Source: Planctomycetales bacterium
Lineage (GTDB): Bacteria > Planctomycetota > SZUA-567
Direction: 5' to 3'
Assembly: GCA_025997475.1 (NCBI GenBank)
Contig: BNUQ01000008.1
Location: forward strand, 7,870-71,869
DNA length: 64,000 bases
In this document: positions 1-64,000 of the stretch, piece after piece
Layout of the letters: each line of letters begins with the position of its first letter
How positions within the stretch are numbered: the stretch's first letter is position 1
The notes under the pieces: model-generated
Seen by the model: the letters and a program-made list of their open reading frames with translations, nothing else
What the model was told of the DNA's origin: nothing
Database searches by the model: none
Program-made: the position numbers and the translations under genes

Positions 1-1098
1 ATCCATCGTGATGTTGTCCCCGGGCATCACCATCTCAACCCCCTCCGGCAACACCGCCTTGCCCGTCACGTCCGTCGTGCGGAAATAAAACTGCGGACGA
101 TAACCGTTGAAAAACGGCGTGTGCCGTCCACCTTCCTCCGCCGTCAACACATACACCTCTCCCTTAAACTTCTTATGCGGCAATATCGACTTCGGCGCCG
201 CCAACACCATACCCCGCATCACATCCTTCTTCTCCACCCCGCGCAACAACACCCCCACGTTGTCCCCCGGAACCCCCTCGTCCAACGTCTTTTGGAACAT
301 CTCCACGCCCGTGCACACCGTGTCCTTCGTCGGCGCCAAACCGACGATTTCCACCTTGTCCTGCACCTTGATTTTACCGCGCTCAATCCGTCCCGTTACC
401 ACCGTCCCGCGACCCTTAATGCTGAACACGTCCTCTATCGGCATCAAAAACGGCTTGTCAACTTCGCGTTGCGGGATGTCAAAATACTCGTCCATCGTGT
501 CCAAAAGTTTTTTGATGCCGCTCGCCTCGTCCTGCGGATTAGCCAACGCCTTCGTCGCCGAACCCCGAATTATCGGCGTCACGTCCCCCGGAAAACCGTA
601 TTTCGTCAGCAACTCGCGAATCTCCATCTCCACCAATTCCACCAGTTCCTCTTCGCCTTCCATCAAATCGCACTTATTCAAGAACACAATGATTTTCGGC
701 ACGTTCACCTGCCGCGCCAACAACACGTGCTCCTTCGTCTGCGGCATCGGTCCGCTCGGCGCCTCCACAACGAGAATCGCCCCGTCCATCTGCGCCGCGC
801 CGGTAATCATATTCTTCACATAGTCCGCGTGCCCCGGACAGTCCACGTGCGCGTAGTGCCGCTTCGCCGACTCGTATTCAACGTGGCTCGTCGCAATCGT
901 CAAAATCTTCGTCGCGTCCCGACGCCCCTGACTCTCCGACGCCTTCGCCACCTCGTCATACTCCACCCGCTTCCCGCCATACAACGCCGCCGACACCGCC
1001 GTTATCGCCGCCGTCGTCGTCGTCTTACCATGGTCAACGTGACCTATCGTCCCCACATTGATATGCGGCTTCTTCCGCACAAACGTCTCCTTAGCCAT
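1..1098 (-). CDS. tuf: Elongation factor Tu, C-terminal end cut off by the window edge
   Basis: EF-Tu is the cytoplasmic GTPase that delivers aminoacyl-tRNA to the ribosomal A site. The gene reads leftward from the ATG at 1098, which follows AAAAGGAG at 1107-1114. The 366 codons present cover the G domain, domain II and most of domain III; roughly 30 C-terminal residues lie beyond base 1. GTPase motifs are intact: GHVDHGKT from residue 19, DCPGH near 82 and NKCD near 137. The protein shows no unusual insertion. No fusA, secE or tRNA gene is visible in the 360 bp upstream, so tuf appears to start its own transcript. Identification is essentially certain; only the C terminus is unseen. Confidence 0.98.
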
Positions 1099-1459
1099 AG
1101 CCAATTCTCCTTTTGTTAAACGGGTCAAAAAAGAACCAAAACCGACCGCGACGAATGACGCCGCGGCAATCTTCGGGAAAATTATTTTGTTAGACCGTGC
1201 AGAACCGCCACACTTAGCGGAGCGTCCATATCACTTAACCGATAAACGACGCTCATAAGCAACCGCTTTTCGCGCCGCGAAATCCGCGCGGCGAAGCAGA
1301 AGAATTTCGTCGCCCGAGCGGGCTACGCCTACTTCTGCCGAATGAAGAGGCGGAGTGTATCCATCCGCCAACGACTAGCAAGAGAAAACAACCTCCCCGT
1401 CGGAGGAGGTTGTCTGAATTTTATTTTTCGGTTCGGCGGCGCGAGGGGCGGGCGCCGTT
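1099..1459. other. Intergenic leader of tuf and 3' flank of the lipoprotein gene
   Basis: No convincing gene. It holds the tuf ribosome-binding site and, at 1384-1413, a hairpin that fits a terminator for the leftward lipoprotein gene. The short reading frames across it have no recognisable family and no good start signal. A tuf promoter must lie here but I cannot place it with confidence. Confidence 0.5.
1384..1413 (-). terminator. Rho-independent terminator after the lipoprotein gene
   Basis: Inverted repeat ACAACCTCC/GGAGGTTGT (1388-1396 and 1405-1413) with an 8-nt loop. Read on the minus strand it is followed by TTTTCTCTT. It lies about 45 bp downstream of the lipoprotein stop codon and in the correct orientation. 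Confidence 0.65.
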
Positions 1460-2782
1460 TTATTTGGGCAAGCGCGCCAATTTGGCGAGCGGCGTGTCGG
1501 CGTCGATGCCGCCGCGGGCGTAGCGCGGGTGCAGTTTGGCTTTGGCGTTGGTCGCATAGACCTCCGTAACCACCAGGATATTATTGGCGTCGGCTTGATA
1601 GATTGCCCCTTCGACCATGTCGTCGCCGACGCGGCGGCTGATGATGTAGGTCGCCTCTTTGCCGTCGCCGTCGCACAAAATCACCCGCGCGTCAACCTGC
1701 TTTTTCACGGCGGCGGACATTTCCCACGCGTTGTCGAGTTCCGGTTCTTCAATGCCGGTTTTCCACGTCGATTCGCGCGGCGCTTCACGTAGTTGCGCGG
1801 GCGGCGGCACGGCGTTGATGGCCCATTCGTCAGACCGCGTATTTTTACGCCCGTTATCCGCACGTCCGCTATCCGCCGCCGAATTTTCCGGCGGTAAAAT
1901 TATCGCCGCCGACCGCTTCGCCGTCAGCCCGCTCTCAACCTCGTTCTCGCTAAAGTTTTGCCATCGGTCATTGCCCGCCGGCGCGGCGGATGCCGGCAAA
2001 TCGCTTGCCGCGCTCGTCGACGGCGCGACGGACGGGCGCAACAGCGACGGACGCGAAAAATTATTCCAGACCTCGTCGCCGGTCGGCGGCGTTTTTTTGA
2101 GCGGCGGCGTGTCGCCGCGCGGACGAATCGACGGTAACGCGATATTATCCCACGGGTCGCCGCCCTTCGCTTCTTTTTTGACCACCGGCTCCGGCAACGG
2201 AATTTCCGGTTCGGTCTCCGCCGCGGGTTTGCCCCATTCTCCCAAGCCGTCCGCCGGTTTTGTCCAATCGTCATTGTTGGCGAAATTGGCGGATTTTTTC
2301 GCGCGCGGCGCGCGCGGCACGGCAACTTCGTTTGCGGGATAGAGCGAGTCGCCGCCCTGATACGCCAACAACGCGCCGGCGGGCAAGTCGTCGCCGTCGT
2401 CGAGATTTTCACCAATCATCCGCATCACGCGCTGAACTTTTTTGATGCGCTGTTCGGTGAGTTGCAACGAACTTTCCAACTCGTCGTTGCGCCGCGCCAA
2501 TTCCTCGGCGGAGCCGCGCGTTTTCGCCAGTTCCTGCCGTTGTTTGAGCGCCGTTTCGCGCAACGCCCGCAACTGCTGTTCTAACGGCGTGGCGAGGTCG
2601 TTGTCGGCGGCGGCGGCTTGGGCGAGCAAGTCGCGGCGCGGTCCTTTTTTCAGCGTGTCCGGCACGTCGTCGGTCAGCGCCGCGTCAAAAGGATTCGTGT
2701 TCGACTCGGCTTGCCAACACCCCACGGCGAACAGAGGGAATCCCGCCGCCAACAGCGCGCCGCTCCAACGAAGAATTTTCAT
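1460..2782 (-). CDS. Putative outer-envelope lipoprotein with coiled coil and Trp-motif repeats
   Basis: I do not recognise a named family. The N terminus is a lipoprotein signal: basic MKILRW, a hydrophobic stretch and the lipobox FAVGC with Cys22 as the probable acylated residue. Residues about 60-120 are Glu/Arg/Leu-rich and look like a coiled coil. Residues about 165-345 form a Pro/Asp/Ala-rich, probably disordered region containing six short Trp motifs (NDDWTKP, GDPWDNI, DEVWNNF, NDRWQNF, SDEWAIN, DNAWEMS). The last 85 residues look globular (VILCDGDGKEATYIISRR onward) and end in KLARLPK. The gene lies alone between the valS terminator and its own terminator. Lgt, which would modify it, is encoded at 20.6 kb. 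Coding status is strong, function unknown. Confidence 0.85.
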   Translation of the reverse strand: MKILRWSGALLAAGFPLFAVGCWQAESNTNPFDAALTDDVPDTLKKGPRRDLLAQAAAADNDLATPLEQQLRALRETALKQRQELAKTRGSAEELARRNDELESSLQLTEQRIKKVQRVMRMIGENLDDGDDLPAGALLAYQGGDSLYPANEVAVPRAPRAKKSANFANNDDWTKPADGLGEWGKPAAETEPEIPLPEPVVKKEAKGGDPWDNIALPSIRPRGDTPPLKKTPPTGDEVWNNFSRPSLLRPSVAPSTSAASDLPASAAPAGNDRWQNFSENEVESGLTAKRSAAIILPPENSAADSGRADNGRKNTRSDEWAINAVPPPAQLREAPRESTWKTGIEEPELDNAWEMSAAVKKQVDARVILCDGDGKEATYIISRRVGDDMVEGAIYQADANNILVVTEVYATNAKAKLHPRYARGGIDADTPLAKLARLPK

Positions 2783-2973
2783 CCTGCCCTCTCAATGGTT
2801 ATCCGCGAATAGACGTTTTAGACAATCGGGATTTTTATCGGACATTGAGCGGCGCGAACTTAAACGGATTGACGCGGAAGAAGCGCGAATGACGGAGTTT
2901 TTTTTGGTAAAAAAATAAGCATTTAAAGTTTTTAAGGTTTTTAAGATTTTTTAAAAACTCAAACGCTTAATTA

Positions 2974-3014
2974 AAAAACCGGTCGGGCGCGAATTTTCGC
3001 CCCGACCGGTTTTT
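2974..3014 (-). terminator. Terminator downstream of valS
   Basis: Perfect 14-bp inverted repeat AAAAACCGGTCGGG/CCCGACCGGTTTTT (2974-2987 and 3001-3014). The stem ends in A/T runs on both sides, so it could act in either direction. It lies downstream of the leftward valS, beyond the MITE-like element, and upstream of the lipoprotein gene. Between it and the lipoprotein start (2783-2973) I see only AT-rich TTTTTAAGG-type repeats. Confidence 0.8.
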
Positions 3015-3047
3015 GCCGCCCCTGCCGTTTTTGTCGTCCGTTTTTAT

Positions 3048-3210
3048 TAGACCTGTTCGATAACCGAGAGCGAGCAGATTTTCGGGTATAATTTTTCGTT
3101 CCGCAAGGAAAAATGACGAAGCAATACCGAGAGTATTGCGAGGAATTTTGACGCGGCGAAACGGAAAATTAGCCGAAAAGATGCCGCGAATTGGTTGTCG
3201 AACAGGTCTA
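3048..3210. mobile_element. MITE-like 163-bp element, copy 1, overlapping the valS stop codon
   Basis: The ends are an 18-bp terminal inverted repeat, TAGACCTGTTCGATAACC at 3048-3065 and its near-perfect complement at 3193-3210. The same 163-bp unit recurs in opposite orientation at 19528-19690. Internal sequence is itself a long imperfect palindrome around a GCAATACCGAGAGTATTGC-like centre. There is no coding capacity. Terminal TA would fit the TA target duplication of IS630/mariner-type elements (inference). The outermost CTA, read on the minus strand, is the TAG stop of valS. Confidence 0.85.
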
Positions 3211-5955
3211 TTGCAAACCGTCGCGCCAGGCCTGCAGGTTTTTTACTTGTTGTTCGAGGTCGGCGGCGCGTTCTTTTTCGTTCGCGACAATCGCCGGCGG
3301 CGCGTTTTTCAGAAACTCAAAATTATGGAGTTTCTGATTCAGCGAATAAAGCGCTTTCTTCTTTTTTTCCAATTCTTTCTCCGCGCGTTGGCGCTCCGTT
3401 TCCACGTCCAACAAGCCCGCGAGCGGCACGAAAATTTGCGCGCCGGCTAAAACCTCCGTCGCCGCCACTTTCGGTTTTAACAAATCCACGCCGACGAAAA
3501 TTTTCCCGACGTTGGCGCGCGCCTGAATGATGGTGAGAAAATTCGCCATCCGGTCCACTAATTTTGCGTTACCCTCGGCGGCGGAGATATGCAACTCAAC
3601 CGGCTTGTCGTCCGGCGCCCGATATTTGGCGCGAATGTTGCGCACCGCCCGCACCAAGTCCTGCACCTCCGTTATCGAAATCTCCAACTCCTCGTCCCGC
3701 CATTCCGCGACCGGTTGCGTCCATTTTTCTTTCATCAAAAATTCGCCCGCCGGCAACGAATCCGTCAATCCGCGGCTTGGCGCGAGTTCGCGCAACCGCG
3801 ACCAGACCTCTTCGGTGAAAAACGGCGTTATCGGATGCAACAAGCGTAAAATCCGGTCTAACGTGTAGAGCAACACCCGCGCCGAATTCGTCGACTCCGG
3901 CGTCGCTTCGCGAAACGCCGGTTTGACCATTTCCACATACCAGTCGCAGAAATCGCGCCAAATAAAATCGTATAACACCGTCGAGAATTCGCTGAACGCC
4001 AAGCGGTCGAACGCCGCGTTGGCTTGTTCGACGACCGCCTGCAACCGCGATAAAATCCAGCGGTCGGCGAAGCCGCATTGACGAACCTCGACCGGCGCGG
4101 TCGTCAGCGTTTTGCCGGACAGCGACAGCATCACGAAACGCGACACGTTCCAGACCTTGTTGACGAAATTCCGCGCGTGGTCGAATTTCGTCGGTTGCAG
4201 TTTGATGTCCTGTCCCTCGGTCGTCAGCGCGCACAGGGTATAGCGGACGACGTCGGCGCCATACGCCGGAAAAGTTACTTCTTTGCCGAAGCGCGTTTGC
4301 GTCCCGCCGTCAATCATCACGAGCGGGTCGATGCCGTTGCCTTTGGACTTCGACATTTTCGCGCCGTTCTCGTCCAAAATCGAGCCGTGAATATAGACGC
4401 TTTTGAACGGGACCTCTTTCATAAATTGCAGTCCCAGCATGACCATTCGCGCCACCCAAAAATAAATGATGCCGCGGTCGGTAACGAGCGTGTCGGTCGG
4501 ATAATAATAACGTAAATCCTCGGTGTCGTCGGGCCAGCCCAGCGTCGAAAAGGGCCACAGCGCGGAACTGAACCACGTGTCCAACACGTCGGTTTCCTGC
4601 CGCAATTCCGCCGCCCCGCATTTGGCGCACTCCGCCGGCGCGGTCTCCGCGACGTGCGTCTCGCCGCATTTTTCGCAATACCACACCGGCAAGCGGTGTC
4701 CCCACCAAATCTGGCGCGAGATGCACCAGTCGCGGACTTCGGTCAGCCAGTTCAGATAGACCTTTTCCCACCGCGCCGGATAAAATTTCACCTCGCCGGC
4801 TTGACTCGCGGCAATCGCCTTTTCCGCCAGCGGTTTCATACTGACAAACCATTGCTCCGACAAATACGGTTCAATCGCCGTGCCGCACCGATAGCAATGC
4901 CCGACGCTGTGCGTCAGGTCTTCGGTTTGGTCGAGCAAATGTTTTTCGTCGAGTTCGGCGACGATTTTCTCGCGACAGCGGAAGCGGTCGAGACCGCGGA
5001 ATTTGCCGGCTTTGTCGGTCATTAAGCCATCTTCGCCGATGACCACGATTTGTTCGAGTTGGTGGCGCAAGCCGCATTCGTAGTCGGTGAGGTCGTGCGC
5101 CGGCGTAACTTTGACGCAACCGGAGCCGAATTTCATCTCGACGAAAGCGTCGCCGATAACCGGAATTTCGCGACCGGTCAGCGGCAGAATAACGGTTTGT
5201 CCGATGAGGTCTTGATAACGCTCGTCGGCGGGATTGACCGCGACGGCGGTGTCGCCGAGCATCGTTTCGGGGCGCGTGGTCGCGACGACGAGATATTGGC
5301 GGTCGGCGCGTTTCGGATTCTTGACCGGATAGCGCAAATACCACAAATGTCCGGCTTCTTCGATTTTATCGACTTCGTCGTCGGCGAGCGCGGTGCGGTC
5401 TTTCGGGCACCAGTTGATAAGTTTGCGCCCGCGATAAATCAGCCCGTCGCGATACAGTTGCACGAACGCGACGCGCACGGCGCGCGCCAGCCCGTCGTCC
5501 ATCGTAAAACGCTCGCGCCGCCAGTCGCAGGAGGAGCCGAGTTTTTTCAGTTGGTTGATGATGGTCGAGCCGTATTGCTCTTTCCATTGCCAGACCTTTT
5601 CGATGAATTTTTCGCGCCCAATGTCCTCGCGATGAAAACCGTCCTGCCGCAGTTGGCGTTCGACGACGTTTTGCGTGGCGATGCCGGCGTGGTCGGTGCC
5701 GGGTTGCCAGAGCGCGTTTTTGCCGCGCATCCGCTCGACGCGAATGAGAATGTCTTGGAGCGTGTTGTTGAGCGCGTGCCCCATATGGAGTTTGCCGGTA
5801 ACGTTGGGCGGCGGAATGACGACGGTGTAGGGCAAACGATTTTTATCCACGTCCGAGTTGAAACCGCCCGCGGCTTCCCAGCGGGCATACCACTTCGCCT
5901 CGGCGTCCGCCGCCGAATAATGTTTCGGTAAATCAGTCGGTTGGTCGTCTGACAT
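3208..5955 (-). CDS. valS: Valyl-tRNA synthetase
   Basis: This class I aminoacyl-tRNA synthetase charges tRNA-Val and edits mischarged threonine. At 915 residues it has normal bacterial length. The HIGH-type motif appears as KLHMGHAL near residue 55 and the KMSKS loop as GAKMSKSKGNG near 540. The connective editing domain lies between them. Zinc-ribbon-like pairs are present (CYRCG near 354, CEKCG and CAKCG near 424-440), as in many bacterial ValRS. The C terminus is the usual Lys/Glu coiled coil ending in NLQAWRDGLQ. The gene follows rho by 34 bp on the same strand, suggesting co-transcription. Its TAG stop is the first triplet of a MITE-like element, so the original stop may have been further downstream. 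Confidence 0.98.
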   Translation of the reverse strand: MSDDQPTDLPKHYSAADAEAKWYARWEAAGGFNSDVDKNRLPYTVVIPPPNVTGKLHMGHALNNTLQDILIRVERMRGKNALWQPGTDHAGIATQNVVERQLRQDGFHREDIGREKFIEKVWQWKEQYGSTIINQLKKLGSSCDWRRERFTMDDGLARAVRVAFVQLYRDGLIYRGRKLINWCPKDRTALADDEVDKIEEAGHLWYLRYPVKNPKRADRQYLVVATTRPETMLGDTAVAVNPADERYQDLIGQTVILPLTGREIPVIGDAFVEMKFGSGCVKVTPAHDLTDYECGLRHQLEQIVVIGEDGLMTDKAGKFRGLDRFRCREKIVAELDEKHLLDQTEDLTHSVGHCYRCGTAIEPYLSEQWFVSMKPLAEKAIAASQAGEVKFYPARWEKVYLNWLTEVRDWCISRQIWWGHRLPVWYCEKCGETHVAETAPAECAKCGAAELRQETDVLDTWFSSALWPFSTLGWPDDTEDLRYYYPTDTLVTDRGIIYFWVARMVMLGLQFMKEVPFKSVYIHGSILDENGAKMSKSKGNGIDPLVMIDGGTQTRFGKEVTFPAYGADVVRYTLCALTTEGQDIKLQPTKFDHARNFVNKVWNVSRFVMLSLSGKTLTTAPVEVRQCGFADRWILSRLQAVVEQANAAFDRLAFSEFSTVLYDFIWRDFCDWYVEMVKPAFREATPESTNSARVLLYTLDRILRLLHPITPFFTEEVWSRLRELAPSRGLTDSLPAGEFLMKEKWTQPVAEWRDEELEISITEVQDLVRAVRNIRAKYRAPDDKPVELHISAAEGNAKLVDRMANFLTIIQARANVGKIFVGVDLLKPKVAATEVLAGAQIFVPLAGLLDVETERQRAEKELEKKKKALYSLNQKLHNFEFLKNAPPAIVANEKERAADLEQQVKNLQAWRDGLQ

Positions 5956-5989
5956 AGTTTTACTCCGATATTTTGAACGAATCGGCGCT

Positions 5990-7597
5990 TCACTTCGTCG
6001 CGCTCGGATTGATGGTCATTAAGAATTCGGCGTTGGTTTTGAATTTTTTCATTTTGTCGTGGAGAAATTCCATCGCGTCCACCGGATTCATATCGTTCAG
6101 ATATTTCCGCACCTGCCAAATCCGCGCCAGTTCGTCGGCGTTCACGATTAAATCCTCTTTGCGCGTCCCCGACAAATTCACGTCAATCGCCGGATACAAT
6201 CGCCGGTTCACCAGCCGCCGGTCCAGCGCCACTTCCGCGTTGCCCGTGCCTTTGAATTCCTCGAAAATCACTTCGTCCATTCGGCTACCGGTGTCAATCA
6301 GCGCCGTGCCGATAATCGTCAGCGACCCGCCGCCTTCGATGTTCCGCGCCGCGCCGAAAAACCGCTTCGGGCGTTGCAACGCCTGTGCGTCCACGCCGCC
6401 CGATAAAATCCGCCCCGAATGCGGCGCCTCGGTGTTATACGCCCGCCCCAAGCGCGTAATCGAGTCGAGCAAAATCACCACGTTGCGCCCGTATTCCACC
6501 ATTCGCTTGGCTTTTTCAATCACCATTTGGCTGACCTGAATATGCCGGTCCGCCGGCTCGTCGAACGTCGAACTGATGACCTCGCCTTTCACCGACCGCT
6601 CCATATCCGTAACTTCTTCCGGGCGCTCGTCGATAAGCAGAACGATTAAATTCGTCTCCGGCGAATTTTTGGTAATCGCGTTGGCAATCGTCTGCATCAA
6701 CACCGTCTTGCCGGTGCGCGGCGGCGCGACGATGAGCGCCCGTTGCCCCTTGCCTAACGGCATCACCATATCCAGCACCCGCCCCGAAAATTCCAGCGGC
6801 TCGGTTTCCATCAACAGGCGCTCGTTCGGGAAAATCGGCGTCAAGTCCGAGAACGCAATCGTTGACTTCCAAATTTCCGGGTCTTCGTTGTTGATGGTTT
6901 CGACGCGCAACAACGCGAAATAATTTTCGCCGTCTTTCGGCGGGCGAATCTGCCCGGAAATGGTCAAACCGGTGTGCATTCCGAAGCGGCGGATTTGACT
7001 GGGCGAGATGTAAATGTCTTCGGAACACGGCAAATAACTGTATTTCGGACTGCGCAAAAAGCCGTAGCCGTCCGGCAAAATTTCGAGCACGCCCTCGTCG
7101 AACACTATTCCCTGTTGCGTAACCCGACTGCGGATGATGGTGCGGATTAAGTCCTGTTTGACCAAGCCCGCCGTGTCGCCGAGGTTTTCGGTGCGGGCGA
7201 TGTCGCGCAATTCGGCGACCGACATATTTTTCAGCGCCGCGATGTGCAGTTCGCCGTGCTTGATTTGCTCATAGACCTCGTTTTGCGTTTTTTCGCGCGA
7301 GGCGGCTTGGTCGGGCGACAGTCCGGCGATAATCCGCTCGTGCGACGCCTGCGCCTCGGCGTCCGTCATTTGCCGTCCGTCCTCTTCGCGCATCGCCGCG
7401 GAGCCGACCGTCGGTTGCGGGCGGCGGTCGTAAATTTCCTCGTCCTCGTCCGCCGGCAAGCCCGCCGGCAAACCGGCGCGGCGACGACCGTTGGGTTGGC
7501 GGCGCGGGTCGTTACGGTTGTTGTTGTTGCGGTCGTTGCGGTAGTGGTTGCGGTTGTTGCCGTTGCGGTTGTTGTCATTAGGACGATAGCCGGGCAT
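5990..7597 (-). CDS. rho: Transcription termination factor Rho with Asn/Arg-rich N terminus
   Basis: Rho is the hexameric RNA helicase that terminates untranslated transcripts. The start at 7597 follows GAAAGGAAC. The 535 residues exceed the roughly 420 of E. coli Rho because of an N-terminal extension: residues 1-45 are almost entirely Asn, Arg, Gly and Pro, followed by an acidic DEDEEIYD stretch. The Rho N-domain follows ([15 protein letters not shown] near 125), then the RNA-binding fold ([16 protein letters not shown]). The ATPase has Walker A APPRTGKT, Walker B-like [17 protein letters not shown], and the Q/R-loop region [20 protein letters not shown]. The core therefore looks fully functional. 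It is probably first in a rho-valS transcript. Confidence 0.97.
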
Positions 7598-8034
7598 GAA
7601 TGTTCCTTTCGTTGAGAATAGGCGCGGATTTTTGACGTGAAGTTGCCGCTCTAAAACGGCGTGAAAACGGGCGAGACCGGCGGCGCGCCGGTAGAAAAAA
7701 TCGGAAAATTTTGTTTTCCAAAAAACGGGCTACCCTCGCCGGATTACGTTTTGCGGGTTGCCGCCGTGGGACGCCAACGGCAGGATTTCGCTCGCAAGTC
7801 GCAAGATTGAGAAGTCGCAGGAATTTTGGATTTGAAAGGTTACCGGAGAAAAAAGGGCGGCGCGGTTGAAGCGCGGGCAAGCGCGGGGAGCCGCGCAATC
7901 GTCAGCATCGGCGGCGCCCGAACCGCCCGCGCCGACCGATAAATTTCACGGCATCGTAAATCAACGCCGGGACTTCGCAAGGGTAAAGCGGGATTTTTTT
8001 TTGCCGAATTCGCGCGGCGCGCGGTAACTGCCCA
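7598..8034. other. Intergenic region upstream of rho
   Basis: Apart from the rho ribosome-binding site I see no gene, terminator or recognisable repeat here. Reading frames of 90-130 codons exist on the minus strand but are Arg-rich frame artefacts of GC-rich DNA with no family resemblance. It presumably contains the rho promoter and any autoregulatory leader. Confidence 0.45.
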
Positions 8035-8035
8035 C

Positions 8036-8259
8036 TTTTGCTCGCGCTGAATGCGGCGGTCGAAGCGGCGCGCGCGGGCGAAGCGGGCAAGGGTTTTGCG
8101 GCGGTGTCGGAAGAGGTGCGGAACTTGGCGGGGCGCTCGGCGCAGGCGGTGCGGGACACGACGGAACTTATCGAAGGCACGGTGGCGCGGGTGAAACACG
8201 GCTACGACATCGCGACCGAATTGGCGCGGAGTTTCAAGCAAATTGAAGAACGGTCGTAG
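8036..8259 (+). pseudogene. Fragment of a methyl-accepting chemotaxis protein signalling domain
   Basis: About 73 codons encode the hairpin-tip part of the MCP signalling domain ([19 protein letters not shown] through SFKQIEERS, then TAG). Bases 8041-8200 differ from 32544-32703 in the intact MCP gene at only six positions by my count; similarity then drops. No start codon, ribosome-binding site, membrane segment or methylation region precedes it, so it cannot make a receptor. It is best explained as the relic of a second MCP gene or a misplaced duplicate. Confidence 0.85.
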
Positions 8260-8341
8260 CGGGGGACGCTCGATTTAACGTAAATCGAATTGCGCACGCG
8301 GTTATGCCCAGAAAAAGCGCGATGCGGTGAACACGCGCGGG

Positions 8342-9559
8342 CTAAATCGTCCACGCCGGAATCGCCACCGCGTTTTCCGTCAGCGGCAACGGCGACGCGC
8401 GCAAACAAATCACCGCGCCGCAACCGACGGGTTGCGGCAAATTTTTCAATATGCCGAAATGGCGGGCGTCGTCCGGCGTGGGCGTCGCCGTTTTTTTCAC
8501 TTCAAGCGGATACAAGGTGTTGTTCATTTCAAGAATAAAATCGATTTCCCGCTGGTCGGCGTCGCGATAAAAATAAAGATTTGGGTCTTCGCCGTGATGC
8601 CAATAACTTTTCAGAATTTCCCCCAGCACATACGTTTCCAAAATCGCGCCGGTCAAATATCCCGCTTCCAAGGTCTCCGGGCTATTCATGCCGGTGAGAT
8701 ACGCGCATAAGCCGGTGTCCAGAAAATACGCGCGCGGTGTTTTGAGCAGTCGCGTGGTGGGATTGCGATAATACGGCTCGATAATTTTAACGAGACCGGC
8801 GCGGACGAGAGCGCCCAACCACGCGCGCGCGGTGCGTTGGTCGATTTGCGCGTCGCGCCCGATTTCGGCGTAATTCAACATCGCGCCGGTGCGCGCCGCG
8901 ACCGCGCGGACAAAATTATGGAACTTTATTTCGTTGCCGCGCAAGTCCAAAGCGTCCCGCACATCGCGCTCAATATAGGTCTGCCAATACGATTTATAAA
9001 AAGTGCTCCAATTTTCGCCGCGATGCGTGATGAGCCGCGGGAACGAACCTTGCCAAATAATTTTATACAATTCCGTCAATTTTAGCGGCGACGCCTGGTG
9101 TTTAATCAGCGCCGGCGCCGGTAAAAAGGGGCGACCGCCGTAGGGCTTTTTCGTCATCTCGCGATACGACAAACCGAGCAAGTCCAAAATCGCCACGCGC
9201 CCCGCGAGCGTTTCTTGCACGCCTTTCATCAACGAAAATTTTTGCGAGCCGGTCAGCCAAAATAAGCCGTTTTTTTCGGGATGGCTGTCGATGTAAATTT
9301 TGAGGTAGGGGAAAAGTTGCGGCGCGTATTGAATTTCGTCAATAATCACCGGCGGCTCGTAACGCTCAACAAATAAGGCGGGCTGATTTTGCGCCAAGTC
9401 GCGGTCGTCCAAGTGGTCTAACGAGACATAACGCCGTCCCGCCGTCTGCGCCATCTTCAGCAACGTGGACTTGCCGACTTGCCGCATGCCGGTCAGCAAC
9501 AGCGCGGGAAAATTGCGGGAAATCCGCCTAATTAGCGGCGTGAGCGTGCGCTTCAACAT
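8342..9559 (-). CDS. AAA-family ATPase with C-terminal DUF4143 domain
   Basis: This 405-residue protein belongs to the AAA_14/DUF4143 family, accessory ATPases of uncertain role common in bacterial and archaeal genomes. Walker A is GMRQVGKST near residue 24 and Walker B is PVIIDEIQYAP near 90, followed by a sensor-like LTGSQKF. The C-terminal half carries the winged-helix and nuclease-like DUF4143 fold: YIERDVRDALDLRG, LDTGLCAYLTG and the PD-(D/E)XK-like REIDFILEMNNTLYPLEVK. The start at 9559 lies 11 bp from a 34-bp perfect palindrome that may serve as operator. It is a single gene with no partner, flanked by the MCP relic. The family is certain; the cellular function is unknown. Confidence 0.93.
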   Translation of the reverse strand: MLKRTLTPLIRRISRNFPALLLTGMRQVGKSTLLKMAQTAGRRYVSLDHLDDRDLAQNQPALFVERYEPPVIIDEIQYAPQLFPYLKIYIDSHPEKNGLFWLTGSQKFSLMKGVQETLAGRVAILDLLGLSYREMTKKPYGGRPFLPAPALIKHQASPLKLTELYKIIWQGSFPRLITHRGENWSTFYKSYWQTYIERDVRDALDLRGNEIKFHNFVRAVAARTGAMLNYAEIGRDAQIDQRTARAWLGALVRAGLVKIIEPYYRNPTTRLLKTPRAYFLDTGLCAYLTGMNSPETLEAGYLTGAILETYVLGEILKSYWHHGEDPNLYFYRDADQREIDFILEMNNTLYPLEVKKTATPTPDDARHFGILKNLPQPVGCGAVICLRASPLPLTENAVAIPAWTI

Positions 9560-9570
9560 TTTATCTGCCT

Positions 9571-9604
9571 CGTAGGATATGACATCACGATGTCATATCC
9601 TACG
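9571..9604. promoter_or_regulatory. 34-bp palindrome upstream of the AAA/DUF4143 gene
   Basis: Two perfect 16-bp arms beginning CGTAGGATATGACATC (9571-9586 and 9589-9604) are separated by AC. It lies immediately upstream of the ATPase start codon. There is no T tract, so a terminator is unlikely. An operator for autoregulation or a site recognised by the ATPase are possible readings (inference). Confidence 0.6.
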
Positions 9605-9783
9605 AAACGACGGTGGCGCGGCAAGCGCGGCGGCGGGAGTTTTAACGCGCGTAAAACGGCCGCCCGCGGCGACGACCGCTCGCGGTCGATGGGCGTCGGC
9701 GCACGGTTTAGAGGCGCTGTGCATTCCGCCGCCGCGCGCAAAAAAACCGGCGGCAAGCCATCGGTAAAAGCCATGGCGGTTAG

Positions 9784-9918
9784 AACCTGAAAATCTACTC
9801 CGCCTTCGTGAAGTTCGCGATGGCTTGTGAACTGCTACGGCAAGCGGAGTAATTATCAAAAATGGCGCGCGGCGAACTAAAAGTCAAACTCCGCCATTTT
9901 TAATTTGTAATTGCTCTA
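9784..9918. repeat. Heptad/core intergenic element
   Basis: Core AGCGGAGT...GGCGCGCGGCGAA...ACTCCGCC (9843-9895) followed by AATTTGT and AATTGCT heptads. A degenerate second core precedes it at 9784-9830. Confidence 0.6.
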
Positions 9919-9970
9919 ATTTTTTTTCGCCTCTTTTACCTTTTTTCGCGCCGAGCGGCGCGGGCGACTC

Positions 9971-9998
9971 TTGACCGCCACCGCGTTACTCATACATT
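9971..9998 (+). promoter_or_regulatory. Possible sigma-70 promoter for rpmF-plsX
   Basis: TTGACC at 9971-9976 and TACATT at 9993-9998 are separated by 16 bp and lie 45 bp upstream of the rpmF start. The -35 match is good and the -10 match moderate. Confidence 0.4.
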
Positions 9999-10042
9999 TT
10001 GCGCCGTTTTGTCCACCTCACAAATTAGGTTAGGAGAGAAAT

Positions 10043-10225
10043 ATGGCAGTTCCTCGGCTGAAAACCAGCAAAATGAAAAAGCGCCAACGTCGGAGTCATC
10101 ACGCGCTCGTCGCGCCCAATTTCGGCGAATGTCCGCGTTGCAACGCGCAAAAATTACCCCACTGCGTTTGTATGACCTGCGGCTACTACGGCGGCGAAAA
10201 GCGCGTCGAAGTCGAGGCGCACTGA
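10043..10225 (+). CDS. rpmF: 50S ribosomal protein L32
   Basis: This 60-residue protein is a component of the large ribosomal subunit. The N terminus MAVPRLKTSKMKKRQRRSHH is the diagnostic L32 start. The zinc-ribbon cysteines are present as CPRCNAQKLPHCVCMTCGYY. The ATG at 10043 follows AGGAG. As in many bacteria, rpmF directly precedes plsX and the fatty acid synthesis cluster, here after a 160-bp gap filled by a heptad repeat element. Confidence 0.98.
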   Translation: MAVPRLKTSKMKKRQRRSHHALVAPNFGECPRCNAQKLPHCVCMTCGYYGGEKRVEVEAH

Positions 10226-10228
10226 CAT

Positions 10229-10338
10229 CAATTAACAATTAAAAATTAACAATTGAAGGATAACTGTCAAAACGGCGCGAAGCGAATTTGAAAATCAAAC
10301 TCCGCCATTGTTAATTTTTAATTGTTAATTGTTAATTT
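10229..10338. repeat. Heptad/core intergenic element between rpmF and plsX
   Basis: Left arm ATTAACAATTAAAAATTAAC and right arm of AATTTTT/AATTGTT heptads match as inverse complements over about 23 nt. The core reads GGCGCGAAGCGAATTTG...CAAACTCCGCC. It can form one long hairpin in the transcript. Confidence 0.8.
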
Positions 10339-10387
10339 TTGAACGACCTGCGAGTATGAGCAACCGCGGCGAAACAATGAGGACGCG

Positions 10388-11413
10388 ATGAAAATAGCGA
10401 TTGACGCGATGGGCAACGACAAGGGCTGTCCGCCGATTATTTCCGGCGTGGCGCAGTTCTTAAGTGACGCCGCCGTCAACGACGCCGTGGTGGTGTTGGT
10501 CGGCAATCGCGACCTTATCGCGCCGGAACTGACGAAAAACGGTCTCGCCGAAAACGCGCGGCTCGAAATTTTCCATTGCGCCGAAGTCGTGGAAATGAGC
10601 GATAAATTCGAGGCGGTGCGCAAGAAAAAAGACAGTTCGATTGTCCGCGCCGTCGAATTGGCGAAAGAGGGCAAAGTTGACGCCGTCGTCGCGTTGGGCA
10701 ACACCGTCGCGGCGGTCGGTGCGGCGACGCTCGGTTTGCGCCATATTAAGGGTGTGTCGCGGGCGGGCTTGGCGGTAACTTTGCCGTCCGGCGACGCCGG
10801 CAAATGTCTTTGTTGCGATATGGGTTCGAACGTCAACGCCAAGCCGGAGCACCTCGCCGATTACGCGCTGATGGGGTCGATTTACGCCGAAAAAATTTGG
10901 CGTGTGGCGCGCCCGCGCGTCGGTTTGCTCAACGTCGGCGAAGAACGCGGCAAGGGCAACGCCGTCCTGAACGAGACCTTTGCGCTTATCGAAAAAACGC
11001 CGGTGCATTTTCTCGGCAATGTCGAAGGTCGCGACTTGTGGAACGGCAACTGTGATGTCGTAATTTGCGACGGATTTATTGGCAACGCGCTGTTGAAATC
11101 GACCGAAGGCGTGTTGCGGGCAATGAACGGCTGGATTAAATACGGCGTGAACGAGTCCGGTTTTCTCGCAAAATTCGGCGCGTTTTTAATGAAGAAATTC
11201 GGCGCGTTTAATTACGCCAAACGGCGCGGCGACCCGGACTATTACGGCGGTATGCCCCTGCTCGGCGTCAACGGTATCTGTATGATTGGGCATGGCGGAA
11301 GTAAACCGCTCGGCGTCTATCACGCCCTGAAAAACGCCCGCGACGCGGCGCTATGCGATATTAACGCGGTGATTGCGGAAAATGTGGCGAAATTGCGCGG
11401 GGCGGGCGAATAA
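10388..11413 (+). CDS. plsX: Phosphate acyltransferase PlsX
   Basis: PlsX converts acyl-ACP to acyl-phosphate, the acyl donor used by PlsY for the first step of phospholipid synthesis. The 341-residue protein starts MKIAIDAMGNDKG, a diagnostic PlsX opening, and includes VALGNTVAAVGAATLGLRHI, CDMGSNVNAKPEHLADYALMG and LNVGEERGKGN, all typical blocks. Length is normal. Its partner plsY is at 19.8 kb rather than adjacent. The gene is followed after 53 bp by an AT-rich two-gene cassette instead of the expected fabH. Confidence 0.97.
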   Translation: MKIAIDAMGNDKGCPPIISGVAQFLSDAAVNDAVVVLVGNRDLIAPELTKNGLAENARLEIFHCAEVVEMSDKFEAVRKKKDSSIVRAVELAKEGKVDAVVALGNTVAAVGAATLGLRHIKGVSRAGLAVTLPSGDAGKCLCCDMGSNVNAKPEHLADYALMGSIYAEKIWRVARPRVGLLNVGEERGKGNAVLNETFALIEKTPVHFLGNVEGRDLWNGNCDVVICDGFIGNALLKSTEGVLRAMNGWIKYGVNESGFLAKFGAFLMKKFGAFNYAKRRGDPDYYGGMPLLGVNGICMIGHGGSKPLGVYHALKNARDAALCDINAVIAENVAKLRGAGE

Positions 11414-11466
11414 AATATGCTTATCCGCAGGGGATGGCGACTGCCGGTTGATGGAGGTAAGAAAAA

Positions 11467-11682
11467 ATGTTTAGCAAAGAAGAAGATATTCGCGCGCTAT
11501 TTGAGGAGGCGATGAATGACTTCGGGGTTATTGCCGCCACTGAGTTTGTCTTGAAAAATGACGGCGAGGCATTAAACGAGAAGACGATTAACTTGGAGCA
11601 AGTGAAAAAGAGTTTAACTATCCAACAATCGTTTTATAAAAAAATCTATAGTCAGAACGCCGGCGGGAATTGCTATGCTTAA
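11467..11682 (+). CDS. Unknown small protein, first gene of an AT-rich cassette
   Basis: This 71-residue protein is not recognised. A strong GGAGGT site precedes the ATG. The sequence is mostly helical and acidic in its first half (MFSKEEDIRALFEEAMNDFG) and ends in a Cys-containing tail. The stop overlaps the start of the next gene by 8 bp, so the two are translationally coupled. Codon use (many AAA, TTT, TAT) is distinctly more AT-rich than the flanking plsX and fabH, which suggests acquisition by transfer. A small first gene coupled to a larger one resembles antitoxin/toxin or regulator/effector layouts, but no such function is shown by the sequence. Confidence 0.7.
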   Translation: MFSKEEDIRALFEEAMNDFGVIAATEFVLKNDGEALNEKTINLEQVKKSLTIQQSFYKKIYSQNAGGNCYA

Positions 11683-12268
11683 ATGTCCGAAATGTGGAGA
11701 AGAAATTACTTCATATTCTCCGGCGCAGATTTTTCGTCGCACGGGAATGGAGGGTTATTTGTTTCGTTTGTTTCAAAGTTGTTATCATACTTATGAAAAC
11801 AGTGAATTGTATGCCAATAATAAAGTTTATCTGAACGAACGCCTATTGTTGGAAGCGTTGAAAAATTCTGTTTGCGATATGTTTCGCTTGACTTTTTTTC
11901 GCGGAATTAGCCACGCCGACGACCATAAACGAGCGGCTTACGCCATAAAATGGTTAGCCAGAATCAGACCGGTGGTTATTCGGTCGTTGAAGTCGGAGCG
12001 GTTGGTGGACGACGCTAAAAAAACAACCCTAAATGCAAACGATACTTATGACCTATCGACCATTCAAGCCAACGCCTATTTTGCGGTAATATGTGGATTA
12101 CAATTATTGCCGCGTTGGACGAGTGCCAACAGTTCGTTTGCGGAATCGGTGGTGATAGGAAAATATATCGGCAACTTGATTTATTTATTGCACTATCACA
12201 GCGTTGATGCCGAAGCGCTGGCGGCGGAGATTTATCTTTTGGACGAATATGTGAATAGTTTGTCGTAA
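11675..12268 (+). CDS. Unknown protein with N-terminal CPxCG knuckle, second gene of the cassette
   Basis: This 197-residue protein is not recognised. It begins MLKCPKCGEEI, one half of a zinc-ribbon; no clear second CxxC follows (Cys36, Cys66 and Cys136 are isolated), so metal binding is uncertain. The rest is predicted helical, with a conserved-looking block SHADDHKRAAYAIKWLARIR near 80-100 and aromatic-rich helices at the end. No signal peptide or clear membrane segment. It overlaps the previous gene by 8 bp and has the same AT-rich composition. The pair separates plsX from fabH. Confidence 0.72.
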   Translation: MLKCPKCGEEITSYSPAQIFRRTGMEGYLFRLFQSCYHTYENSELYANNKVYLNERLLLEALKNSVCDMFRLTFFRGISHADDHKRAAYAIKWLARIRPVVIRSLKSERLVDDAKKTTLNANDTYDLSTIQANAYFAVICGLQLLPRWTSANSSFAESVVIGKYIGNLIYLLHYHSVDAEALAAEIYLLDEYVNSLS

Positions 12269-12323
12269 TCAACGCCGGTTTTGCATTATTTATCAGCCCC
12301 ATAAAATAATCGTGGTGTCCCAA

Positions 12324-13328
12324 ATGATTTCCTCTACCAAGTTGCGTCAAGTTAAAATTGTCGGCACCGGCAGTTACTTGCCGGAGAAGCGTCTCGCCAA
12401 CGTTGATTTAGAGAAGATGGTCGAGACCAACGACGAATGGATTGTCCAGCGCACCGGCATGCGCGAGCGCCGCGTCGCCGCGCCGGACGAAGCCACCAGC
12501 GACCTGTGCATTAACGCCGCCCGCCGCGCGCTCGACAACGCCAAGATGCGCCCCGAAGACATTGATATGATTATCGTGGCGACCGTAACGCCGGACTCGG
12601 CGTTTCCGTCCACCGCCTGCCGCGTTCAGCACGCGATTGGCGCTCGCGAAGTGCCGTCGTTCGACCTTTCGGCGGCGTGTAGCGGTTTTATTTTCGCCTT
12701 GTCGATGGCGCGGACGCAAATCGCCAGCGGCGTAATGAACAACATTCTAATTTGCGGCGGCGAAGTGCTGACGCGCTTCGTCGATTACACCGACCGCGGC
12801 ACCTGCATTTTATTCGGCGACGGCGCCGGCGCGGCGATTTTGTCGCCGGCGGACGACGACGACAAAAGCCATATCATCGACACGCATATGGCGAGCAACG
12901 GCGCGGAAGCCGATATGATGATTTTGCCCGGCGGCGGGTCGCGGATTCCGCCGTCGGCGCAAATGCTTGCCGACCGAAAAAATTTCATCGCCATCAACGG
13001 GCGCGCGGTGTATATGCAGGCGGTGTCGCGCATTGTGAAACTCGTCGGCGAATCGCTCGACCGTTGCGGCTTGAAGCGCGAAGATATTGACACGATAATT
13101 CCGCATCAAATGAACGCGCGGATTATCGAAAGCGCCGCGAAACGATTGGAAATTCCGTTGGACAAAATTTTTATGAACTTGGATAAATACGGCAACACCA
13201 GCGCGGCGACGATTCCAATTGCGCTGGACGAAGCCAACCGGCAGGGCGTGATTAAGCGCGGCGATTTGGTGAGTTTAGTCGCGTTCGGCGGCGGGCTGAC
13301 CTGGGCGAGCGCGCTGTTGCGGTGGTGA
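12324..13328 (+). CDS. fabH: 3-oxoacyl-ACP synthase III (KAS III)
   Basis: FabH condenses acetyl-CoA (or a branched primer) with malonyl-ACP to start fatty acid synthesis. The catalytic triad is visible: Cys119 in DLSAACSGF, His in IIPHQMNARI and Asn in DKYGNTSAATIPIAL. The substrate-pocket Trp/Arg region reads NDEWIVQRTGMRERR. Length (334) is normal. I chose the ATG at 12324; two in-frame GTG codons at 12312 and 12315 are alternatives and none has a clear ribosome-binding site. The gene lies in the fab cluster. Confidence 0.96.
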   Translation: MISSTKLRQVKIVGTGSYLPEKRLANVDLEKMVETNDEWIVQRTGMRERRVAAPDEATSDLCINAARRALDNAKMRPEDIDMIIVATVTPDSAFPSTACRVQHAIGAREVPSFDLSAACSGFIFALSMARTQIASGVMNNILICGGEVLTRFVDYTDRGTCILFGDGAGAAILSPADDDDKSHIIDTHMASNGAEADMMILPGGGSRIPPSAQMLADRKNFIAINGRAVYMQAVSRIVKLVGESLDRCGLKREDIDTIIPHQMNARIIESAAKRLEIPLDKIFMNLDKYGNTSAATIPIALDEANRQGVIKRGDLVSLVAFGGGLTWASALLRW

Positions 13329-13666
13329 AAAAACAATTAAGAATGCAGAAGGCAGAATTAAGCATTGAGGTTACGCGATCTTGCTAATTTATTCCGCCAG
13401 TCGCCCCAACGGGGCGCAATATATTCGACCCGTTCGCTCTTCCTTTATTCGGCTAAAGTCGGTGATTTTTATCCGCTCTTGACCCCACGCTAAAGCGTGG
13501 GGCAAATGACCGCTAATCGCGCGAATTTGGTTGACCGCGTAACGTAAGTTAAGAATTGAAAATGGCGGAGTGATTATCAGAACGATGTTGCGCGAATCTG
13601 AAAGTCAAACTTCGAAATTCTTAATTCTGCATTTTTAATTCTTAATTATCTCAACGGGATTCACGA
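13329..13666. repeat. Composite repeat region between fabH and fabD
   Basis: No gene. From left to right it holds AATTAAG heptads, a GCCCCAACGGGGC palindrome near 13405, a CCCCACGCTAAAGCGTGGGG palindrome at 13483-13502, and a complete heptad/core element at 13549-13652 (GGCGGAGT core, then AATTCTT-type heptads). It looks like a heptad element that has accumulated other palindromes. Confidence 0.7.
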
Positions 13667-14596
13667 ATGAACATTAGCGGCTATTTCCTTTTTCCGGGGC
13701 AGGGCGCGCAAGTCGTCGGGATGGCGAAGGATTGTTTCGACACCGGCGGCTACGCGAAGAGTTTGTTTGAAGAAGCGAGCGACGTGCTCGGTTTTTCATT
13801 GGAAAAATTGGTTTTCGCCGGCGACGAGGCGGAATTGGCGAAAACTGAAAATTGCCAGCCGGCGTTGTTGGTCGCGTCGCTGGCGTATTTCGAAACCTTG
13901 CGCGAGCGGTGCAACGTCGAAGTAACCGGCGCGAGCGGTCATTCGCTCGGCGAATACACGGCGCTCGTGGCGCTCGGCGCGCTGGATTTCGCCGCCGCCG
14001 TGAAATTAGTCCGTTTGCGCGGCGAATTGATGGAAAAAGCGGCGGCGGGCAAGGGCGGAATGACGGCGATTATCGGTTTGGCGGACGAAACGGTCGAACA
14101 GATTTGCGCCGACGCGGGCGACGCGGGCGTGATTGTGGCGGCAAATTACAATTGTCCGAAACAATTGGTCGTGTCCGGCGAAATCGCGGCGCTCGAAAAA
14201 GCCGAAATGCTGGCGAAAAAAGCCGGCGCGAAAATCGTTACGCGCCTGAAAGTCGGCGGCGCGTTCCATTCGCCGTTGATGGAAGCGGCGCGGGCGTCCT
14301 TGGCGGACGCTTTGCGCGAAACGCAGGTCTGCGAAATCGGCAAGAAATTTATCAACAACGCCGACGCGAAGATTTTGCGCGAGCCGGAATCGCTCCGCGA
14401 ATCGCTGGCGCGACAGTTGGTCAGTCCGGTGCGCTGGACGGCGTCGATGCAACTCGCGAGTTCGACCGGCGACAAATTTTTCTACGAATGCGGACCGGGC
14501 AAAGTGTGTCAGGGCTTGATGAAACGCATCGACGCGACCTGCGACATCACCAGCGTCAACAGTATGGCGGCGATTGAAGACATTGAGCAACAGTGA
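13667..14596 (+). CDS. fabD: Malonyl-CoA:ACP transacylase
   Basis: FabD loads malonate from CoA onto acyl carrier protein. The 309-residue protein opens FLFPGQGAQVVGMAKD and has the nucleophile motif GHSLGEYTALVALG with Ser near residue 92. The catalytic His is in VGGAFHSPLMEAA. Length is normal. It sits between fabH and a VOC gene. The last codons (EDIEQQ) run into a GCAGTGG heptad repeat that follows the stop. Confidence 0.97.
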   Translation: MNISGYFLFPGQGAQVVGMAKDCFDTGGYAKSLFEEASDVLGFSLEKLVFAGDEAELAKTENCQPALLVASLAYFETLRERCNVEVTGASGHSLGEYTALVALGALDFAAAVKLVRLRGELMEKAAAGKGGMTAIIGLADETVEQICADAGDAGVIVAANYNCPKQLVVSGEIAALEKAEMLAKKAGAKIVTRLKVGGAFHSPLMEAARASLADALRETQVCEIGKKFINNADAKILREPESLRESLARQLVSPVRWTASMQLASSTGDKFFYECGPGKVCQGLMKRIDATCDITSVNSMAAIEDIEQQ

Positions 14597-14668
14597 GCAG
14601 TGGGCAGTGGGCAGTGAGGCGCTTGCGAATTTGAAAATAAAACTCCATAACTGCCAACTGCCAACTTA
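14588..14668. repeat. Heptad element, CAGTGGG variant
   Basis: Left arm CAGTGAG/CAGTGGG units, core GCGCTTGCGAATTTG...AAACTCC, right arm AACTGCC twice. Same plan as the other heptad elements but with a different 7-mer. Confidence 0.7.
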
Positions 14669-14684
14669 AACAAGGGAGCCGGCG

Positions 14685-15068
14685 ATGTTGATTGAGCATA
14701 TGGCGATTTACGTGCGCGACCTTGAGCGTTTGCGGGATTTTTACGAGAAGTATTTTGGCGCGCGCGTCGAGCCGAAATATCATAATCCGAAAACCGGTTT
14801 ACAGGCGTATTTTCTCAACTTCGACGGCGGCAGTCGTTTGGAATTGATGACCCGACCGGAATTGACCGCGTCGGCGAAACACCAATATCAAGAGGGATTT
14901 ATTCATATTGCGTTTCGCGTAGACAGCCGCGACGCCGTGAACGCGCTGACCGAAAAAATGCGCGGCGACGGCATTAAAGTGGTCGGCGAACCGCGGCTCA
15001 CCGGCACCGGCGGCTATGAAAGTTGCGTCTTCGACCCGGAAAATAATTTGGTGGAAATCACCGATTGA
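14685..15068 (+). CDS. VOC superfamily (glyoxalase/dioxygenase-like) protein
   Basis: The 127-residue protein is a single vicinal-oxygen-chelate module made of two beta-alpha-beta-beta-beta units. It starts MLIEHMAIYVRDLERLRDFY, with a candidate metal His at position 5, and ends SCVFDPENNLVEITD with the usual metal Glu. HIAFRV in the middle supplies another ligand. Such proteins include lactoylglutathione lyases, fosfomycin resistance enzymes and dioxygenases; the substrate cannot be told. AAGGGAG precedes the ATG. Its place between fabD and fabG is unusual and gives no obvious functional clue. Confidence 0.9.
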   Translation: MLIEHMAIYVRDLERLRDFYEKYFGARVEPKYHNPKTGLQAYFLNFDGGSRLELMTRPELTASAKHQYQEGFIHIAFRVDSRDAVNALTEKMRGDGIKVVGEPRLTGTGGYESCVFDPENNLVEITD

Positions 15069-15195
15069 TTACGAATTACAAATTAAAAATTACAAATTAA
15101 AAGTTATGGAATTGGGTTCTCAAATTTGCGAAACGCCATACGAAACGCAATTTTTTATCATCAATCCGCAATTTTTAATTTTTAATTGCTCTAAA
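15066..15195. repeat. Heptad/core element between VOC gene and fabG
   Basis: AATTACA/AATTAAA heptads on the left, a degenerate GCGAAAC-type core, and AATTTTT, AATTTTT, AATTGCT heptads on the right, ending about 14 bp before fabG. Confidence 0.7.
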
Positions 15196-15208
15196 AAAGG
15201 CGGCATCT

Positions 15209-15940
15209 ATGAAAACGGCGATAGTTACCGGCGGCACGCGCGGGATTGGCGAAGCGGTGGCGCGGCGCTTGGCGCAAAGCGGCGTTAATGTGGTCGTGTG
15301 GGGAACGAACGCGGCGACGGCGGCGGCGACGGCGGAAAAAATCGCGTCCGAGTGCGGCGTGAAAACGCTTGGCGCGGCGGTCGATGTGGCGGATAAAGAC
15401 GCGGTCGGTGCGGCGGTCGAAGCGGCGGCGCGGGAATTCGGCGCGATTGATATTTTGGTCAACAACGCCGGCATTACGCGCGACGGCTTGTTGCTGACGA
15501 TGAAAGACGACGACTGGGACGCGGTCATCGACACCAACCTAAAAGGCGTGTTTGTTTGCACGCGGGCGCTGGCGCGTCTGATGGCGAAACAGCGGCGCGG
15601 AGTGATTGTCAATATCGCATCGGTCGTCGGGATTATCGGCAACGCCGGACAAGCCAATTATTCGGCGGCGAAAGGCGGCGTTATCGCTTTGACGAAAACG
15701 ACGGCGAAAGAATTTGCCGCGCGCGGCGTGCGGTGCAACGCGGTGGCGCCCGGTTTTATCGAGACGGCGATGACCGACAAATTGTCCGATAAAATCAAAG
15801 AAACAATGAAAAATTTGATTCCGCTCGGCACGTTCGGTCAACCGGAAGACATTGCGAAAGTGGTGAATTTTTTAGCGAGCGACGACGCGAGTTACATCAC
15901 CGGCGAAGTCATCAAAGTTGACGGCGGTTTGGTGATGTGA
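15209..15940 (+). CDS. fabG: 3-oxoacyl-ACP reductase
   Basis: FabG reduces 3-oxoacyl-ACP with NADPH in the elongation cycle. The 243-residue SDR has TGGTRGIGEAVARRL as the cofactor loop, NNAG near residue 88, and the catalytic Ser-Tyr-Lys (NIASVVGIIG, then YSAAKGG). The C-terminal block YITGEVIKVDGGLVM is typical. It lies upstream of acpP and fabF as in the standard cluster. Confidence 0.96.
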   Translation: MKTAIVTGGTRGIGEAVARRLAQSGVNVVVWGTNAATAAATAEKIASECGVKTLGAAVDVADKDAVGAAVEAAAREFGAIDILVNNAGITRDGLLLTMKDDDWDAVIDTNLKGVFVCTRALARLMAKQRRGVIVNIASVVGIIGNAGQANYSAAKGGVIALTKTTAKEFAARGVRCNAVAPGFIETAMTDKLSDKIKETMKNLIPLGTFGQPEDIAKVVNFLASDDASYITGEVIKVDGGLVM

Positions 15941-16049
15941 AAATTTGGAAAGCCCGCTAACCTTCGCTTCGCTCGGTTGCGGGAACGAACTCTTGATAAT
16001 TACCGAACCACTAAAGACGTTTTTTTCTCTTTGCATAAAGGAACCGACC

Positions 16050-16298
16050 ATGACTAAACAAGAAATCGAAAGCAAGGTGATGGACATCATTTGCGAGCAA
16101 CTGCACACCGACCGCGAAAAAGTCAAACGCGAGACCAAATTTGTTGACGACCTCAACGCCGACTCGCTCGACCTCGCGGAATTGACGATGGAATTTGAGG
16201 ACGTTTTCGACATCGAAATTCCCAGCGAAGGCACCCCGCCGGATACCGTCGGCGACGTCGTCGATTTCGTCGCGAAAAAAGTCGAAGAAAAAGCGTAG
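16050..16298 (+). CDS. acpP: Acyl carrier protein
   Basis: This small acidic protein carries growing acyl chains on a phosphopantetheine arm. The modified serine is in LNADSLDLAEL near residue 37. The 82 residues and the four-helix pattern (acidic helix FEDVFDIEIP) are standard; the end DFVAKKVEEKA is slightly extended. I chose the ATG at 16050, preceded by AAAGGA, over an in-frame upstream extension of 35 codons that has no resemblance to ACP. Confidence 0.97.
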   Translation: MTKQEIESKVMDIICEQLHTDREKVKRETKFVDDLNADSLDLAELTMEFEDVFDIEIPSEGTPPDTVGDVVDFVAKKVEEKA

Positions 16299-16317
16299 TT
16301 CAGGGAATTTAGGAGTA

Positions 16318-16514
16318 AGAAATTTGTCCACGAATTAGACGAATTAACCCGAATTTAAGAGCCGGAGATTTCTCACAGAGCCACAGAGGCACGGAGAGAG
16401 AAAAGAGTTGCTTTATTCCGTTTTTTCCCTGTGGAATTCTGTGTCTCTGTGCCTCTGTGAGAAAAAATTTGGAAAGTACACTAACCTTCGCTACGCTCGG
16501 TTTCGTGAAAATTC
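16318..16514. repeat. CACAGAG-type palindromic repeat between acpP and fabF
   Basis: TCTCACAGAGCCACAGAGGC on the left and its approximate complement CCTCTGTGAGAAA on the right flank an AT-rich centre. Outer parts contain GTCCACGAATTAGACGAATT and, at the far end, AAATTCGTGGATAAG. A CTAACCTTCGCTACGCTCGG motif lies inside. The same arrangement recurs at 43605-43790 and in part at 24883-24975. Confidence 0.75.
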
Positions 16515-16555
16515 GTGGATAAGTTCTTTTTTTTATTTAGAAGCGGGAAAAAACG

Positions 16556-17815
16556 ATGGCTAACAAAACAATCACCTTGCGCCGTGTGGTCGTAACCGGT
16601 ATCGGGTTGGTGTCGCCGGTCGGCATCGGCACGGAAGAAACGTGGAAGAACATTGTCGCCGGCGTCAGCGGCGCCGCGACGTTCGACCCGACGCAACACG
16701 TCGGTTTTCCGGTGCAATTCGGTTGCGAGGTCAAGAACTTCGACGTGAGCCGTTGGCTTGACCCGCGTTCCGCGCGGCGGCTCGACCGTTTTGTCCATTT
16801 TTGCGTCGCTTCCGCCTCGCTCGCCAAAGACGACGCCGGGCTTGATTTGCCAAAACTCAATCTCGACCGGTGCGGCTCGGTTTTCGCCAGCGGCATCGGC
16901 GGCATTTTATCGGTCGAAGAACAACTGATGAAATTCACCGAACACGGTCCGCGGCGGATTTCGCCGTTCAGCGTGCCGATGTTAATGATTAACGGCGGTT
17001 GCGGGCAAATCGCGATTGAATTCGGTTTTCGCGGTCTGAATTACGCGACGGTAACGGCGTGCGCTTCGTCGAGCCACGCGATTGGCTTGGCGTTCCGGCA
17101 TATTCAAGTCGGCGACGCCGATTTAATCGTCGCGGGCGGCAGTGAAGCCGGCATCGGCATTATGGGGCTCGGCGGTTTTGCGAATATGCACGCGCTTTCG
17201 ACGCGCAACGACGAGCCCGAGCGCGCCAGCCGTCCGTTTGACAAAAATCGCGACGGCTTTGTGATTGGCGAAGGCGCGGGCGCGTTGATTTTAGAAGACC
17301 TCGACCACGCGAAGAAGCGCGGCGCGAAAATTTACGCCGAGGTCTTGGGCTACGGTTTCACCGACGACGCGACGCACATTACGGCGCCGGACGAAAAAGG
17401 CGACGGTTTGGCGGCGGCGATGCGCTTGGCGATGGCGATGGGCGAAGTTAATCCCGAACAAATTGATTACGTCAACGCGCACGGGACTTCGACGGAGTTG
17501 AACGACCGGATGGAAACGAACGCGCTGAAACAGGCGCTCGGCGACCACGCCTACAAGACGGTGATTAGTTCGACCAAAAGTTGCACGGGGCATATGCTCG
17601 GCGCGGCGGGCGCGTTTGAGTTAGGTTGTTCGGCGTTGGCGATTCGCGACGGCGTCGCGCCGCCGACGATAAACTATGAAACGCCCGACCCCGAATGTGA
17701 TTTGAACTACACGCCGAATAAAGCCGTCGGGAAAAAAATTCGTTACGCGATGTCCAACTCCTGCGGCTTCGGCGGACACAACGCTTCGCTACTGATTGGC
17801 GAATTTCGCGATTAA
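16556..17815 (+). CDS. fabF: 3-oxoacyl-ACP synthase II (KAS II)
   Basis: FabF elongates acyl-ACP by condensation with malonyl-ACP. The 419-residue protein opens RRVVVTGIGLVSPVG, has the nucleophile block TVTACASSSHAIG with Cys near 168, and the two histidines in NAHGTSTELND and STKSCTGHMLGAAG. CASSS replaces the commoner CATGT/CASGT pattern, a minor variation. It ends the fab cluster and is followed by a strong terminator. Confidence 0.96.
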   Translation: MANKTITLRRVVVTGIGLVSPVGIGTEETWKNIVAGVSGAATFDPTQHVGFPVQFGCEVKNFDVSRWLDPRSARRLDRFVHFCVASASLAKDDAGLDLPKLNLDRCGSVFASGIGGILSVEEQLMKFTEHGPRRISPFSVPMLMINGGCGQIAIEFGFRGLNYATVTACASSSHAIGLAFRHIQVGDADLIVAGGSEAGIGIMGLGGFANMHALSTRNDEPERASRPFDKNRDGFVIGEGAGALILEDLDHAKKRGAKIYAEVLGYGFTDDATHITAPDEKGDGLAAAMRLAMAMGEVNPEQIDYVNAHGTSTELNDRMETNALKQALGDHAYKTVISSTKSCTGHMLGAAGAFELGCSALAIRDGVAPPTINYETPDPECDLNYTPNKAVGKKIRYAMSNSCGFGGHNASLLIGEFRD

Positions 17816-17843
17816 AAATTGCGTTTGGAAATTTGGGGCAAGG

Positions 17844-17875
17844 CGGGCGGGCGCGTTTTCGCGCCCGCCCGTTTG
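17844..17875 (+). terminator. Rho-independent terminator of the fab cluster
   Basis: Perfect 12-bp stem CGGGCGGGCGCG/CGCGCCCGCCCG with a TTTT loop, 28 bp after the fabF stop. The following T tract is short (TTT). Confidence 0.75.
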
Positions 17876-17888
17876 CAATAGAAAGAAC

Positions 17889-18003
17889 AGTTGATAGTTT
17901 GTCGTTGATAGTTTTGGGTTAGCGGAGTTTGCCTTTCAAATCCGCAAGCGTTCGCGAAGCGATTTTGACGATAAAAACTCTAACCCTGCCAACTACCAAC
18001 GCT
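17889..18003. repeat. Heptad/core element, AACTACC variant
   Basis: AGTTGATAGTTTG-type left arm, GCGGAGTTTG...CGTTCGCGAAGCGATTTTG core, right arm AACTCTAACC...CAACTACCAAC. Ends just before the PatB start. Confidence 0.65.
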
Positions 18004-18021
18004 GTTCGACAAGGGAAAATA

Positions 18022-19200
18022 ATGCTTTACGACTTCGATGAAATAATCGACCGGCGCGGGACGAATTCGCTGAAATATGATTTCGCCGCGGAGCGCGGGA
18101 TGCCGGCGGACGTGTTGCCGTTGTGGGTCGCCGATATGGATTTTCGCGCGCCGCGGGAGGTCTTGGACGCTTTGCGGGACGCGGCGGCGCACGGCATTTT
18201 CGGTTACAGCGACGATGGTGGTGGCGGCGGCGAAGCCGCGCGCGCGTGGTTCCGGCGCGAATTTGCCTACGACCCGCAACCGGAATGGACGGTCAAGTCG
18301 CCGGGCGTGGTTTTTGCCTTGGCGACGGCGGTGCGGGCGTTCACCGCGCCGAACGACGCTACGCTCATTCAGGAGCCGGTTTATTATCCTTTTTCCGGCG
18401 TCGTCACCGCCAACGGGCGGCGCGTCGTCAGTTCGCCGCTCGTCATTGACGCGGACGGTCGCCACCATATCGACTTCGACGATTTTGAGCGGCAAATTGT
18501 CGCGAACGACGTCAAATTATTTTTATTGTGCAGTCCGCACAATCCGGTCGGACGGGTGTGGACTTTGGCGGAATTGCAACAAATCGGCGACATCTGCCGG
18601 CGGCATCGGGTCGTCGTCGTCGCCGACGAAATTCATTGCGATTTTGTTTGGGACGAGAACCGGCACCGCGTTTTTTCGACGGTCGCGGATTTCGCCGATT
18701 TTACGGTCGTTTGCACGGCGCCGAGCAAAACGTTTAATCTCGCCGGTTTGCAAACGTCGAACATTTTTATCGCCGACGCCGGTTTGCGGCGGCGGTTTCA
18801 GCAGGCGCTCCGCGTTTCCGGTTATAGCCAGTTGAACCAACTCGGCTTGGTCGCGACGGAAAGCGCTTACCGGCACGGGCGCGACTGGCTGACGCAACTG
18901 CGAAAATATCTCGTCGCCAATCGCGATTTTATGCGCGATTTCTTGCGGCGCGAACTGCCGGTGGTAAAAATGACGCCGCTCGAAGGCACGTATTTGACGT
19001 GGGTCGATTGCCGTCCGCTCGGCTTCAGCCACCGCGAATTAAACGACCGCATTATTCAGCGCGGCAAATTGTGGTTGGACGACGGTTTGATTTTCGGCAA
19101 ATCCGGCGCGGGTTTTCAGCGCTTCAACATCGCCTGCCCCCGCGCCACGCTCGCCGAAGCGCTCAACCGTTTCGCGGGCGCGTTGGCGAAAGACAATTAA
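18022..19200 (+). CDS. PatB/MalY-type PLP aminotransferase (probable cystathionine beta-lyase)
   Basis: This fold-type I PLP enzyme resembles Bacillus PatB and E. coli MalY, which cleave cystathionine or cysteine C-S bonds. The start MLYDFDEIIDRRGTNSLKYD and LPLWVADMDF are hallmarks. The PLP lysine is in TAPSKTFNLAGLQTSN near residue 237, and CSPHNPVGRVW plus ADEIHCDFVW supply cofactor contacts. Length 392. I chose the ATG at 18022 (AAGGGA upstream) rather than an in-frame extension into the repeat. The gene is alone between the fab terminator and a repeat region. The family is firm, the exact substrate inferred. Confidence 0.92.
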   Translation: MLYDFDEIIDRRGTNSLKYDFAAERGMPADVLPLWVADMDFRAPREVLDALRDAAAHGIFGYSDDGGGGGEAARAWFRREFAYDPQPEWTVKSPGVVFALATAVRAFTAPNDATLIQEPVYYPFSGVVTANGRRVVSSPLVIDADGRHHIDFDDFERQIVANDVKLFLLCSPHNPVGRVWTLAELQQIGDICRRHRVVVVADEIHCDFVWDENRHRVFSTVADFADFTVVCTAPSKTFNLAGLQTSNIFIADAGLRRRFQQALRVSGYSQLNQLGLVATESAYRHGRDWLTQLRKYLVANRDFMRDFLRRELPVVKMTPLEGTYLTWVDCRPLGFSHRELNDRIIQRGKLWLDDGLIFGKSGAGFQRFNIACPRATLAEALNRFAGALAKDN

Positions 19201-19269
19201 AAATTAAGAATTAAAAACTGTGGAGTTTGATTTTCAAATTCGCTTCGCGCAATTTTTGCTAAATCGTTC

Positions 19270-19716
19270 CGACAGCCGCGCTGAAAGCGCGACATATATC
19301 AGCCCAGGGTGAGCGGCGACGTTCTATCAGCCGCGCCACCCTGGGTTTAAGCGGCGCGAAGCGCCAACCGCAATTGGACGGTTCGCCGCGTTTTGGCGAA
19401 CCGCTCTCGCCACCGCCGCGTTTGCCGCCGCCAACCGTGCGGCGGGACTGTCGGATGGTTTTATCAATCAACCGCTACCTATGGTGGCGGCACGGTAGAG
19501 CGTGTGCCTTACCCTGGGCTGATATATTAGACCTGTTCGACAACCAATTCGCGGCATCTTTTCGGTTAATTTTTCGTCCCGCTACGTCAAAATTCCTTGC
19601 AATACTCTCGGTATTGCTTCGTCATTTTTCCTTGCGGGACGGAAAATTAGACCCGAAAATTTGCTCGCTCTTGGTTATCGAACAGGTCTATTGCGCCCCG
19701 TTGGGGCGGCTGTCGG
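19270..19716. repeat. 285-bp palindromic element A, copy 1, interrupted by the MITE-like element
   Basis: Starts CGACAGCCGCGCTGAAAG and ends GGGGCGGCTGTCGG. Each side contains its own hairpin (CCCAGGG...CCCTGGG on the left; CCTATGG...CCCTGGG on the right), around a central GC-rich palindrome. It runs in opposite orientation to copy 2. Without the 163-bp insertion it is 284 bp. Confidence 0.8.
19528..19690. mobile_element. MITE-like 163-bp element, copy 2
   Basis: Terminal inverted repeats TAGACCTGTTCGACAACC and its near-complement at 19673-19690. Same length as copy 1 at 3048-3210 and in opposite orientation. The insertion splits the right arm of element A copy 1, between ...GATATAT and TTGCGCC, so it came later than that element. 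Confidence 0.88.
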
Positions 19717-19844
19717 AGTTTTGATTATCAAAGATTCGCTTCGTGCGCGTTTGCGGATTTGCCAATAAAAAATTCCATCACTACCAACTACCAACCACCA
19801 ACTAAAAACTCGCGTTTATTTACTTCCTTAAACTCGAAAAAACT

Positions 19845-20480
19845 ATGTCAAACCTCCTCTTTTATCTTTTGCTGTGTTACTTGGTCGGGTCGTTGCCGTT
19901 CGGCTTGTTCGCCGGTTTTTGCGCCGGCATCGACATTCGCCAAGCCGGTAGCGGCAATATCGGCTTCACCAACGTTTTGCGCGTTTGCGGCTGGAAATTC
20001 GGGTTGCCGGTGTTGTTTTTAGACGCGCTGAAAGGTTTTGTCGCGGCGTATTGGCTGGCGCATTGGTTTCTTGCCGGCGACTCGGCGTTGCCGTTTCACC
20101 AAGTTCTGGGCGGCTTGCTCGCGGTTGTCGGGCATAGTTTTCCGGTCTGGTTAAAATTTCACGGCGGCAAAGGCGTCGCGACCGGCGCGGGCGTGGCGGC
20201 GGCGATAATTCCGTTGCCGTTGTTGGTCGCGCTTATCGTTTGGCTGAGCGTGGTCGCATTGACGCGCTATGTGTCGCTCGGTTCGTTGGGCGCGGCGGTG
20301 GCGACCATCACGGCGCAAATCGTCTGCACGTGGGGCGACGTTTTGGCGCGGGAAAATTTACCGGCGCTGTTTCTCGCGGTGGCCATCGTCGCCATCGTCT
20401 TTCTGCGCCACCGCGCCAACATCGCCCGCTTGCGCCGCGGCACGGAAAATAAAATTTCTTTCGCGCGGAGCGGGCGGTGA
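19845..20480 (+). CDS. plsY: Acyl-phosphate:glycerol-3-phosphate acyltransferase PlsY
   Basis: PlsY is an inner-membrane enzyme that moves an acyl group from acyl-phosphate (made by PlsX) to glycerol-3-phosphate. The 211-residue protein has about five membrane segments and the three family motifs: GSLPFG with RQAGSGNIGFTNVLR, KFHGGKGVATGAG, and the late RHRANIARLRRGTE. No signal peptide. The C terminus runs close to a heptad element. Confidence 0.96.
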   Translation: MSNLLFYLLLCYLVGSLPFGLFAGFCAGIDIRQAGSGNIGFTNVLRVCGWKFGLPVLFLDALKGFVAAYWLAHWFLAGDSALPFHQVLGGLLAVVGHSFPVWLKFHGGKGVATGAGVAAAIIPLPLLVALIVWLSVVALTRYVSLGSLGAAVATITAQIVCTWGDVLARENLPALFLAVAIVAIVFLRHRANIARLRRGTENKISFARSGR

Positions 20481-20565
20481 AAAGTTGAAAGTTTAGCGTT
20501 GAAAGTTGAAATAACCGCGACCACAACTTTTAACGTCTCACTGCCCACTCCCTCCTCCAAAAAGG
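20480..20565. repeat. Heptad element between plsY and lgt
   Basis: GAAAGTT/GAGTTGA-type units followed by ACCGCGACCACAACTTTTAA and an AACGTCTCACTGCCC arm. Nearly the same centre (ACGCGACCACAACTTTCAAC) recurs at 28125-28150. Confidence 0.6.
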
Positions 20566-20574
20566 CGCTCCAAT

Positions 20575-21438
20575 ATGCCGGAAACCATTTACTACGACGC
20601 CGCGCTCGGCGTGGTTCACAATTTAGACCCGGTGTTGTTTTCGCTCGGTTCGTTGCAGATTCGCTATTACGGCGTGATTTTCGCGCTCAGTTTGCTCGCG
20701 GCGTTTTATCTGTGGCAATGGCAAATGCGGCGCGGCAACTATCCGCAAAAAACGATTGACGCGATTATCGTCTATGGCGTCGTCGGCACGATTGTCGGCG
20801 CGCGGTTGGGGCATTGCTTGTTTTACGAGTGGGAAGTGTATCGCGCCGACCCGTGGCGCATTTTGTATTTCTGGGAAGGCGGGCTCGCCAGCCACGGCGC
20901 GGCGGCGGGGATTTTATTGGCGCTCGGCGTCTATGCGCGGCGTTATCGCCTCAATTACTGGGAAATCGCCGACCGTTTCACGTTCAGCGCGGCGATTGCC
21001 GCCGCCGGCGTGCGCGTGGGAAATTTTTTCAATGCGGAAATCGTCGGGCGGATTACGGACTTCGCGGGCGGCGTCCGTTTCGTCCGCTACGATTTAGGCG
21101 CGTTGCCGCCGGCGGTGCGTGCGGCGGTCGATGCGCCCTTGCGGCATCCGTCGCAAATTTATGAATTTTTAATGGCGCTGGCGATTTTGGCGGGTTTGTA
21201 TTTTGCCGACCGCTGGGCGGGCGGGGAAAAACGTCCGCGCGGTATGTTGCTCGGCTTATTTTTCGGTTTGTATTTTGCGGCGCGGTTTAGCGTGGAATTT
21301 TTCAAGGAATATCAAACCGACTTGCGCGTCGCGCAGGGGCTGACGATGGGGCAATATTTGTCCATTGTCCCCTGCCTGCTCGGCTGGGCGTTATTCGCCG
21401 TCGCGTGGCGGCGGCGCAATACGGAAATTAAAAATTAA
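20575..21438 (+). CDS. lgt: Prolipoprotein diacylglyceryl transferase
   Basis: Lgt attaches diacylglycerol to the lipobox Cys of prolipoproteins in the inner membrane. The 287-residue polytopic protein has LQIRYYGVIFALSLLAAF, the GLASHGAAAGILLALG segment with the essential His, and VRVGNFFNAEIVGR, the Lgt signature. Length is normal. The stop codon lies inside a repeat: the last residues EIKN are encoded by GAAATTAAAAATTAA heptad DNA. The lipoprotein at 1460-2782 is a likely substrate. Confidence 0.96.
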   Translation: MPETIYYDAALGVVHNLDPVLFSLGSLQIRYYGVIFALSLLAAFYLWQWQMRRGNYPQKTIDAIIVYGVVGTIVGARLGHCLFYEWEVYRADPWRILYFWEGGLASHGAAAGILLALGVYARRYRLNYWEIADRFTFSAAIAAAGVRVGNFFNAEIVGRITDFAGGVRFVRYDLGALPPAVRAAVDAPLRHPSQIYEFLMALAILAGLYFADRWAGGEKRPRGMLLGLFFGLYFAARFSVEFFKEYQTDLRVAQGLTMGQYLSIVPCLLGWALFAVAWRRRNTEIKN

Positions 21439-21912
21439 AAATTACAAACCCAGGTTACGCGCGCCAAAAAATCGTAACTGATTTGACAAAAATAAAATCC
21501 TTAAAAAACGCCGTAGGCGTTTAATGTGAATAACGTCAAGCGACACGCGCCCTCGTCGCGCCGGTCGGGGATAACGCCGCCCAATCACCGAACCCCGAAG
21601 GGGGTCAACCATCGTTCAACCCCTGCGGGGTTGTGGTTGGTGGTGGCGTTTTCCCCGAGTTGCGCGGCGGATACCGCCTCGCCGCTACACCGTTATTCAC
21701 CTTAAGCCCCGGTCGGGGCTTTTAGCGGACACGTCCGCCGCGGCGGACGTTGATGATGACAAAATCGCGTAACATGAGTTTGTAATTTTTAATCGCTCTT
21801 TATTTCAGCGGTCAGCGAACAGGTCGATTAAATTTACGGGCGCTTTTCGTCGATATGAAAGGATAATTCTATTTGGCGCGGTCGCGCTTTCGGGTCGGTG
21901 TCGAGGTGGGCT
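21439..21912. repeat. Nested palindromic region (element C-like, copy 3) inside a heptad element
   Basis: Outer AATTAAAAATTACAAACCC and GAGTTTGTAATTTTTAAT arms (21424-21450, 21777-21800) enclose a 250-bp palindrome: GGCGTTTAATGTGAATAACG on the left, CGTTATTCACC and GGGGCTTTTAGCGGACACG on the right, with an inner GGGGATAACGCC/GGCGTTTTCCCC palindrome. The last part up to 21912 carries the GAGGT ribosome-binding site of the next gene. Confidence 0.7.
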
Positions 21913-24048
21913 ATGGATGATATTGGTCAAGACGATATTGATAAACTGCTCAACGATGCGATGAACGCCGGCAATGACAGCGGCACGGCTAATCAGGACG
22001 ACATCGACGCGCTTCTTGCCGCCGCCGCCGGTGACACTGCTTCCGCCGCCGACAGCGGCACCGCTAATCAAGACGATATTGACGCGCTCCTTGCGGCGGC
22101 CTCCGCGCCCGCACCGGCGAAGTCCGCCGCTTCTTCCGCCGCCTCTTCCGCCGACAGCGGCACCGCTAACCAAGACGACATTGACGCGCTCCTTGCGGCG
22201 GCGTCCGCGCCCGCTCCGTCCGCCGCGACTGCCGACAATAGCACCGCCGGTCAAGACGATATTGACGCGATGTTCGCGGCGGCGTCCGCGCCCGCGCCGT
22301 CCACTGATTCTTCCGCCGACAGCGGCACCGCCGGTCAAGACGACATTGACGCGATGTTCGCGGCGGCGTCCGCGCCGGCGAAGTCCGCCGCGCCGGCGCT
22401 AGCGGTTTCTTCCGCCGTCGTCGTCGATGACGACACCGTCGGTCAGGACGATATTGACGCTTTACTCGCGGCGGCGTCCGCCGATGCCGCGTCGCCGCCG
22501 GTCGATGACACGCCCGCCGGTCAGGACGACATTGACGCGCTCCTCGCGGCGGCCTCCGCGCCCGCGCCGGCAAAACCGGAAACCGCGGCTCCGGCGGCGA
22601 CCTCGCTCGACGAAATCGACGGTTTATTAAAAGAATCCGGCGCGGAATTTGCCGCCACGCCCGCCGCGGTCGCGCCGTCCGCGCCGCCTCCACCCGCTCC
22701 CGCGCCTGTAAGCAAGCCCGCGCTCCGCGTCGCGCCTAACGAGTTGCCGCGACCGCCGGAATTGACCGCCGACCAAATCGCCTCGTTGCAAAATTCATTG
22801 GCGTTGTCCGGCAGTTCCGGCGAGGTTGAAAGTATCGCCGGACAAATTTCCGAATTGTTGGGGCAACTGTCCGAGCGCTCGCGCCGCTATCAGTCCGCGT
22901 GGTTCGCCGCCGACCAGCAAGCGCGCGAACTCCGTTATCTCCACTCGGTCGGCGAGCAAAAAGTCGCCACGCTCGCCGCGGAAAAAGAAGGCGCGTTGCA
23001 GGAAGCCGACGCGATGCGCAAACAGTTCAGCCGCAGTGAAGGCGAAAAAATCGCGGCGAACGAAGCGCAACGGACGGAAATCGCGGCGTTGCAATCGCGG
23101 ATGCGCGAGCAGGAATCGCGCAATCAGATGTTGCTGAGCGAAATCGCCACGTTGAAAGACGAAATCGAGCGGGTGCATAATTCCGCGACCGGCGCCGATT
23201 TGGAAAGCCGCCGCGCCCGTTTTGACGTGGAGCGAATGACCGGCGAATTAAATTCCGAGCGGCAAGAGCGCTCGCGTTTGACGCGCGCCCTCGAAAATCG
23301 CGAAAAAGAATTGCAGGCGATGCAGGCGCAAGCCGCCGGACACGCTTCGACGTTGTTTCTCGACGAATTACACCGCTTGGTGCGCCGCTTGGAAAGCGAA
23401 CTCGATTTGCGCAACCGCGCGGCGAACGAAGCGCTCGCCGTTTTCGACCGGATGGAATTTACGCCGGAAATGCAGATTTACGCCGCGACCTTGCGCAGTT
23501 CGCTTTGCGCCGCGTCCGGTTTAAGCCCCGATGAAAACGACGCGCTCAAAGCCCTCGACGACGCGGGCGAGCGCCACACTATCGCGCCGCTCGAACCGGC
23601 GCTCGCGCCCGGCGAAGACACGTTTATCAAAGCGCTGACCCGCTACGATTTCGCCAAAGCGTCGGCGATTGCCAGCGCGCTCATGCGCGCCGGCAATCAA
23701 TCGCCCTACGCCTGTATGAAGGAAATTTATCGGTCGGACGCGCTGAAACACCCGGAAGTCAGCGTCTATCTCAACGAGTTGGCGTCGCTGTTGCGCGGCA
23801 TTAAAAGTTTGCAGGAGGCGAGCGACCGCAGTCGCGGACGGGAAGGCGAGCAGACCGAAAAAATGTTGGTGATGATGTTTGATTTGTTGCATACCTTGGT
23901 GCGCCTGAAATTGGTCGGGCGCGGCACGCCGGCGATTTGGGAATTTTTCCTCGAATTGCGCGGGCGGTTTAGTTTCCTCACTTCCGACCGCCAATGGCAG
24001 GAATACCGCGATAAAATCCTGACGCGCAAGGTCTCCGCCGCGGCGTAA
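21913..24048 (+). CDS. Protein with nine FliM-like QDDIDALL motifs and a coiled coil
   Basis: I do not know a named family. Residues 1-190 hold eight near-identical motifs of the form GQDDIDALLAAA or NQDDIDALLAAA, spaced by Ala/Ser/Pro/Thr linkers of 20-30 residues, plus a ninth divergent copy (SLDEIDGLLKES). The motif closely resembles the N-terminal CheY-binding peptide of FliM (SQAEIDALL). After a Pro-rich linker, residues about 290-480 form a long charged coiled coil, and the last 230 residues look like a helical globular domain (LFLDELHRLVRRLESELDLR onward). No signal peptide or membrane segment. I chose the ATG at 21913, which follows GAGGTGGG; a GTG at 21898 is in frame. A terminator follows. 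A role as multivalent scaffold for response regulators is inference. Confidence 0.85.
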   Translation: MDDIGQDDIDKLLNDAMNAGNDSGTANQDDIDALLAAAAGDTASAADSGTANQDDIDALLAAASAPAPAKSAASSAASSADSGTANQDDIDALLAAASAPAPSAATADNSTAGQDDIDAMFAAASAPAPSTDSSADSGTAGQDDIDAMFAAASAPAKSAAPALAVSSAVVVDDDTVGQDDIDALLAAASADAASPPVDDTPAGQDDIDALLAAASAPAPAKPETAAPAATSLDEIDGLLKESGAEFAATPAAVAPSAPPPPAPAPVSKPALRVAPNELPRPPELTADQIASLQNSLALSGSSGEVESIAGQISELLGQLSERSRRYQSAWFAADQQARELRYLHSVGEQKVATLAAEKEGALQEADAMRKQFSRSEGEKIAANEAQRTEIAALQSRMREQESRNQMLLSEIATLKDEIERVHNSATGADLESRRARFDVERMTGELNSERQERSRLTRALENREKELQAMQAQAAGHASTLFLDELHRLVRRLESELDLRNRAANEALAVFDRMEFTPEMQIYAATLRSSLCAASGLSPDENDALKALDDAGERHTIAPLEPALAPGEDTFIKALTRYDFAKASAIASALMRAGNQSPYACMKEIYRSDALKHPEVSVYLNELASLLRGIKSLQEASDRSRGREGEQTEKMLVMMFDLLHTLVRLKLVGRGTPAIWEFFLELRGRFSFLTSDRQWQEYRDKILTRKVSAAA

Positions 24049-24075
24049 CGATTTTCCAAAATAGATAAAAAACGG

Positions 24076-24110
24076 CAGGCAACGAACGCGCAGTTTGTTG
24101 CCTGTTTTGT
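24076..24110 (+). terminator. Terminator after the QDDIDALL-repeat gene
   Basis: CAGGCAACGAAC/GTTTGTTGCCTG stem (one G-T type mismatch), 5-nt loop, followed by TTTTGTTT. It starts 27 bp after the stop codon. Confidence 0.8.
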
Positions 24111-24230
24111 TTCGCCATTAACAATCTACGCTTTTCGGTTTATGAGTTCGGCGAGGAAGCCGGTTAAGGATTTTAGAAAATATTAAGATTCTTAAGACCC
24201 TTGAAAAACTTAAAATTCTTAGCGATTCTG

Positions 24231-24893
24231 ATGCCTCTGCCCGACAACGAAATCATTGCCGCGACCGCGCAGACGGTCTTGCGCGACCCGCAATACGCGA
24301 CCGCGGCGCAACCGGAAGCAATGCTGTTTTCGCGCTATCTCGCGCAAGCGTTGGACGCGGTGTTCAACCGGTTGCGCCCGTGGTTGGAGCAGGCGCAGGC
24401 GTTTTCGGAAAATTCGCCGACGCTGTATTACGTCGCGGTCGGCGTTTGCCTGTTGCTCTTGTTCGGCATCGGCGCGGATTTGGTTTATTCGCTTTATCTC
24501 GCCGCCCGCCGGCGGCGCGTCGAATTGTCGCTGACGGCGAGCGGCGAGTGCACGGCGGCGGATTATCTCGCGACCGCGCAAGAAGCCGCCGAGCGCGGCG
24601 ATTATCTCACCTCGCTTCGCGCCGTATTTCAGGCGACGCTCTGGCGGCTGGATAACGGCAAAATTCAACCGGCGGCGACCAATCGCCAGTATTTGCGCCG
24701 CTTTGCCCGCACCGCCGCCGAGACGCCGCTCCGCGCGCTCGTCAATTTGCTCGACCGCAAATGGTATGGCGGCGAGCCGTGCGCGCGCGCCGACTGGCAA
24801 ACGGCGCAAGCCGCCGCCGCGGAAATTGCGGCGTATATCGCCGCCAGCCATTATCAGGAACCGGAGATGCGTCCACGAATTGGCACGAATTAA
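24231..24893 (+). CDS. Membrane-anchored DUF4129 protein
   Basis: The 220-residue protein has one strong membrane helix near residues 68-90 (YYVAVGVCLLLLFGIGADLVY), a cytoplasmic basic stretch RRRR, and a C-terminal DUF4129 domain, recognisable by AAERGDYLTSLRAVFQATLW, TNRQYLRRF and LLDRKWYGGEPC. DUF4129 occurs at the end of transglutaminase-like membrane proteins and next to MoxR/DUF58 genes. None of those partners is adjacent here. I chose the ATG at 24231; a TTG at 24201 lies in repeat-like DNA. No good ribosome-binding site is visible for either. Confidence 0.75.
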   Translation: MPLPDNEIIAATAQTVLRDPQYATAAQPEAMLFSRYLAQALDAVFNRLRPWLEQAQAFSENSPTLYYVAVGVCLLLLFGIGADLVYSLYLAARRRRVELSLTASGECTAADYLATAQEAAERGDYLTSLRAVFQATLWRLDNGKIQPAATNRQYLRRFARTAAETPLRALVNLLDRKWYGGEPCARADWQTAQAAAAEIAAYIAASHYQEPEMRPRIGTN

Positions 24894-24975
24894 ACCGATT
24901 TTCACGAAACCGAGCGAAACGAAGGTTGGTGTGCTTTCCAAATTTCTTGTTTCTCACCGAGGCACAGAGGACGCG
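24883..24975. repeat. Partial CACAGAG-type repeat
   Basis: TCCACGAATTGGCACGAATT, the inverted form of the CTTCGCTTCGCTCGGTT motif, and TTTCTCACCGAGGCACAGAGG follow one another. It overlaps the 3' end of the DUF4129 gene, whose tail RPRIGTN is repeat-derived. Confidence 0.6.
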
Positions 24976-24995
24976 AATAAACTCCATTGCGAATG

Positions 24996-25136
24996 TTCTA
25001 TTCAATTGCCACGCCTTTTAAGGCGTGGTGGGCGGTCAAAAAAAAAGGGCTTTAGCCCAAAGAAAAAACTTTCGGCTAAAGCCGGTCATTTTTCCAACGC
25101 TATCCACGCGCGAAAGCGCGTGGCAATTGAATAGAA
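24996..25136. repeat. GGGCTTTAGCCC palindromic element, copy 1
   Basis: Ends TTCTATTCAATTGCCACG and its complement CGTGGCAATTGAATAGAA. Inside are CACGCCTTTTAAGGCGTG, GGGCTTTAGCCC and CACGCGCGAAAGCGCGTG hairpins. The 24894-25202 gap holds this and the preceding repeat, and no gene. A second copy is at 61921-62106. Confidence 0.75.
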
Positions 25137-25202
25137 CGGCAAATTGAATTTTTTTTTTAGATTACAAGTTAAGCAACAGGTTCAATAAAAGGAAATCAAC
25201 TT

Positions 25203-28097
25203 ATGGACACCTATCGTTTGGAAATTGCCGTCAAAGACGCGCACGACGAAGCGCTTGCCCGCGAATTGCGCGGGTTTAATTTGCCCGACCTCGCCGCCGT
25301 GCGCGAGATTCGCGTCTATACCGTCGCCGGCGATTTTTCGCTCGCCGACGCCGCCCGCGCCGCCCGCGAATTTTTCGCCGACGCCGTCGTCGATATTTTC
25401 GCCGTCAACGCCGCCGTGTTGGACGAGACCGGACAAACGATTCTCGAAATCCGTCGCAAAAACGGCGTGATGAATCCCGCCGAACAATCCATCAAACGCG
25501 GCTTGCAACAATTAGGACTGCGCCCCGACTGGGTGCGCCAAAGCCGCAAATATCTGCTGGCGTGGCATAACGCCGCGCCGGACTTGGCGCCGCTGAAAAA
25601 CGCCGTCGAAAAATTGCTCGCCAACGTCGTCATCGAAGAATTTTTTATCGGCGAAAACGCGCCGAGCCAAAAACCGGTCGCCGCGCCTTACGTGTTTAAG
25701 AAAGTGTCCGTGCCGCTCGCGGCGTTGAACGACGACGAATTAGTCGCGCTGTCGCGGCGGCAACAACTGTATATGTCGCTCGCCGAAATGAAGCGGGTGC
25801 AACAATACTTCGCCGAACTCGGACGCGACCCGACCGACATCGAACTTGAAACCGTCGCGCAAACGTGGAGCGAACACTGCGGGCATAAAACGTTCAAAGG
25901 GCTGATTAACTACACCGACGCGACGACGGGCGAAACGCGGGTCATCGACAATTTGCTGAAAAGCACCGTCGCCAGAGTAACGCGGGAATTGTCGCCGGAA
26001 TGGTGTTGGTCGGTGTTTGTCGATAACTCCGGCGTCATCGAATTTACGCCGGAGATGGGCGTCGGCTTCAAGGTCGAAACGCACAACCACCCGTCGGCAA
26101 TCGAACCCTACGGCGGCGCGGGCACGGGCATCGGCGGCTGTATCCGCGACCCGATGGGAACGGGACTCGGCGGGCAACCGATTCTCAACACCGACGTTTT
26201 TTGTTTCGGTCTGCCGGATTTGCCCGACGACCAAACGCCGCGCGGCTGTTTGCATCCGCGCCGGATTATGAACGGCGTCATCGCCGGCGTGCGCGATTAC
26301 GGCAACCGGATGGGCATCCCGACCGCCAACGGCGCGTTGTTGTTCGACGAACGCTACACCGGCAATCCGCTGGTTTTCTGCGGCAATCTCGCGCTCATTC
26401 CGAAAAAATACGCGACGCGGCGGCGACCGGTCGGCGGCGAACTTGTCATCGTCGTCGGCGGCGGCACCGGACGCGACGGAATTCACGGCGCGACGTTTAG
26501 TTCGGTCGAACTCGACGAAAATTCCGAAATGGTGTCCTCCGGCGCGGTGCAAATCGGCAACCCGATAGAGCAGAAAAAAGTCCTCGACTTTTTGCTCCGC
26601 GCCCGCGACGCCGAATTGTATTCCGCCCTGACCGACTGCGGCGCCGGCGGGCTGTCGTCGGCGGTCGGCGAAATGGGCGAAGAGTGCGGCGTCGAAGTCG
26701 ATTTAGATAAAGCGCCGCTGAAATACGCCGGTCTGAATTACACCGAAATTTGGATTTCCGAAGCGCAAGAGCGAATGGTCATCTCCGCCAATGAGAAAAA
26801 TTTGGCGGCGCTTCAAAAATTGGCGGACGAGGAAAATGTAACGCTCGCGGTCATCGGCAAATTCCGCGCCGATAAAAAATTGCGGTTGCGTTATCAGGGA
26901 AAGTCCGTCGGCGAACTGACGATGGATTTTCTGCACGACGGCTGTCCGCGCCGGACGTTGACGGCGAAATGGGAAGCGCCGGCTTTGTCCGAGCCGGTTC
27001 TGCCGGACGCCGTCAACTACGGCGCCGCGCTGAAAAAAATCCTCGCCGCGTGGAATGTTTGCTCGAAAGAGTGGGTTATCCGGCAATACGACCACGAAGT
27101 GCAGGGCGCGTCGGTCATCAAACCGCTCGGCGGCGCGGCGCACGATTCGCCGAACGATGCGGCGGTTATCGCGCCGCTGTTGGGGCAGACGACGGGGTTG
27201 GCGGTGGCGAACGGCATCAATCCGAAGTATTCCGATATTGACCCGTATTGGATGGCGGCGAACGCGATTGACGAGGCGCTCCGCAACCTCGTCGCCGTCG
27301 GCGGGTCGCTCGACCGGTGCGCGTTGCTCGACAATTTTTGCTGGGGCAATTGCGACAAGCCCGACCGCCTCGCGGGCTTGGTGCGGGCGGCGCAGGCGTG
27401 TTACGACATCGCGAAAATTTACGGCGTGCCGTTTGTGTCGGGCAAGGATTCGCTGAACAACGAATACGGCGTCGGCGAGCGGACGATTTGCATTCCGGGA
27501 ACGTTGCTGATTAGCGCGATGGCGGTTATGCCGGATTGCCGCCGCGCGGTGTCGGCGGACCTGAAAAACGGCGGCAATTATTTGTATATCGTCGGCGACA
27601 CCCGCAACGAACTCGGCGGTAGTCATTTTTACGCGACGCTCGGCGTCATCGGCAAAAATGTGCCGCTCGTCAACGCCGCGGCGAACAAGAAAGTTTTCAC
27701 CGCGCTGGCGGCGGCTTCGACGGCGGGCTTGTGCAAGAGTATGCACGATTGCGCGGAAGGCGGCTTGGCGGTGGCGGCGGCGGAAATGGCGTTCGGCGGC
27801 GGGTTGGGCGCGACGCTCGACTTATCGAATTTACCGCCGGTTCTCGCCGGCGAATTGACGACGGCGCAGGCGTTGTTCAGCGAAAGTTCGGGGCGGCTGT
27901 TGGTCGAAGTTACGCACGCCGACGCTTACACTTTCGAGCAACTAATGAAGCGGCACGGCGCTTCCTGCGCGCATATCGGCGGCGCGACGCTGGCGCCGGA
28001 GTTGCGCGTTTATGACGCGAAAAAGAATTTAGTGCTGAGCGAAAACATCGGCGACCTCAAAGCCGCGTGGCAGGAAAAGAGCAGAGTTGAGAGTTGA
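25203..28097 (+). CDS. purL: Phosphoribosylformylglycinamidine synthase, PurS-PurL fusion
   Basis: This enzyme makes FGAM from FGAR, ATP and ammonia in purine synthesis. At 964 residues it is longer than small PurL (about 740) and shorter than large PurL (about 1300). Residues 1-80 (YRLEIAVKDAHDEALARELR onward) fit a PurS-like module, a second small module follows to about 170, and the PurM-like synthase repeats span the rest: TWSEHCGHKTFKG, VETHNHPSAIEPYGGAGTG, GIGGCIRD and DCAEGGLAVAAAEMAFGGG. There is no C-terminal glutaminase, so a separate PurQ is needed; it is not in the window. The ATG follows AAAGGA. The last codons (SRVES and TGA) are encoded by heptad repeat DNA. Confidence 0.95.
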   Translation: MDTYRLEIAVKDAHDEALARELRGFNLPDLAAVREIRVYTVAGDFSLADAARAAREFFADAVVDIFAVNAAVLDETGQTILEIRRKNGVMNPAEQSIKRGLQQLGLRPDWVRQSRKYLLAWHNAAPDLAPLKNAVEKLLANVVIEEFFIGENAPSQKPVAAPYVFKKVSVPLAALNDDELVALSRRQQLYMSLAEMKRVQQYFAELGRDPTDIELETVAQTWSEHCGHKTFKGLINYTDATTGETRVIDNLLKSTVARVTRELSPEWCWSVFVDNSGVIEFTPEMGVGFKVETHNHPSAIEPYGGAGTGIGGCIRDPMGTGLGGQPILNTDVFCFGLPDLPDDQTPRGCLHPRRIMNGVIAGVRDYGNRMGIPTANGALLFDERYTGNPLVFCGNLALIPKKYATRRRPVGGELVIVVGGGTGRDGIHGATFSSVELDENSEMVSSGAVQIGNPIEQKKVLDFLLRARDAELYSALTDCGAGGLSSAVGEMGEECGVEVDLDKAPLKYAGLNYTEIWISEAQERMVISANEKNLAALQKLADEENVTLAVIGKFRADKKLRLRYQGKSVGELTMDFLHDGCPRRTLTAKWEAPALSEPVLPDAVNYGAALKKILAAWNVCSKEWVIRQYDHEVQGASVIKPLGGAAHDSPNDAAVIAPLLGQTTGLAVANGINPKYSDIDPYWMAANAIDEALRNLVAVGGSLDRCALLDNFCWGNCDKPDRLAGLVRAAQACYDIAKIYGVPFVSGKDSLNNEYGVGERTICIPGTLLISAMAVMPDCRRAVSADLKNGGNYLYIVGDTRNELGGSHFYATLGVIGKNVPLVNAAANKKVFTALAAASTAGLCKSMHDCAEGGLAVAAAEMAFGGGLGATLDLSNLPPVLAGELTTAQALFSESSGRLLVEVTHADAYTFEQLMKRHGASCAHIGGATLAPELRVYDAKKNLVLSENIGDLKAAWQEKSRVES

Positions 28098-28165
28098 GAG
28101 TTAAAAGTTTAGAGTTGAGAGTTGAAATAACGCGACCACAACTTTCAACTTTCAACTCCAAAGAA
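28080..28165. repeat. Heptad element overlapping the purL 3' end
   Basis: GAGTTGA/GAGTTAA units start inside the last purL codons; ACGCGACCAC centre; AACTTTCAACTTTCAACTCC arm. Confidence 0.75.
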
Positions 28166-28304
28166 ATTTGGGCTAACGCCCTTTTATTTTTTTCGCCATT
28201 TTACCCGCCGTTAAAACGGCGGGCTATTGAGGTTCGCCGTGCTTCGCGCTTGGCAATCGGCGGCAATAAATTGCCGCCGAAAATCGCCCGTTGCCCACGA
28301 CCAA

Positions 28305-29300
28305 ATGTTCGCCCCTCTCGCTCCCGCCCGCTTTTACGCGCTCGTCGCCGACTCGCTGAGCAATCATTGCGGCGAGGATTTTCTTGCCGCCGTCGTGCAT
28401 CGCCCCGCGAACGACCGCGCGCGCTTCGCCGAAATTTCCCGCTTTCAGCAACGTTTCGCGGCGCGCGCCGGCGACGAGGACACCATTCGCGCCGCGCTCA
28501 CGGCAATCGCCGCGGCGGCGCAACGGGACGCCGCGCAAATCACCGCCGTGTTGAATGCGTTTGCGGACAACGTGTGCGGCGCCGCGCCGGTTTGCCGGTC
28601 TTGCGAATTGCAAAAACACTGCGCTTTTCACAACGCGCCGCGGCAAAACGTCAAGCCGCTAAATTTGAACGAGCGCTTGGCGCAACGGCTTGATTTGGCG
28701 GACGAAGAATTTTTGGCGCTCCTTCTCGGCGGCGACAAACCGCGGGAAAAGGACTGGGCGGCGGCGCGGCAACTCAAAGAACATTTCGGCGAATTGCGGG
28801 AAATTTTCACTGCCGGTTTTTACGAGTTCAGCCGTCTGCAAAAAATTTCCGCCGGCGCGGCGACGCGCTTGGCGGCGGTGTCGTCGTTGTTGCAAAAATT
28901 GGCGGCGGCGCGCGCCGTGTTGCGACCGCCGATGCGCGCGGCGGCGGATTTTTATCATTTTTATCGCGACTTTTTCCGCGCGCAAAAAGAAGAAAATTTT
29001 CTCGTGGTTACGCTCAATCAAAAAAACGCCGTGTTGAGCGACGACTTGGTTATCAAAGGCGCGTTGACGCAATTTATGCTGACGCCGCGCGAGGTCTTCG
29101 CCCGCGCGATTCGCGACAACGCCGTCGCCGTGGCGTTTTTGCACAATCACCCCTCCGGCGACAGCGCGCCGTCCGCCGCCGACCGCGCCACCACGGCGAC
29201 GCTCGCCGCCGCCGCGAAAATCCTACACCTGCGCGTGCTTGACCACCTCATTATCGGCGACGACAATTATTTCAGTTTCGCCGAACAAGGACTGTTGTGA
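28305..29300 (+). CDS. RadC/JAB-domain protein with N-terminal cysteine cluster
   Basis: The C-terminal 120 residues are a RadC-type MPN/JAMM domain: FLVVTLNQKNAVLSDDLV and HNHPSGDSAPSAAD carry the zinc-binding HxH...D pattern. A helical region with RadC-like helix-hairpin-helix character precedes it. The first 120 residues are not part of usual RadC; they end in VCGAAPVCRSCELQKHC, a C-x5-C-x2-C-x5-C spacing close to the iron-sulfur loop of endonuclease III (C-x6-C-x2-C-x5-C). RadC-family function is unsettled. I chose the ATG at 28305; a TTG at 28227 lies in palindromic DNA. It may be a fusion of an FeS or zinc module with RadC (inference). Confidence 0.82.
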   Translation: MFAPLAPARFYALVADSLSNHCGEDFLAAVVHRPANDRARFAEISRFQQRFAARAGDEDTIRAALTAIAAAAQRDAAQITAVLNAFADNVCGAAPVCRSCELQKHCAFHNAPRQNVKPLNLNERLAQRLDLADEEFLALLLGGDKPREKDWAAARQLKEHFGELREIFTAGFYEFSRLQKISAGAATRLAAVSSLLQKLAAARAVLRPPMRAAADFYHFYRDFFRAQKEENFLVVTLNQKNAVLSDDLVIKGALTQFMLTPREVFARAIRDNAVAVAFLHNHPSGDSAPSAADRATTATLAAAAKILHLRVLDHLIIGDDNYFSFAEQGLL

Positions 29301-29397
29301 GCAATTCACAATTAACAATTTACAATTAACAATTGTTGTCGAACAACTCTGTCCTCAAAATTGTTAATTGTGAATTGTTAATGGTTAATTGATTTAA
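29301..29397. repeat. Heptad element between RadC-like and flavin reductase genes
   Basis: CAATTCACAATTAACAATTT on the left, TTGTCGAACAACTCTG centre, AATTGTT/AATTGTG units on the right. Confidence 0.75.
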
Positions 29398-29400
29398 AAA

Positions 29401-30027
29401 ATGCCCAAAAAACGCTCTCCCGCCGCCGTCAAAAAATCGTCCCCCGTCGCCGACCGCGTGCGCTGGCAGGCGGGGACGATGGTGTATCCGGCGCCGGCGG
29501 CGCTGGTCAGTTGCGGCAATCGCGATACCGGCTTCAACCTCATCACCGTCGCCTGGACCGGCAACGTTTGTTCCGCGCCGGCGCAGTGTTACATTTCGGT
29601 GCGACCGGAGCGTTACAGTTATCGTTTAATCAAAGAGACCGGCGAGTTTGCCATTAACCTGACGACGGCGGCGCTGGTGCGCGCGGTCGATTGGTGCGGC
29701 GTGAAATCGGGGCGGGATTTCGATAAATTCAAGGAATGCAATTTGACGGCGCAACCGGCGTTTAGCATCGGCGCGCCCGTCGTCGCCGAGTCGCCGTTAG
29801 CGATTGAATGTCGCGTCAAACAGATTATTCCGCTCGGCGCGCACGATATGTTTCTCGCGGAGGTCGTCGCGCTGAACGCCGCCGGAAAATTGCTCGACCG
29901 CGAGCAGTCCTTCGATTTGGCGTCCGCGCAACCGTTGGTGTATTTGCACGGCAAGTATTACGCGCTCGGGCGACCGGTCGGCTATTTCGGCTTCTCGGTC
30001 GCCAAAAAGAAGAGAGTTAAGAGTTGA
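29401..30027 (+). CDS. Flavin reductase family protein
   Basis: The 208-residue protein belongs to the FMN-binding split-barrel flavin reductase family, which reduces FMN/FAD with NAD(P)H or acts as a flavoprotein of unknown substrate. Family blocks are visible: MVYPAPAALVSCGN, NLITVAWTGNVCSAPAQCYI, SVRPERYSYRLIKETGEFAINL and HGKYYALGRPVGYFGFS. A basic leader KKRSPAAVKKSS precedes the domain. The C-terminal tail KKKRVKS and stop come from heptad repeat DNA. It lies alone between two heptad elements. Confidence 0.9.
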   Translation: MPKKRSPAAVKKSSPVADRVRWQAGTMVYPAPAALVSCGNRDTGFNLITVAWTGNVCSAPAQCYISVRPERYSYRLIKETGEFAINLTTAALVRAVDWCGVKSGRDFDKFKECNLTAQPAFSIGAPVVAESPLAIECRVKQIIPLGAHDMFLAEVVALNAAGKLLDREQSFDLASAQPLVYLHGKYYALGRPVGYFGFSVAKKKRVKS

Positions 30028-30122
30028 GAGTTTAGAGTTGAGCAAAGGTTGCGCTTCGCGCATGATTAAAATGACTCCACCGCTAAACTCTCAACTTTCA
30101 ACTTTCAACTTTCAACTCTGAA
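30012..30122. repeat. Heptad/core element between convergent genes
   Basis: GAGAGTTAAGAGTTGAGAG on the left, GGTTGCGCTTCGCGCATG core, CTCCACCGC, then AACTCTC and AACTTTC heptads. Both flanking genes, flavin reductase and PSP1, end inside it. Confidence 0.8.
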
Positions 30123-30868
30123 CTCTCTCCGCCGCTCGCGGTTTGATAGGCGTCGTCTTCAAAGCGCAGGCAACACATCAGGCGTCCGCAATGTCCGCTG
30201 ATTTTATTCGGGTCTAACGTGGCTTTTTGCGTTTTCGCCATTCGCATCGTTACCGGTTCTAAGTCGCGCAAAAAGACGCGACAACAAAGTTCGCGCCCGC
30301 ACCGTTCATAGTCGGACAACATTCGCGCCTCGTCGCGCACGCCGATTTGTTTCAATTCGATGCGCGTGCGAAAGCGCCGCGCCAAGTCCTTCACCAATTC
30401 GCGGAAGTCCACGCGCCCGTCGGCGACAAAATAGAAAATGATTTTTTCGCCGCTCAACAAATGTTCGGTCGCCACGACTTTCATCGGCAGACCGCGCTCC
30501 GCGACGGCTTCGCGGCATTGATTTTTCTCGTCCGCCTCGCGCCCGGCGAGATGCGCCAGCATATTCCGGTCGCTTTCGGAGAAGCGGCGCGTAACGTAGC
30601 CGCAGAGTTGGTCGTCGGGGGCGAGCGGCGCGGGCGCGGTTAAAACTTCGCCGTGGTCGCCGCCGCGCGGACTTTTGGTAACGACGAGGTCGCCGCGCTG
30701 TAAATCGGCGAGGTCGGTGGCGAAAAGTTCCTGATTGCCGGTGTAGCCGTAGCGCACGGTCGCTTTCAATTTCAGCGCCGGCGGAATGTCGGGAATCGTC
30801 AGCAACGGGCGGCGCGCGGTCTTGCACGCTTTGTCGCAGTTGCCGCAGTTGGCGGGGGCGTCGGGCAT
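30098..30868 (-). CDS. PSP1/RicT (YaaT)-like protein
   Basis: PSP1-domain proteins such as Bacillus RicT (YaaT) work with RicA/RicF in an iron-sulfur Y-complex that affects RNase Y. The 256-residue protein has the diagnostic cysteine blocks YERCGRELCCRVFL and SGHCGRLMCCLRFE, and the basic YRIELKQIGVRDEAR-like segment (RTRIELKQIGVRDEAR). An extra N-terminal cluster CGNCDKAC near residue 8 is present. The C terminus SSELKVES is encoded by heptad repeat DNA. The gene converges on the flavin reductase gene. Its exact partner set here is unknown. Confidence 0.9.
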   Translation of the reverse strand: MPDAPANCGNCDKACKTARRPLLTIPDIPPALKLKATVRYGYTGNQELFATDLADLQRGDLVVTKSPRGGDHGEVLTAPAPLAPDDQLCGYVTRRFSESDRNMLAHLAGREADEKNQCREAVAERGLPMKVVATEHLLSGEKIIFYFVADGRVDFRELVKDLARRFRTRIELKQIGVRDEARMLSDYERCGRELCCRVFLRDLEPVTMRMAKTQKATLDPNKISGHCGRLMCCLRFEDDAYQTASGGESSELKVES

Positions 30869-31169
30869 AGAAAGTCCTTTTTTAGCGGCGATGAACTAAC
30901 GGCGAAAATGAAACGTGCCAACTATAAACTAACCGCCGCCGACTGCCAACCGCTTATCGGGCGAATTTTTGCCCCGCCGCGCCGCGGCGTAAAAGGGCTT
31001 TGAGGGAGTTAAGAATTTTAAGCGGTTTCCTAAAGACCTTCCGCGCCGCCGCGTTTTCCCGCTTGTCATTCTACCTCTCCGATGAAAATTGCCGGGCAAA
31101 TTATTGCGTCCTCTCCCTCCGTAAATTTAATCCGCAAAACGTTTTCTCTCCCCCGAAAAGGAGCCGGTT
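30869..31169. other. Divergent intergenic region between PSP1 and MCP genes
   Basis: It must hold both promoters. I see no gene and no repeat of the heptad type except short fragments (CTGCCAACCGCTTATCGGG). The MCP ribosome-binding site AAAAGGAG is at 31156-31163. No clear sigma-28 or sigma-54 promoter was found by eye. Confidence 0.45.
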
Positions 31170-33131
31170 ATGTCGATGTCCAAAAAGATTTTTTCCGCCA
31201 TCATTTTGTTGGCGGTCGTCGCCGCCGCGATTGCCGGCATTGCGCTGTATAGCATTTCCGAGTTGTCGGACAGCACGAATCGACTCGGCTTATTGACCTA
31301 TCGCACCGCCGCGCTGGGGGCGCTCGATTCCACCTTGCTTGCCCGCCGCGCCGAAATTATCGACATCGTCCGTGAAACCGACGAGGCGACGATTGAAGCG
31401 AAAATTAACGGCGCGTTAAAAAATACGGAAACGCGCGCCGCCGAAGACGTCGCCTTATACGAAGCGAATATCCCCGACGACGCCTCGGACCAACTCCGCG
31501 GCTATATGCCGGAATTTCAGAAACTCTGGTCAAAGTATGTCGAACTCACCAAGCACGTGGCGGACTTGTCGTTGCAAAACACCAACGAGAAAGCCGCCAA
31601 GTTGTTTGCGGGTTTGTGGGATAGGTTGACGCAAGTTGACGGCACGATGGAAGAAATCGCGCAGTCGTTGTCCGGCAAAGACGAAGACGCGGTTGACGAT
31701 TTGCGCCGCGCCCGCGCCCGGATATTGCAACTGCGCCTCACGGTGAACCGGTATATTCCCGAATTGGATTTAGCCGCCTCCGACCGCTATCGGGAAACCG
31801 TGCTGAAAGAAGACGCCGCGATTATCGCCTCGTTAAACACGGTCGTCGGACGAATTCGCGGCGACCTTCCCGCCATCGCGCAAAACCTTGACGCGGTTCG
31901 CAAGACGTTGGAAGAAACGCTTTCCGCCACCCTCAAACAAGTCGTCGCGCTGGTTGACCAAGACACCAACGTCAAAGCGACGCGGTTGATGAACGGCGAC
32001 GCGGCGCAAGCGCGTGAAGCGGTGAGCAAATTCGTGGAGGAGGTTACCGGCGTCGCGAAGCAGTCGATGGAAGCGACCGTCGGCGACGCGAATAAACTCG
32101 GAGCGCGGGTGCGCGTGGTAACGCTCGCGGTCAGCATCGTCGGTATTTTGCTCGGCGTGCTCATCGCGTATCTCGTCGTCGCGGGCGTGGTCAAACGCCT
32201 CAACGCGATTATTCAAGGATTGGGCGACAGCGCGACGCAAGTTGACGCGGCGTCGAATCAAATCAGTAGCGCCTCGCAGTCGCTCGCCGAAGGCGCGTCG
32301 GAGCAGGCGTCGTCGCTCGAAGAAACGTCGGCGTCGATTGAAGAAACGACTTCGATGACCAAGCAAAACGCCGATAACGCGAACAAAACCAACGCGACCA
32401 ATCAACAGACGAATAAGTTGATAGAGAGCGGCGCGAAAGACGTTATCGATATGACGACGGCGATGAACGAAATCAACGATTCGGCGGAGAAAATCAGCAA
32501 AATCATCAAGACGATTGAGGACATCGCGTTTCAGACGAATCTGCTCGCGCTCAACGCGGCGGTCGAAGCGGCGCGCGCCGGCGAAGCGGGCAAGGGTTTT
32601 GCGGTGGTGTCGGAAGAGGTGCGGAACTTGGCGGGACGCTCGGCGCAGGCGGCGCGGGACACGACGGAACTTATCGAAGGCACGGTGGCGCGGGTGAAAC
32701 ACGGGACGGAAATCGCGAACTTGCTTGAAAAGAGTTTCAAGCAAATCGAGGACGGGTCGCAACAGGTCAGCGAGTTGATTGCGCAAATCACGAACGCGAG
32801 CAACGAGCAGGCGACGGGAATGGAGCAAATCAACAGCGCGGTTTCGCAAATGGACCAGGTTACGCAACAAAACGCGGCGAGCGCCGAGGAAACGGCGAGC
32901 GCGTCGGAAGAACTCTCGGCGCAAGCGGCGACGTTGAACGATATGGTGCGTGAATTGGTGCGGTTGGTAACCGGCGGCGATGGCGGCGGCGTTTCGCGTC
33001 CCGCGCCCGCTCCGCGCAAACCGCAACCGAAGCCGCTCGCGAAACCCGCGCCGAAAAAACCGGCGACGAAAGCGCTCCCCGCGCCGAAGGACGGCAATAA
33101 AGTCATTCCGTTGGACGGGGATGATTTTTAA
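31170..33131 (+). CDS. Methyl-accepting chemotaxis protein
   Basis: The 653-residue receptor has an N-terminal membrane helix (residues about 5-28), a helical sensory region of about 285 residues rich in acidic helices, a second membrane helix near 312-337 ([20 protein letters not shown]), and the cytoplasmic signalling coiled coil. The hairpin tip is [20 protein letters not shown]. The tail is a Pro/Ala/Lys linker of about 35 residues ending VIPLDGDDF, unlike the NWETF CheR/CheB tether of enterics. No ligand domain family is recognisable. A near-identical piece of signalling-domain DNA is found at 8041-8200. No che gene is adjacent. Confidence 0.96.
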
Positions 33132-33155
33132 GAAAAGGTGAGAGGGAAAAGGGAA

Positions 33156-33209
33156 AAGATTTTTAAGGGGTTTAAGAATCTTAAGATTCTTAAACCCCTT
33201 AAAAATCTT
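33156..33209. terminator. 54-bp perfect palindrome between convergent genes, probable bidirectional terminator
   Basis: Two 27-bp arms (33156-33182 and 33183-33209), starting AAGATTTTTAAGGGGTTTAA, are exact complements with no spacer. It lies between the convergent MCP and epimerase genes. The AT-rich stem with a GGGG/CCCC step could stop transcription both ways. It resembles AT-rich TTAAGATTCTTAAG sequences at 2926-2970 and 24178-24222. Confidence 0.7.
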
Positions 33210-33231
33210 AAACCAAACCTTATCTCTTCTT

Positions 33232-34161
33232 TCACGCAAACGCTTTGATGGTCAGTTCCAATCCTGCGGCGAACGGCACCGTCGGTTGGTAGCCGAGTAA
33301 TTTTTCCGCTTTGCGGATGTCAGCGAGCGAATGTTTAACGTCGCCCGTTCGTTCCGGCGCGTAGCGCGGCGCGATATTTTTCCCGAGCGCGCGATTGATT
33401 TTTTCGACCAATTGATTGAGCGAAATTTCGTCGCCGACGGCGATGTTGATAACCTCGCCGTCGGCGCTCGGCGGCGCGGCGCAGGCGAGCAGATTGGCGG
33501 CGACGTTGTTGGCGACGTAGGTGAAGTCCCGCGAAGTCGCGCCGTCGCCGAAAATGACCGGCGCTTCGCCCCGCATAATCGCCCGAATAAACAGCGGAAT
33601 CACCGCCGCGTAGGTTGATTGCGGGTCTTGGCGCGGTCCGAAGACGTTGAAATAGCGCAGGCAAATAGTCGGCAGACCGTAAATCGCCGTGAAATTTTGG
33701 CAGTAATACTCGCCGGTCAATTTTTGAATTGCGTAAGGCGATTTCGGCGCGGGCGGCATCGTTTCGACTTTCGGCATTATCGGCGAGTCGCCGTAAGCCG
33801 ACGACGACGCGGCGTAAATCAACCGTTTGATTTTGGCGTCGCGGGCGGCGACCAACAAGTTGAGCGTGCCGGTGATGTTGGCGGCGTTGGTCATCTGCGG
33901 GTCGTCCACCGAGCGCGGCACCGACGGAATCGCGGCTTGATGCAACACATAATCCATTCCCGCGACCGCGGCGCGGCAAGCGTCGATATCCGTCAAATCG
34001 GTTTGATGAAATTCAATCCGGTCAAGCATTCCGTCGAGATTGCTCAATCTGCCGGTCGCGAGATTGTCGAGCACACGCACGCGGTCGCCGTTCGCCAGCA
34101 ACGCCGCGACGATATTCGACCCGATAAAACCGGCGCCGCCGGTAACTAAAAATTTCGCCAT
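33232..34161 (-). CDS. NAD-dependent sugar-nucleotide epimerase/dehydratase
   Basis: This extended SDR enzyme probably interconverts UDP- or GDP-sugars for surface polysaccharide. The 309 residues start MAKFLVTGGAGFIGSNIV with the GxxGxxG NAD site; the catalytic Tyr-Lys is in SPYAIQKLTGEYY near 143, with Ser in AASSSAYGD. RYFNVFGPRQDP and HSLADIRKAEKLLGYQP are typical of UDP-glucose/UDP-N-acetylglucosamine 4-epimerase relatives (WbpP type). No glycosyltransferase cluster surrounds it, so the substrate is not defined. It heads a leftward group with the next gene 75 bp upstream. Confidence 0.92.
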   Translation of the reverse strand: MAKFLVTGGAGFIGSNIVAALLANGDRVRVLDNLATGRLSNLDGMLDRIEFHQTDLTDIDACRAAVAGMDYVLHQAAIPSVPRSVDDPQMTNAANITGTLNLLVAARDAKIKRLIYAASSSAYGDSPIMPKVETMPPAPKSPYAIQKLTGEYYCQNFTAIYGLPTICLRYFNVFGPRQDPQSTYAAVIPLFIRAIMRGEAPVIFGDGATSRDFTYVANNVAANLLACAAPPSADGEVINIAVGDEISLNQLVEKINRALGKNIAPRYAPERTGDVKHSLADIRKAEKLLGYQPTVPFAAGLELTIKAFA

Positions 34162-34221
34162 TATTTTCCCTTTCCCGTCAATTAGAGTTGTTCGGCAACA
34201 AATTCAGAAATCCGCACCGCT

Positions 34222-34257
34222 CTTAATCGCCCCGCGCTAAAGCGTGGGGCGATTAAC
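34222..34257. repeat. Short palindrome CCCCGCGCTAAAGCGTGGGG
   Basis: TTAATCGCCCCGCGC and its complement GCGTGGGGCGATTAA around TAAA. A near copy is at 13483-13502. The left end overlaps the GTPase gene stop region. Confidence 0.6.
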
Positions 34258-35181
34258 CGCCGCCCCGTGGATTTTGTTGACTTGCATAATTCGTAATTGC
34301 TCTTCAATCGTTTCGCGCAATTCCTCAATGCCGGTCGCGGCGCGGCAGGAAATCGCCACGCGCGGCGCGGACGGGAAAAAAGTCAAAGGGGGCGGCGGCG
34401 CGAGGTCGCTTTTATTTTGCGCGATAATCAGCGGCGCGGTCGGCGGCAAATTTTCGCCGATAATTTGCGCGGCGCGCGCGTCGGCGGCACGGTCGGCGGC
34501 GGCGACAAAAAGCACTAAATCGGCGGCGCGCAATTCGTTTTGCCCCCGTGCAAACGCTTCCGCGTCAACGGCGCTTGCCGCCGCGCCGTCCCAACCGGCG
34601 GTGTCGAACAGTTCGCAGGAAAAGCCGCCGAAGACGGTTTCGTGCCGCAACGGGTCGCGGGTCGCGCGCGCCTCCGCCGACACTAACGCGAAATCGCCGC
34701 CCGCCAGTTCGTTGAACAGCGAACTCTTGCCGCTGTTGGTCGCGCCGGCGATGACGACGCGGCGGACGCGTAAAAAATCGCGCAAGCGGGGCGTCGCCGC
34801 CGAGTCGTCCGCGGCGCAAGCGGCGGCGACGGCGTTGACCTGCGCGGGCGTCCGGCATTGCGCGAGCAATTCGCCCCACGCGCCGAAAAAATTCCCGTCC
34901 GTTTTTTCTTCGTAACCGGCGGCGCGCAACGTCTGCAACAACGCCAACGCCGCCGCGCTGCCGCCGTGTCCGGTCAATAAAAATTCTTCGCTCTCGCCGG
35001 TTTTGCCGATTAAGACCTCATCGACAATAACGCCGGCGCGGTCGCGCAACCAGTGATGGCGAAGCTCGCCCGCCGTCAGCGTCCGTAAAATTTCCGGCGC
35101 GTCCGGCGGCAAGCCCGTCAGCGACAAAACGGAAATGCCGCCGCCGCCCAATGCCGTCGCTAAGGTTACGTGGTTTGCCAT
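34237..35181 (-). CDS. MnmE-like GTPase lacking the C-terminal CxGK region
   Basis: True MnmE (about 450 residues) modifies wobble uridines with MnmG. This 314-residue protein has a shortened N-terminal folate-like domain (GGGGISVLSLTG) and a GTPase domain with G1 GATNSGKSS near 143, G3 DTAGW, G4 NKSDL and G5 SCRA. It ends about 20 residues after the G domain and lacks the C-terminal helical part and the catalytic CIGK motif. It is therefore probably a paralogue with another role. The last residues and stop fall in a palindromic repeat, so truncation is also possible. No mnmG is nearby. Confidence 0.82.
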   Translation of the reverse strand: MANHVTLATALGGGGISVLSLTGLPPDAPEILRTLTAGELRHHWLRDRAGVIVDEVLIGKTGESEEFLLTGHGGSAAALALLQTLRAAGYEEKTDGNFFGAWGELLAQCRTPAQVNAVAAACAADDSAATPRLRDFLRVRRVVIAGATNSGKSSLFNELAGGDFALVSAEARATRDPLRHETVFGGFSCELFDTAGWDGAAASAVDAEAFARGQNELRAADLVLFVAAADRAADARAAQIIGENLPPTAPLIIAQNKSDLAPPPPLTFFPSAPRVAISCRAATGIEELRETIEEQLRIMQVNKIHGAAVNRPTL

Positions 35182-35189
35182 TACCGAAG

Positions 35190-35290
35190 ACCAATGAACA
35201 ATGAATAATTAACCGTTGCGGAATAAGTTTTTTGAATGCGGAGCGAAGCGACATCCGCCATTGTTAATTGTCAATTGTCAATTGTTAATT
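35190..35290. repeat. Heptad/core element between GTPase and NtrC-type genes
   Basis: CAATGAACAATGAATAATTA left, GCGGAGCGAAGCGACATCCGC core, AATTGTC/AATTGTT heptads right, reaching into the last NtrC codons (EINN). Confidence 0.75.
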
Positions 35291-36630
35291 TCTTCTTCCC
35301 CGTCCAACTCCCCATACGCTTCGAGTTTGCGGTAGAGGGTTTTGATGCCGATGTTCAGCGATTTCGCGGCTTTCGATTTATTGCCGCCGGCGCGGGCGAG
35401 TTCGCTTAATAAATAACGTTTTTCCACTTCGTCCAACGTCAAGCCGGCGGGCAAGTCGCCGTCGATTTTTAACGCCCCGCTCCCGCTCCCGCCGATTTCC
35501 GGCGGCAGAAATTTCACGCCGACCGGGGTCGCGGTGGCGCGGACGAACGTCCCTTCCAACGTGTTCTCCAATTCGCGCACATTGCCGCGCCACGGACACG
35601 CCGTCAGCCGCGCCAACAATTCTTTCGACCATTCTTTGTTCAGTCCGTAACGGGCGTTGAATTTTTGCAAAAAGTGTAGCGCCAGCAATTCGATGTCGCC
35701 CGGGCGCTCGCGCAACGGCGGGATTTTGATGGGCAGAACGTTGATGCGATAAAATAAATCTTCGCGGAATTTGCCGTCGGCGACGAGTTGCCGCAAGTCG
35801 CGATTCGTCGCGCATAAGAGGCGAATATCGACCGGCAACGTTTCGCTACTGCCGACGCGCTCCAACTCGCGCTCTTGCAGGACGCGCAATAATTTGACCT
35901 GCATATCGAGCGGCATTTCGCCGATTTCGTCGAGGAAGAGCGTGCCGCCGTCCGCCATTTCAAAGCGCCCTTTGCGCTGGCGAATGGCGCCGGAAAACGC
36001 GCCTTTTTCGTGTCCGAAAAGTTCGCTTTCGACGAGTTCCCGCGACAGCGCCGCGACGTTGACTTTGATAAACGGCTTGCCCGCGCGCGGCGATTGCGCT
36101 TGGAGCGCGTTGGCGACGAGTTCTTTACCGGTGCCGCTTTCGCCCTCAATCAACACGGTTACGTCGCTATACGCGACTTGTTTGACGAGTTCTTTGACGG
36201 CGACGACGGCGGGCGATTGTCCGACGAGCGCGTCGAGCGCCGCGCCGCGTTCGACTTTTTGTTCGAGCTCGCCTAAACGCAGGGCGTTGCGGACGGTTAC
36301 GCGAAGTTTGTTCAGGTCAACCGGTTTGGTCAGATAGTCGAAAGCGCCGAGGCGCGTGGCTTCGACGGCGTTGCTGATGGAGCCGTGTCCGGTAATCATC
36401 ACGACCGGCGTGGTCGGCGAATTTTTTTGACTCTGGGCAAGAATTTCCATACCGGAGCCGTCCGGCAACATCAAGTCGGTCAGCACCAAATCGAAATCGC
36501 GCTCCGCCAATTTCGCCAAGGCGTGCGTCTGATTTTCGGCGGCGACGATGCTGTGTCCGGCGTCGGTGAGAACTTCGGTCAGCGTTTCGCGAATGGCGGC
36601 GTGGTCGTCAATGAGCAAAATCGTGCGCAT
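35278..36630 (-). CDS. NtrC-family sigma-54-dependent response regulator
   Basis: A cytoplasmic transcription activator for sigma-54 promoters. Receiver domain residues 1-115 carry DDH and the phosphoacceptor Asp51 in [12 protein letters not shown], with conserved Thr (MITGHGS) and Lys (YLTKPVDL). The AAA+ domain has Walker A GESGTGKE, Walker [13 protein letters not shown] and the sigma-54 loop GAFSGA in place of the usual GAFTGA. A Fis-type helix-turn-helix ends the protein ([20 protein letters not shown]). No cognate histidine kinase is adjacent. Length 450 is normal. The C terminus EEEINN runs into a heptad element. Confidence 0.95.
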
Positions 36631-36687
36631 CGGTTAATCCTCTTTGGTAAAAACGGCGGGCAGTATAATGAGCGGCGGGGAAAATTA

Positions 36688-36803
36688 AAAAGAGCAATTA
36701 ACAATTTACAATTAACAATTCGCAATTGAGGAGTTAATTATCAAAAATACGCGGAGCGATTTTTAATCGTCAAACTCCTCAATTGTTAATTGTGAATTGT
36801 CGC
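36688..36803. repeat. Heptad/core element in a divergent gap
   Basis: GCAATTAACAATTTACAATT left arm, GAGGAGTTAATTATCAAAAA and GCGGAGCGATTTTTAATCG core, CTCCTCAATTGTTAATTGTG right arm. It lies between the divergent NtrC-type and TonB-like genes, so it overlaps their promoters. Confidence 0.75.
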
Positions 36804-36818
36804 GAAGCGACTAAACCG

Positions 36819-38090
36819 ATGCGCGTTATTTTCATTCCGCAAGTTTTGTTCGCCGGCAACGAACGGCGGCGCTGGCGTTGGCGGATTGCCGCCAGCGTCG
36901 TCTTGGCGTTGCTGTTGCACTTGTCGCTGTTTTACGGCTGGGGGCGGTTTGACCGGCGTTTGCCGGCGGCGGATATTTTGCCGGAAACGCGCGCGCGCGA
37001 CCTGCCGTTGCAGTTCGTTACCGTGGACCAAAATTTAATCGACGAGGCGACGAAGCCGGAAAAACCGGTCGCCGAGGGGCGCGTTTCCCGCGAGGCGCGC
37101 GCCGAAAAAATCGACGAAAATTTGCCGCAAGAAAATCCCGCCGGAACGGACGCCGCGCAATTTGACGCTTTCAAACTCGGCGAAATTTCCCCGACCGACG
37201 ACGGCGCTCCGGGCGAACAGATGCAATCCGAACCGGCACAACCGGAACAGATGCAATCTGAACCGGCGCAAGCGGAACCGGCGCAAGCGGCATCTCCGCC
37301 GGACGCGGTGGAGGCAAGCGAAGAAATGAAATCGCCGCCGACGGAAACACCGCCCGCGCCGCCGGTCGAAAAAAGTGCGTCAACAATTAAGCCGGAGGAT
37401 TTTGCGGAAATCAACGATTTGCCGCCGGCGTCCGCCGACGCGGAAATGATTCTGCCGCGTCCGCCCGCGCCCGCGTCGCCCCAAGCGGCAACCGCCGAGG
37501 AATTATTATTGGCGCAAGCGGCGCGTCAGCCGACTTCGCAACCGGCGCAACCGACGCAACCGGCGCAACCGACGCAACCGACGCAACCGGCGCAACCGGC
37601 GCAACCGGCGCAACCGGCGCAACCGGCGCAACCGACGCAACCGACGCAACCGACGCCGGAGCGGCGACCGGTGCCGACGCGCCGGATTGGGGGCGGCGTG
37701 CCGAGCGGCGGCAAAATGCGTGCGCGCCCGAATAGCGCGACGCTGGTCGGCATTCAAAATATCGCGGTGTTGCGGAGCCGTTACGGCGAATATATGGACG
37801 AGTTGTTGCGGCGAATTCAGAACGCGATTTACATTCAGCAACAATTGTCGCCGATGACGTTCACGCGCGGGACGGTGATTTTCACCTTCACGGTCAACGC
37901 CGCCGGACGGTTGGACCGCATCAATTATTTGGGGGCGGAACCGGCGGACTTGCCGCAAGAAACCGGCGCGGCGCGGCGCGTGTTGACCGACGTGCAAAAC
38001 GGCAAACCGTTAGACCCGCCGACGCCGGAAATGTTAGCCGACCCGCTCTTCCAGAAAATCACGGTTAATTTTATTTTTGATAACTTTTAG
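36819..38090 (+). CDS. TonB-like energy transducer with Pro/Gln/Thr repeat
   Basis: TonB-type proteins link the inner-membrane proton-driven motor to outer-membrane transporters. The 423-residue protein has a cytoplasmic basic start, one membrane anchor (residues about 22-42, [20 protein letters not shown]), a long Pro/Glu/Ala-rich periplasmic spacer and a C-terminal TonB_C-like domain ([39 protein letters not shown]). The spacer contains about 13 tandem three-residue units PAQ/PTQ at 37540-37653 encoded by near-identical 9-bp DNA. No exbB/exbD or receptor is adjacent. The start ATG at 36819 is chosen because an upstream in-frame codon lies in repeat DNA. A TolA-like role is an alternative. 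Confidence 0.8.
37540..37655 (+). repeat. Nine-bp tandem repeat inside the TonB-like gene
   Basis: Units CCGGCGCAA and CCGACGCAA alternate in a run encoding PAQ/PTQ. Such in-frame repeats can change number by slippage and would alter the periplasmic spacer length without breaking the frame. Confidence 0.85.
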
Positions 38091-38095
38091 CGAGC

Positions 38096-38190
38096 AGAGT
38101 TTAGAGTTGAAAGTTGAGAGTTGAGCGATGGTTGCGCTTCGCGCTTCTTAAAAATAAAACTCCACTCTCTCAACTCTAAACTCTCTACAT
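38096..38190. repeat. Heptad/core element between TonB-like and PHP genes
   Basis: GAGTTTAGAGTTGAAAGTTG left, GGTTGCGCTTCGCGCTTC core, ACTCCACTCTCTCAACTC right. Confidence 0.8.
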
Positions 38191-38202
38191 CACGGAGGAA
38201 AA

Positions 38203-38859
38203 ATGATTGACCTGCACACGCACACTTTGCTCTCGGACGGCGCGTTGACGTTGGCGGAGCATATTCGGCGCGCCGAAGTCGCCGGCTACCGTTTCTTGGG
38301 GATTTCCGACCACGCGGATTTTGCCAATTTGCCGGTGATTTTGCCGCAAGTCCTGACCGCCGCCGCGTGGGAAAATAAACTGCACCGCGTCGCGGTGTTG
38401 GCGGGCGTCGAACTCACGCACGTCCGCCCCGAACAACTCGCGGACGCGACGGCGATGGCGCGGCAATCGGGCGCGGATTACGTTATCGTGCACGGCGAAA
38501 CCGTCGCCGAACCGGTGGTCGAGGGCACGAATCGCGCCGCGATTGCCGCCGGCGCGGATATTTTAGCCCACCCGGGTTTGATTACTTTGGCGGACGCGCA
38601 ATTGGCGGCGGAGAAAGGCGTGATGTTGGAAATTTCCGGCAAAAGCGGGCATTGTTTGACCAACGGACACGTGGCGCAAACGGCGCGGCAAACCGGCGCC
38701 GCGTTAATTTTCGGCTCGGACGCGCACACGCCGGAACAAATGCCGCGCCGCGCCTACGCCGAAAAAATAATGCGCGGCGCGGGACTGACGACGGAGGAAA
38801 TTTTCGCCGCGTTCGCCAACGCGCAACGGTTCGCCGAGCGAAAGTTGCAAGGGAAGTAG
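38203..38859 (+). CDS. PHP-domain metal-dependent phosphoesterase
   Basis: The 218-residue protein is a stand-alone PHP domain, the fold used by histidinol-phosphate phosphatase and other metal-dependent phosphoesterases. Metal ligands are visible: IDLHTHTLLSDG (HxH), SDHAD, the Glu in AGVELTHV, IVHGET, AHPGLIT and GSDAHTPE. GGAGG precedes the ATG. The substrate is not determined: YcdX/HisK-like and DNA-polymerase-PHP-like members share these motifs. It is followed by a strong terminator. Confidence 0.9.
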   Translation: MIDLHTHTLLSDGALTLAEHIRRAEVAGYRFLGISDHADFANLPVILPQVLTAAAWENKLHRVAVLAGVELTHVRPEQLADATAMARQSGADYVIVHGETVAEPVVEGTNRAAIAAGADILAHPGLITLADAQLAAEKGVMLEISGKSGHCLTNGHVAQTARQTGAALIFGSDAHTPEQMPRRAYAEKIMRGAGLTTEEIFAAFANAQRFAERKLQGK

Positions 38860-38900
38860 GGAGAGGAACGAGAAAAAGGAAAAGGGTAGGACGCGAAAAA

Positions 38901-38932
38901 AAAAACGGACAACCGCGCGGTTGTCCGTTTTT
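38901..38932. terminator. Perfect 32-bp bidirectional terminator
   Basis: AAAAACGGACAACCGC and its exact complement GCGGTTGTCCGTTTTT abut without a loop. It lies between the PHP gene (rightward) and the small basic protein gene (leftward), which converge here. Confidence 0.9.
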
Positions 38933-38989
38933 GCGTAATTTCTAATTCGTAATTATGGCAACTACCAATCAAAAACTATCAATTCTTTT

Positions 38990-39157
38990 TTACCGCACGC
39001 GCAGACCGGTGTGGCGGCGGTGCGGGTGGGTGGCGCGTTCGCGGAGTTTGTTGGCGCCGTAATGTTTGGCGGCTTTGTGCGCGGCAAGTTTCCGCCGCAT
39101 CTGCCGCCGCGCTTTCAGCAACGTGGCGCGTTCGGCTTTTTTCGTGTTGGCTGGCAT
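38990..39157 (-). CDS. 55-residue highly basic protein
   Basis: The product begins MPANTKKAERATLLKARRQM and ends HPHRRHTGLRVR; well over a third of its residues are Lys, Arg or His. It has no Cys, no acidic patch and no membrane segment. The ATG at 39157 is preceded on the minus strand by GAAAGGAAC, a good ribosome-binding site. Size and charge resemble small ribosomal proteins or nucleoid proteins, but I do not recognise it as S20, S21, Thx or L34/L36. It faces a strong terminator and probably forms its own transcript. Confidence 0.75.
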   Translation of the reverse strand: MPANTKKAERATLLKARRQMRRKLAAHKAAKHYGANKLRERATHPHRRHTGLRVR

Positions 39158-39759
39158 AGCGTTCCTTTCAATTTTATTAGATAAATTCCGGCTAAATTTT
39201 CGCCCCAAATCCCGCGCGAGGTCGCGGAAAAATGAGGCGGTAGATTAGGACTTTCCGGCGCGAAGTCAACCTGTTTGACGGTCGATTGATTTCGATTAGA
39301 GTTCGCCGCCGCTTTTAGAGCAATTAAGAATTAAAAATTGATGTTACGCGGTCTTCGTTGGTGCAGTTGCAACGAAGAATTTGAAAAAACTCCGCCAGCC
39401 GCCCCAACGGGGCGAAACATATCAGCCTATGGTAAGGCGCACGCTCTTGGCGCCGCCACCATAGGTAGCGGTTGATTGATAAAAATAATCCGACAGTCCC
39501 GCCGCGCGGTTTGCGGCGGCAAACGCGGCGGCGGCGAGAGCGGTTCGCCAAAACGCGGCGAACCGTCCAATTGCGGTTGGCGCTCCGCGCCGTCTTTACC
39601 TATTGGTGGCGCGGCTGATAGCGCGTCGCCGCTTACCATAGGCTGATATGTTTTGCGCTTTCAGCGCGATTAGCGGAATAAATTGTCAAAACAATCAATC
39701 GCGCAATATAAGTTGTTACACGGGAAACGCTCTTTTCGCATCACATAGGAGTTGGCACG
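39158..39759. other. Gap between the basic protein and the EIIA-CBS gene
   Basis: It carries the divergent promoters, a short AATTAAGAATTAAAAATTG heptad arm near 39320, the complete 285-bp element A copy 2 (39391-39677), and about 80 bp before the EIIA-CBS start with a GGAG site. No gene seen. Confidence 0.6.
39391..39677. repeat. 285-bp palindromic element A, copy 2
   Basis: Starts TCCGCCAGCCGCCCCAACGG and ends CGCGATTAGCGGA. Left hairpin CCTATGG...CCATAGG, right hairpin CCTATTGG...CCATAGG, around a central CCGCGCGGTTTGCGG / CGGTTCGCCAAAACGCGGCG region. Where copy 3 has CCCAGGG/CCCTGGG this copy has paired changes. Confidence 0.85.
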
Positions 39760-40683
39760 ATGAACCTCAGCAAATACTTGCCGCGCGCGGCGGTGCTTTT
39801 GCTCGCCGAAGAACTCACCAAAGAAGAAGTTCTGGCGCGCCTGCGGCAGGCGTTGCTCGCTTCGCCTTATTACGCCGATTTTCCGGCGTCGCAAGCCGCC
39901 GCCGTCGAGGAGATGCTGTTGCACCGCGAAGCGCAACACGCGCCCACCGGCTTGGGAAGCGGCATCGCTTTTCCGCACGCGCGGGTGCAAGGTCTGCCGC
40001 GTCCGGGCTTGGCGATGGCGGTGTTACGGCAACCGGTGGATTTTCGCGCCATCGACAACCAGCCCGCGCAAATCGTCTGTCTGTTGCTCGTGCCGGACAA
40101 CAATCCGCTACTGTCGTTGCACCTTCAGTCGCAGAGCGTCCGCCTGTTGATGAACGCGGAGATGCGCCGGAAAATCATCGCCGCGCCCGACGCGGAAACG
40201 GTCTATCGGCTGTTCGGCGAAAGCGAAATCGAACTGGACCGCTCGCTCGCGGCGCGCGACGTGATGCAAAAAATCTCCTTTGAAATCAAAGCCGACACGC
40301 CGCTTCGTTCGCTGACGCATTGGATGTCGCAACACGCGACCGATTGCGCGGCGGTAACCGGCGACGGCGGGGAAATCATCGGGCAAATCACCTGCAAGCG
40401 GCTGTTTCATTTCGGTCTGCCGGAATTTTTCTCGCAGTTGAAAAGCGTGTCGTTTATCAAGGATTTCGACCCGTTTGAGAAATACTTTTTTCAGGAGTCG
40501 CAGGTCTCCGCCGCGCACGTGATGACGACGGATTTTTGCGCGATGCCGCCGGACGCGACGATATTGGAAGTGGTCTTCGCGCTCTCGACCGAAAATTATC
40601 CGTGCGTTTTCGTCGTCGAAGACGGCAAATTGGTCGGCGTCATCGACCAGCGGATTGTGTTGGAGCAGATTATCAATTTTTAG
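39760..40683 (+). CDS. PTS EIIA (type 2)-CBS domain protein
   Basis: Residues 1-150 form a fructose/nitrogen-type EIIA domain with the phosphorylatable His73 in GSGIAFPHARV. Two CBS motifs follow (VMQKISFEIKADTPLRSLTH and HVMTTDFCAMPPDATILEVV), which usually bind adenine nucleotides. Such EIIA-CBS proteins are regulators rather than sugar transporters. It lies directly upstream of two permease genes, with about 110 bp between, and probably controls or is co-expressed with them (inference). No EIIB, EIIC, HPr or EI is in the window. Confidence 0.88.
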   Translation: MNLSKYLPRAAVLLLAEELTKEEVLARLRQALLASPYYADFPASQAAAVEEMLLHREAQHAPTGLGSGIAFPHARVQGLPRPGLAMAVLRQPVDFRAIDNQPAQIVCLLLVPDNNPLLSLHLQSQSVRLLMNAEMRRKIIAAPDAETVYRLFGESEIELDRSLAARDVMQKISFEIKADTPLRSLTHWMSQHATDCAAVTGDGGEIIGQITCKRLFHFGLPEFFSQLKSVSFIKDFDPFEKYFFQESQVSAAHVMTTDFCAMPPDATILEVVFALSTENYPCVFVVEDGKLVGVIDQRIVLEQIINF

Positions 40684-40779
40684 CGTTCAGAGTTGCGAGT
40701 TTGGCGGTGGAGTTGTTTGTCGAATATGCGCGAAGCGCGACCTCCGCTCAACTCTAAACGCCGAACTCTCAACTCTACC
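40684..40779. repeat. Heptad/core element before permease 1
   Basis: CAGAGTTGCGAG left, GGCGGTGGAGT and ATGCGCGAAGCGCGACCTCC core, AACTCTAAACGCC and AACTCTC right. Very similar in order and sequence to 42114-42216. Confidence 0.8.
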
Positions 40780-40794
40780 CAAAAAGGGTGCTTT

Positions 40795-42114
40795 ATGACC
40801 GGCGCCATGACCCAGGTCTTAATTATTTTCGTCGTTACCTACGCGCTCATCGCGTCGGAGAAAATCGACAAAATCGCCGCGTCGGTCTTCGGCGTGTTGT
40901 TTATCGTTCTGCTCGGGCTCGCCACGCCGGAGCAACTATTTGAGAAGGTTGACCTCGATGTCGTGTTCCTGCTCAGCGGGATGATGATGGTCGTCGGCAT
41001 CTTGGCGCGCACCGGAATTTTTGAATGGGTGGCGATTGTTCTGGCGCAACGAAGCAAGGGCTTCGGGATGCCGATTGTCATCAATTTTTTAATCGCCACG
41101 GCGTTCTTGTCGGCGTTGCTCGACAACGTAACCACCGTGATTTTAATGGCGCCGATTACGATTTTAGTCACGCAAATTTTAGAAGTTCCCACCGCGCCGG
41201 TGTTGATTGGCGAGGCGATTTTTTCCAACATCGGCGGCACTTCGACGCTGATTGGCGACCCGCCGAACGTCGTCATCGCCTCGCGAAGCGGCTTCTTGAC
41301 TTTCAACGATTTCGTTATTCATCTCGCCCCGTGCGTCGCGGTGATTGCCGTGGTGTCGTTGGCGGTAATCTACTTTTTGCTTCGCCGCCGCTACGAGGTC
41401 AAAGAGCGCATCCGCGCGCGGCTGATGGTGGCGCACCCGGAAAAGGCGATTATCGACCCGAAAATGCTCAAACGCGCCCTGCCGATTTTCGCGCTGATTC
41501 TCGCCGGCTTTATCGGTTGCAAGGCGGCGCAACTCTCCCCCGGTTTGGTCGCTTTGATTGGCGCGTTGCTGATGGTGGTGGTCTGCCGGATTCCGGCGAA
41601 CAAGGTCTTGGAGCAAGTCGATTGGGAAACCGTCTATTTCTTTCTCGGCTTGTTTATGTTAATCGGCGCGTTTGAAGTGGTCGGTTTGTTCGAGTATTTG
41701 GGACGGGAAATCGTAACGCTGACGGCGGGAAATTTACTGCTGACGACGATGATCGTGTTGTGGGCGAGCGCGCTCGTTTCGGCGTTGGTCAACAACATTC
41801 CGCTCGTTATCGCGATGATGCCGCTTCTCGCCGGCATTATTCCGACGTTTGCCGCGACGGCGGGCATCACCGACCCCGAACAAATCAACCGGCAAATCGC
41901 CGCGCCGCTGTATTGGGCGCTGGCGCTCGGCGCGTGCCTCGGCGGCAACGGCACGTTAATCGGCGCCTCGGCGAACGTGGTCGTGGCGCAAATCGGCAAC
42001 CGCAACCGCTGTCCGATTAGTTTCGCCGCGTTCGCCCGCTACGGTTTTCCGCTGATGCTGTTGTCGGTCGCCATCAGCACCGGCTACCTTTATTTGGTGT
42101 ATTTTTGGCAATAG
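40795..42114 (+). CDS. ArsB/NhaD/SLC13-type membrane transporter, paralogue 1
   Basis: The 439-residue protein has about 11-12 membrane helices of the ion-transporter superfamily that includes ArsB, NhaD and CitM. Family motifs are present twice by pseudo-symmetry: SALLDNVTTVILMAPITILV with IGDPPNVVIA, and ALVNNIPLVIAMMPLLAG with GACLGGNGTLIGASANVV. The substrate could be sodium, arsenite or a carboxylate; the sequence does not decide. It is followed by a close paralogue and preceded by EIIA-CBS. The stop lies at the edge of a heptad element. Confidence 0.92.
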   Translation: MTGAMTQVLIIFVVTYALIASEKIDKIAASVFGVLFIVLLGLATPEQLFEKVDLDVVFLLSGMMMVVGILARTGIFEWVAIVLAQRSKGFGMPIVINFLIATAFLSALLDNVTTVILMAPITILVTQILEVPTAPVLIGEAIFSNIGGTSTLIGDPPNVVIASRSGFLTFNDFVIHLAPCVAVIAVVSLAVIYFLLRRRYEVKERIRARLMVAHPEKAIIDPKMLKRALPIFALILAGFIGCKAAQLSPGLVALIGALLMVVVCRIPANKVLEQVDWETVYFFLGLFMLIGAFEVVGLFEYLGREIVTLTAGNLLLTTMIVLWASALVSALVNNIPLVIAMMPLLAGIIPTFAATAGITDPEQINRQIAAPLYWALALGACLGGNGTLIGASANVVVAQIGNRNRCPISFAAFARYGFPLMLLSVAISTGYLYLVYFWQ

Positions 42115-42216
42115 AGTTGAGAGTTTAGCGTTAAGAGTTTAGCGGTGGAGTTATTTTTTAATAATGCGCGAAGCGCAACCTCTGCTCAACTCTTAACTCT
42201 TAACTCTCAACTCTAA
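42114..42216. repeat. Heptad/core element between the tandem permeases
   Basis: GAGTTGAGAGTTTAGCG left, GCGGTGGAGT and ATGCGCGAAGCGCAACCTC core, AACTCTTAACTCTTAACTCT right, then a good AAGGAG. Confidence 0.85.
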
Positions 42217-42233
42217 CCTCGCAAGGAGTGCCG

Positions 42234-43547
42234 ATGACTACCGCGATGCTTGAAGTGTCAATTATTTTCATCATCACCTACGCGCTGATTGCGTCGGAGA
42301 AAATCGACAAGACCGCCGCCGCGATTTTGGGCGCGTTGGTTATCGTGTTGTTTGAGCACGCCTCCGCCGGCGAATTGTTCGCGAAAATCGACCTCAACGT
42401 CATCTTCCTGCTCGGCGGGATGATGATGGTGGTCAGCATTTTGGCGCGCACCGGCGTGTTTGAATGGGTGGCGGTGGTGTTGGCGCAACAGAGCAAGGGC
42501 TACGGAATGCCGATTGTGCTGAAATTTCTCCTCGCGACGGCGGTGTTGTCGGCGTTGCTCGACAACGTAACGACGGTGATTTTGATGGCGCCGATTACGA
42601 TTTTAGTAACGCAGATTCTCGAAATTCCCACCGTGCCGGTGCTGATTTGCGAAGCGATTTTTTCCAACATCGGCGGCACGGCGACGTTGGTCGGCGACCC
42701 GCCGAACATCGTTATCGGCTCGCAAAGCGGGTTCTTGACGTTTAACGATTTCGTCGTTCATCTCGCGCCGTGCGCCGGAATTGTCGCGGCGATTACGTTC
42801 GTCTTGGTTTATTTTTTGCTTCGCAAACGGTTTCGGGTCGCGGACGGCATTCGCGCGCGGCTGATGGTGGCGCACCCGGAAAAAGCGATTATCGACCCGA
42901 AAACGCTCAAACGCGCCCTGCCGGTTTTCTTTTTGATTATCGTCGGGTTTGTGATGAGCCACACCCTGCATTTGGAACCCGGGCTGATTGCGTTGACCGG
43001 CGCGATGTTGATGGCGGTGGTCTGCCGCGTCAGCATTCCGCAAGTGTTGGAAAAAGTCGAATGGGGGACGATTTTCTTTTTCGTCGGCTTGTTTATGTTG
43101 ATTGGCGCGCTCGAAATTGTCGGCGTCTTTGAGTTTCTGGGGCAGAAGATGCTGACGCTGACTTCGGGGAATTTGCTGTTGACGGCGATGATTGTGTTGT
43201 GGTCGAGCGCGTTTTTGTCGGCGGTGGTCGATAACATTCCGCTCGTTATCGCGATGATGCCGTTGCTTGCCAGTTTGATTCCGAGTTTTGCGGCGGCGGC
43301 GGGGATTACCGACCAGGCGCTGATTAACGAGCGCATCGCCTCGCCGTTGTATTGGTCGCTGGCGCTCGGCGCGTGTCTCGGCGGCAACGGGTCGCTGATT
43401 GGCGCGTCGGCGAACGTGGTCATCGCGCAAATGGGCAACCGCAACAAATGCCCGATAACTTTTATGGGCTTCACGCGCTACGGCTTCCCGATGATGCTCA
43501 TCTCGCTGGTCATCAGCACGGGATATGTTTGGTTGCGCTATTTTTAG
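42234..43547 (+). CDS. ArsB/NhaD/SLC13-type membrane transporter, paralogue 2
   Basis: This 437-residue protein matches the preceding transporter along its whole length, with most motifs identical (SALLDNVTTVILMAPITILV, VGDPPNIVIGSQSG, VVDNIPLVIAMMPLLAS, GACLGGNGSLIGASANVV). I chose the ATG at 42234 with AAGGAG at 42223-42228; a GTG at 42228 would overlap that site. The pair is a tandem duplication flanked by like heptad elements. Differences in the pore-lining stretches (FSNIGGTATLV versus FSNIGGTSTLI) are conservative, so substrate divergence is not evident. Confidence 0.92.
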   Translation: MTTAMLEVSIIFIITYALIASEKIDKTAAAILGALVIVLFEHASAGELFAKIDLNVIFLLGGMMMVVSILARTGVFEWVAVVLAQQSKGYGMPIVLKFLLATAVLSALLDNVTTVILMAPITILVTQILEIPTVPVLICEAIFSNIGGTATLVGDPPNIVIGSQSGFLTFNDFVVHLAPCAGIVAAITFVLVYFLLRKRFRVADGIRARLMVAHPEKAIIDPKTLKRALPVFFLIIVGFVMSHTLHLEPGLIALTGAMLMAVVCRVSIPQVLEKVEWGTIFFFVGLFMLIGALEIVGVFEFLGQKMLTLTSGNLLLTAMIVLWSSAFLSAVVDNIPLVIAMMPLLASLIPSFAAAAGITDQALINERIASPLYWSLALGACLGGNGSLIGASANVVIAQMGNRNKCPITFMGFTRYGFPMMLISLVISTGYVWLRYF

Positions 43548-43604
43548 AAGCGGGAAGAAGTTACTCGCGTTACGCGCGCCAAAAAAAATCCACGAATGGA
43601 CATA

Positions 43605-43790
43605 AAAAGAACTTAACCCGAATTTAAGAGCCGGAGATTTCTCACCGAGCCACAGAGGCACGAAGAGAGAAAAGAGAAAAAACAAAGGGTAAATTATTTC
43701 GTTTTTCTCTGTGGAACTCTGTGGCTCGGTGCCTCGGTGAGAAACAAAAATTCAGGTTAATCCGGGTAATTCGTGGACCAATTAAATCGT
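43605..43790. repeat. CACAGAG-type palindromic repeat between permease 2 and iorA
   Basis: TCTCACCGAGCCACAGAGGC left and CTCGGTGCCTCGGTGAGAAA right, with an AATTCGTGGACCAATT outer block. Same family as 16318-16514. The two genes converge here; no other feature in the 265-bp gap. Confidence 0.78.
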
Positions 43791-43812
43791 TTAACCTACC
43801 CGCGCTTGCGCC

Positions 43813-45600
43813 TCATTCCCCTATCGCTTTCTTCGGACACATCTGTGCGCAAATGCCGCAACCGGCGCAGAGGGCGGCGTTGACGGTCGGCTTTTCGGCG
43901 GGGTTAGGCGACTCGACCGCCGGACAGCCGGCTTGCAAACACGCGCGGCAATTTACGCATTTTTCGTGATTAACCCGCACCGCCGGACCGACCGCTTTTT
44001 TCGCGTGCAACGGACACGGCGCCTGCGAAATAATCAACGACGGCGCGTCCGCCGCCAATTCCGCCGCCAGCACCGCGACCGTTTCCGCGACGTTATACGG
44101 ATTGACCGTGCTAATTCGCTTGACGCCGACGGCGCGTCCAATCGCGGCGATGGACACCGGCTCGACCGGCTCGCCTTCCAATGTTTTCCCGCTTCCCGGA
44201 TTTTCCTGATGTCCGGTCATCGCGGTGATGCGATTGTCCAACACGATGGTCGTCGTGTTGCCGCCGTTATACACCGTGTTCATCAAGCCGGTGATGCCGG
44301 AATGGAAAAACGTCGAGTCGCCCAACACGCCGCAAATGTATTGCGGATTGGACGAGCCCGCGGCGCGACTCGCCGCGGAGCGACTCGCCGCGCCGGCTTT
44401 TTGCAAGCCGTGCGCCATTCCGATGGCGCCGCCCATACACAAAATCGAATTGAGGCGCGAGAGCGGCGGCAACGCCGCGAGCGAATAACAACCGATGTCG
44501 CCCATCACCGCCGCGTTGAATTTTTTCAGCGCGACAAAGACGCCGCGATGCGGACAGCCCGGGCACAACACCGGCGGACGCGCCGGCAAATCCGGCGTCG
44601 CCGCGACCGGCAATTGTTTGCCGGTGGTCATCACCGCGCGCGCGCGGCGCAACGTGTCCGGCGTGATTTCGCCGATGCCCGGAATAAATTCGCGTCCGGC
44701 GCACGGGATGCCCCACGCTTTGATTTGCGTTTCGATGAGCGCGTCCAATTCTTCAATCACTAAAATTTGGACGCAGTCGGCGGCGAAGCGGCGGATTTTT
44801 TCTTCCGGCAACGGATAGACCATTCCCAATTTCAGAAACGCGGCGTCGGGGAAAATTTCGCGCGCGTGCTGATAAGCAATCCCGCCGGCGACGATGCCTA
44901 ATTTTTTGCCGGCGGCGGGCGCGTCGTCGATAACGGGGTTAATGTCGTCAAACTCGGCGGCGGCGCTTAAATTGGCGAGGCGCTGTTCGACGGCGACGCG
45001 CATTTTCCGCGCCCACAGCGGAATCGTTACCCAGCGCGGTTGGTCGGGAACGAAATTGATTTCCCGCGTCGGCGCCGTGCGGTCGCGCAATTCGACGAGC
45101 GAACGCGAATGGGCGAGGCGCGTGGTCGTGCGCAAAATCACCGGCGTTTTGCATTTTTCGGACAATTCCAAACCGTAATGGACGAACGCCGACGCTTCCT
45201 GCGCCGACGCCGGTTCAAGCACCGGAATTTTGGCGAACGCGCCCCAGTGGCGGGAATCCTGTTCGTTTTGCGACGAGTGCATTCCGGGGTCGTCGGCGAC
45301 GACCAGCAAAACGCCGCCGCGGACGCCAATCATCGCCAGCGTCATCAGCGGGTCGGCGGCGACGTTCAGCCCGACGTGTTTCATCGTAACCAGCGCGCGG
45401 GCGCCGCCGAGCGAGGCGCCGACGGCGACTTCGAGCGCGACTTTTTCGTTCGGCGCCCATTCGGCGTGCAGGTCGTTTTTATATTGGACAATGTTTTCCA
45501 AAATTTCGGTGGACGGCGTGCCAGGGTAGCCGACGGCAAGCGTTACGCCCGCCTCCCACGCGCCGCGCGCAATCGCTTCGTTGCCGGAAAGTAATTCCAT
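43813..45600 (-). CDS. iorA: Indolepyruvate:ferredoxin oxidoreductase alpha subunit
   Basis: IorA oxidatively decarboxylates aryl pyruvates to aryl acetyl-CoA with ferredoxin, in amino-acid fermentation. The 595-residue protein starts LLSGNEAIARGAWEAGV, has thiamine-binding blocks (LCPGCPHRG, MGDIGCYSLAALPPL, GDSTFFHSGITGLMN) and ends with a two-cluster ferredoxin domain (CVNCRACLQAGCP and CAGCGICAQMCP). The first cluster has C-x2-C-x2-C-x4-C spacing. The small subunit gene iorB, normally adjacent, is not on either side. It indicates an anaerobic or fermentative lifestyle (inference). Confidence 0.95.
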   Translation of the reverse strand: MELLSGNEAIARGAWEAGVTLAVGYPGTPSTEILENIVQYKNDLHAEWAPNEKVALEVAVGASLGGARALVTMKHVGLNVAADPLMTLAMIGVRGGVLLVVADDPGMHSSQNEQDSRHWGAFAKIPVLEPASAQEASAFVHYGLELSEKCKTPVILRTTTRLAHSRSLVELRDRTAPTREINFVPDQPRWVTIPLWARKMRVAVEQRLANLSAAAEFDDINPVIDDAPAAGKKLGIVAGGIAYQHAREIFPDAAFLKLGMVYPLPEEKIRRFAADCVQILVIEELDALIETQIKAWGIPCAGREFIPGIGEITPDTLRRARAVMTTGKQLPVAATPDLPARPPVLCPGCPHRGVFVALKKFNAAVMGDIGCYSLAALPPLSRLNSILCMGGAIGMAHGLQKAGAASRSAASRAAGSSNPQYICGVLGDSTFFHSGITGLMNTVYNGGNTTTIVLDNRITAMTGHQENPGSGKTLEGEPVEPVSIAAIGRAVGVKRISTVNPYNVAETVAVLAAELAADAPSLIISQAPCPLHAKKAVGPAVRVNHEKCVNCRACLQAGCPAVESPNPAEKPTVNAALCAGCGICAQMCPKKAIGE

Positions 45601-45693
45601 AGTCGCGCCCTCGTTGAATGACGGAGAAAGAATCTCTAACCAATTCGTTTAATATAGTCGTTTAGTTGAGAAAGTGAATTTACGGTGTCATTA

Positions 45694-46134
45694 TTTTTAT
45701 TATCAATCCGTGTTACGCGATTTTGATAATTTATTCCGACAATCGCGCTGAAAGCGCGTCATATATCAGCCCAGGGTAAGCGGCGACGTTCTATCAGCCG
45801 CGCCACCCTGGGTAGTGGTTCACGAAGCGAACCATCCGAATTTTTATTATCAATCCGTGTTACGCGATTTTGATAATTTATTCCGACAGTCGCGCTGAAA
45901 GCGCGTCATATATCAGCCCAGGGTAAGCGGCGACGTTCTATTAGCCGCGCCACCCTGGGTAGCGGTTCGCGAAGCGAACCATCCGAATTTTTATTATCAA
46001 TCCGTGTTACGCGATTTTGATAATTTATTCCGACAGTCGCGCTGAAAGCGCGTCATATATCAGCCCAGGGTAAGCGGCGACGTTCTATCAGCCGCGCCAC
46101 CCTGGGTAGCGGTTCGCGAAGCGAACCATCCGAC
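45694..46134. repeat. Three 147-bp direct repeats made of the element A left arm
   Basis: Units start with TTTTTATTATCAATCCGTGT at 45694, 45841 and 45988, exactly 147 bp apart, and are nearly identical. Each carries CGCGCTGAAAGCGCG and the CCCAGGG...CCCTGGG hairpin. The third unit runs into the complete element A. Confidence 0.92.
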
Positions 46135-46316
46135 AGTCCCGCCGCGCGGTTTGCGGCGGCAAACGCGGCGGCGGCGAGAGCGTTTCGCCAAAACGCGGCG
46201 AAACGTCCAATTTCGGATGGCGCTGATGCGCCGTCTTTACCCAGGGTGGCGCGGCTGATAGAGCGTCGCCGCTTACCCTGGGCTAATATATGTCGCCCTT
46301 GCAGGGCGACTGTCGG
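46031..46316. repeat. 285-bp palindromic element A, copy 3
   Basis: Starts CGACAGTCGCGCTGAAAGCG, ends GCAGGGCGACTGTCGG. Reverse complement of the right 85 bp matches the left 85 bp almost base for base. Central GC-rich palindrome as in copies 1 and 2. Confidence 0.88.
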
Positions 46317-46381
46317 AGTTTGATTTTTTTAATTCGCTTCGCGCAATTTAAACTTTCTTGTTTTGTTAGGAGGGCGGGACG

Positions 46382-46555
46382 ATGATTTTTGATGAGGACG
46401 AAATTCACCGGATAAGAGTGAAAATCGCCGAATGTCGAGCCAAGATGACGCCGGAGGAAGTTCGCGCCGACCGGCAGCGAAGCGCGGAAAAGGTGCGAAG
46501 AACGATGGCGGAAATCGGAAATAAAAAATTAGGCGGCGCCACAATCGGAAGTTGA
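46382..46555 (+). CDS. 57-residue unknown protein with strong ribosome-binding site
   Basis: The ORF reads MIFDEDEIHRIRVKIAECRA to ...GGATIGS. AGGAGG at 46368-46373 is 8 bp before the ATG, the best ribosome-binding site in the region. The product is charged and helical (MTPEEVRADRQRSAEKVRR), with no known domain or membrane segment. It lies between element A and a heptad element, with no co-directional neighbour. Either a real small protein or cargo of the repeat; coding is moderately supported. Confidence 0.55.
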   Translation: MIFDEDEIHRIRVKIAECRAKMTPEEVRADRQRSAEKVRRTMAEIGNKKLGGATIGS

Positions 46556-46636
46556 ACGTTTAGCGGTAGAGGCGTTTTACGATGCGCGAAGCGCAACCTC
46601 CGCTCAACGCTAAACTTTCAACTTTTAACTTTCACC
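46556..46636. repeat. Heptad/core element after the 57-codon ORF
   Basis: GTTGAACGTTTAGCGGTAGAG left, ATGCGCGAAGCGCAACCTCC core, AACGCTAAACTTTCAACTTT right. Confidence 0.8.
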
Positions 46637-47077
46637 TCAAACTTTACACCCCAACCCCGCCGCCGCGAATTCCTCCCGTTCGGCGTTGACCATCGCTTGA
46701 TAGTCGTCGGGCGCGTGGTCGTCGTAGCCGAGCAGATGCAACAAGCCGTGCAAAGCGTAGAGCGCGAGTTCATGTTCCGTTCGCCAGCCCCGCGCCGCCG
46801 CTTCCCGCGCCGCCAGTTCGGCGTTGACGACAATGTCGCCTAATTGTTTTTTGCCGCGCCGGTCGTCGCCGTCGGGAAAGGCGATAACGTCGGTCGAATA
46901 ATTATGACGTAGAAATTGCGCGTTGAGCGCGGTGATGCGCTCGTCGCCGACGATGAGCAAATTCACCGCCGCCGCGTCCGCGCGGCGGCGCGCGTAAGCC
47001 CCGCCGAGCAACTGCCGGAAAAGCCGGCGCGGCGCGCGGCGCGGCGTTTCATTGATAAGGTGGAGGAGTAAAGGCAT
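46637..47077 (-). CDS. ybeY: Endoribonuclease YbeY
   Basis: YbeY is a zinc metalloprotein needed for 16S rRNA maturation and ribosome quality control. The 146-residue protein has the diagnostic HGLLHLLGYDDH motif near residue 109 and STDVIAFP near 60. The third metal His is shifted by one (GYDDH rather than GYDH), a form I believe is common in some groups. It lies 109 bp downstream of dapB on the same strand, with a heptad element between. Confidence 0.93.
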   Translation of the reverse strand: MPLLLHLINETPRRAPRRLFRQLLGGAYARRRADAAAVNLLIVGDERITALNAQFLRHNYSTDVIAFPDGDDRRGKKQLGDIVVNAELAAREAAARGWRTEHELALYALHGLLHLLGYDDHAPDDYQAMVNAEREEFAAAGLGCKV

Positions 47078-47078
47078 G

Positions 47079-47188
47079 GTTCGGAGTTGAGAGTTGAGAG
47101 TTGAGAGTTCAGAGTTTAGAGTTTAGCAGTGGAATTATTTTACAATGCGCGAAGCGCAACCTTTACTCAACTCTCAACTCTGAACTTT
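47079..47188. repeat. Heptad/core element between dapB and ybeY
   Basis: GAGTTGAGAGTTGAGAGTTG left, GCAGTGGAATTATTTTAC and ATGCGCGAAGCGCAACC core, ACTCAACTCTCAACTCTG right. Confidence 0.85.
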
Positions 47189-47993
47189 AAGAAAGCACGT
47201 CCCGCATCGTGTAAAGCCCCGGTTTTTTGCCCGCTAAATAGACCGCCGCGCGCAACGCTCCCGCCGCGAACACATCGCGATTTTGGGCGCGGTGCGTTAA
47301 TTCCAACCGTTCAAACTCACTGCCGAAATAAACCGTGTGCTCGCCGACCACCGACCCCAACCGCAGGGCGGTAATGCCGATTTCTCGCGCCGGACGCGCG
47401 CCGGTGGCGCCGACCCGTTCGAGCCGCACGTCTTGACGATAATCGCGGTCGGTCGCGGCGCAGATTTCTTTGGCTAACGCCAGCGCCGTGCCGCTGGGCG
47501 CGTCGATTTTGCGGTTGTGATGCGTTTCGGAAATTTCGACATTGAAATCGTCGCCTAACGCCGCCGCCATTTCCGCCGCGACTTTCAACATCAAATTCAC
47601 GCCGAGCGAATAATTTGCCGCGTGGATTACCGGCACGAATTGCGCCGCTTCAAAGATGAGTTGCTCTTGTTCGGCGGTCAGCCCCGTCGTGCCGACGACT
47701 AACGCGCATTTTTTTTTGACGGCTTCGCCGACGCGAACGACCGTCGAACTTGGCGTCGAAAAATCTAACAAGACCTCGGCTTCCTGCGAAAATTCGGTCT
47801 CCAACGGCAGGTCGATTTCCGGCACGAACGATTTGATGGAAATGTTGCTTAACGGATTGCCCGCCGAATCAATCGCGCCGACGACCTCGACGCTGGGCAT
47901 CAACGCCGCCAACGCCAACAGCCGCCGCCCCATTCGTCCGGCGGCGCCGTTGACCACTATGCGGATTTTCGACGCGGTTTCCGGTGCCGACAT
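47187..47993 (-). CDS. dapB: 4-hydroxy-tetrahydrodipicolinate reductase
   Basis: DapB makes tetrahydrodipicolinate in lysine and diaminopimelate synthesis, consistent with a peptidoglycan wall. The 268-residue protein has the NAD(P) loop VNGAAGRMGRRLL and the catalytic HHNRKIDAPSGTALALA block near 165. The C-terminal AVYLAGKKPGLYTMRDVL is typical. No other dap gene is adjacent. Confidence 0.96.
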   Translation of the reverse strand: MSAPETASKIRIVVNGAAGRMGRRLLALAALMPSVEVVGAIDSAGNPLSNISIKSFVPEIDLPLETEFSQEAEVLLDFSTPSSTVVRVGEAVKKKCALVVGTTGLTAEQEQLIFEAAQFVPVIHAANYSLGVNLMLKVAAEMAAALGDDFNVEISETHHNRKIDAPSGTALALAKEICAATDRDYRQDVRLERVGATGARPAREIGITALRLGSVVGEHTVYFGSEFERLELTHRAQNRDVFAAGALRAAVYLAGKKPGLYTMRDVLS

Positions 47994-48013
47994 TTTTTGC
48001 GCTCCCTTGTAGG

Positions 48014-48166
<153 letters not shown>

Positions 48167-48169
48167 AAC

Positions 48170-50644
48170 TTACCCCAACTTCCGCGCCACCTCTTCGACT
48201 TCATACGCTTCGATAATGTCGCCCTGCCGCAAGTCGTCGTAGCCGGACATTTTGATGCCGCACTCGAAGCCGGCGCGGACTTCGCGCGCGTCGTCCTTGA
48301 AGCGTTTCAGCGATTCTAACACGTTGTCGTAAATCACCACTTGGTCGCGAATCAGGCGCAGACGGCATTTGCGGTTGATACTGCCGTCGGTTACGTAACA
48401 ACCGGCAATCGTGCCGATTTTGCTGGCGCGGAAAACTTCGCGCACTTCCGCGTGTCCCGCCACCACGTCCCGCGCCACTTTCGGCAACAAGCCCTCCATC
48501 GCCGCTTTCATATCTTCAATCAGGCGGTAAATGACGTGATAGATTTTCAGTTGCACGTTCAGCGTCATCGCTTGGAATTTCGCGATGCTGTCCGCGACCA
48601 CGTGGAAGCCGATGACTAACGCGTCGCTCGCGTCGGCGAGAATCACGTCGGCTTGCGAAATGCCGCCCACGCCGGAGTGAATTACTTTGATGCCCACTTC
48701 GCTCGTCGCGAGGTCGGCGAACGTTTTTTGCAAGACCTCCAACGACCCCGACACGTCCGCTTTGATAATCACGTTCAAATCGCGCCGCTGACCTTCGCGG
48801 CTTAAATGTTCCATCAAATTTTCCAACGACACGTGCTGGCGCCGCGTGCTGGCTAAAACCTGCGCCCGCGCCCGCGCTTCGCGCTCTTCCGACAATTTCC
48901 GCGCCTTGATGAGGTCGCCGACGACATAAACCTTGTCGCCGACTTCCGGCACGTTGTTCAGCCCGACCACCGAGACCGCGTCGCCCGGCTCGCCGGTTTC
49001 GCACAGCGCGCCGCTCCAATCATACATCAGCCGGACTTTGCCGTGTCCGTTGCCGGTGATGAGCGCGTCGCCGCGGTGCAAGGTGCCGTCGCTAATCAAC
49101 ACCGTCGCCACCGCGCCGCGGTTGTCGGTCATTTTCGATTCGACCACATAGCCGACCGCCGGTCGCGACGGGTCGGCGTCAAGTTCCAACATTTCCGCTT
49201 CGAGCAAAATCCGCTCCAACAGCGTGTCGATGCCCTCGCCGGTTTTGGCGGAGACCTGCACAATGCCGACTTTGCCGCCCCAGTCCTCCGGCAACAGTTC
49301 AAGTTGCGTCGCGACTTCCTGCTTGACTTTTTCGGGATTGGCGTTCGGCACGTCGCATTTGTTGACCGCCACGACAATCGGCACGCCCGCGCTTTTCGCG
49401 TGCGCCGCCGCTTCTTTGGTTTGCGGCATCACGCCGTCGTCCGCCGCCACCACCAACACGACCACGTCGGTCAAATTCGCGCCGCGCGCCCGCATCTGCG
49501 TGAACGCCTCGTGCCCCGGCGTGTCCAAAAACGTGATGCGCTGACCGTTTCTCTCGACGGTGTAGGCGCCGATGTGCTGGGTAATGCCGCCGTGTTCGGA
49601 GTCCACGACGCGCGCGGAGCGGATTTTGTCGAGCAACGAGGTTTTGCCGTGGTCAACGTGTCCCATAAAGGTAACGATGGGCGGACGCTGTTGCCGCGCG
49701 GCTTCGGCGCTGTCCAATTCGTCTTGTTCAAAGCGTTCCGCGAATTCGTCTTCGAGCGAAACCTCCGCCGCCCATTCATACGGAATTTTGAAATTCTCGG
49801 CAATCGTTTCGATGGTGCTTTCGTCGAGGATGTCGTTGGCGGTAACCATTTCGCCTTCGCGCATCAGGTAGCCGATGATTTCGTTGAGTTTCACGCCGAG
49901 CGCCTCCGACAATTCGCGGATGGACATCACGGATTGCAGTTGCGCCATAAAATTTTCGTCGCGGGCAATCGGCGCGCTACGCTGGTTGCGGCGGCGGCTT
50001 TTGCGCCGGTTTTGCTGGCGGTGGCGTTGTTGCTGTTGTTGCGGTTGCGCCCGCCGCGCCGGCGCGGCGGAAGCGCGCAAACTGCGCGTGTATTCGCCCT
50101 CGTTCGCCGAAAACAGCGCCGGCAGTTCGGGGCGCACGAGCGTCTTGAAGTCGGCGCGTTTGTGTTTGAAACCCGCCGCGTTGATTTCGTTGGTTTTGGC
50201 TTCGTCCTGCGTAATCGTCACGGTGCCTAATTTCGGCGGTATGTAAACCGAGCGCGGCGGCGTAACCGGCATCGACTTTGGACGCGGCGGCACGGGCGAT
50301 TTTTTCGGCGGGACGATTTTGGCGGTCGGTTTGACGGGCGCGGCTTTCGGCGGCGTTTTCGCCTCTTTGTCGGCGACCGGACGCGGGGCGTTCTTTTTCG
50401 GTTTTTTGACGATGGCGATGCGCTTTTCGTTCGCCGCTTTGGTTTGGGCGGCGACGGCGGCGCTTTGCTCGGCGACTTTTTTGGCGATGGCGGCGCGATT
50501 CTGCGTCGCCCAGTTTTCAACGTCGTCGCCGACCACCGCCAAACTGTTCTTGATTTCAAAGCCGGCTTCGCGCGCCGCTTCTAAGAATTGGTTAAGGTCG
50601 TTCTTTTCGATGCCAATTTGCGTGGCTAATTCAAACAGTCGCAT
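48170..50644 (-). CDS. infB: Translation initiation factor IF-2
   Basis: IF-2 is the GTPase that brings initiator tRNA to the 30S subunit. The start at 50644 gives MRLFELATQIGIEKNDLNQF, an IF2_N module, followed by a Lys/Pro-rich linker (residues about 60-160) and a second IF2_N (MSIRELSEALGVKLNEII near 245). G motifs: [23 protein letters not shown]. The C-terminal C1/C2 domains end VARKLG. Length 824 is normal. rbfA, nusA and truB, the usual neighbours, are not adjacent. Confidence 0.97.
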   Translation of the reverse strand: MRLFELATQIGIEKNDLNQFLEAAREAGFEIKNSLAVVGDDVENWATQNRAAIAKKVAEQSAAVAAQTKAANEKRIAIVKKPKKNAPRPVADKEAKTPPKAAPVKPTAKIVPPKKSPVPPRPKSMPVTPPRSVYIPPKLGTVTITQDEAKTNEINAAGFKHKRADFKTLVRPELPALFSANEGEYTRSLRASAAPARRAQPQQQQQRHRQQNRRKSRRRNQRSAPIARDENFMAQLQSVMSIRELSEALGVKLNEIIGYLMREGEMVTANDILDESTIETIAENFKIPYEWAAEVSLEDEFAERFEQDELDSAEAARQQRPPIVTFMGHVDHGKTSLLDKIRSARVVDSEHGGITQHIGAYTVERNGQRITFLDTPGHEAFTQMRARGANLTDVVVLVVAADDGVMPQTKEAAAHAKSAGVPIVVAVNKCDVPNANPEKVKQEVATQLELLPEDWGGKVGIVQVSAKTGEGIDTLLERILLEAEMLELDADPSRPAVGYVVESKMTDNRGAVATVLISDGTLHRGDALITGNGHGKVRLMYDWSGALCETGEPGDAVSVVGLNNVPEVGDKVYVVGDLIKARKLSEEREARARAQVLASTRRQHVSLENLMEHLSREGQRRDLNVIIKADVSGSLEVLQKTFADLATSEVGIKVIHSGVGGISQADVILADASDALVIGFHVVADSIAKFQAMTLNVQLKIYHVIYRLIEDMKAAMEGLLPKVARDVVAGHAEVREVFRASKIGTIAGCYVTDGSINRKCRLRLIRDQVVIYDNVLESLKRFKDDAREVRAGFECGIKMSGYDDLRQGDIIEAYEVEEVARKLG

Positions 50645-50787
50645 TAAAACACTCTCCGCTAAACAAGAAATCCCGCCGAAATAATTTTCCGCCCGATGAC
50701 GGAAACGCGGCATATTACTCCGCGCCGCCGTCGCCGCAATTGTTATGTTGGCGGGAATGTTGGACGGGGCGGGGTGGACGCTTGAAA

Positions 50788-50925
50788 GTTGAAAGTTAAA
50801 AGTTAAAAGTTGCGAAGAGCAAAGTTGAAAGTTGAAAGTTAAAAGTTGAGAAAAAGAGCAATCGTCGATTAACCGGCGCGGTTTTCTTAACTTTCAACTT
50901 TCAACTTTTAACTTTTAACCTTGCC
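50788..50925. repeat. Heptad element between infB and the TPR gene
   Basis: GAAAGTTGAAAGTTAAAAGT left, repeated once more, then GGCGCGGTTTTC and AACTTTC/AACTTTT heptads right. In a divergent gap, so it overlaps both promoters. Confidence 0.8.
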
Positions 50926-50942
50926 CTCTTCGGTGCAACCTT

Positions 50943-51365
50943 ATGTCCACTTGCGACCCCAAGCGTTTTGAGAATCTAAAAGCCGACCGGCGGGAATATC
51001 TGATGTTCGCGGCGGACGCCGCGCGCGACTTTTTGCGTCGGCGCCCGTTTTCGCGGGAGGCGTTGCTCGTCGCGGCGAATTCGCTGACGACGCTCGGTTT
51101 TTACGAGGACGGTTTGGCGTTCGACCGGCGGCTGTTTGAACTCGCGGCGAACGACCCGGTGGTGGTGTATAATTATGCGTGCAGTCAGGCGTTGAACGGC
51201 GATTTCGAGTGCGCGTTTTCGCTGTTGGAACAAGCCATTCGCCTCGGCTATCGCAACTCGCAACAAATCCGCCAAGACCCCGACTGGGACGCCGCCCGCG
51301 ACGACCCGCGCTTTTCGCGACTGCTGAACCTTGCGGAAAAGCAGTGTTTAGAGTTGAAAGTTTAG
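50943..51365 (+). CDS. Small TPR-like protein
   Basis: The 140-residue protein is all-helical with three TPR-like units (EYLMFAADAARDFLRRRPFS, EALLVAANSLTTLGFYEDGL, VVVYNYACSQALNGDFECAF). TPR-like folds mediate protein contacts; no partner is evident. The start ATG at 50943 lies close to the heptad element without a clear ribosome-binding site. The C terminus (LELKV and TAG) is heptad-derived, so the natural end may have been nearer to NLAEKQC. Confidence 0.8.
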   Translation: MSTCDPKRFENLKADRREYLMFAADAARDFLRRRPFSREALLVAANSLTTLGFYEDGLAFDRRLFELAANDPVVVYNYACSQALNGDFECAFSLLEQAIRLGYRNSQQIRQDPDWDAARDDPRFSRLLNLAEKQCLELKV

Positions 51366-51494
51366 AGTTTAGAAAAGAGCAATCGTCTGTTATAGTCATT
51401 TGACTTAAAAAAACGAACTTGAGCGCGTGGTCTGCGTGGTGAATTTTGACGTAACACCGTCCTTACTTAGCGACTTCCGCTTGCGGTAAATTAG

Positions 51495-51721
51495 AACCTA
51501 TCCGGCTGTCAACGAGCGTCGTCCCGTAGGGACGCAATGTCGGTAGAAACGATACGATAAAAATTCCCCGTCCCGTAGGGACGGAATGTCGGTAGCGCGA
51601 CATCAAGCGCCATTTAACCGACATTGCGTCCCTACGGGACGCGGTTTCAGGGCGGCGGTGTTTCTACCGACATTTTGCCCCTACGGGGCAAACGGCTGAT
51701 GGTCCGAGATGCGGATAGGTT
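51495..51721. repeat. 227-bp CCCGTAGGGAC palindromic element
   Basis: Terminal inverted repeats AACCTATCCG/CGGATAGGTT. Inside are GTCCCGTAGGGACGCAATGT, CCCGTAGGGACGGAATGTCG, and inverted ACATTGCGTCCCTACGGGAC and CGACATTTTGCCCCTACGGG. The pattern of conserved palindromic tags resembles REP sequences. Confidence 0.8.
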
Positions 51722-51771
51722 ATTAATGTTCTGATTTTTGCATCAAACGACGATAACCGGCGCGGTTTTCT

Positions 51772-51864
<93 letters not shown>

Positions 51865-51868
51865 AAGA

Positions 51869-52504
51869 ATGCCTCACCTTTCCCGCCTCCTCGAAAATTA
51901 TCCCGCGCTCGCCGGATGCGCCGACGCTTTACGGCGGACGGTCGCGGCGGTTTTGGCGTGCCAACAAAACGGCGGGACGCTGTTTGTCGCGGGCAACGGC
52001 GGGAGCGGCGCCGACGCCGAACATATCGCGGGGGAAATGTTGAAGGGCTTTCTGTTGCCGCGCCCACTCACGGTGGCGCAAAAAGAAAAATTCGCCGCGC
52101 AAGGTTTGGACGGCGAACAGTTGGCGAAAAAATTACAACGGGGTTTGCGGTGCGTGTCGCTGTTGTCGCATCCGGCGTTCGCCTCGGCGTTCGCCAACGA
52201 TGTGGACGCGGATTTGATTTACGCGCAACAATTATTCGCGTTGGCGCGAACGGGCGATGTCGTGTTGGGCATCAGCACTTCCGGCAACGCCGAAAATATC
52301 CGGCAACTTTTCATTACGGCGCGGGCGCTGAATTTGACGACCGTTTTATTGACCGGCAACCGGCGCGGCGCCGCCGAAAAATACGCCGACCTCGTTCTCG
52401 CCGTCCCCGCCGCCGCCACGCCGCAAATTCAGGAACTCCACCTGCCGCTCTACCACGCCCTCTGCGCCGAAGTCGAAGCGCGTTTTTTCGCCGAGCAAAG
52501 TTAA
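51869..52504 (+). CDS. GmhA-like SIS-domain phosphoheptose isomerase
   Basis: SIS-domain protein of the GmhA/DiaA group. GmhA makes D-glycero-manno-heptose 7-phosphate for lipopolysaccharide core. The 211 residues contain TLFVAGNGGSGADAEHIAGE and GISTSGNAENIRQL, typical sugar-phosphate loops, and the metal/active-site ELHLPLYHALC region near the end. No gmhB or hldE is nearby. A heptad run, not a normal leader, precedes it. The function could also be DiaA-like; GmhA is more likely from the EMLKGF block. Confidence 0.88.
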   Translation: MPHLSRLLENYPALAGCADALRRTVAAVLACQQNGGTLFVAGNGGSGADAEHIAGEMLKGFLLPRPLTVAQKEKFAAQGLDGEQLAKKLQRGLRCVSLLSHPAFASAFANDVDADLIYAQQLFALARTGDVVLGISTSGNAENIRQLFITARALNLTTVLLTGNRRGAAEKYADLVLAVPAAATPQIQELHLPLYHALCAEVEARFFAEQS

Positions 52505-52561
52505 GAGTTGAAAGTTGAAAGTTAAGAAAAAGTTAAAATTTGCGCTTCTTAAATCATTTTT

Positions 52562-52823
52562 CCGCTAAAAGCCCCCGACAGGGGGCGAAATTATGAATAA
52601 CCGGCGGTGGAGCGGGCGGCACTATCGCCCGCGTAACCGCCGGAAAAGCGCCGCCGCGAAGCAAGCCCCGCACGGGGCGAAATTATGATTTGTCGCGACG
52701 CGATAATCCCGCCCCTGCGGGGCTTATCTTTGTTTCGCGCGACCGGCGGTTTCGCTCACGGCTTTCGCCGTTTCGCTCCACCGCCGGTTATTCATCATCC
52801 CGCCCCTGCGGGGCTTTTAGCGG
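52562..52823. repeat. Palindromic element C, copy 1
   Basis: Left arm CCGCTAAAAGCCCCCGACAG to CCGGCGGTGGAGCG, right arm CGCTCCACCGCCGGTTATTC to GGGGCTTTTAGCGG, with inner hairpins GGGCGGC...GCCCGC and GCCCCGCACGGGGC/GCCCCTGCGGGGC. Confidence 0.82.
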
Positions 52824-52933
52824 ACACGTTCGCCGAGGCGGAGTCGTTGATGACAAATTCGCGTAACATCAGTTAAAAGTTAAAAGTTGAAGTTAAGAGT
52901 TGAAAGTTAAAAAAAGCGCTCGGCGCGGCAAAT

Positions 52934-53162
52934 TAAATTCCCCTCTACGGATAGTCCGCCCCAGTCCTCCGTAGAGAGGAATTACCCCGCTCAAACTTCT
53001 TATTTCAACTTTCAACTTTCAACTCTCAACTCTGCTCTTTTAAATTCCCCTCTACGGATAGTCCGCCCCAGTCCTCCGTAGAGAGGAATTACCCCGCTTA
53101 AACTTCTTATTTCAACTTTCAACTTTCAACTTTCAACTTTCAACTCTCAACTCTCAACTCTG
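52934..53162. repeat. Two 107-bp direct repeats with a CCTCTACGGA hairpin
   Basis: TAAATTCCCCTCTACGGATA begins at 52934 and again at 53041. Each unit has CCTCTACGGA/TCCGTAGAGG as a 10-bp stem around a CCGCCCCAG loop, then AACTTTC and AACTCTC heptads. Confidence 0.85.
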
Positions 53163-53165
53163 CGC

Positions 53166-55973
53166 TTAAAACTTCGCGTTCGCCCCGACCGTGAATTGCG
53201 ACGCGTGTCCGTCGCCCCACAGCCGTTCGTCGTAACGCGCGAACACTTCGTATTTGTCCCGAATGAGCGTCGTCAAGCCCAGACCGAGCAACAATCGATT
53301 TGCCCCGATGTCCGCGACGGGCGCGTCCCATTGTTGATTGTTGCCGGCGAAGCCGACGCGCATATCGTTGCTGTCTATATATTCGTGTTCCCAGCCCGCC
53401 CAAATTTCCGGCAAGACCGCGAAACTTTCGCCGACCTGAAACTTTTTGCCCGCCCGCAAATCGAGCGTTTGCAACAGCGACCAGTTGTTGTAGGCGTCCA
53501 CGCGCAGGTTCGCGCCGTTTGCCCCGCTTTCGCTGTAGGCGGGATTGTGCAAATAGGACAGCGACAGCGACGCCGACGGCGTCAGATAAAAATCTTGCGG
53601 CAGAGCGAAAGTGTAACCGGCGCGGTTATACCAACTGAAATCCACGCCTGTGCGTTCGTTTTTCGCGGTTACGCCCATTTCGCCGATTTGCCGCCGCGTG
53701 TCGATGAAGTGGACGCCGAGCGTCGGCGCGGTGTTGAAGAAAAATTTATCCCAATTGTAATTGCCGTAGAGACCGAGCCGCAACACGTTATCGACCGCCC
53801 AGCCGAAGCCGTGATACAATTCCGCGTGATTGTAAGAATAGCCGAGGAGCGCCCCCGCCTGCAATTCGCGCGAGAAGTTATAGCCGAGACCCGCGAGTAG
53901 CCCCAGACCGTCGAACTCATACCCGACCGCTTTACCGCTCCCTTGCGAGCCGAAACCGCCGTAGCCCTTGATAAAGCCGGTCATCTGCTTTTTCGCCACC
54001 GGCGAGCCGCCCGCCGCCGCGTGCGTTTCGTCAAAGAAGCGCGACGGCGTGTAAATATCGTCGGACGCGAGACCGGCGGCGAAGGTGTCGCCGAACAGTT
54101 GTCCGAGCGCGGCGTTGAATTGATAGGTCGCGGAGCGGGCAAGTTGCGTCGTGGCGGAGGCGCTGTTGGTGTTGTTTAGTTCGGTGATTAAGCGCCCGAA
54201 ACTGCCGTCGCGCCGTTTGGCGGTGGCGACCAACGCGGCGCGGACATCGGCGGGCGTCGAGTGGTTGCGCTCCATCGCGGAAATCGCGCCGGCGATGGCG
54301 GTGTTGGCGGACGAGGCGTTTTCCGCGGCGCGGCGAGTGCCGGCGTCGTTGACATCGGGCGTAACGCATAACTGCGCGCCGTCCATCACCGCGCCGTAGG
54401 TTAAGAAATCATTATCTTTAATTTTGCTTGCGGCATTGGCGGCAACGTTGTTAAACAAATGGTATCGCTCGCCGTAATTGCCGCCGTCAATATCGAACTT
54501 CGCGTTGTCGGCGACGCTCGCGGTGGCGGTGGCGATGACAATTGCCGTGTTTCCGCCGTTTATGACGGATTTGTATTCATTAAGGTTGAAATTGTAGTTG
54601 CCCTGTAACGCACCCTGTGCCGGATTCGTCCCCGACGACGCGCCGCTATTCAGGTATAAATTGCCGCCGTTGAAATTGACCGTGCTCTTGGCGGACGTGG
54701 CTAACCTGTCGGTAGAGACGGTGCCGCCGTGCAAGTTCAAGGTGCTGGCGATGACGTTGTTGCCGTTATCGAGGTCGATAAAACCCGCGCCGGTGATATT
54801 GCCGTGAACGGTGATGGTCTCGAAATTACTAATGTTGCGTTTGCCGTCGCCAGTCATCGTTAAAGTCGCGCCTTGCCTTATGGTTAAGGTGTTGCCGCGA
54901 ACCACGTCGGAATGATTGTCGGAGAGATAGTAGTTGTTATGACCGCCGAAAATCGCGCCGTTCTCACCGGGGGCGCCGCCGACGGTAACCGTGCCGGTAA
55001 TCTCAATGCGGTTGTGCGTGGCGGCGTTATTACCTATCGCTTGCCCGCCGCTTACGCCGCCTTTAATCGTGCCGCCTGCCAAAGTAACGACGTTGCCGTT
55101 GGCAGTGCCTGTGCCGCCGGTACCGCCGACCTTGCCGGCCTGACTGTCTTGCACCTGACCGCCGATGACGGTGTCGCTAATCGTGCCGCCGTGGACTATT
55201 ACAGTGTTGCCATTAGCGTTGCCGCTCCCGCCGGTAACGTCGCCGCCTTTAATCGCCCACGCGGAACCGTTGATAAATTCAACATAGTTTCCGGTTGCAT
55301 TGCCGACGACGGTTTCATAGGCGTCGCCGATGGCGGCAGTTCCGCCGCTGATTACCGCATTCGGACTGTTAGTGTAGTCGATGGTGACGTAGTTATTGAT
55401 TGCATTGGCGCCGTAGCCGCCCGCAATCAAACCTGTACTGACCGTCGCCGGTGTTATGCCGACCGTGCCGCCGGAAATAGTTACCGAGTTTCCGCTCGCG
55501 GTGCCGGCAAGCGCCGCGCCGCCGATAACGGCGCCGCCACTCGTGTAGCCAATCGTGTAGGTGCCTGCGCCAAGGGTTACGTGGTTGTTTGTTGCGTTGT
55601 CTGTCGCCGCAGTGCCAGTGTTAGCGCCACCGATAACCGAACCGTCAAAGACGCCTGCCGCTGGACTCGTGGTATTGTCAACGCCGGTTACTACAACGTT
55701 GTTACCGGTGGCAGTGGTATCGCTTCCTACGTAAGCGGATGCGCCAAGAAGAGGGGCGGGGGCTGGACCTGGGGAGCCGCCGGTGCCTATAACATCTCCC
55801 GCAAACGCCGCGCCGCCGCTCAATAAAAAACCCGTCGCGGCAAACAGCGCCGCGGCAAGCCGGGTAACGGCGAGCCGCACACCGAACGCCCGGGTAACGG
55901 CGACCCGCCCGCCGGTTAGCGTCCTGCCGCCCGCACGGGGGGGGGGCAAATGAGAATTTTTTTGCGCGCGCAT
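53166..55973 (-). CDS. Autotransporter with beta-helix passenger
   Basis: Type Va secretion: the C-terminal 12-stranded barrel inserts in the outer membrane and exports the N-terminal passenger. The 935-residue protein has a long basic leader and hydrophobic signal ending near GGAAFAGDV. Residues about 60-540 are Gly/Asn/Thr/Val-rich with repeats such as NVVVTGVDN, NNHVTLGAG and GNSVTISGG, typical of a parallel beta-helix. The barrel starts near 660 and ends with an aromatic residue (SQFTVGANAKF), the BAM signal. I chose the ATG at 55973, which has AAAGG at the right distance; the ATG at 55982 abuts it. Passenger codons are less GC-rich than neighbours. Ligand unknown. Confidence 0.92.
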   Translation of the reverse strand: MRAQKNSHLPPPRAGGRTLTGGRVAVTRAFGVRLAVTRLAAALFAATGFLLSGGAAFAGDVIGTGGSPGPAPAPLLGASAYVGSDTTATGNNVVVTGVDNTTSPAAGVFDGSVIGGANTGTAATDNATNNHVTLGAGTYTIGYTSGGAVIGGAALAGTASGNSVTISGGTVGITPATVSTGLIAGGYGANAINNYVTIDYTNSPNAVISGGTAAIGDAYETVVGNATGNYVEFINGSAWAIKGGDVTGGSGNANGNTVIVHGGTISDTVIGGQVQDSQAGKVGGTGGTGTANGNVVTLAGGTIKGGVSGGQAIGNNAATHNRIEITGTVTVGGAPGENGAIFGGHNNYYLSDNHSDVVRGNTLTIRQGATLTMTGDGKRNISNFETITVHGNITGAGFIDLDNGNNVIASTLNLHGGTVSTDRLATSAKSTVNFNGGNLYLNSGASSGTNPAQGALQGNYNFNLNEYKSVINGGNTAIVIATATASVADNAKFDIDGGNYGERYHLFNNVAANAASKIKDNDFLTYGAVMDGAQLCVTPDVNDAGTRRAAENASSANTAIAGAISAMERNHSTPADVRAALVATAKRRDGSFGRLITELNNTNSASATTQLARSATYQFNAALGQLFGDTFAAGLASDDIYTPSRFFDETHAAAGGSPVAKKQMTGFIKGYGGFGSQGSGKAVGYEFDGLGLLAGLGYNFSRELQAGALLGYSYNHAELYHGFGWAVDNVLRLGLYGNYNWDKFFFNTAPTLGVHFIDTRRQIGEMGVTAKNERTGVDFSWYNRAGYTFALPQDFYLTPSASLSLSYLHNPAYSESGANGANLRVDAYNNWSLLQTLDLRAGKKFQVGESFAVLPEIWAGWEHEYIDSNDMRVGFAGNNQQWDAPVADIGANRLLLGLGLTTLIRDKYEVFARYDERLWGDGHASQFTVGANAKF

Positions 55974-56051
55974 CGTCGTCATCCTTTATCAAAAGAGAAA
56001 ATAGTGGGCAATAACCCGCCGTTTTAACGGCGGGGAACTTAATTTCTTATT

Positions 56052-56396
56052 CCGCTAAAAGCCCCCGATAGGGGGCGAAATTATGAATAACCGACGGTGG
56101 AGCGGGTGGCGAAGCCGCCCGCGTAACCGCCGGAAAAATCCCGCTAAAAGCCCCCGATAGGGGGCGAAATTATGAATAACCGACGGTGGAGCGGGTGGCG
56201 AAGCCGCCCGCGTAACCGCCGGAAAAATCCCGCCGCGAAGCAAGCCCCGCACGGGGCGAGATGATGATTTGTCGCGACGCGATAATCCCGCCCCTGCGGG
56301 GCTTATCCCTGTTTCGCGCGTCCGGCGGTTTCGCTCACGGCTTCGCCGTTTCGCTTCACCGCCGGTTATTCATCATCCCGCCCCTGCGGGGCTCTA
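56052..56396. repeat. Palindromic element C, copy 2, with duplicated left arm
   Basis: CCGCTAAAAGCCCCCGATAG occurs at 56052 and 56141; the single right arm is CACCGCCGGTTATTCATCAT to GCGGGGCTCTAAA. The interior matches copy 1 closely (GCAAGCCCCGCACGGGGCGA). Confidence 0.82.
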
Positions 56397-56527
56397 AATT
56401 CCACCCCTCACTTGCCGCGATTCCCGCCTTCGTTTCATTTTTTTGTGATTTTTATGGGAATTTTTTGGGGAATGGGCGACGAATGGACGTGAAAAATTCC
56501 GCCCGCCGTCGCCAAACGCCACAAAAA

Positions 56528-56551
56528 AAAAGCACCCCCAACGGGGTGCTT
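56528..56551. terminator. Probable terminator downstream of the toxin-antitoxin pair
   Basis: AAAAAGCACCCC and GGGGTGCTTT form a 10-bp stem around AAC, with A/T runs. It is about 45 bp beyond the antitoxin stop, in the direction of transcription. Confidence 0.6.
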
Positions 56552-56593
56552 TCGCGGCGCGAACGCCATTCGTAATTTTTAATTTAAACGGGT

Positions 56594-56812
56594 CTATTTT
56601 TGCGCCGTTGGATGGGTGGCGTCCCAGTGGACTTTCGCTTTTTTCAAGAAATCGCCGAGGTCTTCGTCTTTCCAGTGGTCGCGTTGCCATTCGGTATAGT
56701 CGAACGATTCGCGCAATAAAAGCGTGATAAAACGCTCCGCTTCGACAATGCTCAATCGTTCCGACAGGGCTTGCATACCCTCGCTTTGGATAACGGCATC
56801 ATTTCTCATCAT
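56594..56812 (-). CDS. Probable antitoxin partner of the PIN toxin
   Basis: The 72-residue acidic helical protein begins MMRNDAVIQSEGMQALSERL; ERFITLLLRESFDYTEWQRD follows. The pattern is that of small helical proteins often paired with PIN or RelE toxins; no DNA-binding domain is certain. It overlaps the PIN gene by 14 bp, so the two are translationally coupled, with the toxin gene first. The role as antitoxin is inferred from that arrangement. Confidence 0.7.
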   Translation of the reverse strand: MMRNDAVIQSEGMQALSERLSIVEAERFITLLLRESFDYTEWQRDHWKDEDLGDFLKKAKVHWDATHPTAQK

Positions 56813-57233
56813 AATATCTTCCTAAAAAATCAACGGGGTTAATCAGGGTTATGTCTTTGACCGGCTTGTTCAATAATTTTTTATCGGTGGTGATAAAATA
56901 GTCGGCTTGCGCCCAAACCGCGCAAGCGATATGACCGGCGTCTTTCATTTTTATTCCTAATTTCATATATGCAAACGCCTGTTGCTCTATCGGGGGAGAA
57001 TACACAACGCAAGCGGCGGCGATATTTTCCCATAGCGCAATTCGGCTTTTGCGGTCGGCATACGGATTTTTTAAATTTTCGTATGCCAAGACAAATGACC
57101 ACACTAAATCCAACTGCCCGTCAAAGACCAACTGTTGTATTTGCAGTTTTGCCTCCGCCTCAATCTTCACCAGAATGTGCGATTGGTCGTCAAAAGGTCG
57201 ATTGTAGCAACAGTTGTCCAAATATATCTTCAT
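56799..57233 (-). CDS. PIN-domain protein, probable toxin
   Basis: The 144-residue protein is a PIN-like ribonuclease. It starts MKIYLDNCCYNRPFDD with the first catalytic Asp, has KIEAEAKLQIQQLV, and the later acidic residues in KMKDAGHIACAVWAQADYFI and TTDKKLL. In VapC-type toxins this fold cleaves tRNA or rRNA. AGGGA precedes the ATG. It is 7 bp downstream of corA and is more AT-rich than corA. Order toxin-antitoxin is the reverse of the usual VapBC. Confidence 0.85.
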   Translation of the reverse strand: MKIYLDNCCYNRPFDDQSHILVKIEAEAKLQIQQLVFDGQLDLVWSFVLAYENLKNPYADRKSRIALWENIAAACVVYSPPIEQQAFAYMKLGIKMKDAGHIACAVWAQADYFITTDKKLLNKPVKDITLINPVDFLGRYYDEK

Positions 57234-57240
57234 AATCCCT

Positions 57241-58224
57241 CTACCAATAATTTTTCTTGGTGAAAATCCACAGGCACGCGCCGACAATCAGTAGGCACAC
57301 CGCGCCGACGAAGGGGTAGCCGTAGGTCCAGTCCAATTCCGGCATCACTTTGAAATTCATTCCATACCAGCCGACGACAAAAGTCAGCGGCATAAAAATC
57401 GTCGAAATCACGGCGAGCAGTTTCATCACCTGGTTTTGCTGAAAATTGATTTGCGTGTGATAAACGTCGCGCAAGTGCGTCAGATATTCGCGCAACGATT
57501 GCGCTTCGTCGCGGAGACGACCGGCGCGGGCGATGAACGTGCGCAACTGCGAATTTTCCTGTTTGCCGGTTTTGCCGGTGGCGTTCGCCCCGTATTCCAA
57601 CAGCACTTGCGCCATATCAATCAGTTGCGAGTAATAGCGCGTCAGCGCCAGAATGTCTTTGCGAAGCGACATCAGCGTGCGCGTAAAATTGCCGAGCGTG
57701 TTGTCAAGGATGTTCTTTTCCAATTTCAGTAGTTTCATCTGCATTTCGGCTAAATACAACAAATCGTTTTCAATCAGCACGGCGAGCAATTCGCCGAAAA
57801 AAAGCAACACCGACCCTTCCGAATTGACGCGGGTGGCGACGATTTTTTGCAAATAATTTTCGACGGTGTTTTTGTCATCGACAAACAGCGCGCCTTTGGC
57901 GGTGATGACGAAAGCGCAACGAAGCGGCGGCGGCGCGGCGGGCGGCGGCGGCAAGGGCGTCGTTTCGTCCAAGACCTCGGCGTCTCTTTTGTCTTTCTTT
58001 TCTTTGTTGCCGCGATGTTTCGGCGCGTAAAACGTGCCGCGCACGTGGTCAACTTGTAACTCGGCTTTGGAAAAACGGCTGTTCTGCCACGGCAGAATCA
58101 TCGCGGCGGTGAAGTCCGCCGGCAACGGTTGCGCCAAATCCGCCGTCGTCGCGACCGCGACAATCGGCTTCGCGCCGGCGGCGGCGACCGGCGTCAATTG
58201 CTGGGAAATCTCGTAGATAATCAT
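57241..58224 (-). CDS. CorA-family magnesium/divalent cation transporter
   Basis: CorA forms pentameric channels for Mg2+ or other divalent metal ions. The 327-residue protein ends with two membrane helices, the first followed by the signature YGMN in VVGWYGMNFKVMPELDW. The long stalk helix is in LYLAEMQMKLLKLEKNILDN. A charged then Pro-rich insertion (HRGNKEKKDKRDAE, then PLPPPPAAPPP) at residues about 70-100 is unusual. The gene is closely followed by the PIN toxin-antitoxin pair. Confidence 0.93.
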   Translation of the reverse strand: MIIYEISQQLTPVAAAGAKPIVAVATTADLAQPLPADFTAAMILPWQNSRFSKAELQVDHVRGTFYAPKHRGNKEKKDKRDAEVLDETTPLPPPPAAPPPLRCAFVITAKGALFVDDKNTVENYLQKIVATRVNSEGSVLLFFGELLAVLIENDLLYLAEMQMKLLKLEKNILDNTLGNFTRTLMSLRKDILALTRYYSQLIDMAQVLLEYGANATGKTGKQENSQLRTFIARAGRLRDEAQSLREYLTHLRDVYHTQINFQQNQVMKLLAVISTIFMPLTFVVGWYGMNFKVMPELDWTYGYPFVGAVCLLIVGACLWIFTKKNYW

Positions 58225-58264
58225 GGTTTTCCCTAATTTTTTGTTTTTGGCGGAGGGAGCGAAA

Positions 58265-58391
58265 AAAAATTAAGAATGCAGAATTAAGAATTAAAAATGG
58301 TGGAGTAATTGGGTAAAAATAGCGCTTCGCGAATCTGAAAATAAAACCGACTTCTAAATTCTTAATTCTGCATTCTTAATTCTTAATTGAT
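58265..58391. repeat. Heptad/core element between corA and the ApbE-like gene
   Basis: AATTAAGAATGCAGAATTAA left, GGTGGAGT and AGCGCTTCGCGAATCTG core, AATTCTT, AATTCTG, CATTCTT, AATTCTT right. The ApbE-like gene ends inside it. Confidence 0.82.
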
Positions 58392-59252
58392 TTTCAGCGT
58401 TTCCCCGTTTTCGCGCGCGAGCCACACTTCGCTCGCCGGAAAATTCTGGACGGCGGCGGTTGCCGCGGCGTCGCGCTCCGCGTCCGGCAACGCTCCTATC
58501 CGCCGGGCAAGCCCCGCCGCGACGACGCTGTTATCGCGGGTGATGACGGTAATCGTCGCGCCGTCGCCGACGGCGGTCGCCGTCGCGCTATGGTCGCGGG
58601 CGCGGGGCGGGGCGGCGTCTAACGCCGTCGCGACTTTTTCGTTCGGCGCGTCCGGCTTGCCCGAATCGACAAAAGCGCCGAGCGTGGCGGTCGCGGTTTC
58701 GGACCGCGGCTCGCCGAAAGTTCGCCGGATGCCGCCGAGTTCCACGCTTATGTCGGCGACGCCGTATTTCCGCGCGAGCGCCGCCGCCGTGTCCACCGTC
58801 AAGCCGCGCGCCAAGAGGTCTAAATCGACAGTTCTTGCGCCCTTGCCGACTTTCATTCCCTCGCGCTGAAAAAGCAGGTCGCCGCCGCGCCCGACTGTGT
58901 TGCGCCCGACTGCGTCGGCGGTTAGCGCGTCGAGGCGCCGCGCCTCTTGCAATAATTGCCACGTCGTCGGTTCGACGGGCGACATTTCGCCGACGGGCAA
59001 TTGTCGAAAACCGTTGCTCGCCTGCGCAATCGCTTCGGCGGCGGCGGCGGCGTCTTCTTTGAGGCGCGTGAAAATTTCGGCGCGGTGCGGCGGCAATTTT
59101 ACCGTCAGTTGCAATTCGTCGCCGAACGCGGGAATCGTCCCGCGAAAAACTTGTAGTCGCGCCGGCGAGGATACGGCGGAATTACGGTTTAGCGCATACG
59201 CCACCACCGCGACGCCGGCGAGAATTAACAGTAGATGAATGGTTTTACGCAT
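58383..59252 (-). CDS. Degenerate ApbE-like protein
   Basis: ApbE proteins transfer FMN to membrane electron-transport proteins such as RnfG/NqrC. The 289-residue protein has an N-terminal membrane anchor and the ApbE-like core: AAEAIAQASNGFRQLPVGEM, VDLDLLARGLTVDTAAALAR (compare the GGIAKGYAVD block) and VADISVELGGIRRTFGEPR. The usual HIIDPRTG block and second nucleotide motif are not clear, so activity is doubtful. It overlaps the permease gene by 8 bp, and the two form an operon. The end EN GETLKIN lies in heptad DNA. Confidence 0.65.
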   Translation of the reverse strand: MRKTIHLLLILAGVAVVAYALNRNSAVSSPARLQVFRGTIPAFGDELQLTVKLPPHRAEIFTRLKEDAAAAAEAIAQASNGFRQLPVGEMSPVEPTTWQLLQEARRLDALTADAVGRNTVGRGGDLLFQREGMKVGKGARTVDLDLLARGLTVDTAAALARKYGVADISVELGGIRRTFGEPRSETATATLGAFVDSGKPDAPNEKVATALDAAPPRARDHSATATAVGDGATITVITRDNSVVAAGLARRIGALPDAERDAAATAAVQNFPASEVWLARENGETLKIN

Positions 59253-60258
59253 AGCGTCTCTTTTGTAAGCGTCCGGCGACGCCCGCGAGTAACAGCGCCG
59301 CGCTGAAAAAACAGCCGAATAATTGCCAATTGACGACCGCCGCGAGCCACGCCACGGCGAGGGCGTTAAGTAAAAAACGCCGGATATTTATTTGTCCCGC
59401 CGTGCCGACGGCGGCGCACCAGACCGGCGACGTCAGCGCGAGCGCCAAAAACCCGTTGCCGAGAAACGCGGGCACCGGTGCCGCCGCGAGCGAAATGGTC
59501 GCGAGATTTTCCGCCAAACCGTCCGTGAGCAAGGCGGATAATTGGCTTATCGGCGTCGCACCGTCGCCGATGAGCGCCGCCGCCGCGCCGCCGAGCGCGC
59601 TAAAAAAATACGCGACCCACAGCCGTCCGCGCGGCACGAACGCGCGGGCTTTTTTCGCGTCGTCGCCGAGCGCCCGCAACTGCCAACCCGCCACCGAAGA
59701 GCGCAAGAAAAAATACGTCAACAACAACATCGCCAATAAAACGACAAAACGGGTCGCGGCGGACAAATCCATCGGCGAGGTCTGCGCGAGCGACGGCGGT
59801 AAAAATTCGCCGATGCTTGCCGCGAATTGGACGAGCGCGTCGCCCCGCTTCAAGTCGATAAACGGCGGCAGAACGGCGGCGATTAAGCCGACGAGCGCGG
59901 TGATGAGCAAATTCGGCAAGCGCAGGACGCAATGTCCGAGCGTGTTGAGGGTCGCCGCCGCGAGCGCGAGAACGAACAGCGCCGCGACCGTTGCCCAGAG
60001 CGGATGGGGCGCGGCGCAAAAATAATGCGCCAAGAGAAAAACGCCGCCGACGCTGAAATCAAACCGTCCCGTCGTCGCGAGCGGCGCTTGTCCGACCGTC
60101 GCCGCGATTAATGCCGCCGTTAAAAGCGACATTGCCGTAAGCGTCGCCGCGTTGGGCGGCGCGGGGTTGCCGAAGACCGCGGGAAAAATTCCGAGATAAC
60201 CGACTGCCGCCGCCGCGAGCGCGACTATCCATAAAAGCGCCGTGAAGTATTTAGGCAT
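59245..60258 (-). CDS. RbsC-like ABC transporter permease, without ATPase or binding protein
   Basis: The 337-residue protein has 8-10 membrane helices and resembles the BPD_transp_2 (RbsC/LivH) permease family: GRFDFSVGGVFLLAH matches the GGIDLSVGS block and RALGDDAKKARAFVPRGRLW the coupling region. The first ten residues look like a signal anchor. No ATPase or periplasmic binding-protein gene is adjacent; the only partner is the ApbE-like gene that overlaps its 3' end. Either a degenerate import system or a module with another function. Family assignment is moderate. Confidence 0.65.
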   Translation of the reverse strand: MPKYFTALLWIVALAAAAVGYLGIFPAVFGNPAPPNAATLTAMSLLTAALIAATVGQAPLATTGRFDFSVGGVFLLAHYFCAAPHPLWATVAALFVLALAAATLNTLGHCVLRLPNLLITALVGLIAAVLPPFIDLKRGDALVQFAASIGEFLPPSLAQTSPMDLSAATRFVVLLAMLLLTYFFLRSSVAGWQLRALGDDAKKARAFVPRGRLWVAYFFSALGGAAAALIGDGATPISQLSALLTDGLAENLATISLAAAPVPAFLGNGFLALALTSPVWCAAVGTAGQINIRRFLLNALAVAWLAAVVNWQLFGCFFSAALLLAGVAGRLQKRRYA

Positions 60259-60478
60259 AGCGTCCTGTTTTTTTGGGTCGATATTTTGGGGGAGAAAATT
60301 CGGCGCGCAGTATAGACGAACGGCGCGGCGGTTTGTAGTGGCGTCCTGCCGCTTTTATCGCGCGTCGCGGACGCTACCGCTTGTCCGCCCGCGCCACGCT
60401 AATATATTCCACATTTTTAGCGCGACGTAATTTATCAAAAATTTCCGCATTCGTAATTCGTAAATTACAGGAGGCGTT

Positions 60479-61777
60479 ATGCAAAAAGCCAAAACCCGCG
60501 TCGCGGTCGTCGGCGTCGGCACGGTCGGCTCCGGCGTCGTGGAAACATTGTTGCAACGGGGCGAATTGTTGCGGCGGCGCGGCGGGGTCGCCGTCGAACT
60601 TGCCGCCGTCGTTGACCGCGACCGCGAAAAAGCCGTCGCCGCCGGCGCGCCGGAAAATTTGATTTTCGACGATTTCAACGCGGTCGTCGCCCGTCCCGAC
60701 ATCGACATCGTCGTCGAACTCGTCGGCGGCACCGGCGTCGCCGAAAAAATCATTGCCTCGGCATTGGATAACGGCAAAGCCGTCGTTACCGCGAACAAGG
60801 CGCTCCTTGCCGAAAAAGGGTTAAAACTCTTCGCCGCCGCGCGCGAACACCACGCGCCGTTGGCGTTTGAGGCGGCGGTCGGCGGCGGGATTCCGTGCAT
60901 TCAGGCGATTCGCGACGGGCTGATTAGCAATAATTTTTCCTCGTGCATCGGCATCCTCAACGGGACTTGCAATTACATTTTGACCGAAATGATTACCAAA
61001 GGGCAGGATTACGACGGCGCGCTAAAACAGGCGCAGGCGCTCGGCTTCGCCGAAGCCAATCCGCGCACCGATGTCGAGGGTTTTGACACCGGACACAAGT
61101 TGGCGATTTTGTCGGCGCTGGGCTTTGAAACGTGGATTGATTTTGACCGCTTGCCGATTACCGGCATCGCCGGCATTTCCGCGACGGACATCGCCTGCAC
61201 CAAAGAAATGGGCTACGTCATCAAATTGCTCGCGGTCAGCAAAGTGATGGACGGCAAATTATTTTTATCGGTGCATCCGGGTTTGTTGAACGAGTGGCAC
61301 GTGCTCGCGGGCGTGCACGGTTCGTTGAACGCGATTTCGCTGTTCGGCGATTTGGTGCAGGAAGCGGTGTTCATCGGGCGCGGCGCGGGGAAAAATCCGA
61401 CCGCCAGCGCGGTCGTCGCCGACATCATCAGCACCGCGAAAATTCTCGGCGCGGGTTTGGATAATTTGTCGTGGTTGCCGCCGGAAAAACCGCACTTTGC
61501 ATTGGGGGCGCTCGCGGATTACACGACGCGCTATTATCTGCGCTTCACCGTCGCCGATCACGTCGGCGTGTTGGCGCAAATCGCCGCGTCGCTCAGCGAA
61601 CACCGCGTCGGCATCGCCAGCGTCGTCCAACACGAGCGCAACGACGAGCGCGACAGCGCGATGATTATCGCAATTACCGACATCGCGCGCGAAGGCGACG
61701 TGCAAAACGCGCTGACGGAAATCGACCGGCAGGAATTCTCCCGCGCCAAAACGTCGCTGTTCAGGATTGAAGGGTAG
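60479..61777 (+). CDS. hom: Homoserine dehydrogenase
   Basis: Hom reduces aspartate semialdehyde to homoserine on the way to threonine, methionine and isoleucine. The 432-residue protein has the NAD(P) loop VGVGTVGSGVVETL, VTANKALLAEKG, AAVGGGIPCIQAIRDGL, and the catalytic GILNGTCNYILTEM and GFAEANPRTDVEGFDTGHKL. A C-terminal ACT domain (YLRFTVADHVGVLAQIAASL) suggests feedback control. AGGAGG precedes the ATG. No thrB or thrC is adjacent; sstT, a threonine/serine transporter, is the next rightward gene. Confidence 0.97.
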   Translation: MQKAKTRVAVVGVGTVGSGVVETLLQRGELLRRRGGVAVELAAVVDRDREKAVAAGAPENLIFDDFNAVVARPDIDIVVELVGGTGVAEKIIASALDNGKAVVTANKALLAEKGLKLFAAAREHHAPLAFEAAVGGGIPCIQAIRDGLISNNFSSCIGILNGTCNYILTEMITKGQDYDGALKQAQALGFAEANPRTDVEGFDTGHKLAILSALGFETWIDFDRLPITGIAGISATDIACTKEMGYVIKLLAVSKVMDGKLFLSVHPGLLNEWHVLAGVHGSLNAISLFGDLVQEAVFIGRGAGKNPTASAVVADIISTAKILGAGLDNLSWLPPEKPHFALGALADYTTRYYLRFTVADHVGVLAQIAASLSEHRVGIASVVQHERNDERDSAMIIAITDIAREGDVQNALTEIDRQEFSRAKTSLFRIEG

Positions 61778-61920
61778 GGCGGGGCGCAATTAACAATTAA
61801 CAATTAACAATTAAAAATTAAATTGTTTCCAAACTTGATTGAGACCTGTTTCTCGCAGGCGGCATAAAGGATACGGAGAAACGGGGAGATGCTCTATTCA
61901 AACGCCCCGCGTTCAAAGTG

Positions 61921-62106
61921 GTTGCTCTATTCAATTGCCACGCCTTTTAAGGCGTGGAGAACGGGCAAAGCGGAAAAAGGGCTTTAGCCCAAAATAAAAA
62001 AATGCGGTCTAAATCCAATCGGCTTTAGCCGAATGATTGTTTGGGCTAAAGCCCATTTTTAGAGAGGCACTCACCACGCCCTAAAGGGCGTGGCAATTTG
62101 GGAAGC
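61921..62106. repeat. GGGCTTTAGCCC palindromic element, copy 2
   Basis: CTCTATTCAATTGCCACGCC left, CACGCCCTAAAGGGCGTGGC right, with GGGCTTTAGCCC, GGCTTTAGCCGAATG and GGGCTAAAGCCC inside. Same plan as 24996-25136 but longer. Confidence 0.75.
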
Positions 62107-62166
62107 GCACGAACCTTCGCTTCGCTCGGTTTGAATAGAGCCACCGCTACTGAAATTTTGATAATT

Positions 62167-62240
62167 ACTCCGCTAACAATTCTTAATTCTTAATTCTTAA
62201 TTGTTAATTGTTAATTGTTAATTGTTAATTGTTAATTTTC
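62167..62240. repeat. Nine-unit heptad run upstream of sstT
   Basis: AATTCTT three times then AATTGTT about five times and AATTTTC, ending 7 bp before the sstT start. Only the right arm of a heptad element is present here. Confidence 0.85.
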
Positions 62241-62247
62241 TTTCGGG

Positions 62248-63480
62248 ATGACTCCGATGTGGCAACGACTTTGGCATCTGAATTTGGTCTGGCAAATTAT
62301 TATCGGGATGTTTGCCGGCGTCGCGCTGGCGTTGCTCGCGCCCGCCGTCGCGTTGCGCGCGGGGTTTCTCGGCGAATTGTTTGTCGGCGCGTTGAAAGCC
62401 GTCGCGCCGGTGTTGATTTTTATTCTGGTCGTCGTCGCGCTCGCCACCAAAGAAATCGCCGTCAAAACCGGAATGAAGCCCATTATCATTATGTATTTTG
62501 CGGGAATGTTATTGGCGGCGGTGGTCGCGGTGCTGTTCAGTTTCGCTTTTCCGGTAACGTTGCCGCTCGGCGATTTTTCATCGACGGACGCGGCAACGAC
62601 CGCGGCGACCGCGCCGGTCAACGTGTTCGACGTGTTGAAAAATGTTTTGCGTATGGCGATTGACAATCCGCTACACGCGATTGCGTCCGCTAATTTTATC
62701 GGCGTGTTGGCGTGGAGCATCGGCATCGGCATCGCGCTTCATCACTACGCTTCCGCTACGACCAAAACCTTGCTGAAAGAAGTCAACGCGACGGCGCTGA
62801 AATTGGTGTCGTTCGTCATTCGCTTGGCGCCGTTAGGGATTTTCGGCTTGGTCGCGGCAACGGTGGCGACGACGGGCTTGTCGGCGTTCGCGCAATACGG
62901 GCGCTTGCTCGCGGTGCTGGTCGGCGCGATGTTGATTTCGCTGTTAATCGTTACGCCGCTGATTATGTATCTTAAATCGCGGCGCAATCCGTATCCGCTG
63001 ATTTTCGTCTGCCTGAAAGAAAGCGCTTTGCCGGCGTTTTTCACGCGCTCGTCGTCGGCGAACACGCCGATAAATCTCGCGCTGTGCAAGAAAATGGCGT
63101 TGTCCGAGGCGACGTATTCGATTTCGATTCCGCTCGGTAGCGTCGTGAATATGTCCGGCGCGGCGGTTACGATTACGGTGTTCGCGCTGGCGGCGGCGTG
63201 GACGGTCGGCTTGCCGGTCGGTTTCGGTGCGGCGCTTATTTTGTGCGTCGTGGCGACGCTCGGCGCGTGCGGCACGTCGGGCGTGGCGGGCGGGTCGTTG
63301 TTGTTAATTCCGCTCGCGTGCGGACTGTTTCAGATTGACGGCGAAATCGCCAGCCAAGTAATGGCGATTGGTTTTTTAGTCGGCGTGGTGCAGGACTCGT
63401 GTGAAACGGCGCTCAACAGTTCGACCGACGTGATGTTCACCGCCGCCGCCTCGCCGACCCCGCCGAAGTTGGATTTTTAG
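62248..63480 (+). CDS. sstT: Serine/threonine:sodium symporter
   Basis: SstT imports serine and threonine with Na+. The 410-residue protein has about eight membrane segments and belongs to the dicarboxylate/amino acid:cation symporter family. Hallmarks: AVAPVLIFILVVVALATKE, FTRSSSANTPINLALCKKM, SISIPLGSVVNMSGAAVTIT and GTSGVAGGSLLLIPLAC. Length is normal. The start ATG at 62248 follows a heptad run with only a weak ribosome-binding site (GGGAT). It may be co-expressed with hom functionally, though repeats separate them. Confidence 0.94.
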   Translation: MTPMWQRLWHLNLVWQIIIGMFAGVALALLAPAVALRAGFLGELFVGALKAVAPVLIFILVVVALATKEIAVKTGMKPIIIMYFAGMLLAAVVAVLFSFAFPVTLPLGDFSSTDAATTAATAPVNVFDVLKNVLRMAIDNPLHAIASANFIGVLAWSIGIGIALHHYASATTKTLLKEVNATALKLVSFVIRLAPLGIFGLVAATVATTGLSAFAQYGRLLAVLVGAMLISLLIVTPLIMYLKSRRNPYPLIFVCLKESALPAFFTRSSSANTPINLALCKKMALSEATYSISIPLGSVVNMSGAAVTITVFALAAAWTVGLPVGFGAALILCVVATLGACGTSGVAGGSLLLIPLACGLFQIDGEIASQVMAIGFLVGVVQDSCETALNSSTDVMFTAAASPTPPKLDF

Positions 63481-63582
63481 GGTTTTGTCCGCGCAACGAG
63501 CGATAACTGCGGTCGCGCGATTCCGCCAGCGGCAGGTTCTTATCATACCCGACGAAAAACGCCGCAAAAAAGGAGCGGTCAA

Positions 63583-64000
63583 GTGGAAGCCAAATTTATC
63601 AATCCTTACACCGATTTCGGGTTCAAGAAACTTTTCGGCGAAGAGGCGAGCAAGGATTTGTTGATTGATTTTCTCAACACGATTTTGCCCGCGTCCGACC
63701 GTATCAAAGAATTGCAACTCACCAATCCCGAAAATCTGCCGGAATACCCCGACGGTCGGCGCGCCGTGTTTGATATTCATTGTCGTAACGAGCGCGGCGA
63801 GGCGTTCATTGTCGAAATGCAAAAGGCATATCAGCACTATTTCAAAGACCGCGCGTTGTTTTATTCGACGTTTCCGTTGCAACGGCAAGCGCCGCAAGGC
63901 AGTGAATGGGATTTCAAATTGCAGAAAGTTTATTTCGTGGCGGTGCTGGATTTTCTTTACGACGAAGCCGAGGAGCGGCAGAAATTTTCGCGGCATATTC
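63583..64000 (+). CDS. Rpn/PD-(D/E)XK nuclease-family transposase-like protein, cut off by window edge
   Basis: The first 139 codons are present. The start is a GTG at 63583 with AGGAG at 63571-63575. FINPYTDFGFKKLFGEEASK is the diagnostic opening of Rpn (recombination-promoting nuclease) or PDDEXK_2 proteins, and VFDIHCRNERGEAFIVEMQ carries the nuclease D...ExQ motif. Such proteins promote RecA-independent recombination in E. coli and are often multicopy. Whether it acts on the repeats of this window is unknown. Confidence 0.88.
   Translation, partial: MEAKFINPYTDFGFKKLFGEEASKDLLIDFLNTILPASDRIKELQLTNPENLPEYPDGRRAVFDIHCRNERGEAFIVEMQKAYQHYFKDRALFYSTFPLQRQAPQGSEWDFKLQKVYFVAVLDFLYDEAEERQKFSRHI

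Follow-up and report, generated by a model that had tools for sequence, protein, structure and literature searches.

Intergenic hairpins with tandem-heptamer arms in a planctomycete genome: joint arm change and in-place core inversion between sister species

The intergenic regions of a planctomycete MAG genome (G000, the host genome) are dense with inverted repeats whose arms consist of tandem heptamers of the form AAYTNYY, pointing outward with fixed polarity. Each element is a small dispersed intergenic hairpin in which two tandem-heptamer arms enclose a short core, and comparison with a sister species (G001) revealed that element positions are mostly conserved, that both arms have changed together at some loci, and that the core can be inverted in place while arms and flanks are kept. 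We favour an explanation of these dynamics by replication slippage and polymerase template switching between the arms, with a probability of about 0.58. Slippage would lengthen or shorten the arm arrays in 7-nt steps, and a polymerase that switched template between the two arms during replication would rewrite one arm from the other and sometimes invert the core. On this view most of the elements renew themselves, are close to neutral, and are tolerated as intergenic hairpins at the ends of genes, where an arm often provides the upstream gene with its stop codon.

Anatomy of the elements

The window, a stretch of 64,000 nt, contains 35 runs of at least two AAYTNYY units in 26 clusters, against a mean of 0.65 runs and a maximum of 3 in 20 Markov-1 random sequences. 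The initial annotation of this DNA had described tandem-heptamer arms in many gaps, and such arms were present at all six sites that it named. Period 7 dominates the arrays of period 4-13 in both sister genomes, accounting for 164/173 in 461 kb of the host genome and 267/290 in 771 kb of the sister species; RRNARTT, equivalent to AAYTNYY, fits 136/164 and 175/267 of these period-7 arrays, respectively, against 2.7% of all heptamers. Across the whole genome there are 109 exact copies of GCGCGAAGCGCA and 2 of its reversed control. Neighbouring runs no more than 150 nt apart keep one inverted orientation, being minus-plus in 66 cases, plus-minus in 2 and on the same strand in 15. When 392 genomes were searched, the pair pattern gave 27 matches in G000 and 44 in G001, and the opposite-polarity control gave none.

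The units (AATTGTT, AACTTTC, AACTCTC and similar) may form homogeneous blocks within one arm, as at 48080-48173. A single core found in both orientations had been proposed; cores do occur both ways, but there are two core families with different arms, as well as core-poor versions with short linkers. Family A combines AACTYTN arms with a GTGGAGTT...GCGCGAAGCGCAACC core, and family B combines AATTNTT arms with the palindromic core GGAGT...GCGAAGCG...ACTCC; A-type cores were also seen with AATT arms, indicating that arms and cores recombine. The two arms of one locus had been said to match each other, which stands in so far as the same-locus arm score of 0.839 exceeds the 0.594 obtained by permutation over all loci (reached by 0/20000). 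However, permutation within arm class gives 0.803 (reached by 10/20000), so arm class accounts for most of the resemblance between the two arms of a locus within one species.

Family A elements in the window lie at 30012..30127 (minus strand, 82.9 bits), between convergent genes whose ORFs both stop inside the arms and with another repeat nested in the sister copy; at 38095..38185 (minus, 95.1 bits), its orientation unchanged in the sister species; at 42112..42215 (plus, 83.7 bits), with its core inverted in place in the sister species; at 46547..46633 (plus, 58.5 bits); and at 47082..47189 (plus, 81.8 bits), where the sister gap holds GGGAAAA heptamers. A further family A match at 40688..40763 (plus, 59.2 bits) overlaps the predicted start of the downstream ORF, and the element at 48016..48173 (plus, 50.3 bits) has TTTC, CTC and CTA arm blocks and a GTGGAGTT half-core. 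Family B is represented at 10227..10340 (plus, 84 bits) by an element with AATTGTT/AATTTTT arms, upstream of an ORF that we take, from reading its sequence, to be plsX-like; against the sister species its core gives a better alignment when inverted, but it is not a best-match ortholog. Other family B elements are found at 13544..13650 (plus, 55.9 bits; the sister gap holds unrelated DNA), 15071..15190 (minus, 50.2 bits), 19192..19268 (minus, 36.4 bits, with a degraded right arm) and 36693..36801 (plus, 82.3 bits), whose 53-nt core has an identical counterpart, oriented the same way, in the sister species, and a family B-like element lies at 35197..35293 (plus, 28.6 bits). The family B element at 58265..58391, with AATTCTT/AATTCTGC arms and no strand assigned, carries CGAAGCG on the minus strand, yet matches the model better on the plus strand (50.2 bits versus 41.4).

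The remaining elements are more varied. At 14589..14662 (plus) an AACTGCC-armed element has a sister copy lacking one 7-nt unit. Short linkers join AACTTTC arms at 20480..20552, where the upstream ORF stops at the arm, AACTTTC/AACTCTC arms at 28082..28160, where it stops inside the arm, and AACTTTC/AACTTTT arms at 50784..50916 (34.7 bits), where the linker contains AACCGGCGCGGTT; AACAATT arms flank a divergent linker at 29301..29397 (40.2 bits). These four were given no strand, nor was the stretch at 52875..53155, in which several AACTTTC/AACTCTC arrays are interleaved with other repeats. A 12-heptamer array at 51773..51856 (plus), AACTTTC followed by AACTCTC, adjoins another palindrome cluster, and a composite repeat region is flanked by a left-type AACAATT array at 61784..61826 (minus) and closed by a right-type AATTCTT/AATTGTT array at 62174..62243 (plus).

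Placement and pairing

With genes called by a greedy choice of the longest ORFs, 15/183 clusters lay within an ORF of 120 aa or longer and 6 more at a stretch edge; run midpoints fell inside ORFs of at least 100 aa in 45/266 cases, while such ORFs cover 82% of the DNA. Co-directional gaps hold 112/162 intergenic clusters, 72/112 of them within 15 nt of a gene end, and 53/108 gene 3' ends that face an arm have their stop inside it. Selection for stop codons in the arms was considered and rejected, as their stop density (0.109) is not above that of random AAYTNYY arrays (0.122); stops in three frames are found in 118/274 arms read inward versus 56/274 read outward, an excess due to the motif itself.

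One reading of this placement is that selection keeps the hairpin for an RNA function, such as mRNA processing, 3'-end protection or attenuation inside operons. The co-directional clusters close to gene ends are in keeping with it, as is an arm helix paired in 88-90% of cells. However, co-directional gaps make up 178/270 of all gaps that are 30 nt or longer, so the elements are not strongly enriched there; core orientation relative to co-directional genes is not fixed (26:36); and a search of the window against Rfam 15 gave 0 matches at the gathering score. Covariation, which bears on the earlier suggestion of selection for a structure, was modestly above shuffles, at 0.090 versus 0.067 (sd 0.009; reached by 4/500) and 0.097 versus 0.076 (sd 0.008; reached by 8/500). 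Pairs changed on both sides, by contrast, showed no excess over shuffles (6 versus 6.8 and 5 versus 5.3), and 22 and 19 of 34 family A elements had an unpaired base where two units join. Selection on exact pairing is thus weakly supported, and we consider an RNA function quite unlikely as the explanation of the family.

Core inversion and joint arm change between sister species

Orthologous gaps were compared between G000 and G001, a single species pair of fragmented MAGs in which changes cannot be polarised; of 137 elements, 80 were without an anchor and 3 were not collinear. Fifteen cores had their best match at the orthologous site, none of the 154 other G001 cores being as good for them, and of these 12 were in the same orientation and 3 were inverted in place. 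The core of L013:9577 is 47/50 identical once flipped, with the outer arms and flanks in place. A fourth inverted core, L017:13904, comes from an earlier, smaller run in which 0/98 other cores were as good; its inverted copy is present in G001, and since a tandem duplication contains its anchors, the comparison is with those 98 cores rather than the 154. The best core from another locus often scores near the ortholog, as for window position 42112 (43 versus 46).

A dedicated site-specific recombinase that inverts the core as a genetic switch would also produce in-place inversion. Both orientations are nevertheless common (36 versus 26 relative to co-directional genes) in a family of more than 100 copies, and the three inversions that were aligned seem to have their exchange points within the variable arms and not at one fixed site, which makes such a switch hardly credible. 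Whole-element turnover is a second alternative, in which non-autonomous mobile units (MITE/REPIN-like) use the Y1 transposase of the cell, and flips and switches would arise when an element newly inserts at a favoured site, or replaces the one there, in the other orientation. In 23 collinear gaps no G001 element was called. Inspected by eye, 2 of these gaps contain a different heptamer array and 7 contain other repeats or unrelated DNA, which favours turnover; against it, the other 14 hold some heptamer-armed version, none of the 23 is a clean empty site, and the inverted cores retain locus-specific sequence. The arm finder had missed those 14 versions, including both L017:13904 copies, and they are left out of the orientation and arm-switch counts.

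Arm switching was assessed at the 18/31 orthologous pairs whose four arms all contain two or more AACT units. The AACTC share shifted by at least 0.5 in both arms at 6/18 loci, in one arm at 0 and in neither at 12, with a correlation of 0.87 (reached by 1/20000 permutations). A copying or slippage process, which the initial annotation had offered as an alternative to selection, is supported by this joint switching without one-sided cases and by the in-place core flips. At L006:1474 and L013:15538 the core of the co-switched element has its best match at the orthologous site, so that simple substitution by another element does not account for these two; at the other 4/6 the core is not a best-match ortholog, and whole-element replacement is possible there.

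All six co-switches run the same way, T-rich in G000 and C-rich in G001, so local copying is insufficient alone, and inter-locus conversion or biased mutation is needed too. The vocabulary of units shifts species-wide, AACTC*:AACTT* being 443:345 versus 764:148. Homologous recombination or gene conversion, RecA-dependent or following SbcCD hairpin cleavage and acting between loci as well, would account for this drift, flip the core and homogenise the arms, and the A-type cores with AATT arms fit such exchange. Stretches of about 30 nt, the length of the heptamer arms, are short for RecA-dependent exchange. Among 41 relatives, G000 and G001 alone had an SbcD above the cut-off (23 others gave weak matches below it), which is consistent with this explanation, but its presence is a single-lineage event (n=1) and many of the comparison genomes are incomplete MAGs; we hold the explanation possible, though not likely. 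The same distribution led us to reject loss of SbcCD as the cause of hairpin richness.

Template switching with slippage is further supported by the 7-nt indels that arms show between the sister species and by the homogeneous blocks inside arms. Other tests count against it. A 22-locus test of concerted evolution was negative: within-locus similarity was higher than same-side similarity between species in 9 cases and lower in 13 (P 0.85), and higher than cross-arm similarity in 12 versus 8 (P 0.11). Left and right arm lengths are uncorrelated (rho 0.05, P 0.54; rho 0.12, P 0.25), so that equal arm length was discarded as a sign of copying, and their length changes between species are weakly correlated (0.35, P 0.056).

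Distribution and relation to known systems

The family A covariance model found at least 116 places in G000, at least 116 in G001 and none in 39 other relatives, so that family A is limited to one genus among the relatives sampled. Such a genus-restricted burst of similar cores would suit turnover by a transposase, and Y1_Tnp genes are present (two in G000, one in G001). The two in G000 (L001, L002), however, adjoin palindromes of other families, and Y1_Tnp occurs in 25/41 genomes without tracking heptamer load: G024 has 22 Y1 matches and 0 matches to the three-unit AAYTNYY pattern. We therefore rejected the Y1 transposase as a simple cause and find whole-element turnover unlikely. Because AAYTNYY arrays also match when read backwards, the reversed-pattern control for the three-unit search was an invalid null, and differences between genomes were used instead. 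Viral contigs yielded 2 stretches with a heptamer pair and 0 with opposite polarity, numbers too few for use.

Paired AACAATT designs, with cores that by eye look unrelated, occur in records named Planctomycetota, Bacteroidota groups, Oscillospiraceae, Clostridium, Chloroflexi, cyanobacteria, Victivallales and Rickettsiales, and another planctomycete family has a different core with the polarity of the host elements. Hairpins with heptamer arms across unrelated phyla could in principle be a single recurrent system with a common unit grammar (approximately RNNARTY read inward) and lineage-specific cores, whose arms are written or rewritten by a dedicated activity moving in seven-base steps, so that the unit vocabulary of a species drifts as a whole. 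TAACTGA, GGGAATC and GTGATTA fit RNNARTY and two Nostoc units do not; as 10% of all heptamers fit, a grammar shared with published units is suggestive only, and we think such a system very unlikely.

The heptamer question becomes tractable in a genus that has hundreds of such arrays and whose sister species is sequenced, since joint arm changes, core flips and persisting positions are all visible in the pair. If template switching and slippage are indeed responsible, much of the heptamer class would be explained by hairpin-driven copying rather than regulation, the arms would be natural recorders of template switching, and changes in such stems that look compensatory would be no sure sign of selection for structure. 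Small dispersed repeats of 21-27 nt embedded in tandem heptamers were reportedly described by Elhai and colleagues in 2008 from Nostoc, within one cyanobacterial group, and share with the host elements the association of short repeats with heptamer arrays.

Six 18-mers had no exact match in published text within the literature searched. The initial annotation knew of no named family of this design, but convergent degenerate heptamer pairs are reported in Xanthomonas, where the passages compared describe no core family (PMC4692102). The (GGGANTN)n repeats of Rehm et al. 2015 are degenerate heptamers in dispersed arrays of 2-26 copies, most of which lie between genes and not far from the 3' end of the ORF upstream; two genomes have 70 and 75 convergent pairs at close range (PMC4692102). 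Degenerate 7-nt units, intergenic placement and pairs in one fixed inverted orientation are shared with the host elements, and GGGAATC fits the RRNARTY version of their consensus; paired heptamer arrays are thus already known, and the host elements are a variant of them. The Xanthomonas units are G-rich and discussed as quadruplexes, whereas the AACT/AATT units are not G-rich, and the passages compared mention neither core inversion nor joint arm change (PMC4692102).

TAACTGA direct repeats of Beggiatoaceae, Cyanobacteria and Bacteroidetes (MacGregor 2015, PMC4679880) are likewise intergenic heptamers with indels mostly in 7-nt steps between close strains. In the parts of that account compared they are patchy across phyla, without a known mechanism, and interpreted as possible translational regulator sites; with 169 direct-repeat sets versus one indirect repeat in the main genome, they do not form paired arms (PMC4679880). 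The SPADE survey describes heptamers as the commonest tandem repeats between prokaryotic genes, without a clear hint of what they do, and its passages compared here give neither a mechanism nor paired arms (PMC6344855). REP and REPIN sequences are also dispersed, extragenic, high-copy hairpins in genomes with Y1 transposases (PMC3116915, PMC3733652), but the REP tag is GTAG or CGTC (PMC3733652), whereas host cores carry GGAG and GCGAAGCG; moreover, the host arms are tandem heptamers of variable length, and no transposase specific to the elements was identified. According to the passages compared, template switching between inverted repeats gives arm homogenisation and spacer inversion (PMC8604942) and can create and maintain stems (PMC8794818). 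Homogenised arms and inverted spacers are the two signatures looked for in the heptamer elements, although the published cases are RNA genes and short inverted repeats within genes of yeast (PMC8604942, PMC8794818), and the present one is a dispersed bacterial tandem-heptamer family.

Heptamer-armed repeats and their two core families

The proposal in the initial annotation that intergenic repeats with heptamer arms populate the window proved correct, as 35 runs of the AAYTNYY unit in 26 clusters were counted there, versus a mean of 0.65 runs in 20 random sequences. The window covers G000:C8:7870-71869, G000 being a MAG of 2.39 Mb in 169 contigs, 84.6% complete. In 461 kb of this genome, 164 of the 173 arrays of period 4-13 had period 7, and 136 of these 164 fitted the AAYTNYY motif. 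The polarity of run pairing was fixed, with 66 pairs in the order RRNARTT, core, AAYTNYY versus 2, together with 15 same-strand neighbours. A strict pair pattern, which a single element may match more than once, gave 27 matches in G000, 44 in G001, a sister species of the same genus, and none in the 390 further planctomycete genomes drawn. The control with opposite polarity matched nowhere in these 392 genomes.

The single core described previously merged two families with different arms. Family A elements carry AACTYTN arms around a core of the form GTGGAGTT-TATTTTTAAGA-YGCGCGAAGCGCAACC, while family B elements carry AATTNTT arms around a palindromic core, GGAGTTAATTATCAAAATT-CGCGAAGCG-...ATCAAACTCC. 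AATT arms also occur on a few A-type cores, and in further elements a short linker alone lies between the arms. The heptanucleotide GCGAAGC probably forms an unusually stable DNA mini-hairpin. A family A covariance model built from 34 hand-picked elements of G000 and G001 together located at least 116 places in each of these two genomes and none in 39 other relatives. Within the window the two family models gave 21 and 24 matches (E <= 0.01), counted on both strands and partly sharing the same elements.

Genes were called by greedily selecting the longest ORFs, which makes their boundaries approximate. On these calls, the 183 clusters divided into 112 between co-directional genes, 26 between divergent genes, 24 between convergent genes, 15 inside ORFs of 120 aa or longer, and 6 at the edge of a stretch. 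Gaps of 30 nt or more, taken all together, numbered 178 co-directional, 45 divergent, and 47 convergent. A stop codon lay inside the arm at 53 of the 108 gene 3' ends that face one.

Other repeats and genes were observed as well. Window positions 16299-16555 and 43548-43812 hold dispersed inverted repeats of CACAGAG and ACGAATT words with a period, judged by eye, of about 9-10, and the former site is almost empty in G001 (229 versus 10 nt). Two Y1 (IS200-like) transposase genes, at 1369-1854 of fetched stretch L001 and 1501-1839 of L002, are bordered by palindromes, among them CCCCACGCTTTAGCGTGGGG and GCCCTGCAAGGGC, which are candidate REP-type families. SbcD scored above the cut-off in only two of 41 relatives, at G000:C18:19954-20757 (188 bits) and G001:C1:5305-6096 (187 bits), and these two genomes are also the hairpin-rich ones.

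Orthologous gaps in the sister species

Mapped regions of G000 and G001 were collinear in blocks. The G000 stretches contained 137 paired elements. Of these, 80 found no anchor in the G001 stretches retrieved, 3 were non-collinear, 31 had a paired element called in both species (anchoring flanks 88-98% identical), and 23 had none called in G001. On inspection by eye, 14 of these 23 gaps retain an element with heptamer arms, in some cases with a different linker or with nested repeats; heptamers of GGGAAAA type occupy 2, and the remaining 7 contain unrelated DNA or repeats of another kind. No clean empty site turned up among the 23 collinear gaps.

Cores of the 31 called pairs aligned better as they stand in 18 cases and better inverted in 8, with 5 undecidable. 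Requiring the orthologous core to outscore all 154 other G001 cores left 15, of which 12 have the same orientation and 3 are inverted. The clearest inversion, at L013:9577, is identical at 47 of 50 positions once flipped, with both flanks and the outer arms in place. A fourth inverted core, at L017:13904, comes from an earlier run with fewer G001 stretches, in which 11 best matches comprised 9 same and 2 inverted; here the element and adjoining sequence are tandemly duplicated in G000 (L017:13904-14227), with both duplicates in inverted orientation compared with G001.

Several G001 gaps held other structures. GGGAAAA-type arrays lie in those orthologous to window 47082-47189, L007:13032-13124, and L016:15286, and the same site can thus carry a different heptamer vocabulary in each species. 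A larger repeat with GTTACGCGGTC...CGCGTA ends is nested within a heptamer-armed element at L030 ~14443-14827 (ortholog of L006:3917-4061) and at L046 5290-5838 (ortholog of L012:9833-9951), flanked on either side at both sites by TTTTTAA in a manner resembling a target duplication. At L050 ~3521-3795 (ortholog of L009:6548-6663), heptamer arms surround what appears by eye to be the 3' portion of a protein-coding gene, and the end of this gene-like stretch reaches into the right arm.

Joint arm switching and a proposed mechanism

Units beginning AACTC and AACTT stand at 443:345 in G000 and 764:148 in G001. In 18 of the 31 pairs, each of the four arms held enough AACT units for switches, defined as a shift of at least 0.5, to be counted: 6 pairs had shifted in both arms, none in a single arm, and 12 in neither. 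At 2 of the 6 switched loci the core is still the best-match ortholog. A broader similarity test counts against joint change: across 22 loci, within-locus arm similarity was higher than same-side similarity between species in 9 and lower in 13, showing no excess, and its excess over cross-arm similarity (12 versus 8) was non-significant. The arm lengths of one element were independent, the covariation score was modest, and pairs with both sides changed were no commoner than in shuffles. From these results together, we read the arms as undergoing occasional wholesale rewriting rather than constant proof-reading of a stem.

The best explanation, which we hold with moderate confidence, is slippage in the arms combined with polymerase template switching between them. 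Slippage would generate 7-nt indels and homogeneous blocks within one arm, and template switching would produce core inversion and joint arm switching, both of which were seen in the G000/G001 comparison. Template switching between inverted-repeat arms causes arm homogenisation and spacer inversion, according to two published reports (PMC8604942; PMC8794818). As all six arm switches share one direction, the data suggest that loci also exchange sequence or that mutation is biased.

Occurrence beyond the genus and comparison with known systems

Three-unit runs, counted on both strands of 41 genomes, were abundant only in G000 (1254 matches) and G001 (939); G016, from another family, had 141, G039 had 48, and the 37 remaining genomes had at most 7 each, 32 of them zero. 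Among runs within 200 nt of each other in the 20 stretches sampled from G016 and G039, the order was minus-plus 8 times, plus-plus 5 times, and plus-minus once; in several G016 elements the core is unrelated and bounded by AATGAAGG...CCTTCATT. When genomes of named species, perhaps without the window's own, were scanned for AACAATT pairs, 54 stretches were returned, 34 belonging to Hs463_bin132 and 20 to other records spread over several phyla; polarity is built into the pattern, so the scan is silent on it. The cores of these stretches differ in appearance by eye. In two Oscillospiraceae elements labelled as sample Hs463 (L105:4389-4477 and L109:4531-4605), AACAATT/AACAGTT arms enclose a strong hairpin core, GACGAGGGTTACGG...CCGCAACCCTCGTC.

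Earlier studies describe paired convergent heptamers in Xanthomonas (Rehm et al. 2015, PMC4692102), an abundance of heptamers reported without explanation in a survey (SPADE, PMC6344855), and TAACTGA repeats across phyla (MacGregor 2015, PMC4679880). Paired heptamer arrays are thus known. No description was found, in the accessible parts of the open-licence literature, of such pairs combined with distinct core families, cores that invert in place, and arms that switch jointly, and as far as that literature shows the combination is new.
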